This document shows, piece after piece, positions 1 to 37,850 of a stretch of DNA of 37,850 bases. The notes under the pieces are model-generated. The model did no database searches. It saw only the letters and a list, made by a program, of their open reading frames with translations, and was not told where the DNA came from. The position numbers and the translations under genes were made by a program. Numbering within the stretch: position 1 is the stretch's first letter; every line of letters starts with the position of its first letter. The stretch comes from Muribaculaceae bacterium (lineage in GTDB: Bacteria > Bacteroidota > Bacteroidia > Bacteroidales > Muribaculaceae), in the NCBI GenBank assembly GCA_022509125.1, contig JAFLTU010000023.1, forward strand, positions 1 to 37,850, in the 5' to 3' direction.

Positions 1-73
1 ACTGAATACGGATGTCATTCCGATTTTCTTTCCTAATAATCCTGGCATTTCTTGTGTTTTTAATTACGTTATT

Positions 74-101
74 CGTTTATCGTTTCTCGTTTATCGTTTT
101 A
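74..101. repeat. Heptad array, CGTTTAT family
   Basis: Four 7-bp units in register: CGTTTAT, CGTTTCT, CGTTTAT, CGTTTTA. The array lies just past the stop codon of the four-helix-bundle gene. The rest of 1-116 shows no gene; the short open frame across it is low-complexity. The same unit recurs at 6530-6582, and in inverse orientation at 510-537. Confidence 0.85.
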
Positions 102-116
102 AGTTGCTTACCGCTT

Positions 117-488
117 TTAGAACATCATTTTTCTTTCCAAAGAACTTATGAGCTTGTTCAACATCATATCTATTCCTATCAACTCCTCCTCAATAGGAGT
201 GATGATGTCATAGGTTGTATATCCTAATTCTACAGCCACATAAAGTTGAGATTGAACTTCGGCTGACGAACCTTTCGAGATATTTAGATGATTTATAAAA
301 GCTCTATTCGATCCTCTTGCCTGACCCTCCGCTATATTGGATGATATCGAAACGCAACATCTTCGCAATTGTTCGCTCAAGGCGTTCTTTTCATAATGAG
401 GAAACCCGGCAATTATTGAATATATTGGCTTCACTATTTTAACCGATTTCCTCCAAACTTCTAATTCAGTGAAACCTTGCTTTTTCAT
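117..488 (-). CDS. Four-helix bundle protein (S23 / 23S rRNA intervening-sequence type)
   Basis: Predicted small all-helical protein of 123 residues, the usual size of the S23/four-helix-bundle family (about 115-130). The family signature is clear: FTELEVWRKSV near the start, FPHYEKNALSEQLRR in the second helix, SISSNIAEGQARGS after it, and a conserved LGY near residue 88. Family members were first found inside intervening sequences of 23S rRNA genes; they form homopentamers and have no settled function. I chose ATG at 488; an in-frame GTG at 497 is possible, with AAGGAT 4 nt upstream. The gene follows rpsJ on the same strand, where rplC is expected in Bacteroidales, and CGTTTNN heptad arrays flank it on both sides. 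It therefore looks inserted into the ribosomal operon. The product class is fairly sure; the role is unknown. Confidence 0.85.
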   Translation of the reverse strand: MKKQGFTELEVWRKSVKIVKPIYSIIAGFPHYEKNALSEQLRRCCVSISSNIAEGQARGSNRAFINHLNISKGSSAEVQSQLYVAVELGYTTYDIITPIEEELIGIDMMLNKLISSLERKMMF

Positions 489-509
489 AGAAACCACTAT
501 TATCCTTCG

Positions 510-537
510 AAAAACGAATTACTAAAAACGGAAAACG
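510..537. repeat. Heptad array between rpsJ and the four-helix-bundle gene
   Basis: Units AAAAACG, AATTACT, AAAAACG, GAAAACG. On the minus strand this reads CGTTTTC CGTTTTT AGTAATT CGTTTTT, so it is the CGTTTNN family in inverse orientation to the array at 74-101. It ends 4 nt before the rpsJ stop codon. Confidence 0.7.
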
Positions 538-540
538 TTT

Positions 541-846
541 TTATACCTTTATCGATACATCTACGCCGCTGGGGAGCTCGAGCTTCATCAGGGCATCCAC
601 TGTCTTGGCTGTCGAGCTGTAGATGTCGATGAGGCGTTGATAGCTGCTTAACTGGAACTGCTCGCGGCTCTTCTTATTTACGAAGGTGGATCGGTTGACT
701 GTGAAGATCCTCTTATGGGTGGGCAAAGGTATCGGACCGCTTACTACTGCGCCGGTTGACTTCACCGTCTTCACAATCTTCTCCGCAGACTTATCGACCA
801 GGTTGTGGTCGTAACTCTTGAGTTTGATTCTGATTTTCTGGTTCAT
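541..846 (-). CDS. rpsJ: 30S ribosomal protein S10
   Basis: S10 of the small ribosomal subunit, 101 residues, the normal length in Bacteroidales. It lies in the head of the 30S subunit; the E. coli homologue (NusE) also joins NusB in antitermination complexes. Diagnostic segments are [20 protein letters not shown] at the N-terminus, [14 protein letters not shown] in the middle, and the SGVDVSIKV end. It follows fusA with a 113-nt gap that is mostly a heptad array, which is long for genes of one operon. The next gene on the strand is not rplC within this window. ATG at 846 is the only sensible start. Assignment is secure. Confidence 0.98.
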
Positions 847-885
847 ATATTTTGTTTCTTAATTTTTTCCCTTTTTCGCCCTCAT

Positions 886-962
886 GCACTTAGCACTCGG
901 CTCTTGGCACTTGGCACTTGGCACTTGGCTCTCGGCACTTAGCACTCGGCCCTCGGCACTTA
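886..962. repeat. Eleven-unit heptad array, GCACTTR family, overlapping the fusA stop codon
   Basis: Eleven consecutive 7-bp units without a break in register, all of the form GCNCTYR: GCACTTA, GCACTCG, GCTCTTG, three GCACTTG, GCTCTCG, GCACTTA, GCACTCG, GCCCTCG, GCACTTA. The last unit contains the fusA stop codon (TAA on the minus strand, 960-962). The same family occurs at 6723-6750 and 7563-7597. Confidence 0.95.
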
Positions 963-3083
963 CTTCAACAAGTCAACTCGGCCTTGCACTTCCGTGAGCA
1001 CATTCTTGGCGATTGAATTGCTAACCTCGGCATAATGGCTGAAAGACATAGTGCTTGTGGCCCTTCCGGAGGTGATCGTACGCAATGCCGTCACATATCC
1101 GAACATTTCTGCAAGCGGGGCCTTGGCCTTGACGATTCTCGCACCGCTGCGACTCGTCTCCATGCCTTCCACCTGGCCTCTTCTCTTGTTCAAGTCGCCG
1201 ATCACGTCGCCCATGCTCTCTTCTGGAGTCACCACCTCTATCTTCATGATAGGCTCCATGAGCACCGGTCCAGCCTTCTCGCTGCCCTTCTTGAAGGCTT
1301 GGATGGCCGCAAGTTCAAACGACAACTGGTCAGAGTCAACAGGATGGTAACTTCCGTCGAGGAGGGTTACCTTGAGTTTCTCTACGGGATAGCCGGCCAA
1401 CACGCCATTCTTCATGGCTGTCTGGAAGCCCTTCTGCACGCTCGGGATATATTCCTTGGGCACGTTGCCACCCTTAACTTCGTCGACAAACTGAAGATTG
1501 CCTTCAAAACCCTCATCTACAGGCTCGATCCTGACGATGATGTCGGCAAACTTACCGCGTCCACCAGTCTGCTTCTTGAAGACTTCGCGAAGTTCCACCG
1601 GTTTGGTGATCGCCTCTTTATAGGTCACCTGCGGGCGTCCCTGGTTACATTCCACCTTGAATTCCCTCTTCAAGCGGTCGATGATGATGTCCAGGTGAAG
1701 CTCGCCCATACCGCTGATGACGGTCTGGCCTGTCTCCTCGTTGGTCTCCACCCTGAAGGTCGGGTCTTCCTCAGCAAGCTTCTGCAAGCCCACTCCAAGT
1801 TTGTCGAGGTCTTTCTGGGTCTTCGGCTCCACGGCGATACCGATCACCGGGTCGGGGAATTCCATGCTCTCGAGCACGATCGGATGGTTTTCATCGCAAA
1901 GGGTGTCGCCCGTGCGGATATCCTTGAAACCTACTCCGGCACCGATGTCTCCGCAACCGATCACCTCCTTGGGGTTCTGTTTGTTGGAATGCATCTGGAA
2001 GAGACGGCTCACTCTCTCCTTCTTGCCGCTGCGAGTGTTGAGCACGTAGCTGCCGCTGTTCATCTCGCCTGAATACACGCGGAAGAAGCAAAGGCGTCCC
2101 ACGTATGGGTCGGTCGCGATCTTGAAGGCCAGGGCACACATCGGAGCCTCCGGACTCGGTTCGCGGGTCTCGATCTGGTCGGGGTCGTCTACAGCATGAC
2201 CCTCCACGATGCCTGCATCTTCCGGACTCGGAAGATATGCGCACACGGCGTCGAGAAGGGTCTGAACTCCCTTATTCTTGAAGGAACTTCCGCAGATCAT
2301 CGGGTTGACAGCCATCGAGAGCGTGGCTTTACGGATTGCGGCCTTGATTTCCTCTTCTTTGATGGTGGTGGGGTCGTCGAAATATTTCTCCATGAGGGTC
2401 TCGTCATGTTCGGCGAGGGTCTCGAGCATTTTGTCGCGCCATTCCTCGGCCTCCTCGCGGAGGTTGGCCGGAATCTCGGCGATCTCATATTCGGCTCCCA
2501 TGGTCTCATCATGCCAGAAGATAGCCTTCATGGTCACGAGGTCGATGACGCCTTTGAATGTCTCCTCGGCCCCGATGGGGATCTGGATTGGCAGCGGAGT
2601 TGCTCCGAGCACCTCTTTCACCTGCCTTACCACCTCGAAGAAATTAGCTCCCGAACGGTCCATCTTGTTGACGTAACCGATTCTGGGCACATTATATTTG
2701 TCGGCCTGACGCCACACGGTCTCGCTCTGGGGTTCAACGCCGCCCACGGCGCAGAATGCGGCGACAGCACCGTCGAGCACACGCAGTGAACGCTCCACCT
2801 CTACGGTGAAGTCAACGTGTCCCGGAGTGTCTATCAAGTTGATTTTATATTTGTTCCCGTTGTAGTTCCAGAAGGTGGTGGTGGCTGCCGAAGTGATGGT
2901 GATACCCCTCTCCTGCTCCTGTTCCATCCAGTCCATCGTGGCTGCTCCGTCGTGCACCTCTCCGATCTTGTGGGTCAAGCCCGTATAGAAGAGGATGCGC
3001 TCGGAAGTCGTGGTTTTCCCGGCATCGATGTGGGCCATGATGCCGATATTGCGGGTCAAATTAAGATCTTCGTGTTTTGCCAT
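960..3083 (-). CDS. fusA: Elongation factor G
   Basis: Translational GTPase that drives translocation on the ribosome and, with RRF, ribosome recycling. It is 707 residues long, normal for EF-G. Nucleotide-binding motifs are intact: [10 protein letters not shown] near residue 17, [10 protein letters not shown] in switch I, DTPGH near 90, and NKMD near 145. Domain II ([11 protein letters not shown]) and the domain III-V region ([39 protein letters not shown]) are complete. ATG at 3083 is chosen because it gives the usual MAKH start; the frame is open five codons further but only to a TTG. The gene lies 15 nt after rpsG. By its str-operon place and intact GTPase motifs this is the housekeeping EF-G and not the GTPase-independent EF-G2 described in Bacteroides. 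The stop codon sits inside a heptad array. Confidence 0.98.
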
Positions 3084-3098
3084 TGTCTGTTCTATCAA

Positions 3099-3575
3099 TT
3101 AAAATCTGAAATGTGCGAAAGCGCGGTTCGCCTCGGCCATTCTGTGCATGTCTTCTTTTCTCTTGAAGGCACCACCCTGGTCGTTGAATGCGTCCACGAT
3201 TTCAGCCGCCAGCTTGTCGGCCATAGTCTTGCCGCCGCGCTTGCGTGCATATTGTATGAGATTTTTCATTGATATGGATTCTTTTCGGTCGGGCCGGATC
3301 TCTGTCGGCACCTGGAAGGTGGCGCCACCCACACGGCGGCTCTTCACCTCCACTTGAGGAGTGATGTTCTCGAGCGCTTTTTTCCAGATATCGAGCGCGC
3401 TCCTCTCCTCGTTGGGCATTTTAGCCTTCACCACGTCGAGTGCGGTGTAGAATATTGTATACGCTGTGCTCTTCTTGCCGTCATACATCAGATGGTTGAC
3501 AAATTTGGTCACTCTGACGTCGTGGAACACAGGATCGGGCAGTATTACCCTTTTCTTTGGCTTTGCTTTTCTCAT
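3099..3575 (-). CDS. rpsG: 30S ribosomal protein S7
   Basis: S7, 158 residues, the primary 16S rRNA-binding protein that starts assembly of the 30S head, near the E-site tRNA. Typical segments are the N-terminal [16 protein letters not shown], the [17 protein letters not shown] helix, [16 protein letters not shown] in the rRNA-binding beta-arm, and the C-terminal [15 protein letters not shown]. It lies between rpsL and fusA as in the classical str operon. The spacing to rpsL is unusually long (295 nt) while that to fusA is 15 nt. In E. coli S7 is the translational repressor of the str operon; whether this holds here cannot be seen. Confidence 0.98.
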
Positions 3576-3711
3576 TTCTTTTTAATTTTTTGGCTGTGAT
3601 CTCTGTCTCTTCAACCGTCTCCATTCTTATGGCTCTCTCGCCCGGAATCCGGTTTACTCAACCACATCCTCCCTTCTCAGGGACTGTTTTGTTTTTTTAG
3701 TTGCCGGTTGG

Positions 3712-3868
3712 CAGTTTTCAGTTGTGGAATTTTCAGTTTACAGTTCCCAGTTTTATAGTTCCCAGTTACCAGTTTACAGATCCTAGTTTTCTGTCGTCAG
3801 TTTCAACTATTCACTATTCCCTGTTCTCTATTAACTATTCTCTATTCACTATTCACTGTTCTCTGTTC
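3712..3868. repeat. Two heptad arrays (CAGTTNN, then ACTATTC) in the rpsL-rpsG spacer
   Basis: The 295-nt spacer between rpsG and rpsL holds two arrays. From 3712 to about 3790 there are imperfect CAGTTTT/CAGTTNN units (two in register at 3712-3725, others with slips). From 3806 to 3868 there are nine unbroken units: ACTATTC, ACTATTC, CCTGTTC, TCTATTA, ACTATTC, TCTATTC, ACTATTC, ACTGTTC, TCTGTTC. The second array ends 2 nt from the rpsL stop codon. The remainder (3576-3711) shows no gene or clear terminator. Confidence 0.9.
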
Positions 3869-3870
3869 CC

Positions 3871-4254
3871 TTACTTCTTCGCAGCTTTCGGTCGTTTGGC
3901 TCCGTATTTCGAGCGTCTCTGGGTTCTGCCCTGCACGCCTGCGGTGTCTAATGTACCCCTTACGATATGGTATCTCACACCCGGGAGGTCTTTTACCCTG
4001 CCGCCGCGCACCATCACGATGGAGTGCTCTTGGAGGTTGTGGCCCTCGCCCGGTATGTAGGAGTTAACCTCCTTGCCGTTGGTCAGTCTCACACGCGCCA
4101 CCTTTCTCATGGCCGAGTTAGGTTTCTTAGGAGTGGTGGTGTAGACACGCACACACACGCCTCTGCGCTGCGGACACGAATCCAGGGCCGGACTCTTGCT
4201 CTTGTCCTCAAGAGCTACGCGACCCTTCCTTACTAATTGTTGAATCGTTGGCAT
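3871..4254 (-). CDS. rpsL: 30S ribosomal protein S12
   Basis: S12, 127 residues, located at the decoding centre of the 30S subunit. The family core is complete: [39 protein letters not shown], and [20 protein letters not shown]. Lys43 and Lys88, where substitutions give streptomycin resistance in other bacteria, are both wild type, so no ribosomal resistance is predicted. It is the first gene of the minus-strand str operon and has a strong promoter about 190 nt upstream. ATG at 4254 gives the usual [12 protein letters not shown] start. Assignment is secure. Confidence 0.98.
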
Positions 4255-4450
4255 TCTTTGTCCTTTTGTTTATTGGTTAATTTTTTATTCTTTTTTCACT
4301 TTTTTCATGGCGCTTACCCCATTTCAAACCCTCTAAGCCCTCCTTTCAGGCTTCGAATGCTCCGGGGATTACACGCCTAAAATAGCCACCAAACAACTAT
4401 CACTCAGCCGTTTAGCGCCATCAATGGCTCAAATCGCCACTTTTCTGTTG

Positions 4451-4482
4451 CAAATTTACTTAAAATTAATCTCTTATGCAAA
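4451..4482 (-). promoter_or_regulatory. Promoter of the str operon (Bacteroidetes type)
   Basis: On the minus strand TTTG (4479-4482) is followed after exactly 20 nt by TAAATTTG (4451-4458). This matches the Bacteroidetes sigma-ABfr consensus TTTG, 19-21 nt, TAnnTTTG. Transcription would start about 5 nt further on, giving rpsL a leader of about 190 nt. Confidence 0.8.
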
Positions 4483-4645
4483 TCCCATTCCCTCTTATTT
4501 TTCCATTGTTTCTATCCCGTCACTCACCCTCAAATCGGATTTTGACCCGGATCACCACTCGGAAAAATCTCACTTCACTTTTCTATACCTGCTCCGTTAA
4601 TTCTTTTTAACAGCTCTCCTTAATAAATCTTTAATTTTTTTGCTA

Positions 4646-4653
4646 TATATTTG
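4646..4653 (+). promoter_or_regulatory. Possible -7 box for the GlmU-like gene
   Basis: TATATTTG fits TAnnTTTG and lies 73 nt before the GTG start. No good TTTG is present 19-21 nt upstream, so this is only a weak candidate. Confidence 0.35.
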
Positions 4654-4726
4654 CACAAGTTTTCAACTTATGAGCAATTGACCTCCGCTCCTTACGCATA
4701 TCAAACTGACTAACCGGACTATTGAC

Positions 4727-5986
4727 GTGAAAATATATCTGTTTGACTCTCTTGAGGCTCATGAAAACCTCCTCCCTCTAAGTTTCACTCGTCCCCTCGC
4801 CGACTTCCGGTGCGGTATCCTTACCCTGCGGGAAAAATGGGAGCGTTATATCCCGGGCGACTACCAATATCTGCCGGTGGAATATCTCCAAGGAAAATTC
4901 GGACCCGATTCCCTACCGGATGAGGAGGCACTTTTCATTGCCGGCAATCTCTTGCCTCGCACTGACATTGTCTCAGCTATAAATGAGTTGGCACCGGGCA
5001 ACGGTATCTCTTGGCCATCACCTTACCCGGAAAGAAAAACCGATAATGACAAAAAGGAAAAGGGAGAGATTTCTCCCGATCTAATCGCTTTCCGCGGTAC
5101 TATCTCCGACCTGCTCGAAGGAAAGGCCAAAGTTTCTCAGTCTTCAATCCAACCTTCACGCATCTCTTTCTCCTTCGATGTCTTTCTAAAAAACGGCGAG
5201 GAAATCATACGCGATTTCCAGCTTATCACCAAGGGACGCCGTTCGAAACCCCTTCCTCCTTGCGTGCGTAAAATCTCCTCGCCGGGTCTTAAGGGACGCA
5301 AGCGTCTGATTTTCATCGAGGAGGGTGCGCAGGTGGAATGTTCGTCAATAAATCTTTCCAAGGGCCCGGTCTATATCGGACGCGATGCGGTCTTGATGGA
5401 GGGATCGAATATCCGTGGTCCCTTCGCTCTCTGTGAAAGTGCCGAGGTGAAGATGGGGGCCAAGATTTATGAGGGCACCACCGTCGGCCCGCATTGCAAG
5501 GTGGGAGGAGAACTCTCCAACGCTGTAATTTTCGGCTATAGCAACAAGGCCCACGACGGGTTCCTCGGAAATGCTGTTGTGGGTGAATGGTGCAACATCG
5601 GAGCCGGCACAAACGCCTCCAATCTCAAAAACGACTATTCGTTGATTCGGGTGTGGAACTATGCTCTCCATTCTTTTATGCGCACCGATCTTCAGTTTTG
5701 CGGTCTGATAATGGGCGACCATTCCAAAATCGGCGTCAACTGCATGATCAACACTGCCACTGTAATCGGCGTCGGAGTCAATATACATGGTGCCGGGTTC
5801 CCTCGCAACTTCGTTCCCTGTTTCTGCGAGGGAAGTCCTGTTACGGGTTTCTCCCATGTCCCCCTCAAGAAATTCCTCGATACGGCCAGTCGTGTGATGT
5901 CGCGTCGCGACCTATCCCCCTCTCCGGAATACATCTCTCTCCTCTCTCATATCTACGACGTCCAGTCTCCTCAAAAGGAAAACTGA
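4727..5986 (+). CDS. Alternative GlmU-type sugar nucleotidyltransferase / acetyltransferase
   Basis: Protein of 419 residues resembling the Bacteroidetes alternative GlmU family (TIGR03991 type), proposed to supply UDP-GlcNAc for peptidoglycan and LPS. The N-terminal half (about 1-190) has the family start IYLFDSLEAHENLLPLSFTR followed by RPLADFRCGILTLREKWER, in place of the classical GxGTRM loop. From about residue 200 to 400 hexapeptide-like repeats predict a left-handed beta-helix acyltransferase (VYIGRDAVLMEGSNIRGPF, GAKIYEGTTVGPHCKVGGE, GDHSKIGVNCMINTATVIG). The frame opens with GTG at 4727, which gives the expected N-terminus; there is no ATG nearby. It is transcribed away from rpsL and converges on tpx with a shared terminator. 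The family call is good; the exact substrate is inferred. Confidence 0.85.
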   Translation: MKIYLFDSLEAHENLLPLSFTRPLADFRCGILTLREKWERYIPGDYQYLPVEYLQGKFGPDSLPDEEALFIAGNLLPRTDIVSAINELAPGNGISWPSPYPERKTDNDKKEKGEISPDLIAFRGTISDLLEGKAKVSQSSIQPSRISFSFDVFLKNGEEIIRDFQLITKGRRSKPLPPCVRKISSPGLKGRKRLIFIEEGAQVECSSINLSKGPVYIGRDAVLMEGSNIRGPFALCESAEVKMGAKIYEGTTVGPHCKVGGELSNAVIFGYSNKAHDGFLGNAVVGEWCNIGAGTNASNLKNDYSLIRVWNYALHSFMRTDLQFCGLIMGDHSKIGVNCMINTATVIGVGVNIHGAGFPRNFVPCFCEGSPVTGFSHVPLKKFLDTASRVMSRRDLSPSPEYISLLSHIYDVQSPQKEN

Positions 5987-5993
5987 AAAATTA

Positions 5994-6019
5994 AAAAAAG
6001 CCTCCGAAGAGGCTTTTTT
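5994..6019. terminator. Bidirectional intrinsic terminator between convergent genes
   Basis: The hairpin AAAAAAGCCTC-CGAA-GAGGCTTTTTT is flanked by A-run and T-run, so it works as a Rho-independent terminator in both directions. It serves the GlmU-like gene (stop 5984-5986) and tpx (stop 6019-6021), and overlaps the first base of the tpx stop codon. Confidence 0.92.
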
Positions 6020-6522
6020 CATTTCTTAAGAAGTTTCTCTACAAATTCATAATCGGGTTCGTTCGTGATCTGTTCGCAAAGGCTGGTGCCGATCACCTTG
6101 CCATTCTCATCGATCACGATAACACCTCTTGCCAGAAGACCTCTCATAGGGCCGTCGGCAAGCTCTATACCATAGGTCTTACCGAAGTCACTCCGGAAGG
6201 CGCTACCGGTTCTTACGTTTTCGATATCGTTGGCTGCGCAGAAATTGGCGAAGGCGAAGGGTAGATCTTCCGATACACATATCACAGCCGTGTTGTCAAG
6301 ACTTGCCACATCCTTGTTAAACCTCCTCACAGAGGCAGCGCAAACAGGGGTATCAACACTCGGGAAGATGTTGAGAACTACTCTCTTGCCCTTGTATTCT
6401 TCAAGATTGAAATCCTTGAGGTCTTTGTCAACCAACACGAAATAAGGGGCCTCGTCTTCCACTTTGGGAAGTTCGCCCACAAGATGCATCGGCATCCCGT
6501 TTAAAAATACTGTTGTTTCCAT
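6019..6522 (-). CDS. tpx: Thiol peroxidase (2-Cys peroxiredoxin, Tpx type)
   Basis: Reduces hydrogen peroxide and alkyl hydroperoxides with electrons from thioredoxin; probably periplasmic or cytoplasmic, as no signal peptide is seen. It has 167 residues. The catalytic motif FPSVDTPVCAASVRRFN places the peroxidatic cysteine at position 61. Cys82 (AVICVSEDLPFA) and the resolving Cys95 (FANFCAAND) fall at the same numbers as in E. coli Tpx. ATG at 6522 gives the usual METTVFLNG start. It is a single gene, converging on the GlmU-like gene, with a repeat-rich upstream region (6523-6765). A TAGTTTTG on the minus strand (6665-6672) could be a -7 box but has no partner box. Assignment is secure. Confidence 0.96.
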   Translation of the reverse strand: METTVFLNGMPMHLVGELPKVEDEAPYFVLVDKDLKDFNLEEYKGKRVVLNIFPSVDTPVCAASVRRFNKDVASLDNTAVICVSEDLPFAFANFCAANDIENVRTGSAFRSDFGKTYGIELADGPMRGLLARGVIVIDENGKVIGTSLCEQITNEPDYEFVEKLLKK

Positions 6523-6529
6523 AATTAAG

Positions 6530-6750
6530 CGTTTTTCGTTTTTTAAGCGTTGTTCGTTTATCGTTTTTCGTTTATCGTTTTTTCAATAGTTTTTCTTGTC
6601 TAAAACTATTCTAATAAAGCGTGGTTCGTTTTTTGTTTATCGTTTTTTCAATAGTTTTCTTGTCCAAAACTATTAAAAAACTGTGTACTATGCACTATGC
6701 TCTATGCACTCCTCTATGCTCGGCACTCAGCACTCAGCACTCAGCACTAT
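6530..6750. repeat. Composite heptad arrays between tpx and the cytidylate-kinase-like gene
   Basis: The 243-nt spacer 6523-6765 is almost wholly repetitive. It holds CGTTTTT x2 (6530-6543); CGTTGTT, CGTTTAT, CGTTTTT, CGTTTAT, CGTTTTT (6548-6582); a 39-40-bp segment present twice (6571-6610 and 6636-6674); TGCACTA, TGCTCTA, TGCACTC (6691-6711); and GCACTCA x3 plus GCACTAT (6723-6750). Each copy of the 39-40-bp segment contains inverted arms AATAGTTTT and AAAACTATT. No gene is present. Confidence 0.9.
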
Positions 6751-6765
6751 ACATTTCTTCAACAC

Positions 6766-7398
6766 TCAACCCCCTGATTTTGTTCGACCTTTTGCCACTC
6801 CGATAATGATGTCGGCAACTTCCTCCGCCTTCATCTCCGAAGTGTCGAGACTCAGATGGTAGTTGCTGGCAACGCCCCATCTCTTCTCGCCACAAAAATA
6901 GTTATAAAATGATTCTCTCCTCCGGTCATGTTTTAATGCCAGATCCCTGGCTTCGTTTCTGTTCTTGGCCTCTCCCCTCTCAAGGATCCGGTCTACTCGC
7001 CTCTCGATGGGGGAATGGAGAAAGACACTCAGCAAACCCGGATGGTCGCGCAGCACCACATCTGCGGCCCGTCCCACGATCACGCATCCCCCCTTCCCTA
7101 CCAGATCGCGGATCACACGACTCTGCACACTGTGCATCATCTCGCCGGAGAGAGGAACGGTGTGGAAATTGTCAGGAATTCCGTAGAGGCCCTGAAGCAG
7201 TTGCTTAAGCAACGAAGGACGCCGCTCGTCATGTTCCACCACCACCTCCTCTCGAAGACCCTCCGACCTGGCGGCAGCCTTAAGCAATTCCGTGTCGTAA
7301 TAGGCCACGCCCAACCGGTCGGCCAAAATCCTGCCAACGCTCCGTCCCCCGCTGCCAAACTCCCTCCCGATCACTATTACCGTTTCTTCCTTTTTCAT
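6766..7398 (-). CDS. Cytidylate kinase-like family protein
   Basis: Protein of 210 residues of the cytidylate-kinase-like P-loop family (Pfam Cytidylate_kin2 type), distinct from the true Cmk. The N-terminus ETVIVIGREFGSGGRSVGRI contains the modified P-loop (residues about 11-22), followed by LADRLGVAYYDTELL, as in nucleoside monophosphate kinases. Further features are GKGGCVIVGRAADVVL (residues about 98-113) and an Arg-rich segment ERRVDRILERGEAKNRNEA. It is cytoplasmic with no signal peptide. The substrate is not known; phosphorylation of CMP or another small nucleotide is an inference. ATG at 7398 is followed by MKKEE. TATTTTTG on the minus strand (7404-7411) matches a -7 box only 5 nt upstream, so if used the mRNA would be nearly leaderless. 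Confidence 0.85.
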   Translation of the reverse strand: MKKEETVIVIGREFGSGGRSVGRILADRLGVAYYDTELLKAAARSEGLREEVVVEHDERRPSLLKQLLQGLYGIPDNFHTVPLSGEMMHSVQSRVIRDLVGKGGCVIVGRAADVVLRDHPGLLSVFLHSPIERRVDRILERGEAKNRNEARDLALKHDRRRESFYNYFCGEKRWGVASNYHLSLDTSEMKAEEVADIIIGVAKGRTKSGG

Positions 7399-7440
7399 AA
7401 TCGCAAAAATAATTTTAAAAGTTCAAAGTGCCAAGTGAGT

Positions 7441-7537
7441 GCATAGAGCATAGTGCACGGAGCATAGCTTTGAATAGTGGCAAACGGTCAAGAGAGGGCA
7501 TAGAGCATAGTGCACGGAGCATAGCTTTGAATAATGG
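7441..7537. repeat. 40-bp direct repeat, two copies
   Basis: Positions 7441-7480 and 7498-7537 are identical except for one base (TGAATAGTGG versus TGAATAATGG); the period is 57 bp. Each copy is built from GCATAGAGCATAGTGCACGG-type units related to the TGCACTA heptads at 6691-6711 read on the other strand. Confidence 0.92.
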
Positions 7538-7562
7538 AGAACGGTGGGAAGTGCCGGAAAGG

Positions 7563-7597
7563 GCACTTGGCACTCGGCACTTAGCACTCTGCACTTC
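7563..7597. repeat. Five-unit heptad array, GCACTTR family
   Basis: GCACTTG, GCACTCG, GCACTTA, GCACTCT, GCACTTC, contiguous and in register. It is the same family as 886-962 in the str operon, about 6.6 kb away. Confidence 0.93.
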
Positions 7598-7608
7598 CCA
7601 AAGTTTTC

Positions 7609-7624
7609 ATGCAAAAATTTGCAT
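7609..7624. promoter_or_regulatory. Palindrome overlapping the -33 box of the pilus promoter
   Basis: ATGCAAA-AA-TTTGCAT, perfect 7-bp arms with a 2-bp centre. The right arm contains the TTTG (7618-7621) of the promoter, so a dimeric regulator bound here would cover the -33 box. Operator function is inferred. Confidence 0.45.
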
Positions 7625-7649
7625 ATCTTCAAATTAAATCATAATTTTG
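7618..7649 (+). promoter_or_regulatory. Promoter of the main pilus operon
   Basis: TTTG (7618-7621), 20 nt, TAATTTTG (7642-7649): an exact match to the Bacteroidetes consensus. It lies 113 nt before the first ATG (7763). No second strong promoter was found in the later spacers of this cluster, which supports one long transcript. Confidence 0.82.
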
Positions 7650-7762
7650 TAGACCCGATAGAGTTCCCTCACGCCAGGTGGGGTCGATTCGGGGTGCAAT
7701 CTGACATCATAACAACCAATAAATCAGTCTTTTCTAAAAGACCGCAAAATACCCCCACAGGG

Positions 7763-8344
7763 ATGAACGTCAAAAAGTTTTTTGTCCTCGCGTGCCTGAT
7801 TTTGACATCCGTAGCGCCCCTCTTTTCTCAGAAGGCCGCCGTCAAAACCAACCTAATCGCCGACGCCGTAACCTCCCCTAACCTCGGATTTGAATTCCGA
7901 ATGAAACCAAAATGGACCTACGAGATTGTCGGTGAGGTCAACGCATGGAACATCCACAACCGCCGCTGGCGCCACTGGATGGTGCAGACCGGTCCACGTA
8001 TCTGGATCTGCGAGGCATTCCAGGGTTCTTTCTTCGGCCTGCAGGCTATCGGTGGCCAATTCAATATCGGCAACATCCCTAAGGCTTTTAATTTCTTGGG
8101 ACAACATTTCTCAAACCTTAAAGACCGTCGCTATCAGGGTTGGGGCGTCGGTGCCGGCATCTCTTACGGCTACGACTGGATGCTCGCTAAACACTGGAAC
8201 CTCGAGGCCGAAATCGGTGTCGGTTGGATATATACAAAATACGACCGCTACCCCTGCACCGTCTGCGGAACCAAAGAGGGTTCGGGCCACCACAACTACT
8301 ACGGCCCAACTCGCCTCTCCCTCGCAATCGAATACCTGTTCTGA
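7763..8344 (+). CDS. DUF3575 outer-membrane beta-barrel protein
   Basis: Protein of 193 residues with signal peptide MNVKKFFVLACLILTSVAPLFS followed by QKAAVKTNLIADAVTSPN, the standard start of DUF3575 proteins. The rest alternates short amphipathic strands ending in aromatics (GFEFRMKPKWTYEIVGEVNAW, GAGISYGYDWML, RLSLAIEYLF) and ends in Phe, as expected for an outer-membrane barrel. DUF3575 genes commonly lead FimA/Mfa-type fimbrial clusters in Bacteroidales, as here; a role in pilus assembly or outer-membrane anchoring is inferred. I chose ATG at 7763 because it opens directly into the signal peptide; the upstream extension is repeat DNA. It is probably first in the operon. Confidence 0.88.
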   Translation: MNVKKFFVLACLILTSVAPLFSQKAAVKTNLIADAVTSPNLGFEFRMKPKWTYEIVGEVNAWNIHNRRWRHWMVQTGPRIWICEAFQGSFFGLQAIGGQFNIGNIPKAFNFLGQHFSNLKDRRYQGWGVGAGISYGYDWMLAKHWNLEAEIGVGWIYTKYDRYPCTVCGTKEGSGHHNYYGPTRLSLAIEYLF

Positions 8345-8418
8345 AAGTTGAAAGTTGAAAGTGAAAAAGTTTAATCCCATCAACCGTAAACTGAAAACCG
8401 TAAACCGTAAACAGTAAA
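8343..8418. repeat. Heptad arrays between the DUF3575 and DUF3868 genes
   Basis: GAAAGTT, GAAAGTT, GAAAGTG (8343-8363) start inside the TGA stop codon (8342-8344) of the DUF3575 gene. A second family follows: CCGTAAA, CTGAAAA, CCGTAAA, CCGTAAA, CAGTAAA (8384-8418), ending 8 nt before the next ATG. Confidence 0.92.
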
Positions 8419-8426
8419 CCATTCAA

Positions 8427-10058
8427 ATGAAACTCCTAAATAAAGTCTTTGTTGTTAGTCTTTTGTCTATGGGTGCTTTACAGGCACTGCCAGTGGACCT
8501 TCCTGCCGGAAACAAAGACAATTCATATCTCGGTGTAACTGTCGAGAATATCTATAAGCTCGACAACGGGAAATTGGCCGTGGAACTCGCCCTCGACCTT
8601 AACCGGGTTAACATGACAAGCCAGTTCGAACAGGTCTTCACTCCTTATATATATAATGGCACCGACACTGTCCGTTTCGACTCCTTCTCTCTGACAGGCC
8701 ACAAACGCCTACTCTCCAACCAGAGAAACCACCGTGTTATGCCTGTCACTTTCTATAAGACGGAACTTATCCCCACAAAGCTTCCCCATCCAAATATCGA
8801 GGTATCAGCCCTCGGCGGCGCTGCAGGCAACTACGACCTCCGAGTGCTAACCAACTGGAGAGATTGGATGGAGACGGCCACCTTCGGCATCGATTCCGAA
8901 GTATTCGGATGCGCCAACTGCCTCAAGAAACTCGACGGCATCGGCGACGAATGGATGCCCCTCGCTCAAACCGACTTCGTGCAGCGCAGCTTCTTCCCCG
9001 AATTCCTTTATGTCACCCCCGTGGCCGAAGCGGTCAAGATGCGTGAAATCTCTGCAAGAGCATATATCGACTTCCCGGTGAACCGCACCGAAATCTATCC
9101 CGACTATCGCCGCAATCCCGAGGAACTCGCGAAAATCCGAGCCACCATCGACTCGGTGAAAAACGACAAAGATATCAACATCACTTCTCTCCATATTTCC
9201 GGTACTGCATCCCCTGAAGGCGGCTACCAGAACAACGTGCGACTCGCTTCGGGCCGTACCGAATCTCTCAAAAACTATGTGCAGGGTCTTTATCTTTTCC
9301 CGAAAGACTTTATCACCACGAGCTTCGAACCGGTAGACTGGCAGGGCCTCGCGGAATTCCTCCAGATGGTCAACGGTCTCTCTCAAAACCCGACCGATTC
9401 AATCCGCTATGACCAGTTCCAAAACATCCCCGGTGACCCGTCGGTTTGGGTGGCCGAAGTACCCTCCGCCACTGAAATCCTCGGTATCGTGAATTCTGAT
9501 ATGGAACCTGTGGCCCGCAACAATAAAATCAAGACCACCTATCCGTCACAATACGCCTGGTTGCTCGCCAACGTCTACCCGGCTCTCCGCCACTCAGACT
9601 ATCGCATCCAGTTCGAGATCAAGACCTACACGGAGGTAAGCGAGATCCTTGAGGTGATGGCCACCCAGCCGCAGAAACTCTCGCTCGCAGAACTCTTCGT
9701 GGCTGCCAATTCGCAGGAACCCGGTTCGGAACTTTACAACCGCGCCTTCGAGCTGGCCGTGACAATGTTCCCCGACGATGAAACCGCCAACCTCAACGCT
9801 GCCACGGCAGCAATGCAGCGCGGCGACCTCATAAGCGCCCAGCGCTACCTCAATAAGGTTGAACAGGAAACCCCCGAGGCCGATTATGCAAAGGCCATGC
9901 TCATGCTCATGCAAGGCAACCAGGAGGAGGCTCTCCAGATGTTCAACTCCCTCTCCAACTCTCTCAGCCCCGCAGTGGCCGAAAAAGCCACAGCCGCCAA
10001 AAACGGCATCGAAGAAGTTAACCGTGCAAACGGCCGTAACTTCATCCCTGCGGAATAA
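8427..10058 (+). CDS. DUF3868 protein with OmpA-like and TPR regions
   Basis: Protein of 543 residues. A signal peptide (about 1-22) is followed by an N-terminal region (about 30-120) like DUF3868, a family almost always next to DUF3575 and fimbrillin genes. Residues about 208-300 (ARAYIDFPVNRTEIYPDYRR ... HISGTASPEGGYQNNVRLAS) resemble an OmpA-like peptidoglycan-binding domain, including the TASPEG loop and NxxLAxxRA-like helix. The C-terminal part (about 420-530) consists of helical pairs like TPR repeats. Cys162 and Cys165 form a CANC pair. A periplasmic or outer-membrane protein that fixes the pilus platform to peptidoglycan is the likely role (inference). It lies 82 nt after DUF3575 and 15 nt before the next gene. 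Confidence 0.85.
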   Translation: MKLLNKVFVVSLLSMGALQALPVDLPAGNKDNSYLGVTVENIYKLDNGKLAVELALDLNRVNMTSQFEQVFTPYIYNGTDTVRFDSFSLTGHKRLLSNQRNHRVMPVTFYKTELIPTKLPHPNIEVSALGGAAGNYDLRVLTNWRDWMETATFGIDSEVFGCANCLKKLDGIGDEWMPLAQTDFVQRSFFPEFLYVTPVAEAVKMREISARAYIDFPVNRTEIYPDYRRNPEELAKIRATIDSVKNDKDINITSLHISGTASPEGGYQNNVRLASGRTESLKNYVQGLYLFPKDFITTSFEPVDWQGLAEFLQMVNGLSQNPTDSIRYDQFQNIPGDPSVWVAEVPSATEILGIVNSDMEPVARNNKIKTTYPSQYAWLLANVYPALRHSDYRIQFEIKTYTEVSEILEVMATQPQKLSLAELFVAANSQEPGSELYNRAFELAVTMFPDDETANLNAATAAMQRGDLISAQRYLNKVEQETPEADYAKAMLMLMQGNQEEALQMFNSLSNSLSPAVAEKATAAKNGIEEVNRANGRNFIPAE

Positions 10059-10073
10059 ACAACGTTTAAAGAC

Positions 10074-11417
10074 ATGAAATTACTCCATTACATATTAGCT
10101 CCAGTCCTATTGTTCGGTGCTTGGTCCTGCTCCGACAAATCAGACCCGGAACTTTCGTTGCCCCCGGTAGGTGGTGACGAATGTCTCGTTTCTATCCAAA
10201 TGCCCGTCGTGGCATTCGGCAACAGTTCCTTCGGGTCAAGGGCTGTCCCCAACACTCCAATCGATGGAAACGAGGGCACACTTCGCTCTCTCTATGTCAT
10301 GATCTTCAGCTACGATGAGGATAACAAGATATACCATCGGATGTCTTGCGAAGAAAAGATTGCGAGTGGAACAACAAATAAAGTTACTAACAATTACGAC
10401 GATCTCGTTTACAACTCAGGCGTAGGACTCGGAATCGGCACATATAAATTTTATATCCTCGCTAACTTCCTTGAATATTGGGAGGATGATGATCGCAAAA
10501 ACCTTGTTGGGGATGAAAAAAGAGAAGCCTTCGAAGCTGCTACCGATTCGGAGGAAAAGATAAAGGATCTTATCCTTACCTATAAAGGAAATATAAAAGG
10601 CGAAGAGCTCCCGATGATTTGTCTGCCCGAAAACATCTGCATCGACAATGAAGACAATACGGGTCAAGTGGCGCTCGAACATGGCGAATTCACAGTCTCC
10701 GAATCCGATGTGCTCAACCAGGAGAAGAAGACGCTTTACGCTCCCCTATCCATCCTTTGCACAAAGGTGAGGTTTACCCTCCTTTACGACCATACAGGTT
10801 TCTCATCTGAATTCCCGGCAAACGCCAGTTTCGAAATCAACCCCGGAGTCGATGTAGACAATGTCTACAAATATTTCTATATAAATTCACTTCCCGAATA
10901 TCAGGAAACTCCGGAAACGGGAAGTGAGGTGATAGGAGAGGAACCCTCCGCCGATGTAAATAGTGAATCTGATATTCCTTCTGCAGTGGCTGAGGCAGAT
11001 GACTATTTCAATATCCTTTCCAGTAGTGCCACCGAACCCATCATGATAGAAAAAACCAAGTATCCTTCCTTAGAAGATGGCACTAACGCTTATCTGGCTA
11101 TAAAGGAATCTCTTAACGTGCCAAGCAATCTTGAGAAATTAGGGACGGAAGCCACATGGACAAACTCAGAACAGAGAGCCTGGCAATGCCTGACATATCT
11201 TCCGGCAAATCCCAACTCGGAACCTGTCACTACGCTCAAAATCTCAACCGGCGGCGGGGCTGTCAATGAAAGTTATACAATTCCTCTCAGCGCCCTTACG
11301 GAAGGTTATTTCTACGATATTGTAGCAAAACTTATTACCCCCAAGATAATTGCAGTGTCAATCAACGTGAAGGTAACAGACTGGACGTATAATCCCGAAC
11401 AGTCTGTGTCATGGTAA
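10074..11417 (+). CDS. FimB/Mfa2 family fimbrial lipoprotein
   Basis: Lipoprotein of 447 residues of the FimB/Mfa2 type, the family that anchors type V pili in the outer membrane and limits their length in Porphyromonas. The signal peptide ends at AWSC (Cys19). A candidate protease site is FGSRAVP (Arg56-Ala57). The core has two-layer fimbrillin features: LRSLYVMIFSYDED, GLGIGTYKFYILANF, TLYAPLSILCTKVRFTLLYD, RAWQCLTYLPANPNSEP, and the end VKVTDWTYNPEQSVSW with C-terminal Trp. It is clearly related to the proteins at 28684 and 29975. It sits 15 nt after the DUF3868 gene. Family confident; anchor versus accessory subunit inferred. Confidence 0.85.
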   Translation: MKLLHYILAPVLLFGAWSCSDKSDPELSLPPVGGDECLVSIQMPVVAFGNSSFGSRAVPNTPIDGNEGTLRSLYVMIFSYDEDNKIYHRMSCEEKIASGTTNKVTNNYDDLVYNSGVGLGIGTYKFYILANFLEYWEDDDRKNLVGDEKREAFEAATDSEEKIKDLILTYKGNIKGEELPMICLPENICIDNEDNTGQVALEHGEFTVSESDVLNQEKKTLYAPLSILCTKVRFTLLYDHTGFSSEFPANASFEINPGVDVDNVYKYFYINSLPEYQETPETGSEVIGEEPSADVNSESDIPSAVAEADDYFNILSSSATEPIMIEKTKYPSLEDGTNAYLAIKESLNVPSNLEKLGTEATWTNSEQRAWQCLTYLPANPNSEPVTTLKISTGGGAVNESYTIPLSALTEGYFYDIVAKLITPKIIAVSINVKVTDWTYNPEQSVSW

Positions 11418-11431
11418 GGTAGAGGATTATG

Positions 11432-11551
11432 GTTTAAAGTTTAAAGTTTATAGTTTAAAGTTTAAACCCGGCTCCAAACCTTATACCTACTACCCTCATA
11501 CCTCATAACCCCTCTCTAATTCCCAAACCCTAAACCTCCCAAACCCTAATA
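11432..11551. repeat. Three successive heptad families in one spacer
   Basis: GTTTAAA, GTTTAAA, GTTTATA, GTTTAAA, GTTTAAA (11432-11466); then CCTTATA, CCTACTA and two imperfect CCTCATA units (11479-11507); then CCCAAAC, CCTAAAC, two extra bases, CCCAAAC, CCTAATA (11522-11551). Together they fill the 137-nt gap up to the TTG start at 11555. Confidence 0.9.
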
Positions 11552-11554
11552 GTC

Positions 11555-14083
11555 TTGAAACCTATTAAACCATATATCCTTTCTCTCTTTGCAGCCGCGG
11601 TGGTCTCAGTGGCAACAACGGCCTGTAAAGACGATATAATCAACATCGACGATCCGAACGTCGCTCCATCCGAGGATGTCTCCGGAGATGCCTACTATAT
11701 GGCCTTGCGTGTCTACAACGCAGCCGCAATAGAGGCCGGAACCCGCGCTACCCACGACAGCGACGACAAGGACTACCCGGAAAACGGAAAACCATTTAAT
11801 ACGGGTCTTGCTAATGAAAATGCCCTATGCCCGGCTACTTCGTCAGAATCCTCTCCCCATTTCCTCCTGGTGTTTGAGGACAAGGAAGGATCAGATGACT
11901 CCAAGAAACTCGAGTATCTTTTCCCTTTGATAAACTGGGATTACGAAAAAAACGGCTCACAGGTTGACAACAATAATGAAACTGAAAAATCAGGCTACGT
12001 TGCCTACTATACCTTCTATACATCCTTGCAGCGTCCTGAAATTCCTAAAAATATCGGAACCCGTACGGTCTGTGTGGTCCTGAATGCAGGCGAGCAACTT
12101 AAAGCCAATCTTAAAGCGGCTGTAGGTTCTACTTATAGCGATGTAATGAGCCTGACAATCCAAGATCCCGATGCTGCTTCTACTCCGGGTGACGGCGATG
12201 AAATAGAAGGCGTCGCTATCTCTGCGGCTTCTCCTGCCGACTATCTTTTCTGCACGGATTCCGATGGCACTAAATATTTCACGATGACATCTTCAATCGT
12301 GGCTCCTCTTGATAATGATGATAATTTCAGTAAATATTACCCGAAGAGGGGAGAAACCGGTCCGGCGGTAATCAAATATAGTTCCAATCCATTCACTTGG
12401 TATCCAACCAAAGATCAGGCTGCAACTAACCCTATCTTCACTTTCTTCCTCGAACGTATGCAGGCAAAGTTCACCCTCACTTTCGAGGATCAAAAGGGAG
12501 TAAAGCATTATTTGGCCGAAAGTGGGGAACTCCATGCCGGTGATGATGGTTTTTGGAAACAGAGTCATATCGTTTTCAAATCAGGGGTAGATTTCAATCC
12601 GACGCAAGAAATAAAATACGTGAAGACATTCACTCCTCGCACCGCCGATGCAAAACCAACTTACACTATTGAAAAGGCTGCAAGCTGGAAGATTAATATC
12701 ATGGGTTGGGGCGTAAATGCCGTTGAGTCGAAGGAAAATATCTTCAAGAAAATCGGTGCATCAGCAAATTATTTTACCGGATGGAATACAAATGCTTATA
12801 GCCACATCCGTAATTTCTGGGCCGAAGATTTAAACTATTCATCGACAGCATTCCCGGATCAATACCGCGAAGCTCGGACCGTAAACGCAAATGGCGAAAT
12901 TGTTGTGGATCGTTCCATCAAAGCTTACAATGACGTTACACCCTCTCCCTCTCTCACTTATTTCAATTTCTCGGAACTCACGCAACCGGCCACTCACCAA
13001 TATTCACCGGAAAACACATTCTCGACGGATGCTTTCATTGACGGGAGTAACACCAATTCCCTTGATGATGTCGCAACGGCTAATAAATCTCAGGCTTATA
13101 TGCGAGCCGGGACTCACCTTATCCTGACTTCCCAACTCCTGATCGAGGAATTCGATGATGCAGGAGTTTATAAAGCTGATTCATTCAACAGCAACGGGGG
13201 TGCATACGATTCTTCAAAGTCGATTACCGAAGAAGGCAACCATGGTCTCTCCAAATATCTCATGAACGATATCTTCTGGAGCGAGGAGGCATATCTCGAA
13301 TATGTAGCTGAATATCTCGGCTACTGGATGCAGGAAGATGAAGAAACCTTTGGTAAAAACGACGGTATTTTCTATTATTCACCTCCTATTTCAGAAAACA
13401 ACCCAAGATATATCAACAATACCTATCTTAAAGTTGAACCCCTCTATGCTCAGGGAGCCGACGGCTGGGTACATATAATTCCCGATATCGACGAAATTTA
13501 CAATAACACTGAGAAACTTTACTTAGTGGGGGAAAATATCAAAAAAGAATCACAGCTGACAGAAGAGGAAAAGGATGATGAAAAGATAGAGGACAAATTG
13601 ATAGTCTTTTATTCAAAATTCCCGAATTTGAATACCGACGACGCCTATAAGCCTATCACACGAGCTATGTTTGAGGTGCTCGCCCTATCTCATCCCGAAT
13701 ACTTCGCTCAGCACTATAACCGGGGACGCATGTACTACGCTATTCCCGTGCAACATTACGACAATAATGGAATGACCAACCTCGTTACAGGTAAGTATGG
13801 AGTCGTAAGAAACCATTGGTATAGTTTCAACGTCACAAACTTTAGCGGGGTCGGCACTCCGGTGGATGTCCCCGAGCAGAAAATCATACCCAACAACGAG
13901 CGTTCGTTCGACCAGCTCGGAATCACCCTTTCTATCCTTCCCTGGCACGTCATGTCAGAGGAGGTGGATATCACCGAGCAACGTCCCGGCATCAATATCT
14001 CAAAGATTGACGAAGACCTCAAATTGAAAGCCAACGATTGGAACTATAGTCCCGATGAACTTGACGCAGAAGATGGATTCTAA
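11555..14083 (+). CDS. Mfa1-family fimbrillin lipoprotein (copy A1)
   Basis: Predicted pilus subunit of 842 residues, much longer than P. gingivalis Mfa1 (about 560). The lipobox is TTAC (Cys24) followed by KDDI, an export-signal-like acidic stretch. A candidate maturation site is AGTRATHD (Arg64-Ala65). The C-terminal region GKYGVVRNHWYSFNVTNFSG, then GVGTPVDVPEQKIIPNN and ILPWHV, matches the Mfa1/fimbrillin C-terminal domain (PF15495 type), where the exchanged strand lies in type V pili. The only start consistent with a signal peptide is TTG at 11555; the next ATG is past the lipobox. The C-terminal end is shared with the gene at 17028, which suggests duplication. It is preceded by heptad arrays. 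Family good; stalk versus accessory role unknown. Confidence 0.85.
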   Translation: MKPIKPYILSLFAAAVVSVATTACKDDIINIDDPNVAPSEDVSGDAYYMALRVYNAAAIEAGTRATHDSDDKDYPENGKPFNTGLANENALCPATSSESSPHFLLVFEDKEGSDDSKKLEYLFPLINWDYEKNGSQVDNNNETEKSGYVAYYTFYTSLQRPEIPKNIGTRTVCVVLNAGEQLKANLKAAVGSTYSDVMSLTIQDPDAASTPGDGDEIEGVAISAASPADYLFCTDSDGTKYFTMTSSIVAPLDNDDNFSKYYPKRGETGPAVIKYSSNPFTWYPTKDQAATNPIFTFFLERMQAKFTLTFEDQKGVKHYLAESGELHAGDDGFWKQSHIVFKSGVDFNPTQEIKYVKTFTPRTADAKPTYTIEKAASWKINIMGWGVNAVESKENIFKKIGASANYFTGWNTNAYSHIRNFWAEDLNYSSTAFPDQYREARTVNANGEIVVDRSIKAYNDVTPSPSLTYFNFSELTQPATHQYSPENTFSTDAFIDGSNTNSLDDVATANKSQAYMRAGTHLILTSQLLIEEFDDAGVYKADSFNSNGGAYDSSKSITEEGNHGLSKYLMNDIFWSEEAYLEYVAEYLGYWMQEDEETFGKNDGIFYYSPPISENNPRYINNTYLKVEPLYAQGADGWVHIIPDIDEIYNNTEKLYLVGENIKKESQLTEEEKDDEKIEDKLIVFYSKFPNLNTDDAYKPITRAMFEVLALSHPEYFAQHYNRGRMYYAIPVQHYDNNGMTNLVTGKYGVVRNHWYSFNVTNFSGVGTPVDVPEQKIIPNNERSFDQLGITLSILPWHVMSEEVDITEQRPGINISKIDEDLKLKANDWNYSPDELDAEDGF

Positions 14084-14099
14084 TAAAACTAACCTACTG

Positions 14100-16778
14100 A
14101 TGAAGTTTATCCATAACATAAAGAAATTCATAATCCCGAGGAAGTCAGCGTTCGCGGCTCTTCCGGCTATATGCCTTGCAGCCGGCTCGCTCCTCTCTTC
14201 CTGTGTGGCGGAAGACCTCCCGGATTGTCCTGACAACACTCCGGATCTTCCAGGGTCGGAATATCTTCTCTCCTTCAAAATCAGTCTACCTACTCTCGGA
14301 AACTCTTCCAGGATTTCTGATCATTCCATCCTGGATGAGACTTACGATAATTATATCGACCCTACAAGAATGTATATCCTTTTCTTCATTGAGGGGGATT
14401 TCACAGAAGGTGGAGAAGACAATAGCGAAGTTATCGAGGGTGAAGATGGAAACGGCGAAAACTCAGGGGCTGAAGGTCTCCGTTCTCGCCTATCGAGCAA
14501 AGACGTCTACAGTAACTATAAGCTCTTCCACAAATTCACTGTTAAGGATCCTGCCGTCTCAATGATACCGGTGGCTTATGCCAATGATGTTGAAAAGGAG
14601 AGAGCCGGTCAGAAGGATTGGTATGTGAGAATCGCTATTCCGAAAGTTGTCAACGGTGAGAAATTCGCACAGACCCTTCGTGAAAATCGTTTCCGGATAG
14701 CCGTAGTGGCAAATGCCGAACCCGATAAAGTCCTCAAAATTGAAGTGGGCGACGACATTAATGTTTTGCACCATCAGACGGATCAGACTGATCCCTATGC
14801 TTCCAGCGATAACGCTAAGCTAACTTACGATTTCTTATATAGCAGCAACCCTAACAATAAATATAACAAGGTGCTCGGTTATTACACCGACTGGGTTGAG
14901 AGCAACAATGCTTTTTTCACCTCTGAAGAGACTACGCGTATATGGCTTCGCAACAATTGGGATCCTGAACAAGAATCAAGATGGAATGACGGGGATGGTA
15001 AACCCTATGTAAATCTATGGTCACTGTGGAATTTCAGCGGGACCGACTATCGTGATTTCTTTGAAGGTTATGAGGAGGAAATTCCTGATCCAAATAATGA
15101 AGGTTCTAAAATAACTCGTCCTGGTGAATATACTGTATACATTGATAAATGGGCGAGGAGAAATGGTAAGGTAATCTCTAAATGGATGTCTGAAGAAAAT
15201 GCTACCACTAAATTACTTGATCTAACCGACGAGGATTACACAGACTCTGAGATTGCCGAACCTACCCCCTTATATTTCAAGACAATCGATGGAGCCAAAA
15301 CCGTCACAGACGGGACAATGAAAGCTGTTAAGCTCCCCGAAGCAAATGCAGGGGACTTCGACTCCAACGACAAGATAAAAGAGTCAGGCAAAGGATATTT
15401 CAAATTCCATGCAAATGCCACAGGTAATCTTTTCATCACCGCCAAACATGGACACGACAGTTCTTTAGGAGGCACCAAAAATGAAAGTAGCATTACACTT
15501 GTAGCCCAGATTGGTAACTCTAAAAAATTCCAAAATTATACTTTTAAATATAGGAATGATAACGGTGACCCTAATGGGATACAAACTATCTCTAAAAAGA
15601 TACAGATCACAACAGCCTCTCAGGATGTATATATCTACATACGTCCTAAAGATGGCAACTCCCTCGATATCTATCAGATAGAGTTCATACAGGATAAATA
15701 CCTATACGATACTGATCGCACCGGCATAGCCCCGAGTAATGAGCAGCCTATCCCGATGTATGGCATCCAGTCTTATGAACCTCTTGGCAACCTCTGGGAG
15801 GTGGGCACAACATTCGACCTGGATAACTACAACTATATTAGCAACGATTACAATGATGTTGCTGACCCCACCAAGACATATTTCCATCCCATTTATATGC
15901 TGCGTTCGGTGGCTAAGATTGAGATCAAGATACCTACATCTCTTGAGTCTCACCACGTCTATCTGCGTAGCCTGAACAGGTATGCACGCTGGGAACCTGC
16001 CGACGTCGTTTCAAATACAAATGAAATATGGACTAAAGGCCATGACGCCTTATCCGGTCAGGACTATCTGAAAAGGGATTATTGTGAATGGTTCAATATT
16101 CAAAACCAAGGGGTCTTTTACAATCCTGAAACACAAAATCTTGATAAGATAATTGGGAAGGATGATGAAGACAATGATATAGTGACAGGTCGTCCTCAAC
16201 TTGACGTCTACAAGAAAAAACTCGCTTGGTATTATGGCACTTGGGCTAAAAATGGTCAACTTGGTGGTGTTACTCCTGAGCAAACAGTAGATGTAACAAA
16301 TGAGTTTGATTACCCGCACATAATGAATGCCCTTGTGGGCCGTTCCGACTTCTGTCGCTTCATTCCGGCAGGACATGAGGGTATCTACGACCGCTACGTC
16401 CTTTATGTAGGCGAGAAATATATCGATGATCCCGACAGCAAAGACCTCGGAGGGGCTGTGGAGACTTCTTCACCGAAGATCTGCCATATCGAATTCCGCA
16501 CTAAAGACGATCCCTACGTAAATATGGACGATGACCAGTGCTATCGCGTCTACTTCACCAAGGATGGTGTCTATGGCACTCCTCCGTCGCTCATCGATGA
16601 TGACCATGGATGGGAAACCCAATACGAAAACAAACCTGAAATTCTTAAGGAGCATTGGCCAATCTTGAGAAACCATTATTATTCTTTCACTGTGAAGGAT
16701 ATAGACAACAAGGTTGTGATCGTAGCACTTGAAGTGCTCCCCTGGCGCCAAGTCGACGATATATCCATCTCCTGGTAA
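14100..16778 (+). CDS. Fimbrillin-like lipoprotein with inserted sandwich domain (copy B1)
   Basis: Lipoprotein of 892 residues. The signal peptide is long and basic (KKFIIPRK) and ends at LLSSC (Cys35). The usual TRA site is missing; the equivalent position has GNSSRIS (Arg71). A segment LRSVAKIEIKIPTSL (around residue 605) and the end LRNHYYSFTVKDID ... VLPWRQVDDISISW are shared with the protein at 19630. Residues about 426-533 (KGYFKFHANATGNLFITAKH ... VYIYIRPKDGNSLDIYQIEF) read like an inserted beta-sandwich of the kind found in Bacteroidetes secreted pectate-lyase-like proteins. I chose ATG at 14100, 16 nt after the previous stop; in-frame ATGs at 14055 and 14073 would overlap it. Likely an accessory or tip fimbrillin (inference). 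Confidence 0.75.
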   Translation: MKFIHNIKKFIIPRKSAFAALPAICLAAGSLLSSCVAEDLPDCPDNTPDLPGSEYLLSFKISLPTLGNSSRISDHSILDETYDNYIDPTRMYILFFIEGDFTEGGEDNSEVIEGEDGNGENSGAEGLRSRLSSKDVYSNYKLFHKFTVKDPAVSMIPVAYANDVEKERAGQKDWYVRIAIPKVVNGEKFAQTLRENRFRIAVVANAEPDKVLKIEVGDDINVLHHQTDQTDPYASSDNAKLTYDFLYSSNPNNKYNKVLGYYTDWVESNNAFFTSEETTRIWLRNNWDPEQESRWNDGDGKPYVNLWSLWNFSGTDYRDFFEGYEEEIPDPNNEGSKITRPGEYTVYIDKWARRNGKVISKWMSEENATTKLLDLTDEDYTDSEIAEPTPLYFKTIDGAKTVTDGTMKAVKLPEANAGDFDSNDKIKESGKGYFKFHANATGNLFITAKHGHDSSLGGTKNESSITLVAQIGNSKKFQNYTFKYRNDNGDPNGIQTISKKIQITTASQDVYIYIRPKDGNSLDIYQIEFIQDKYLYDTDRTGIAPSNEQPIPMYGIQSYEPLGNLWEVGTTFDLDNYNYISNDYNDVADPTKTYFHPIYMLRSVAKIEIKIPTSLESHHVYLRSLNRYARWEPADVVSNTNEIWTKGHDALSGQDYLKRDYCEWFNIQNQGVFYNPETQNLDKIIGKDDEDNDIVTGRPQLDVYKKKLAWYYGTWAKNGQLGGVTPEQTVDVTNEFDYPHIMNALVGRSDFCRFIPAGHEGIYDRYVLYVGEKYIDDPDSKDLGGAVETSSPKICHIEFRTKDDPYVNMDDDQCYRVYFTKDGVYGTPPSLIDDDHGWETQYENKPEILKEHWPILRNHYYSFTVKDIDNKVVIVALEVLPWRQVDDISISW

Positions 16779-16998
16779 TAAAGGAAGGGACTTTCTCCGA
16801 AAGTCCAAAATAAAGGAAGGGGCTTTCTCCCAAAGTCCTAACAAAGCGAAGGGACTTTCTCCGAAAGTTCCAAAATAAAGGAAGGGACAACCTCCGAAAG
16901 TCCTAACAAAGCGAAGGATTTTCTCCGAGAATCCTTATAAATAAAGGATTTCATCCAAACTCCTGATAATCAGGGCCGAAGGCGTCAGCCTTCGACCC
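16777..16998. repeat. Array of six hairpin units plus a larger hairpin
   Basis: About six degenerate 31-33-bp units start at the stop codon of the 14100 gene. Each has the plan (AAATAAAGGAA or AACAAAGCGAA) then GGACTTTC-TCC-GAAAGTCC. Clear hairpins lie at 16788-16806, 16820-16838, 16852-16871 and 16916-16934; the one around 16885-16904 has lost its left arm. The unit at 16916 has changed both arms (GGATTTTC/GAGAATCC) and still pairs. A separate hairpin CGAAGGC-GTCA-GCCTTCG follows at 16977-16994. No gene lies in this 249-nt gap. Confidence 0.9.
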
Positions 16999-17027
16999 AA
17001 AAAATTTTTAAAAACTTAAAGTGCCTG

Positions 17028-19601
17028 ATGTTTAAATCCAAATACTTTACTTTCGCTCTTGTTCTGGCAGGATTGTTTTCAGCCTGCACAGACGAGTTGA
17101 CACTCGATTCTCCCGGCTCAACTAAGGATCGCTTGCAGCAGATCGACATGAACGAATCGCTCATGATTCCCTTAGCAATTTCCGGCGACTCTTTCTCAAC
17201 GGGAACCCGAGCTGAAGACTCCTCGCTCCAGAATGGATCGGCACGCGAGCATGCAATAGACTTTGATATCGACAAGGAGTGTTTCGCAATTTTCTTCGAT
17301 GACGAAGACAATTTCATGTATGTCAGAACCCTCTATCAGCATGACCAGCTCGGAGTCGGTGAAACCCTGACGGGACCCAACGACATTGGTGAATACCGTG
17401 CATACGCCGTCGCTTATATCAAAAAACCGGCTGATTATGACAAACTCGTCAATCCCAAAAACGAGGATGGTTCAGACAAGAAGGAAGACAAATATAAAGA
17501 AGACCTTGAGGAAGCCGCTAAGCTTCTTCCGGCAAAGGTGCTTGTAGTTCTGAATGGCGGCCGTGTCCACGATGCGCTCCTCAATAAATTCCATATCCAA
17601 AGTTTCCTCGACGATGAAAACTACGGGAAACTGATAGGGGTTACAGAATCCGGAGAAACCGTCACTCCTCCGAAGGCCTATGATTTCCTATATTTCACAT
17701 GGTCGTCTGAGCTCTCGCTCTCAGCATCCAATAATAACGACGACGTGATCGGCATTAACAACCATGCTCACTTCACGATGACCAACTCCGCTTACTATGG
17801 TCCTGAGGAAGAATTCGTTGAGGTGCCCGATGAGGAGGGTTCAGAATCCAAGCATTGGGAAACACGGCCTGTCAATCCTTCCGCTAAGAATGATTATGAA
17901 CATTATGAACTCAAAACTATCGTGCCGATCAACAAGGCTTGCATCGTTGATGCGATGTCGAGCAATATCACCCCGAAGAATGCAGCCGCGACTATCTATG
18001 TGGAACGTATGGCCGTGAAATTCTCAGCCCCGAAGTTCTCCACCGACGTGATCGGTTCCGACCGCATCTTCCGTCCTTCCCAGAATTCACAGTCTGTAGT
18101 GATATATTCTTGGAATAAGGACGGCACTCTCCATGCCGAAGACACCAACTGGCGTATCCACCTCATCGGATGGACCATCAATGGTCGCGAGAAGGAAAAC
18201 TTCCTTTTCAAACACATACAGCAGGCATGGGACGGTTCGCGCTATGATGAAAAAACCGGAGTGCTTACCCCAGGGCAGGGATACACCGATAATGGTTACC
18301 TCGAAAATTGGAAACCAAAGTTATGGAACGATTATGGCCATCGCAGAAGCTATTGGAGCGTCGACCCGCATTATGACAATGATTACACGGTTACAACCGA
18401 AAACGGAAACATCACTCGGTCCGGCGATTTCTATCCCTGGCAATACCGTGCTGCCGTAGACCGTCAGGATATCTCCTATACCCAGGACGAAAACAACGTA
18501 GCCCTCCGTTATATGACCTTCAATCAGGTAAACTATTGGGAGGAGGGTTCGCTCACAATCTCTGAAAACACTTTCCACCCGTATAAGACCTTAGACGACA
18601 ATGGCGAGACTCATACCCCCCCATTCAACGTCTACAACAAACCAAATTATAAAGACTCGAGGGCATCGCTTCTGATGGGTCCGCATCTGCTTGTCACAGC
18701 CAGGATATTGCTCTCCAACGACAAGGCAGAAGACGATGACTATATCGGTCAATTCTCACGCGTGGAGGACCTTTACGGCGACCGTTATTTCCGCTATTTC
18801 AAAACCAAAATGGATTGCTTCCGACTGTTTGTGAAGGATATCAACGACGCCTTGCGCACCCAGCACAACATGTCGTTCAAAATGTATTCCTGGAGCTCTA
18901 CCACTTCCGGAAACGACAACGCCTCATCTTACACTGCCGTCCCCTCAGGAAAGTGTGCACTCATGTTCGATTGTGAGCTTGAACATACTGAAGACTATGA
19001 ATTACGTTGGACACAGGAAGATAAAGAAATATATAAAAGTGTTGTGGCTTTAAAAGCCTTACTTCACAACAAACGTGTGGCCGATTGTTTCGACATACTC
19101 GAGAAACATCCTGAAATTCCCCTCTTCATGGATGCCCATATCAAGGATGGCGACTCGCGTATAATCCCCTGGATCCCCGGAATGGTGTTCCGTAACGTAG
19201 AAGAAAATAAAACTGACATCCTTGAAGTCCGGAGAGCCGACGGTTCAGTGGTAACGCCTCCGGCAAATGAACAATCAGGCTGGACCAACAACATGAGAAA
19301 ATCCCTAATCTACGAATGGTTCGGCCCGATCGACCACTATGCTAACGGTTTCATGTATTATGCCGCCGACATACCCCACTATATCGTGGACAGGGAAAGC
19401 AAAGAGGGTTATTATGGCACTGTAAGAAACCATTGGTACACCTTCACTATCACCGCTATCAACTCGTTGGGCACACCCGTGGACGACCCGAATCTCAAGA
19501 TTATCCCGGCTCGCTATAACTACCGCGACCAGATTTCGGTGAACATCGAGCCTTTCGACTGGCACATCATCCCCTCAGTCGATGTAGCCTTCCCTAATTA
19601 A
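17028..19601 (+). CDS. Mfa1-family fimbrillin lipoprotein (copy A2)
   Basis: Lipoprotein fimbrillin of 857 residues. The lipobox is FSAC (Cys20) followed by TDEL, and the candidate maturation site is STGTRAEDS (Arg61-Ala62). The C-terminal segment GYYGTVRNHWYTFTITAINS, then LGTPVDDPNLKIIPAR and IEPFDWHII, is the Mfa1/fimbrillin C-terminal domain and matches the gene at 11555 position for position. A conserved WxIHLIGWTINGREKENFLF segment in the middle also matches WKINIMGWGVNAVESKENIF in that protein. Together the two are paralogues. It stands alone between the hairpin array and the next gene, 28 nt downstream. The polymerising or accessory role cannot be decided from sequence. Confidence 0.85.
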   Translation: MFKSKYFTFALVLAGLFSACTDELTLDSPGSTKDRLQQIDMNESLMIPLAISGDSFSTGTRAEDSSLQNGSAREHAIDFDIDKECFAIFFDDEDNFMYVRTLYQHDQLGVGETLTGPNDIGEYRAYAVAYIKKPADYDKLVNPKNEDGSDKKEDKYKEDLEEAAKLLPAKVLVVLNGGRVHDALLNKFHIQSFLDDENYGKLIGVTESGETVTPPKAYDFLYFTWSSELSLSASNNNDDVIGINNHAHFTMTNSAYYGPEEEFVEVPDEEGSESKHWETRPVNPSAKNDYEHYELKTIVPINKACIVDAMSSNITPKNAAATIYVERMAVKFSAPKFSTDVIGSDRIFRPSQNSQSVVIYSWNKDGTLHAEDTNWRIHLIGWTINGREKENFLFKHIQQAWDGSRYDEKTGVLTPGQGYTDNGYLENWKPKLWNDYGHRRSYWSVDPHYDNDYTVTTENGNITRSGDFYPWQYRAAVDRQDISYTQDENNVALRYMTFNQVNYWEEGSLTISENTFHPYKTLDDNGETHTPPFNVYNKPNYKDSRASLLMGPHLLVTARILLSNDKAEDDDYIGQFSRVEDLYGDRYFRYFKTKMDCFRLFVKDINDALRTQHNMSFKMYSWSSTTSGNDNASSYTAVPSGKCALMFDCELEHTEDYELRWTQEDKEIYKSVVALKALLHNKRVADCFDILEKHPEIPLFMDAHIKDGDSRIIPWIPGMVFRNVEENKTDILEVRRADGSVVTPPANEQSGWTNNMRKSLIYEWFGPIDHYANGFMYYAADIPHYIVDRESKEGYYGTVRNHWYTFTITAINSLGTPVDDPNLKIIPARYNYRDQISVNIEPFDWHIIPSVDVAFPN

Positions 19602-19604
19602 TAT

Positions 19605-19629
19605 TTGAAAGTTTAAAGTTTAAAGTTGA
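19605..19629. repeat. Short heptad array filling the 19602-19629 spacer
   Basis: TGAAAGT, TTAAAGT, TTAAAGT (19606-19626) run up to the ATG at 19630. The repeat is therefore the whole leader between two pilus genes and stands where a ribosome binding site would be. Confidence 0.85.
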
Positions 19630-21621
19630 ATGATATCTTCTGTCAAAATATTATCCTTTACGGCCATAGCGGCTCTCTTTTCGGTGTTGGGTGCCTGCAC
19701 CGACGAGCTTTCTCTCCCGGGCGAAGACTCAGGCGAAGTGGCTTACGTAGATGAATTCCCCGGATTACCCGATGAAATACGCGACGGCTACTCGATTGCC
19801 TTCCAGCTCAACGTAGACCCAATGAGCGGAGAGCAGCTTAGCCTCTCAACCAGGGCCACAGGTGAAAGCCTCCGCGAAATCGAACGTTTCGTCGACCTCG
19901 AAAAACTGCGTGTGCTCTTCTTCACCTGCCTCGACGACAACGACATAATCGACTCGGTTGGTAAACTCCTCACCCCCGAACGTTTGAAAACCTTCACCGG
20001 AACGCAATATGAAACCGGGGAACACGACTATTTCCTCTTCGAGGCAAAAAGCCGATGGGTTTCCGTCTTATCCACCGCCGATGCCTCCGATGCTTCATAT
20101 CAGGTGACGGCTCCGGTCTTCACCTACGGTAATAACGAAGACTATCAATGGAACAAAATACGCGAAATCCTCCAGACGCGTCCCTTCAAGGTAGTGGTCC
20201 TCGCAAACCGTCCCGACTCTATCCATGCCGTTGACTATGACGGTGGTCAATATGACGACCCTTATTATTATGACAACAAGGGACCATATTGGGGAAGAGC
20301 GGAAAGTGACGCCACAATCAATCTTTACAATACAGCACAAACCAAAAATTTCACAGGATTAGGCAAAACCCTGGCTATGCAGGAAGGTAATAACAAAATC
20401 GTAATGATCAACGACCTGCATCATTGCGAATGGGATGCAGTCTACGCTTACAAAAACAAAGATTACGGGCCATATGATTTTATATTGAAAAGTCCGCAAC
20501 ATCATACTAATGACAATGGAAAGGACAACTGGATGGGGGCCGTGACCTCGTGGACCAATTGGATGACCCATGATGAATGGAAAGATCTTAAAGGAGAAAA
20601 CGATCAAACTTTTGCTAATGCGGACTACCACAAGCAAGGTAAATGGATTTCAAATCCCAAAGATAAAGACAAACCTATAAATTTCTATCAGCTCCCTGAC
20701 AAAAATCAGGGCATTCCAATGTATGGCTGCCAGAAATTCGACCCTCTTACCACTTGGAAGGAGGGGACTCCCATGAATCTATCTCCATCTAAAAACATTA
20801 CCTCCAACGCTTCCTACAACCGCAAGGTTATCTCCCTCCTTAGATCCCTCGCCCGTATAGAACTATATATCCCAACGAGCCTCGGTTTCAAAGTTACGGA
20901 ACCATCACTCATGTATTCCAATGTGTTCGGTCGAACAGAACCAATAGATGTGGCGACTCCTACCGACCGGCTAATGAAGAAAGTACATGACACCTCTTGT
21001 GAATGGAACGACCTTTACAAATATGGTCCGGTAGTAACCAGTAGTGTAACTTCGATGAATGCATTTCTAAATAAAATGTCATATTTCTACGGGACATGGA
21101 GACATTGGTGGAATTTCAACGGAGTGCTTGATCCAAACAGCACATCAGTATTCCCGGCCAAAACATATCCCCATATTTTTAACCCCTGTATACAGCGTAA
21201 CGGTACGGCACGTCTCGACTTCGTTCAGACTACCGACGATGAAACACAATATTACCATTATGTGGTCTACACAGGTGAACGAAATATCAACGATCCCAAC
21301 AAGTTCAATGATTGGCAAACAAAGAACACGGAGTTTATGTATTTCCAATTCAATGTGGGAAATAATACATATAATCTTCCAATCAATCCATTGAATACGG
21401 GCAAACAGGTGCAAGAATATCTCAAGATAAATGCGAGTATGGGTAATTACCGTGCAATTATGGCTGAAAGCACCGACCCGAATGAATGGAATTATCCAAT
21501 CCTTCGCAACCACGTTTACACTTTCCGTGTCACTAAGGCCAACGGTGCTACTGACGGTGAGGGTATCGATGCTCTGGTCATCGTCGCCGAAGACCGCAAC
21601 GCCACCATCGATTTCTGGTAA
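19630..21621 (+). CDS. Fimbrillin-like lipoprotein (copy B2)
   Basis: Lipoprotein of 663 residues. The lipobox is LGAC (Cys23) followed by TDEL; the candidate cleavage site is LSLSTRATGES (Arg75-Ala76). The segment LLRSLARIELYIPTSLGF and the end YPILRNHVYTFRVTKANG ... TIDFW match the protein at 14100 (RSVAKIEIKIPTSL and LRNHYYSFTVKD). It is about 230 residues shorter, mainly because it lacks the inserted sandwich domain. Both also carry QPIPMYG/QGIPMYG-type segments followed by a hydrophobic strand. ATG at 19630 starts the signal peptide at once. C-terminal Trp as in several neighbours. A secreted pilus subunit, role within the fibre unknown. Confidence 0.78.
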   Translation: MISSVKILSFTAIAALFSVLGACTDELSLPGEDSGEVAYVDEFPGLPDEIRDGYSIAFQLNVDPMSGEQLSLSTRATGESLREIERFVDLEKLRVLFFTCLDDNDIIDSVGKLLTPERLKTFTGTQYETGEHDYFLFEAKSRWVSVLSTADASDASYQVTAPVFTYGNNEDYQWNKIREILQTRPFKVVVLANRPDSIHAVDYDGGQYDDPYYYDNKGPYWGRAESDATINLYNTAQTKNFTGLGKTLAMQEGNNKIVMINDLHHCEWDAVYAYKNKDYGPYDFILKSPQHHTNDNGKDNWMGAVTSWTNWMTHDEWKDLKGENDQTFANADYHKQGKWISNPKDKDKPINFYQLPDKNQGIPMYGCQKFDPLTTWKEGTPMNLSPSKNITSNASYNRKVISLLRSLARIELYIPTSLGFKVTEPSLMYSNVFGRTEPIDVATPTDRLMKKVHDTSCEWNDLYKYGPVVTSSVTSMNAFLNKMSYFYGTWRHWWNFNGVLDPNSTSVFPAKTYPHIFNPCIQRNGTARLDFVQTTDDETQYYHYVVYTGERNINDPNKFNDWQTKNTEFMYFQFNVGNNTYNLPINPLNTGKQVQEYLKINASMGNYRAIMAESTDPNEWNYPILRNHVYTFRVTKANGATDGEGIDALVIVAEDRNATIDFW

Positions 21622-21637
21622 ACATCCACAGTTGAAT

Positions 21638-21853
21638 AACCCCATGCAAGCTGCCTCGCAGAGGCTGCGCAGCTTGGGGAGAGAAACAAAAACTAACCCA
21701 AGGGCCTCGGAGAGGCCTAAGAAATTGGAAAGTGGTTTCACCATAAAGGCCTCGGAGAGGCCAAAGTTGATTAACCCCATGCAAGCTGCCTCGCAGAGGC
21801 TGCGCAAGCTTGGGGAGTCCGAAACAAAAACTAACCCAAGGGCCTCGGAGAGG
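21638..21853. repeat. Duplicated palindromic repeat block (ERIC/REP-like)
   Basis: An approximately 43-bp element with inner inverted repeats (AAGCTGC ... GCAGCTT around CCTC-GCA-GAGG) occurs at 21638-21680 and again at 21773-21816. Each is followed by a second 33-bp element at 21683-21715 and 21821-21853. The motif GGCCTCGGAGAGG is repeated once more alone at 21748-21760. The repeat period is 135-138 bp. A frame open through the block joins the next gene but looks accidental. Confidence 0.9.
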
Positions 21854-21871
21854 TCCAAGAACAACATAAGA

Positions 21872-24256
21872 ATGAAACATCCTATCAAAATACTATCCCT
21901 CTCGGCCATAGCAGCACTCCTTTCGTTGTTGGCATCCTGCTCCGACGATCTCATCCTTCCTGGTGATGACCGTCCCGCCCTTGACGAAGCCCAGGTCGAG
22001 GCCGACGGCCAACCCATCGACGTCTGGCTCGAAGACGATGCACTCCGCACGCGTAACGTGCAGTTCGGTCAGGGTACATCCGTGCGCATCAACACCGTAT
22101 GGCTCGGCATCTTCGATATCCAGAACGGAAATCTCGTGTCTTCTCAAGAAGTGAGAATGGGTTATGCTTTCCTGACATCCGGAACTGCTGAGTCCGGAGT
22201 GATCCGCCACAAACTCCCGGCACCCAACAGGAACCCTAGCTCAGGTCAGGGTTATTTCATGGTCGCTGTGGTAAATTATAACCTTGTAAACGGTTATAAA
22301 ACTTCCTCATCTTCAGAGCTCAGGCCACTTACCGATCTTCTCGGTGAGGTGAATACCTGGAGCGACTTCAACGCCATCGGCGTAGACACTCAGTCGGCCT
22401 ACTACGAGGGTGACGAAGATGACTCGGGACATAGTTCCGACTCACCTGTAATGGCAGGATTCCTACATTATGACCCCGTAGTCAATGGAATCAAATCACA
22501 CCCGAATACGGAGATGCACCTGAAGGTAGACCAATTCGCCTCAACTACCGGTAATCAGAAGGTGCAATTATCTCCTGCCACAGCCATTAACCCCGTGGCA
22601 AGTGGTGGAGCGTTGAGGTTTACACAGGCTACAACCTCCGACAAATACAATTTGACCAATTATACCCTTTATCTGCGCAGGCTCGTTGCAAATATCAATG
22701 TCAACATTGTTCCTGACAATGATAAAGTGGAGATTACAAAAGTGTCTTATAAAGTTTACAACACTCCGAAATCTGTGTATCTTATCGAGCGCCGGATGCT
22801 CGACAATGAAGATAAATTCACCTCCACGGCCTCTCTTTCTCCGAATTTCGCCGACAACATGAGTATTGGTTATGAGTCTGATGAACACTGGAATGAAACT
22901 CCTTCACAAGGATCAAACGGCAGTTGGAGTTTCTCCTTCCAGCATTTTGCCAATAAGCATTGGGCACGCACGCAACCGGAAGACTATGCGGACAGGGAAA
23001 AGGTGACTTACGACTCCCAGGGTAATATCTCCTACTTCAATGCCCTCGCCTCCAATTCAAGCGATTTCAACAACAATGCATCTTACATCGTGCTGAAGAT
23101 GCATATCACCGACAAGCTGCGCAACCGTTGCGCCGAAACGGAATACATCATCCACGAAGGTTACACATCCAATGCCGATGGGCTTGCGGAAAGTAACCAG
23201 ACTACACGTCTCAACGACTTTTCTGTGGCACGTAACGTGAACTATACCTATACGGTCAATGTCCACGGAATCGATAATATTTATTATAACGTCAACGCCA
23301 ATCCGAATGACAAAAAGGAAGATGACGGAGAGGAAGATGAAGAAAAGAAAGTAGAGGATGTCTTCTCAAATCAGGTAACTCAGCACCGCCCCGATCAGCA
23401 AGGCCAGGTTTGGAACGTTCTCTACGCCGGGGAAACCAAAAATAATGACGGAATAAGCAATTTCGGCTATATCCCTCCGACAGATGAATATATTCATGGC
23501 AATTACAAGAATTTCCTCGACTGGAACGGTCAATTCGGAAATAAAGGGATTCCGGTAAATGATAGCGAGGACAAATTTATAGGAACCTATTATCCGGCTT
23601 TCATTAAGTTCGATTCAAACAATCCCGACATAGCCTTCCGTATCTACGGATATAACAGTGCCTCCAATGCAACAAATGCAGAGGACCGGGTTGAGGGCTA
23701 CAACTTTAACTTCTCGGATGAATCTTTCACTTACCTCAACAACCTTTGGCCTCCATCCGTCGGAGATAAGAGCCGTTATTTCCAGGATTATGACGCCCTT
23801 GTAAACGACTATCTAAGGCAAGTTGGAGATGACAAGCAAGGTTCAATCGATACCCAGCTTTTCTACACCTTCCAATTCAGGATTCATAACCCATCCGGAA
23901 CACCCGACCCTAAATTCAAACTCGAAAATAAAGTAGAGGAGCTGAAACAACCTGACAACACCACCAAAACCAATACTTTTTCCATTGATCTCAACAACTG
24001 GGAATCTATCACACACCTCATCCAGGCAATCAAATATTTTAATTCACATAAGGAAGAATTTGGTGGGGAAGTGGAGCTCCCGGCTTTCGATCTCCTCGTT
24101 GCCCCACGTGCTCTGGAGGGAAGTTATGACACAGAGCGACCTATGGACTATGTGAGAGCCCTCTACATCGGCGACAAAAACGGCAAGATTGATGGGTTTG
24201 ATGGTTGCTCAAAGCGGCAAAACATCTTCGCAGCCATTCAAGGCATCCAAAAATAA
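21872..24256 (+). CDS. DUF4906-like fimbrial lipoprotein
   Basis: Lipoprotein of 794 residues, last gene of the first pilus cluster. Lipobox LLASC (Cys23) followed by SDDL. The matching protease site reads LRTRNVQ (Arg61-Asn62) instead of Arg-Ala. The segment DFSVARNVNYTYTVNVHGID (around residue 448) and the region with YVRALYIGDKNGKIDGFDGC near the C-terminus resemble DUF4906 proteins, which occur in Bacteroidales fimbrial loci. LYLRRLVANINVNIVPDND is a fimbrillin-like strand pair. A low-complexity acidic run (DDGEEDEEKK, around residue 485) separates two halves. ATG at 21872 opens into the signal peptide; upstream is repeat DNA. A tip or adhesin role is plausible but unproved. Confidence 0.75.
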   Translation: MKHPIKILSLSAIAALLSLLASCSDDLILPGDDRPALDEAQVEADGQPIDVWLEDDALRTRNVQFGQGTSVRINTVWLGIFDIQNGNLVSSQEVRMGYAFLTSGTAESGVIRHKLPAPNRNPSSGQGYFMVAVVNYNLVNGYKTSSSSELRPLTDLLGEVNTWSDFNAIGVDTQSAYYEGDEDDSGHSSDSPVMAGFLHYDPVVNGIKSHPNTEMHLKVDQFASTTGNQKVQLSPATAINPVASGGALRFTQATTSDKYNLTNYTLYLRRLVANINVNIVPDNDKVEITKVSYKVYNTPKSVYLIERRMLDNEDKFTSTASLSPNFADNMSIGYESDEHWNETPSQGSNGSWSFSFQHFANKHWARTQPEDYADREKVTYDSQGNISYFNALASNSSDFNNNASYIVLKMHITDKLRNRCAETEYIIHEGYTSNADGLAESNQTTRLNDFSVARNVNYTYTVNVHGIDNIYYNVNANPNDKKEDDGEEDEEKKVEDVFSNQVTQHRPDQQGQVWNVLYAGETKNNDGISNFGYIPPTDEYIHGNYKNFLDWNGQFGNKGIPVNDSEDKFIGTYYPAFIKFDSNNPDIAFRIYGYNSASNATNAEDRVEGYNFNFSDESFTYLNNLWPPSVGDKSRYFQDYDALVNDYLRQVGDDKQGSIDTQLFYTFQFRIHNPSGTPDPKFKLENKVEELKQPDNTTKTNTFSIDLNNWESITHLIQAIKYFNSHKEEFGGEVELPAFDLLVAPRALEGSYDTERPMDYVRALYIGDKNGKIDGFDGCSKRQNIFAAIQGIQK

Positions 24257-24292
24257 AAAATGAGTATCCTCTGTTTTCCCAAAAACCGAAAT

Positions 24293-24317
24293 GTAGGGAC
24301 ATCGCGTGCGATGTCTT
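24293..24317. repeat. Dispersed palindrome, copy 1
   Basis: GTAGG followed by GACATCGC-GT-GCGATGTC (perfect 8-bp arms, 24298-24315) and TT. The 25-bp string is identical to 28456-28480. Each copy lies a short way downstream of a stop codon. Confidence 0.9.
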
Positions 24318-24360
24318 ACAGTGAATTAAGATTAAAATAACACAACTTTCGCATATTTAC

Positions 24361-24483
24361 ATAGCCCTGGAAGGGCTTCGTCACGGTGGAGCCGTGACTG
24401 TGTTAACCCCCTGCGAGCGAAGCGAAGCTGGCGGTAAAATCAACCCTCTCTACCTCCTCAACCCCGGAGGGGTTGATTTTCAG
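24361..24483. repeat. Cluster of intergenic hairpins upstream of the 24519 gene
   Basis: Three hairpins follow one another: AGCCC-TGGAA-GGGCT, GTCACGG-TGGAG-CCGTGAC, and TCAACCCC-GGA-GGGGTTGA (24458-24476). In addition AAAATCAACC (24437-24446) can pair with GGTTGATTTT (24471-24480), which competes with the last hairpin. No promoter box could be identified in 24257-24518. Confidence 0.85.
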
Positions 24484-24518
24484 GGTGGAAATAACTTAGG
24501 AAGTTAAATTAGAATAAC

Positions 24519-25781
24519 ATGAAAAAACTCTTTTCTCTTCTGGCTCTACTGGGCATCCTTCTGCCGGCCCATGCCAAAGATTTCTACCTGGCAGGGGGAT
24601 GTAACGGTTGGACACCCAACAATCCCTCCTATAAATTCACTGAAGACAAGGGGGTCTATAGGTTATTTCTTTCCAACATCTCAGGAGAATTCAAAATCGT
24701 GACTTCCGCTTGGGAGGAACAATACGGTTGCCAGACTCCTATAGAATATGGCAAAAACTATGATGCCATCCTTAGCGATAACGCCTACAATATAAAGTTT
24801 CCGGGAAATTCCGCCAAAGACGTAACAATCACTTTCGACTATAACAACAAGACCGTAAGGTTTGACCTCACGCCGGAACTCTTTCTTGTGGGTGATTTCA
24901 ACGGGTGGATGAAACTTCCCAAATATCGCTTCAACTACGCTGACGGAGTCTACACCCTCTCCCTTGCAGCCTTCTCGGGAGCCTTCAAGGTGGCTACCAA
25001 AGAGAAAACCTATGGCAATGGCAAAGCCGTGTCGTCAGCTGAAGCCCTCATTAAAGAAAACGGGGAGAACATGACCCTTGCCATCAATTCCGGGAGGGTG
25101 AAAATCACAGTTAATCCTGCATCCTTGCTCAGCCAAGACCAGGAGGATTCAGAGCAAACACCGGGTAACAATCCCGGCACTGACCAACCCGAGGATGGAG
25201 GCTCAACAGAAACGCCTCCTGCCGACACTCCTCCTACAGATAATCCCGACAACGGAGGCGGTTCTACTGAAACTCCTCCAACGGATAATCCCGACAACGG
25301 GGGAAGTTCCACCGACATTCCTCCGACAGATAAACCTGACAATGGAGAGGGTTCCACCGACACCCCTCCAACTGATAAGCCCGATAACAACGGCGGCGGC
25401 TCAACCGACACTCCCCCGGCTGATAAGCCCGACAATGGAGGGGGTTCAACCGATAATCCCCCGGCTGACAATCCCGATAACGGAGGCGGTTCTGACAACA
25501 CTCCCCCGACAGATAATCCTGACAACGGCGACGGAGGTGAAACAAACCCGCCTTCGACCGACCTTCCGGATGATGATGACAACGATCCGACCGATAACCC
25601 CGAGGGAGGTAACGGCGATAACGGAGGTTCCGTCGACGACCCAAATGCTATCGAGGGTATCCAAGCCGACGAAATCCAACCAATATATTATAACCTCAAC
25701 GGACTAAAGATTGATAACCCCTCGGGAGGCATCTTTATCCGGAGGCAAGGGGCTAAAGTGAAAAAAGTCTACATACCCTGA
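24519..25781 (+). CDS. Secreted protein: two SusE/F-like domains, PT/DN repeat linker, C-terminal tail
   Basis: Protein of 420 residues. Signal peptide 1-19 (ends PAHA). Two related domains follow (about 20-117 and 119-199), with FYLAGGCNGWTPNNPSYKF and LFLVGDFNGWMKLPKYRF; the xGxxNGW pattern with later FKIV/FKVA strands is that of SusE/SusF starch-binding domains. Residues about 228-350 are eight units of a 15-16-residue repeat (STETPPTDNPDNGGG type), an acidic extended linker. Residues 376-420 (IQPIYYNLNGLKIDNPSGGI then FIRRQGAKVKKVYIP) match the tail of the 27530 protein. No lipobox, so a secreted or surface-attached glycan-binding protein (inference). It precedes the GH30 gene by 47 nt. 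Domain naming is by motif only. Confidence 0.75.
   Translation: MKKLFSLLALLGILLPAHAKDFYLAGGCNGWTPNNPSYKFTEDKGVYRLFLSNISGEFKIVTSAWEEQYGCQTPIEYGKNYDAILSDNAYNIKFPGNSAKDVTITFDYNNKTVRFDLTPELFLVGDFNGWMKLPKYRFNYADGVYTLSLAAFSGAFKVATKEKTYGNGKAVSSAEALIKENGENMTLAINSGRVKITVNPASLLSQDQEDSEQTPGNNPGTDQPEDGGSTETPPADTPPTDNPDNGGGSTETPPTDNPDNGGSSTDIPPTDKPDNGEGSTDTPPTDKPDNNGGGSTDTPPADKPDNGGGSTDNPPADNPDNGGGSDNTPPTDNPDNGDGGETNPPSTDLPDDDDNDPTDNPEGGNGDNGGSVDDPNAIEGIQADEIQPIYYNLNGLKIDNPSGGIFIRRQGAKVKKVYIP
25200..25553 (+). repeat. Coding minisatellite of about 45-48 bp, eight units
   Basis: Eight tandem units encode ST(E/D)TPP(T/A)D(N/K)PDNGGG-like segments of the 24519 protein. Units differ at synonymous and conservative positions, so the array is old enough to have diverged, but length change by slippage in frame (multiples of 15 codons) is possible. 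Antisense open frames across it are by-products of the repeat. Confidence 0.9.
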
Positions 25782-25828
25782 GGAATATAGGCCCTATTCT
25801 TAAAAACAAAAACTGAACTATCGAAGAC

Positions 25829-27292
25829 ATGAAAAGTTTCAAGATATTCCCTGTAATAGTTCTCGGAATCGCAGGCGTGGCCAACAGCGGCGCCCAAAGC
25901 GTAGACTTCACCAATCCCTCGATCAAAGCCGAAACTGAGGAGACCCCGGCCGAAGTGAGATATTACATAGCCTCCGACAATGGTCAACATAAACTCTCAG
26001 AGAAAACATTGGGGTTTGAAACCTCTACTTCCGGAAGCGTGAGCGGCACAATAACCCTCCTTCCGCAGACTAAATATCAGGACATCGACGGGTTCGGATT
26101 CGGCATAACGGGGTCTACCTGCTACAATCTCATGAAAATGAGCGCCGACGACCGCAAGGCCCTTCTCACTGATGTATTCTCCCCCACTCTCGGCTACGGA
26201 TGTTCATATGTCCGTGTGCCTATCGGATGCAGCGATTTCTCTCTTCGAGAGTACACCTGCTGCGACACTCCGGGGATAGAGAATTTCGCACTGACAGACG
26301 AGGAGACCAAATATATTATCCCTGTAATGCAAGAAATCCTCAAGATAAATCCTGACGTGAAGATTATCTCAACACCATGGACCGCGCCGCTATGGATGAA
26401 AAACAACGGGCAATGGACGGGAGGAAACCTCAAATCGGAAAACTATGACGACTATGCCCTCTATTTCGTGAAATGGATTCAGGCGATGAAGGCTAACGGA
26501 ATACCCATCCATGCGGTCACACCCCAAAACGAACCACTCAACTGGGGCAACTCCGCCTCTATGTATATGAGTTGGACAGAACAGAGAGATTTCATCAAGA
26601 AGGCTCTCGGGCCGAAGCTACGCAGCGAGTGTCCCGAAGTTAAGCTCTATGCCTACGACCACAACTACAACTACGACAACAAGAGCGAAGAACAGCATTA
26701 TCCGCTGAAGATTTACCAGGATAAAGAGGCCGGGCAATACGTGGCCGGAGCCGCCTACCATAACTATGGGGGTGATGCCTCGGAGATGACCTATATCCAC
26801 GACCAGGCCCCGGAGAAGGAACTCCTCTTCACGGAATGGACCGCCGGTGCATGGTCTTCGCCCGGTGTGGGTATGGAAGCGATCACAACCGACTCATGGC
26901 CAATCATTTATGCCGTGATGTTTAACTGGGGACGCGGGGCAATAGTATGGAACCTTCTTTTAGACAGCGACAATGGTCCTAACCGTCCGGGAGGTTGCGT
27001 GAACGGCAACGGGGCTATCGACGTGGCTAAGAGCGACTTCAAGAGTCTCACCTATAATTCCTTCTACTACGTGATCTGCGCGGCATCGGCAGCTGTGGGT
27101 CCCGATTCAAAACGTATCGGAACCACGGGCACCATCAACAAAATCGACTGCATAGCCTTCGAGAACGGCGACGGCTACAGCACCATGCTCCGCAATACCT
27201 CTTCAGAGGAAAAGAAAATCAGAATCAAGGAGGGCAACCGCAGTTTCGTGGCAACCGTCCCCGCCAATTCGATAGCTACATACCGCTGGTAA
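25829..27292 (+). CDS. GH30 family glycoside hydrolase
   Basis: Secreted glycosidase of 487 residues with a complete GH30 (beta/alpha)8 core plus beta side domain. A signal peptide ends around residue 22. The family entry motif YQDIDGFGFGITGSTCYNL is at 83-101. The acid/base is Glu235 in TPQNEPLN and the nucleophile Glu336 in LLFTEWTAGAW. RVPIGCSDFS and IISTPWTAPLWMKNNG are typical of the glucosylceramidase/beta-1,6-glucanase branch (subfamilies 1 and 3). Bacteroidetes GH30_3 enzymes characterised so far cut beta-1,6-glucan, so that is a good first guess; glucosylceramide or another beta-glucoside is possible. It lies between two secreted proteins with SusE/F-like domains, which may bind its substrate. 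No SusC/SusD pair is in the window. Confidence 0.92.
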   Translation: MKSFKIFPVIVLGIAGVANSGAQSVDFTNPSIKAETEETPAEVRYYIASDNGQHKLSEKTLGFETSTSGSVSGTITLLPQTKYQDIDGFGFGITGSTCYNLMKMSADDRKALLTDVFSPTLGYGCSYVRVPIGCSDFSLREYTCCDTPGIENFALTDEETKYIIPVMQEILKINPDVKIISTPWTAPLWMKNNGQWTGGNLKSENYDDYALYFVKWIQAMKANGIPIHAVTPQNEPLNWGNSASMYMSWTEQRDFIKKALGPKLRSECPEVKLYAYDHNYNYDNKSEEQHYPLKIYQDKEAGQYVAGAAYHNYGGDASEMTYIHDQAPEKELLFTEWTAGAWSSPGVGMEAITTDSWPIIYAVMFNWGRGAIVWNLLLDSDNGPNRPGGCVNGNGAIDVAKSDFKSLTYNSFYYVICAASAAVGPDSKRIGTTGTINKIDCIAFENGDGYSTMLRNTSSEEKKIRIKEGNRSFVATVPANSIATYRW

Positions 27293-27343
27293 AAGGAGGG
27301 GCTCGTCACCTCCTTACTCAACCCCGGAGGGGTAGATTTTCAA
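27293..27343. repeat. Hairpin and second copy of the ACCCCGGAGGGG element
   Basis: AAGGAGG (27293-27299) pairs with CCTCCTT (27309-27315) just after the GH30 stop; there is no T-run, so it is at best a weak terminator. TCAACCCCGGAGGGGTAGAT (27318-27337) repeats the element at 24458 with two changes. Confidence 0.75.
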
Positions 27344-27403
27344 ATAATTGAAAGGGTAGTCAATACTTGCGAAATTAAGTTCAATCAATTTTTCTTAAAA
27401 AAA

Positions 27404-27436
27404 TTTTTTCTAATAAAAGAATAAATTTTAATTTTG
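27404..27436 (+). promoter_or_regulatory. Promoter of the 27530 gene
   Basis: TAATTTTG (27429-27436) matches TAnnTTTG. A T-run ending at 27410 is 18 nt upstream and would stand in for the -33 TTTG. The surrounding 27380-27436 is very AT-rich. The leader of about 90 nt contains a 7-codon mini-ORF (ATG 27491 to TAA 27514) and ends in TTAACCTTAACCAATTTTT directly before the ATG. Confidence 0.7.
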
Positions 27437-27529
27437 TGGCAAATTCCCGTTTAGGGGTTTTGCGGTCGCTATCTTGGTGGCTATCAAAACATGAGAAATA
27501 ACCTTAATTATTAACCTTAACCAATTTTT

Positions 27530-28360
27530 ATGAAAAAACTTTTACTTCTTGCAGCCGGCGCCTTTGTAGCCATGAGCGCCAACGCACAGTGGGCCGTTGT
27601 AGGTTCTTACACAGATCCTAACTGGAACTTCCAGGCATCCACAACCTTCGAAGGTGAAGGCGACGACCTCTCTTGCACAATCGACTATCTCACCACAAGC
27701 TTTAAGATTGTGGACATCACCAACGACAATTGGGAAACCGCTTATGGTTTGCCAGAAGGTGAGTTCCTCTCTGTAAACACTCCAACTGTCCTGACTTTAG
27801 GTAGTGATAATATCTACTTTGAAGGTGACCTTACTCAAGGTGTTAAAAACGCTCAGGTGACCTGGAATCCTACCACTTTCACTCTTGAAGTAAAGGCAGC
27901 TGCTGATGACATCGTTGAGGCTTATCCTGAACTCACAATGGTGGGTAGCTTCTATAATAACTGGGCAAATCCCGGCGTAGCTGGTACTGAAGAAAATGGC
28001 ATTTATACCTATAAGGTAGACCTTGGCGAAGGTGGCGCTACTTTCAAACTCGCTTCAGCAGGTTGGGCTGTTGAAATCGCAGGTCCTGAAGATGGTGTAG
28101 TTGTAGGCTATGAGGCTGTTAAAGTTTCTATTGGCGGAAAAGACCTTGCTACAGAACTCGAAGGCGAACAGACCCTCGTATTCGACTACAATGCTTTGGA
28201 AATGTGGTTTGAAGACGGTACTGGTGTTGAATCTATCGGCGTTGACGCCAATGCTCCCGCAGCTTACTACAACCTCAACGGTGTTCGCGTTAACAATCCT
28301 GAAAAGGGCGTTTACGTTGTTAAGCAGGGCAAAAAGACTTCCAAAGTCGTTATCCGCTAA
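27530..28360 (+). CDS. Secreted protein with two SusE/F-like domains and C-terminal tail
   Basis: Protein of 276 residues. The signal peptide ends ANAQ (residue 20). Two repeats of about 100 residues follow, beginning WAVVGSYTDPNWNF and LTMVGSFYNNWANPG, each with a later FKI/FKL strand; this is the same plan as the 24519 protein but without the repeat linker. The last 45 residues (AAYYNLNGVRVNNPEKGVYV then VKQGKKTSKVVIR) are the conserved tail. Codon choice is more uniform than in its neighbours, and the gene has its own promoter and terminator, which suggests high expression as a single transcript (inference). It is probably a secreted glycan-binding protein, though no ligand can be named. 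Confidence 0.75.
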   Translation: MKKLLLLAAGAFVAMSANAQWAVVGSYTDPNWNFQASTTFEGEGDDLSCTIDYLTTSFKIVDITNDNWETAYGLPEGEFLSVNTPTVLTLGSDNIYFEGDLTQGVKNAQVTWNPTTFTLEVKAAADDIVEAYPELTMVGSFYNNWANPGVAGTEENGIYTYKVDLGEGGATFKLASAGWAVEIAGPEDGVVVGYEAVKVSIGGKDLATELEGEQTLVFDYNALEMWFEDGTGVESIGVDANAPAAYYNLNGVRVNNPEKGVYVVKQGKKTSKVVIR

Positions 28361-28383
28361 TCAGCATCCACAAACTCATAAAG

Positions 28384-28409
28384 AAGGAACCCTCCGGGTT
28401 CCTTTTTTT
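28384..28409 (+). terminator. Intrinsic terminator after the 27530 gene
   Basis: AAGGAACCC-TCC-GGGTTCCTT followed by a T-run to 28409; stem of 9 bp with a 3-nt loop, 24 nt after the stop codon. Confidence 0.92.
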
Positions 28410-28455
28410 GTGCCCCGCTCCATCCTCGACTCGTCTCCTTGTCATCCTCCGAACG

Positions 28456-28480
28456 GTAGGGACATCGCGTGCGATGTCTT
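28456..28480. repeat. Dispersed palindrome, copy 2
   Basis: Identical over 25 bp to 24293-24317; core GACATCGCGTGCGATGTC at 28461-28478. It lies between the terminator and the next promoter. Confidence 0.9.
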
Positions 28481-28538
28481 TTAGGGACTTTCCCAAAAAC
28501 CCAATTTTTCCCAAAACGGGCAAAAAATCCCCGTTTTA

Positions 28539-28570
28539 TTTGGTCGATTTATAAAAAAAGTATAAATTTG
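28539..28570 (+). promoter_or_regulatory. Promoter of the second pilus operon
   Basis: TTTG (28539-28542), 20 nt, TAAATTTG (28563-28570), an exact consensus match. It is placed to transcribe the genes at 28684, 29975 and 33178 with a leader of about 110 nt. Confidence 0.85.
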
Positions 28571-28683
28571 CCTATCACCCTGTTTTGACTTTGGCCGTCA
28601 GGGAGATTGCTCTTGAAAAACTCAACCAAAATATAAAGCGAGGGCGCTATCCATAACATCGACGCCTAAACTAACCGGACATT

Positions 28684-29874
28684 ATGAAAAACTCATTGAC
28701 CTCCTTATGTTTAGGGAGTGCTATATTCTTTTTTGGAAGTCTCATTTCCTGTACCTCCGAGGCCCCTACCCTCCCGAACGATGACGCCAAAGAGGCAACA
28801 CTCACAATCATCGTCCCCCGACTCGTCAATACTACCCCCGATGCCGAAACCCGTGCATCCTTCGGAGTGGATGCCACAGACGAAGCAGCTATCGACGACC
28901 TCTGGATCTACGGCTTCGCAGTTGAAGGTTCATCAGGAAATGATTTCAATGCCAAGAATATAAAAGCCTCCGAAACTTCAGTTGGCACAACAACCTACAA
29001 AACCTATTCAGCCGAAGGAGTGAGAATCGGAAAATACCGCATCTATCTTCTGGCTAACCTCTCTGACTATATCACCGACACAGGACTCAAAAGTTCTTAT
29101 AATGCAGGCACCCTAACTGAAAATCAGATAGAGAAACTCGTTCTGAATTTCTCCACTACAAAAATTCCAACAAAGGGACATCTCCCAATGGCCTGTTACA
29201 AGGATGAGGTGAAAACCGGGGAAGACAACAGCACTAAAGTTACCTCGGGTGAATTCGATTTCGACACCAATAAAACGCTCTATGCCGACATGACACTCCT
29301 CTGTTCTAAAGTGCGTTACACTATCCTCTTCGACAATACGTCAGACGATTATTCCAAAAAATTCGGTAACGTGCTCGTCGATTTCAATGTAACCGACGGC
29401 ACCAGCGCCAAGAATGTGGTTTCGCAAGTGGCTTACAAAACAGGGACCGCCACCTCTACTCCCTTCGAATATACGGGCTTAGATCTTGCCAGAGTGGCCT
29501 ACCCGACTTCCACGGCCGGTCAACTTTATCTCGATATAGCCGAGAATAAAACCCTCAACTTAGGAAATGAAGTTACACTTGCCAACCTGGGGGATCCCTC
29601 CACTACCTGGGAAAATGACGGCCAAAGGGCATGGCAAGGCGTGGTTTACCTTCCTGAAAATCCTAATGGGACAACCTCAATACATTTCACACCTGAAACC
29701 TCAGCTGTGGATGAAACCAAAACCTTCTTCAACCTCAACTGGAATTCAAAGGGAATAGAACGGGGTCATTTCTATGAGGTGGTCGCCGTCATCAAAGATC
29801 CCAAGACTATCGCAGTGACAGTCAAAGTCAAAGTCAACGACTGGCAATACGAATCCCATACCACCACCTGGTGA
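28684..29874 (+). CDS. FimB/Mfa2 family fimbrial lipoprotein
   Basis: Lipoprotein of 396 residues, first gene of the second pilus operon. Lipobox SLISC (Cys23); candidate cleavage site DAETRASFG (Arg57-Ala58). It shares the landmarks of the protein at 10074 in order: IDDLWIYGFAVEG, IGKYRIYLLANLSDYI, LPMACYKDE, LYADMTLLCSKVRYTILFDN, RAWQGVVYLPENPNG, and IAVTVKVKVNDWQYE with a C-terminal Trp. The order and spacing of these blocks make homology certain by eye. It probably acts as anchor or basal subunit for a second fibre. The next gene starts 100 nt downstream after a hairpin. Confidence 0.83.
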   Translation: MKNSLTSLCLGSAIFFFGSLISCTSEAPTLPNDDAKEATLTIIVPRLVNTTPDAETRASFGVDATDEAAIDDLWIYGFAVEGSSGNDFNAKNIKASETSVGTTTYKTYSAEGVRIGKYRIYLLANLSDYITDTGLKSSYNAGTLTENQIEKLVLNFSTTKIPTKGHLPMACYKDEVKTGEDNSTKVTSGEFDFDTNKTLYADMTLLCSKVRYTILFDNTSDDYSKKFGNVLVDFNVTDGTSAKNVVSQVAYKTGTATSTPFEYTGLDLARVAYPTSTAGQLYLDIAENKTLNLGNEVTLANLGDPSTTWENDGQRAWQGVVYLPENPNGTTSIHFTPETSAVDETKTFFNLNWNSKGIERGHFYEVVAVIKDPKTIAVTVKVKVNDWQYESHTTTW

Positions 29875-29883
29875 CAAATCATA

Positions 29884-29915
29884 AAGCCTGAGGCACCTTG
29901 CGATGTCTCAGGCTT
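29884..29915 (+). other. Hairpin in the 28684-29975 spacer
   Basis: AAGCCTGAG (29884-29892) pairs with CTCAGGCTT (29907-29915) around a 14-nt loop. There is no T-run, so it is more likely a processing or partial attenuation site than a full terminator. A smaller hairpin AAGGCA-GAGA-TGCCTT follows at 29938-29953. Confidence 0.6.
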
Positions 29916-29974
29916 CCCATATTTAGACAACGATATTAAGGCAGAGATGCCTTTAAGTCTGAAACATATCTAAC

Positions 29975-32900
29975 ATGATGAAAAACTCTGCTAAAAATAT
30001 TTTCGCGGGCATTGTCTGCGCGCTTTCACTTGCAGCCTGCTCGGATGAAATCGGCTTTCGAGATTCCGACCCGACAGAGAGGGAGGGCATCGTGCTCAAA
30101 ATCCCGGTTATCTCACAAGAGGATTTCTCCACCGGCACCCGCGCCCTCAGCGAGGGAGAGGGAGTGGTGAAAGACCTTCATCTATACGTCTTCCAACTTC
30201 AGGATGGCCAGTCGGAATCAGACGATTCAAAATATAGTATTGTAGACGAATACAAAGGGACTGATATAACTAATCTGACGAGTCTCTCTACAGCCTATCA
30301 GGAAATCACACTTAATCTGGGTCCGGGAACCTACCGTATCTACCTGCTTGGCAACGTGGCCAATTATCTCAAGTCGTCAGGCACCGATTATAACTTCGCA
30401 GGACTCACTACAATCTCAGCCATCAAATCGCTTGACATACCCTTCACCGAGGCTATAACTCTTGAGAAGGGTTTGCCGATGGTCTGTATGTCGTCTATCC
30501 AAAAGAGCACCACGGATCCTGCGGTTTCCGTCGGAGACAACGAAAGCGTCAGCATCACAGCCAATGAAGTGAACGAAGGGACTAACCTCTATTGCGACAT
30601 GTCTTTCATTTGCTCCAAAGTGAGATACACTATCCTTTTCGATAACACTCAGGGAAGTGAGGGCATCCAAGCCGGAGTCTCGGCTGCTTTCGGAAAACAT
30701 GTGGCCGATTTCTCGGGTGTCTCGATTACGAAAGTGGCTCCGCATACAAATCTTGCCACCGAGGCTACCTCCTTCACCACCGATTTGAAGACACTCTCCG
30801 GAAGCCTCACCCAATATGCATATCCGGATGAGGCCGGATATCCCTCCATTACCAGTTCCGACCTAACAACCGCTGCATCTGATGCCAACAAATGCGCTTG
30901 GCAGGGTGTGGCCTATCTGCCTGAAAACAACGTGACGGATAGTAAAACCACTCTTAACTTCTCCGGCTCTGTAAAGGCTTCGGCAGTGGGAGACGTGATC
31001 TATTCAATTTCAAAAAACTATGAACTCGTGCCTCTCCATTCAGGCTGCACCGAAGAGGGAGCGCCCTCCTCGGATGCCAACCATGGCATCAAGCGCGGCC
31101 GTTTCTATGATATCGCCCTGACCCTCTCTTCCTACGAAGCCAACGACATAGAAATATCCGAAGCTGAATGGTCGCCTGTGACTATAAACATGGATTTCGT
31201 GCACACATTCCTGAGGCTCAATCTCACTGACGACCAGAAGAAAAACGGAATCAGCGTCACTTCGACAGAACCGGCTGAAATAGCCTACGAAACCGACGGA
31301 CGCGGCGCTATCACCCTCGACTGCGAAAAGAAACAGGGCACAGAACCCTATCTCTATATCGACTACACTTCCAAGCCTGGCAAGCTGCTCGTGAAGGTTA
31401 ATTCCGATCTCAATCTCGATGCCCTTCAAGACTCCGATTTAAAGAGCGGCACTCCTATCTCATGCTATATAGTGGCCGGAAATATCAGAAAGGAGATAAA
31501 GGTGACTTATGACATCGAACCATTTCTGACCGTTGACCCTGCATCCCTTTCGTTCAGTTGGATAGACAAGGAGCCCATGGCCGAAGACATCCATTTTGAA
31601 ACCAATCTTGGAGGCGTCAGAGTCTTTATTTCCGATGAGAACGGAAATGTATACGACCAAAATGGAAATATCGTGAATATTTCCGATGATCCCTTGGAAA
31701 CCGATAACACAACTTACGGAGAGATTACTTCCAATCTACTTACGGAGGAGGGAGCCAAGAACCAAGTCTCCACAATCTATTTCGAAAATAATGAAGAGAA
31801 AACCACTCATTCAAACCTTCAGTTGAATTGTGAAGCTAATGAGGTAGCGAGTGGCAAAATCTCGGTTCAGTCCCTTAAAGAGGCTCCAAAGGTTGTTTCC
31901 CACCATTATTTCCTCATCAGGACTATAAATTCATATAAAGGAAACCATTTCGACAAGGTGGTGGAAGTTTCCGTAATCCCCGGACAGGGAAACTATCGAG
32001 TATTCTTCCGGGCAATCAATGACTATCAGGATGATGGTTCTGAATTTCTTAAGGGTGTTGAAGCTTTCCCCTCTGATCCTTGGACTGACTGGTGGACCAA
32101 ACATTATGTCTATATCTATGGTCAAGAGGGCGAAACAGGAGGCGGATTGTCGGGAGATACCTGGAGATTCATCAATACCGACTATTCGAATGCTCCGGAA
32201 ATGAATAAAGACAATTATAATCCCGGATGGTATCTTATAGAATTGGATAAAAACCTTTATTCTCTTACCGATAACCATAAAAATGAAAAGATTACACCTG
32301 GTAGGACTTTGTTTATATTCAACAATTCGAGAGTAGGGGCAGAAATTCACCGTTGTTCCCACCACAACGACCCGGGCGTTCCTCTCTTCAACTATGAAGA
32401 CCGCGAGGGATGGTATCTTTACGACCCTACGCGTGAACCCTACTACACTGTGTGGGATGACAAACCGGCAATAGAAGATATTACATACGTGGTTTATACT
32501 CCTTTCAAACTCAACGGATGGTATAGAAACTATGGAGTCGAAATCGGAAATTCATCTTATGATGCCCATGCCAATTACGTCATATCTAAAAAATTTGATG
32601 AGGGCACAGGTCTTTGGAAGTGTTCTTCTACTCCTTCCAATGGTTACTATGTTTCCACATTAAAATTCAAGGCTCCTTCTGGAGACTATGCCAAGAATAT
32701 TATCCTACGGGGTGTAAACAGCAATAATGGGAAATACGTTTTCTGTTGCGATAACACCGGATGGAAAGAAGTGGTGCCTCGTATTTATATTTACAACAGC
32801 AAGAATGATGAATATACTTCATGGGATAACGCTCCATGTATGACCTCGGTTTCGTCTCCAAACGGATCCAACACTGATAAGCGTTGGTTTATGTATAAAT

Positions 32901-33163
32901 TACCCGAGGGTTATGAAAATGCCTATATCATTATAAAGATTCCGGATAATCAATGGCCGGGAGGAGGAGGCGTTCAAATCAACCCCGGGAAGAATAGCGG
33001 TATTATTACTATTAATGGGGCGAACGGCTCATATTCTTGGGATGGAGATGGAGATGATTACTTCTTTACAACTCTGATGGGGGGTAAGAATTTCACTCCT
33101 GAAAGCAACAAAACTATTTATGGTTATTTCGACGGGACAACCTGGCATGAAGGAAGACCTTAA
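29975..33163 (+). CDS. Giant Mfa2-like lipoprotein with BACON-like and starch-binding-like modules
   Basis: Lipoprotein of 1062 residues. Lipobox SLAAC (Cys22) followed by SDEI; maturation site STGTRALSE (Arg56-Ala57). Residues about 30-395 repeat the FimB/Mfa2 landmarks of the preceding gene (GTYRIYLLGNVANYL, CDMSFICSKVRYTILFDN, CAWQGVAYLPENN). The rest is an extension: a region about 400-600 with the BACON-like strand FLTVDPASLSFSW, then two modules (about 640-820 and 835-1055) with VYIYGQEG / IYIYNSKNDEYTSWDNAPCM, aromatic WYLIEL / WFMYKLPEGYENAYII, and TLFIFNNS, which look like CBM25/26-type starch-binding modules. It is likely a glycan-binding pilus tip or anchor-adhesin (inference). ATG at 29975 is followed at once by a second ATG. 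It lies 14 nt before the next ATG. Confidence 0.75.
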   Translation: MMKNSAKNIFAGIVCALSLAACSDEIGFRDSDPTEREGIVLKIPVISQEDFSTGTRALSEGEGVVKDLHLYVFQLQDGQSESDDSKYSIVDEYKGTDITNLTSLSTAYQEITLNLGPGTYRIYLLGNVANYLKSSGTDYNFAGLTTISAIKSLDIPFTEAITLEKGLPMVCMSSIQKSTTDPAVSVGDNESVSITANEVNEGTNLYCDMSFICSKVRYTILFDNTQGSEGIQAGVSAAFGKHVADFSGVSITKVAPHTNLATEATSFTTDLKTLSGSLTQYAYPDEAGYPSITSSDLTTAASDANKCAWQGVAYLPENNVTDSKTTLNFSGSVKASAVGDVIYSISKNYELVPLHSGCTEEGAPSSDANHGIKRGRFYDIALTLSSYEANDIEISEAEWSPVTINMDFVHTFLRLNLTDDQKKNGISVTSTEPAEIAYETDGRGAITLDCEKKQGTEPYLYIDYTSKPGKLLVKVNSDLNLDALQDSDLKSGTPISCYIVAGNIRKEIKVTYDIEPFLTVDPASLSFSWIDKEPMAEDIHFETNLGGVRVFISDENGNVYDQNGNIVNISDDPLETDNTTYGEITSNLLTEEGAKNQVSTIYFENNEEKTTHSNLQLNCEANEVASGKISVQSLKEAPKVVSHHYFLIRTINSYKGNHFDKVVEVSVIPGQGNYRVFFRAINDYQDDGSEFLKGVEAFPSDPWTDWWTKHYVYIYGQEGETGGGLSGDTWRFINTDYSNAPEMNKDNYNPGWYLIELDKNLYSLTDNHKNEKITPGRTLFIFNNSRVGAEIHRCSHHNDPGVPLFNYEDREGWYLYDPTREPYYTVWDDKPAIEDITYVVYTPFKLNGWYRNYGVEIGNSSYDAHANYVISKKFDEGTGLWKCSSTPSNGYYVSTLKFKAPSGDYAKNIILRGVNSNNGKYVFCCDNTGWKEVVPRIYIYNSKNDEYTSWDNAPCMTSVSSPNGSNTDKRWFMYKLPEGYENAYIIIKIPDNQWPGGGGVQINPGKNSGIITINGANGSYSWDGDGDDYFFTTLMGGKNFTPESNKTIYGYFDGTTWHEGRP

Positions 33164-33177
33164 TATTGAAATCTGAC

Positions 33178-36100
33178 ATGATGAAAATATATAGAATAAT
33201 CGGGAAAGCTTTATGTGCGGCCACTCTGATCGCAGGGGCTGCAGCATGCTCCGACGATTTGGAGTTACGTGGCATTGCCGGCGATGGAAATTCCCTCAAT
33301 CTAACGCTCTCTTATCCCTATTACATCGAGACGCAGTTGGGAACACGAGCCTTCGAGGATAATGCCTCCGTCTATGTGGCCTACTATAACGGAGCAACCT
33401 TCATCAAGCAAATCGCTCTGAGCAATGGACAGAAGGAATTTTCTTCCGATAACAATACAATAACTGTGTCGGTTCCAAAAGAAACGGGCGCAACAAGCCT
33501 GCATTTCATTGTGGGCTACGACCCTCAGCTCCCGTCTTCTAAAAACCTCTCCTCAATCGTATTCGACAATGCCGATGCGGCTGCCGGATATTTGTGGGGA
33601 AATTATGAGGTGAACGGTGGAACCAAAAGCGTGAAACTCCTCCACCCCATCGCCCAAATATCCGTGAAGGAAGAACTGGACAATTTCACCCTTTTGGGAT
33701 ATGAAGTCTATGGACTTTCCACCAAAGGGAGCCTCACCACTAAGGATTACAACATGAATCCGAACTCGGTGACTCCGGTTGACGGTAACTCTTTCACTCA
33801 GGCTCCCTCTTCAGTGGGCAACTCTATCGCTGATAGGAATGTTTTTGAGACTGCCAATGTTGCCGGAGATGATGGATTCGGCTCAATACGCATTATCGTC
33901 AAAGGACAATATGGAGACGATCAAACTCCATACTATTATCCGCTCTTTTTCGGACACAGGGTGGACTCCGAAGGAGAGGCAACCGATGGTTTTTCCGAAG
34001 ACCCGGAAACTTTTTCAGATATCTCATTGGTAGATATTATCAGAAATCATAAATATATCCTCAACATTTCATACGCAAGAGCTGCGGGATGGTCATCACT
34101 TGACGAGGCTTTGGCAGCCAAACCCGACAACCGGCTCGCCGTGGAAATCACTGATCAAAACGACAATATCTCGGATATCATAGCCTGTCGTGATTATGCT
34201 CTCGGTGTCCAGGCCTCCCAACTGAGCGTGAGCGGGGCTGCCGAGACTTTCTCCATTGAGGTGGTCCATACCTATAACGAGGGAAATACTCTCCCCTCTG
34301 TTTCTATCTCCTATCCCTCCGGCACCGATCCTTGGATTTCCTCCAACTCTGTGACAGCCAAAGGTTCCGCAGACATGTTTATCACAGGAGAGGCAACCAA
34401 GAAAGGCAAGAAATACTCTATAGATCTTTCTCTTAAACAAAATACAAGCAAGACCGACAGTCATTCAGCATACATAACCATAAAGGTGGGTGATCTTTCA
34501 AGAACCGTCACTCTCACCCAGCTTCCACGTGATTATATGAGGGGAGAAGACCGCACAGTCATATTGGTGGTCCCGGGAGATAGCGAACCCGTCACTACAG
34601 ACTATTTCGCATGGATCGACCAGACCGATCCGTCAAACTACTGCTTTGGAGTTCGTCCCCAAGACAATCAGGGAGAGGTAAGAAACAAGGGACTCATTTT
34701 CTCTCCGGTGGAAGTTTATTCCGACCAGATCTCCTATCTGATTCCTAAAAAGTATGGCGACGTAATATCGGATGTGACCGGATTTAATATCGAAATATTT
34801 ACATCAGGTACAGGTAATTTCGCACAATACAATAACAATTATTGGGAGGTGAAGGCCAAATCCTTCCCCGGGGATCTGGGAAAAACCGTAATGATGATTC
34901 AAAATCCTACGGATGGAGACATCGAATATGATCTCTATATCTCGGGATTTTTCCATGAGCTTACTTCCGAGATGATTTCTTCTTATGCCAATCCTGCTTT
35001 CTTAGTCAACCCTGGTTGGTATTATTACGAATTTGTAAAGACGGCAGCCGGATCTTTCATTCTCGACCGCAACATAGGCGCGCCCACCAATGCTCCATAT
35101 ATCTCCACCAACATTGGGTATAAAGGCAACAAGGGAGCCATCGGAGGATATTTCAAAATCGCCACGGAGAGATATAAAGCCAATGTCACTGAAGACGACA
35201 ATTTCTCTTATTGGGAAAAACGCTATTATAGCGACAAGACTATTCTGGAAACTCTTGGATTACCTGAAAATAAAAATGGTTTGCATATCCCGACCAAGGG
35301 AGATATAGGCGATCTTCAACTGACGCTGGGGCATCCTGCTTCTGAAACCGATGCTGAGGCCAATGTGTCAAGCGTTATAGGCACAGGTATTGAGGGCACT
35401 TCAGTAACAGCCTATATTCCCCATAGCGGATATTACGAAGACAACACCCTGAAACTTCCCACACGAGCAAATCTTTGGACCAGCACTATATATTGCGAGC
35501 CTCAGGGGTTCCATCCCAATGTGGATAAATTCAGCAATATTAATTTCGGATTTTGGTATTATTACCTTGACGCGCAGGCAAAGGATGATTACTTGAAATC
35601 CTTCAGCCAGATTAGATGCACCGACGCCACTGCCGATGATTTCTCCGATGCCCTTATCTATCGGTATATGCCGATCCGGCTGGTGTGGAGTACTGCAAAC
35701 GATAGTGACGAGCAATTTGGAAATGGGTCAGGCGATTCCGGCAATGATTCTCCGAAATATGAGACTCCCTCGAAAGGCACTGATATTTTCCTGCGCGGTT
35801 CATTCAACAATTGGAAAACCGACAATCCTGCCTGGGAATTCAATGTGGTTACAGCCAACTCGGAATATCTTTCCGACTATGTGGAAATCCCCAACGGCGC
35901 CAACTTCAAAATCGGCGGCAAGGACGGATGGGATATTTATAATTTCGGTGGAACCAACTCTGACCAAAATTTGCAACATAACGTTGAACGCTCCTTATTC
36001 TGGAATGATAAGGATCTGTTTATGCAAAATGACTTCCACGGCTACATCCGCTTTAAGCACAATGGCCGATCCAACAGCACCATCATAGCCGAAACCGTAG

Positions 36101-36453
36101 AACCCTTCAAATTCAATACTCGAATAACTTTCTATGTTACTTCTAATAGCAATTTTAAGATCAATAATTTATCACCTAGGTATGTCAAGTATTGGTTTGA
36201 TGACGAAGAGAATTCAACAGGTTATTTCTATTTGAATCATAATGTTGATGATGGGGGGAATTATTATGTTTGTGATGACTGGCCTAATATATTAAATCCA
36301 ATAATTAAGAACGACAAAACCTATTATAAGATTTATTACCGGCTGGCAACTGATTTGAATGGTTCCAACCAGACAAGACCTTATATCATAACCAAAGAAA
36401 AATGCCTTGGTAATGAACCAGAATTAAGATATTATATCAATAAACTTGATTAG
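33178..36453 (+). CDS. Giant fimbrillin with BACON, FISUMP and SusE/F-like modules
   Basis: Lipoprotein of 1091 residues. Lipobox GAAAC (Cys24) followed by SDDL; maturation site TQLGTRAFED (Arg57-Ala58). About 35-320 is fimbrillin-like (KSVKLLHPIAQISVKEEL). About 339-447 is a BACON-like domain (LGVQASQLSVSGAAETFSIE ... RTVTLTQLP). About 600-835 looks like a Fibrobacter-type major paralogous (FISUMP) domain: ILDRNIGAPTNAP, GGYFKIATER, GLHIPTKGDIGDLQ, NLWTSTIYC, and YRYMPIRLVWS. About 862-975 is a SusE/F-like domain (IFLRGSFNNWKTDNPAWEFN ... NFKIGGKDGWDIYNF) akin to those at 24519 and 27530. The last 115 residues are unassigned and AT-rich. ATG at 33178 (ATGATG) is chosen; the frame opens at a TTG four codons earlier. 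Likely tip adhesin. Confidence 0.75.
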   Translation: MMKIYRIIGKALCAATLIAGAAACSDDLELRGIAGDGNSLNLTLSYPYYIETQLGTRAFEDNASVYVAYYNGATFIKQIALSNGQKEFSSDNNTITVSVPKETGATSLHFIVGYDPQLPSSKNLSSIVFDNADAAAGYLWGNYEVNGGTKSVKLLHPIAQISVKEELDNFTLLGYEVYGLSTKGSLTTKDYNMNPNSVTPVDGNSFTQAPSSVGNSIADRNVFETANVAGDDGFGSIRIIVKGQYGDDQTPYYYPLFFGHRVDSEGEATDGFSEDPETFSDISLVDIIRNHKYILNISYARAAGWSSLDEALAAKPDNRLAVEITDQNDNISDIIACRDYALGVQASQLSVSGAAETFSIEVVHTYNEGNTLPSVSISYPSGTDPWISSNSVTAKGSADMFITGEATKKGKKYSIDLSLKQNTSKTDSHSAYITIKVGDLSRTVTLTQLPRDYMRGEDRTVILVVPGDSEPVTTDYFAWIDQTDPSNYCFGVRPQDNQGEVRNKGLIFSPVEVYSDQISYLIPKKYGDVISDVTGFNIEIFTSGTGNFAQYNNNYWEVKAKSFPGDLGKTVMMIQNPTDGDIEYDLYISGFFHELTSEMISSYANPAFLVNPGWYYYEFVKTAAGSFILDRNIGAPTNAPYISTNIGYKGNKGAIGGYFKIATERYKANVTEDDNFSYWEKRYYSDKTILETLGLPENKNGLHIPTKGDIGDLQLTLGHPASETDAEANVSSVIGTGIEGTSVTAYIPHSGYYEDNTLKLPTRANLWTSTIYCEPQGFHPNVDKFSNINFGFWYYYLDAQAKDDYLKSFSQIRCTDATADDFSDALIYRYMPIRLVWSTANDSDEQFGNGSGDSGNDSPKYETPSKGTDIFLRGSFNNWKTDNPAWEFNVVTANSEYLSDYVEIPNGANFKIGGKDGWDIYNFGGTNSDQNLQHNVERSLFWNDKDLFMQNDFHGYIRFKHNGRSNSTIIAETVEPFKFNTRITFYVTSNSNFKINNLSPRYVKYWFDDEENSTGYFYLNHNVDDGGNYYVCDDWPNILNPIIKNDKTYYKIYYRLATDLNGSNQTRPYIITKEKCLGNEPELRYYINKLD

Positions 36454-36503
36454 TTTGTGAAGTATATAAGCACCAATTCTGTTGCATTCCGTTGTGTGGC
36501 TTT

Positions 36504-36536
36504 TTTGACAATAAGTTGGACATTTTGTTAATTTTG
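36504..36536 (+). promoter_or_regulatory. Promoter of the 58-codon ORF
   Basis: TTTG (36504-36507), 21 nt, TAATTTTG (36529-36536), 24 nt before the ATG at 36561. It shows that the small ORF is probably transcribed on its own and not as the tail of the pilus operon. Confidence 0.75.
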
Positions 36537-36560
36537 TAGTAACGTAATTATTGAAATTTT

Positions 36561-36737
36561 ATGGCAATATCAATTAAAGGAGGTCCAACACTTTATGGAG
36601 CAGAGGCCGATCAATTTTTTGAGCAGGCTCAAAAAAATGCGTCTCTGCCTTATCCAAAGGTTCCGGTTGAAATAATGAATAAAATACATACATTTCTTAA
36701 AGCTTCAGCCGATTTCAATCCTGATATTATTAAATAA
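36561..36737 (+). CDS. Small hypothetical protein, 58 residues
   Basis: Open frame of 58 codons with its own promoter and a terminator 50 nt downstream, in AT-rich DNA. The product begins MAISIKGGPTLYGAEADQFF and ends KASADFNPDIIK; it has no signal peptide or membrane segment and is predicted mostly helical. The start recalls short Bacteroidetes proteins with a GxPxLxGxxAxxF pattern that I have seen next to acetyltransferase-type or toxin-like genes, but I cannot name a family with confidence, and no partner gene lies downstream (the next gene is the aldolase on the other strand). It could be a lone antitoxin-like remnant or a free-standing small protein. Codon use is more AT-rich than in the pilus genes. 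Confidence 0.6.
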   Translation: MAISIKGGPTLYGAEADQFFEQAQKNASLPYPKVPVEIMNKIHTFLKASADFNPDIIK

Positions 36738-36789
36738 AAATGGTTGATCTTTTAGAGGTTGCCATTTTGGTTCCTTTCAACCTTAATAG

Positions 36790-36829
36790 AATGAGGCTCA
36801 ACTTCTGAGAAGTTGAGCCTCATTTGTTT
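36790..36829 (+). terminator. Intrinsic terminator between the small ORF and fba
   Basis: Perfect 16-bp stem AATGAGGCTCAACTTC / GAAGTTGAGCCTCATT with a TGA loop (36790-36824), followed by TGTTTTT. The T-run is on the plus-strand side. fba converges on it and may use it too, though no T-run follows on that strand. Confidence 0.9.
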
Positions 36830-36845
36830 TTATTCGGATTGGCGA

Positions 36846-37850
36846 TTAGTCAGCGGCTTTACCGTCTGAGCCAAGGACGTTGATGATCTTATGTTTGTAG
36901 AGTTTCTCCATCTCGTCACGAGCCGGACCAAGGTATTTGCGCGGGTCGAATTCTGCCGGGTTGTCGTTGAATGCCTTGCGGATAGCTGCGGTCATTGCCA
37001 AACGGCTGTCGGAGTCGATATTGATCTTGGAGACATCCATCTTGGCGGCCTTGCGGAGTTCCTCTTCGGGGATACCGATAGCATCGGGCAACTTACCACC
37101 GTTTTCAGCGATAATCTTAACATATTCCTGAGGTACTGACGAAGAACCATGGAGCACGATCGGGAATCCGGGGAGCTTCTCTTCCACCTTCTCAAGTACG
37201 TCGAAAGCCAACGGCGGGGGAACGAGCAAACCGGTCTTTGGGTCGCGGGTGCACTGTTCCGGAGTGAACTTGTATGCACCATGGCTTGTGCCGATAGAAA
37301 TAGCAAGGCTGTCTACGCCGGTGCGCGTTACGAAGTCTACAACTTCCTCGGGATCGGTATAGGTGTGGTGGTCGGAGCTTACTTCATCCTCCACGCCTGC
37401 GAGCACGCCGAGCTCTCCCTCTACGGTGACATCATACTGATGAGCGTAGTCAACCACCTTCTTGGTCAAGGCTACGTTCTCCTCATAGGGAAGATGACTA
37501 CCATCGATCATCACTGATGAGAAACCATTGTCGATGCAATCCTTGCAAAGTTCGAAGGTGTCGCCATGGTCAAGATGGAGCACGATCTGGGGATGTTCCC
37601 ATCCGAGAGACTTGGCATATTCCACAGCGCCCTGTGCCATATAGCGTAGCAGAATCGGGTTGGCATAGTTGCGAGCACCCTTGGAAACCTGAAGGATCAC
37701 CGGGCTCTTAGTGTCGGCAGCAGCCTTGATGATAGCCTGGAGTTGCTCCATGTTGTTGAAATTGAAAGCCGGAATGGCATAGCCTCCATGCACTGCCTTC
37801 TCAAACATCTTCTTGGTGTTGACAAGACCTAATTTCTTATAATCTACCAT
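36846..37850 (-). CDS. fbaA: Class II fructose-bisphosphate aldolase
   Basis: Zinc-dependent aldolase of glycolysis and gluconeogenesis, splitting fructose 1,6-bisphosphate to DHAP and glyceraldehyde 3-phosphate in the cytoplasm. It has 334 residues, full length for the Bacteroides-type enzyme. Motifs: YAIPAFNFNNMEQLQAII, QIVLHLDHGDTFELCKDCID with catalytic Asp94 and zinc ligand His95, EGELGVLAGVEDEV, SLAISIGTSHGAYKF with the second metal-binding His190 region, and PIVLHGSSSVP. The ATG occupies the last three bases of the window, so the gene appears complete but its promoter is outside. It converges on the small ORF across a terminator. Assignment is secure. Confidence 0.96.
   Translation of the reverse strand: MVDYKKLGLVNTKKMFEKAVHGGYAIPAFNFNNMEQLQAIIKAAADTKSPVILQVSKGARNYANPILLRYMAQGAVEYAKSLGWEHPQIVLHLDHGDTFELCKDCIDNGFSSVMIDGSHLPYEENVALTKKVVDYAHQYDVTVEGELGVLAGVEDEVSSDHHTYTDPEEVVDFVTRTGVDSLAISIGTSHGAYKFTPEQCTRDPKTGLLVPPPLAFDVLEKVEEKLPGFPIVLHGSSSVPQEYVKIIAENGGKLPDAIGIPEEELRKAAKMDVSKINIDSDSRLAMTAAIRKAFNDNPAEFDPRKYLGPARDEMEKLYKHKIINVLGSDGKAAD

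Follow-up and report, generated by a model that had tools for sequence, protein, structure and literature searches.

What do the pili encoded at this locus take hold of, and does the glycoside hydrolase that lies among their genes serve them? These questions are raised by a 37,850-nt stretch of DNA from a Muribaculaceae bacterium (GCA_022509125.1, contig JAFLTU010000023.1), hereafter called the window, in which positions 7763..36453 hold two co-directional runs of fimbrillin lipoprotein genes that flank a GH30 gene and the genes of two secreted proteins with paired SusE/F-like modules. A first-pass annotation had joined all of these into one glucan-adhesive system. The explanation that we favour, with somewhat better than even confidence, is instead that two separate things lie side by side, namely pili with starch-type modules on their last two subunits and a displaced beta-1,6-glucan GH30 block.

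Open frames are present at every position that the annotation had listed, with start codons checked, and its picture of two lipoprotein fimbrillin runs around the GH30 block, each with a promoter of its own, stands on frames, lipoboxes and promoter sites alike. Its statement that susC and susD are absent also holds, as a Pfam scan of the 18 window frames found neither. Run 1 and its promoter comprise the following features.

7618..7649, + strand: Bacteroidota-type promoter of pilus run 1, TTTG-N20-TAnnTTTG (motif scan)
7763..8344, + strand: DUF3575 protein, first gene of run 1 (218.7 bits on the longer frame from 7544)
8427..10058, + strand: DUF3868-like/TPR protein (16.7 bits, under the cut-off of 27)
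10074..11417, + strand: lipoprotein fimbrillin (lipobox; no Pfam match), which we take to be FimB/Mfa2-like
11555..14083, + strand: Mfa1-type fimbrillin, Fimbrillin_C (Pfam, 63.2 bits)
14100..16778, + strand: fimbrillin-like lipoprotein (place, lipobox, relatives on the genome's own contig C6)
17028..19601, + strand: Mfa1-type fimbrillin, Fimbrillin_C (Pfam, 47.4 bits)
19630..21621, + strand: fimbrillin-like lipoprotein (lipobox, relatives)
21872..24256, + strand: last lipoprotein of run 1 (lipobox)

Relatives of the 8427 protein head pilus operons in other species, and 21872 matched no family in Pfam or in a further family-model scan. A lipobox, read by eye without a signal-peptide program, is present in nine of the nine fimbrillin-type proteins (10074, 11555, 14100, 17028, 19630, 21872, 28684, 29975 and 33178). 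Counting nested starts and allowing a looser TTG box, the promoter scan returned eight forward rows, where 40 dinucleotide shuffles averaged 1.3 and gave at most 5; with seven rows on the reverse strand, the motif is not confined to the genes of the pili and the GH30 block. Requiring the strict TTTG box leaves three sites on the forward strand, of which the third, at 36504, follows the last gene.

With FimA/Mfa1-fold pilin domains and a lipobox on each fimbrillin-type subunit, the two runs resemble the type V pili (FimA/Mfa1) of Porphyromonas and Bacteroides, sharing with them lipoprotein pilins, FimA/Fimbrillin_C domains and an order in which large terminal pilins come after small ones. In type V pili, proteolysis removes the N-terminal strand of the pilins, which then join into fibres by strand exchange. 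The difference lies in the last two subunits, which here appear to carry starch-type modules (SusE/F-like, and CBM26 in orthologues); no mention of such modules on type V pili was found in the excerpts of the literature searched. Both subunits belong to run 2.

28539..28570, + strand: Bacteroidota-type promoter of pilus run 2, TTTG-N20-TAnnTTTG (motif scan)
28684..29874, + strand: lipoprotein fimbrillin, first of run 2 (lipobox, relatives)
29975..33163, + strand: large penultimate pilin, FimA domain and long C-terminal extension (Pfam, orthologue alignment)
32747..32974, + strand: approximate place in 29975 of the orthologues' CBM26 module (alignment with orthologues; no profile match in the window copy)
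33178..36453, + strand: large terminal (tip-type) pilin (relatives, predicted structure, fold search)
33280..34194, + strand: two pilin domains of 33178, aa 35-339
34198..34536, + strand: BACON/Ig-like domain of 33178, aa 341-453
35011..35697, + strand: conserved tip-family region of 33178, about aa 612-840 (tip alignment)
35767..36054, + strand: SusE/F-like module of 33178, aa 864-959 (profile, predicted model)

Relatives of 28684 score up to 241 bits and adjoin other large terminal pilins, the FimA domain of 29975 scores 29.2 bits (cut-off 21.4), and a fold search with the predicted model of 33178 pairs its N-terminus with solved type V pilins, at middling Z and large rmsd. The SusE/F-like domain that had been noticed at the end of 33178 is upheld by sequence: aa 864-959 score 50.8 bits against a profile of non-pilus modules only, from which the 33178 copy was left out. 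None of the six non-window source proteins of that profile has a pilin-like N-terminus, and Pfam identifies one of them as a SusE (30.3 bits; cut-off 25.2). When 15 modules were pooled, SusF (4fe9) was the best of 177635 sequences (E 2.4e-5), followed by much weaker matches to alpha-amylase, AMPK beta chains, branching enzyme and pullulanase. The module also has the GxFNGW...FKI motif of the SusE/SusF starch modules; here it is fused to a pilin. It is well modelled as an all-beta domain (pLDDT 79-92 over aa 881-970), which matched no solved carbohydrate-binding fold in a fold search that hardly covered that part.

The CBM25/26-like modules ascribed to 29975 are upheld through orthologues alone. 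The orthologues in two other genomes, G153 and G123, match CBM26 at 39.7 bits (cut-off 28.1), whereas in the window copy neither Pfam, nor PF16738 at E 0.1, nor a profile built on non-pilus CBM26 copies gave a hit. The predicted model of its C-terminus is poor (pLDDT 56.5) and yielded no usable match. CBM26 also exceeds the cut-off in orthologous tips of three genomes (G021, G039 and G056). From these matches we infer that modules from carbohydrate-binding families are present on the terminal pilins: a SusE/F-like one in 33178, and CBM26 in orthologues of 29975 and 33178.

Across the genus, CBM26 occurs on pilus subunits in eight of the eight genomes with the 33178 tip family, which were picked for having it; 25 of their 67 CBM26 ORFs lie in pilus loci, 19 of these with a pilin-like N-terminus. 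Among six genomes picked without the tip, two have CBM26, and none of the 15 ORFs lies by pilus genes; pilus-borne CBM26 is not general in the genus. A profile that includes the orthologues' modules retrieves Ruminococcus bromii amylases, Sas6 and Amy13K. The R. bromii starch adherence and amylase proteins, of which Amy16, Amy10, Amy4 and Sas6 are matched, share CBM26-type modules with these pilins and differ in not being a pilus: R. bromii belongs to another phylum and displays its modules in another way.

Might the terminal modules be structural only, related beta-sandwiches that stiffen or cap the fibre after losing sugar binding, with the real adhesin in the conserved, Fib_succ_major-like stretch around aa 612-840? 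The tips agree well with one another in that stretch, and two other tips of the genus match Fib_succ_major below threshold (28.7 and 30.9 bits, cut-off 33.9), with no Pfam match to it in 33178. The CBM26 copy in the window 29975 has drifted beyond detection, and the G153 tip ends after the conserved region with no further module. We nevertheless regard this reading as unlikely, given that CBM26 is over the cut-off in several orthologues and that one and the same position is filled by unrelated module types in different tips, which fits selection for binding over scaffolding. If the modules have changed ligand, the target of the pili could be a host or bacterial glycan such as mucin or capsule, and not starch; the divergence of the modules (19-36% identity to the window module) would accord with this. 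An excerpt of a 2025 review ascribes lectin domains to some type V fimbriae and describes knowledge of their ligands as very scant (PMC12632263). Against this stand the CBM26 proteins outside pilus loci, of which six ORFs lie beside SusD/SusC, and three of the four scanned are alpha-amylases; we consider such a change doubtful.

The preferred reading of the pili, as bearers of starch-type modules, leads to a more specific proposal that we make tentatively and with less than even confidence: the type V pili of this Bacteroidales lineage may act as starch-catching lines, with interchangeable CBM26 and SusE/F-type modules on the last two subunits, drawn from the same stock as the lineage's secreted amylases, so that starch granules or glycogen, kept by the fibre at some distance, could be digested by T9SS-secreted amylases. 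On the preferred reading itself, the subunits would reach the outer surface as lipoproteins and, like other type V pilins, be processed and joined by strand exchange, and the C-terminal modules of 29975 and 33178, at the fibre end, would hold particles of alpha-glucan or alpha-glucan-like glycans. The modules would share their stock with the secreted amylases and SusE-type proteins of the genus, and at the tip they would be exchanged from species to species.

Between the two runs, and between two direct copies of a palindrome whose 20-bp core occurs five times in the genome, lies the GH30 block.

24293..24317, + strand: 25-bp palindromic repeat, before the block (repeat scan)
24519..25781, + strand: secreted protein, two SusE/F-like modules, Pro-rich linker, T9SS-like C-terminal tail (profile match)
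25829..27292, + strand: GH30 of the BT3312 endo-1,6-beta-glucanase type, no lipobox (PF02055, NF053856, tree, residues)
27530..28360, + strand: secreted protein, two SusE/F-like modules (the first weak), T9SS-like tail aa 229-276 (profile match)
28456..28480, + strand: 25-bp palindromic repeat, second direct copy, after the block (repeat scan)

Both the GH30 identity of 25829 and the paired modules of its neighbours, claimed at first sight, are confirmed. The modules of 24519 (aa 18-112 and 115-199) score 97.2 and 61.9 bits against a profile that both copies helped to build, and those of 27530 score 8.8 bits (aa 29-94, weak) and 25.3 bits (aa 133-222). Against the T9SS C-terminal domain TIGR04183, the 27530 tail reaches 15.6 bits, under the cut-off of 23, and 24519 gives no match; tails similar to theirs are multi-copy in the genus, and SprA is present in the genome. 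The enzyme scores 154.3 bits with PF02055 and 606.6 bits with the endo-1,6-beta-glucanase model NF053856, short of the curated NCBI cut-off of 700, and its best solved match is 5ngk (BT3312; E 4.7e-154). Glu235 and Glu336, the acid/base and nucleophile equivalents, are present, as are equivalents of His281, Asn282, Asp286, Trp345 and Trp377; Cys396 is replaced by Gly. It is a BT3312-like enzyme of GH30_3, a predicted endo-1,6-beta-glucanase.

In a 56-row tree the window GH30 groups with a copy from another species, G129 (100/100), and the pair falls within a clade (99/97) made up of 14 rows from the genus, mostly PUL enzymes. The G129 sister block adjoins a SusC-SusD-GH30-GH3 locus, the 30 kb read there gave no match to fimbrillins, and 48 of the 55 fetched GH30 stretches have SusC or SusD. 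Because sister block and most relatives adjoin SusC/SusD, not fimbrillins, we read the window block as probably a displaced beta-1,6-glucan accessory of a separate feeding system; it does not itself qualify as a PUL, as none of the 18 window frames provides a SusC-SusD pair beside the GH30. PUL1,6-beta-glucan of B. thetaiotaomicron (BT3309-BT3314) has, as set out in part in PMC5481569, SusCD-like BT3310-11, the GH30_3 BT3312, the DUF5016 SGBP BT3313 and the GH3 BT3314. Its counterpart here is a PUL on the genome's own contig C23, with SusC, SusD, GH30, a DUF5016 protein and GH3 in that order; the window GH30 differs in lacking a lipobox and in travelling with two SusE/F-like, T9SS-tailed proteins, not SusCD.

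The single system of the first-pass annotation, with fibres that hold beta-glucan for the GH30 to digest, draws on adjacency, a common strand and the module type shared by the tip and the GH30 neighbours, and on the C23 locus, which is flanked by fimbrillins on both sides and is the only one of the 55 fetched stretches with fimbrillins near a GH30. Yet the G129 block is without fimbrillins, 28684 has a separate promoter and 27530 is preceded by a -7 box alone. The predicted chemistries also differ, with CBM26/SusF kinship pointing to alpha-glucan and the GH30 to fungal beta-1,6-glucan. As to gene order in relatives, the 29975-33178 pair does recur, in seven of 110 other genomes of the genus, and on the fetched stretch of each of the seven it is without a GH30. 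We therefore cannot sustain the GH30 as part of the pilus system and judge the single system quite improbable, while a common ligand for the tip and the GH30-side proteins, both with SusE/F-like modules, is possible.

Both beta-1,6-glucan loci of the window genome adjoin pilus genes. This speaks for the single system, and an accidental origin leaves chance to account for both. The genome is rich in pilins, with 13 Fimbrillin_C matches against 3 in G129.

On the preferred reading of two separate things, the block would have arisen by duplication as an accessory to the beta-1,6-glucan locus of the genus, and genome rearrangement, not pilus need, would have brought it between the pilus operons. 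The GH30, with no lipid anchor, and its two neighbours would join the C23 PUL in acting on beta-1,6-glucan from fungi or mushrooms. For the GH30, then, its neighbours in a single genome were misleading; seen against the rest of the genus, it looks like a beta-1,6-glucan accessory. For the pili, whose ligands are an open question in the excerpted review (PMC12632263), the module families found here point to alpha-glucan. If this is true, some gut Bacteroidales would possess, besides the Sus complex, a separate organelle for adhering to starch.

The window is a complete contig of a draft genome (2.33 Mb, 81 contigs, 88.6% complete). One end has EF-G and a GlmU-like gene and the opposite end an aldolase, so the pilus and GH30 cluster is probably chromosomal. 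The frames described in the first-pass annotation are present in their described places and form three groups:

7763-24256, pilus run 1: DUF3575 gene, DUF3868-like gene, then six lipoproteins, of which two have Fimbrillin_C
24519, 25829 and 27530, GH30 block between the runs: 25829 is the GH30 and all three genes are named by their start
28684-36453, pilus run 2: three lipoproteins, including one whose FimA domain exceeds the cut-off

Each pilus run is indeed preceded by its own Bacteroidota-type promoter (TTTG-N20-TAnnTTTG). Gene 27530 is preceded by a -7 box alone, and the 200 bases before 24519 yielded no promoter of this type; the sigma-70 scan of the window used a model unsuited to Bacteroidota. 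Neither Rfam families (at gathering cut-offs) nor tRNAs were detected in the window. The 14100 gene was scanned from 14055 with Pfam and from 14103 in a second family search. Short direct repeats lie upstream of run 1 (7436-7560), and the stretch at 21600-21870, before 21872, opens a longer, probably non-coding frame in which peptides repeat.

The modules of 33178 (the large terminal pilin), 24519 and 27530 had been labelled SusE/F-like. A profile of 11 non-pilus modules, nine taken from six proteins that other genus genomes encode and two from 24519, matched residues 864-959 of 33178 at 50.8 bits, the two modules of 27530 at 25.3 and 8.8 bits, and the 33178 relatives (hereafter tips) of genomes G131, G052 and G056 at 37.9, 16.8 and 12.5 bits. 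All six outside hosts lack a pilin-like N-terminus; Pfam identifies one as a SusE (30.3 bits, cut-off 25.2), and another is a CotH protein. Against solved structures, the best match of the pooled module profile was SusF (E 2.4e-5), with the remaining matches weak (E of 0.0058 or above) and mostly of one kind: alpha-amylase, AMPK beta chains, branching enzyme and pullulanase. Pfam gave only sub-threshold matches on 15 modules, CBM53 in two of them, and 27530 searched alone against solved chains gave zero matches. Because of the profile scores, the Pfam SusE host and SusF as the best solved relative, the SusE/F label is correct at the level of sequence. Two CotH-kinase proteins (L102:5035-7518 of G029 and L046:862-3243 of G020) also carry SusE/F-like modules of the tip's type, together with a weak CBM26 match.

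The AlphaFold model of 33178 has a mean pLDDT of 59.4, and the C-terminal module is predicted among its best parts, all beta with pLDDT 79-92 for residues 881-970. The underlying alignment held nine module rows from non-pilus proteins and seven tip homologues, the tips of five relatives being truncated ahead of their C-terminal arrays. Foldseek on 33178 returned mixed beta-sandwich proteins, including the fimbrial assembly protein 3r4r and the glucan-binding SGBP 6e57. A further fold search of 33178 gave no SusF row and no separate match of the C-terminal module, a part that it scarcely covered. For the C-terminus of 29975, the large penultimate pilin, the model was too poor, and Foldseek returned mainly antibody-like folds (best E 5.5e-3).

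For the CBM25/26-like modules proposed at the end of 29975 the evidence is indirect: the window copy was missed by every CBM26 model used, but its orthologues in G153 and G123 carry CBM26 (39.7 bits), and the C-terminus aligns with those of orthologues, these two included, at 29-39% identity. At E 1e-10, members of the 33178 family were found in 8 of 111 genus genomes, the window's own genome counted. A 29975-type gene adjoins the 33178 relative in all seven other tip genomes, and DUF3575/DUF3868 genes head the same run in four (G052, G131, G153 and G123); a fifth, G039, shows the end of a DUF3868 gene at the contig edge, and the contigs of the remaining two start or stop too close.

Across the eight tip genomes we counted 67 CBM26 ORFs, taken as distinct frames picked by eye from the matches with extra hits within one frame omitted; two of them (G056 C2:5678 and C52:1509), identical in length, ends and bit score, are probably one gene on two contigs and thus counted twice. 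Twenty-five lie in pilus loci, six beside SusD/SusC and 36 elsewhere, many of the last with T9SS-like tails. Among the 25, 19 bear their own pilin-like N-terminus, although some of these calls rest on 26-34 bits, some are self-matches because part of the pilus queries were drawn from these genomes, and G052 C28:22135 runs off the fetched stretch. The other six were classed by neighbours alone, and one, G123 C23:37140, is a secreted T9SS-tailed protein and no pilin. Among the non-pilus CBM26 proteins, four were scanned and three of them proved to be alpha-amylases; the remaining one, which is secreted and neighbours the G123 pilus operon, shows CBM26 under the cut-off and lacks an enzyme domain. 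Directly downstream of the G123 operon with the 29975 and 33178 relatives, L121:13334-16576 encodes a secreted, T9SS-tailed protein with sub-cut-off CBM26. In the window's own genome, two more pilus loci have CBM26 on a large pilin, at 39.5 bits (contig C11, over the cut-off) and 24.7 bits (C6, under it).

As a counter-sample we took six near-complete genomes in which the search for such tips had come up empty. CBM26 was absent at E 0.01 from four (G004, G030, G034 and G041), and none of the 15 CBM26 ORFs of G009 and G018 adjoins pilus genes, which rules out CBM26 pili as a general feature of the genus. From the tip-genome counts set against this sample, starch-type pili are therefore a mark of a sub-lineage, not of the genus.

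The GH30 has BT3312 as its best solved match and retains the catalytic residues checked. At E 1e-70, GH30 occurs in 19 of 111 genomes. In a 56-row tree it pairs with the G129 copy (100/100) inside a 14-row clade of genus enzymes (99/97), most of them in PULs; this pair sits on a long branch and lacks a lipobox. Three genus enzymes cluster in the tree with a Muribaculaceae bin and with a Bacteroidales bin from horse faeces. A special loss of the substrate-site cysteine (BT3312 Cys396) was ruled out, as 14 of 56 rows have Gly at this position, genus PUL enzymes included.

The first-pass annotation, which had joined the GH30 block and both pilus operons in one glucan-adhesive system, is partly right. 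Glycan-gripping pili are likely, but the GH30 probably lies beside them by chance, and we dropped the joint system as the main reading on two grounds. First, in G129 the order is 24519-like gene, GH30, DUF6377 protein (perhaps a regulator) and 27530-like gene, divergent from SusC-SusD-GH30-GH3; within the 30 kb read there was no fimbrillin match and one weak DUF3868-like match. Second, SusC or SusD was found on 48 of 55 fetched GH30 stretches (not seen on 5 of 20 same-genus and 2 of 35 named ones; L116 and L117 both come from a single G129 locus). Fimbrillins lie near only one of the 55, the own genome's C23 copy, a count that leaves out two weak pilus flags, L116's DUF3868-like protein (35-69 bits) and an L122 ORF matched at 25 bits, and that may miss distant pilus relatives because the pilus queries came from this genus only.

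Two direct copies of a 25-bp palindromic, REP-like repeat flank the block (24293-24317 and 28456-28480); its 20-bp core has only five exact copies in the genome, the others at C13:20556, C33:12055 and C72:758. This arrangement would fit insertion or rearrangement of the block, without proving it. Some 220 bases separate the C13 copy from the frame of a 27530 paralogue that follows it.

The C23 copy sits in a PUL (SusC, SusD, GH30, DUF5016 protein, GH3) whose content equals that of BT3310-BT3314, as far as the consulted part of PMC5481569 describes it. Fimbrillin-type genes flank this PUL on both sides (C23 about 45000-57800 and 71600-89100), and of the 13 Fimbrillin_C matches in the genome 7 are on C23. 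Pilins lie near both of this genome's beta-1,6-glucan loci, and the C23 adjacency counts against a reading of two separate systems. By hand estimate, some 7% of the assembly is no more than 7 kb from a FimA/Fimbrillin_C match, and two of two by chance would come to about 0.5%, a post hoc figure for pilins that are clustered. The pili of this species may therefore be linked with fungal glucan. We nevertheless favour two systems side by side, starch-type-module pili and a separate BT3312-type accessory block.

Pilin domains, lipoboxes, module families and PUL kinship are evident in the sequence. Type V pilus precursors are surface lipoproteins that are then trimmed proteolytically, the incoming pilin's C-terminus driving assembly, and the tip carries a C-terminal ligand domain (PMC12632263, in the part consulted). 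In the proposed fibre, 33178 would stand at the tip with 29975 directly below, and alpha-glucan would be the ligand. T9SS-like tails occur in 27530 (residues 229-276, window 28214-28357) and at the C-terminus of 24519 (window 25647-25778). A search of 60 other genus members gave matches to 27530 in 59, with as many as 22 in one genome, and among the matches listed most cover the last 48 or so residues; the tail resembles a T9SS sorting domain that has diverged and scores under the TIGR04183 cut-off. SprA is present in the genome, and 24519 and 27530 could be exported by the T9SS, with the GH30 block acting on beta-1,6-glucan.

Starch-type modules in type V pili were not found in the titles and abstract openings of the open-licence literature searched, nor in the parts consulted of PMC12632263, PMC8551831 and PMC4936053. 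For family S24-7, the part of PMC4936053 consulted reports fimbriae, T9SS and CBM26 enrichment, each separately. The point of interest in this locus is the presence of starch-type modules on pili, rather than the GH30 link.
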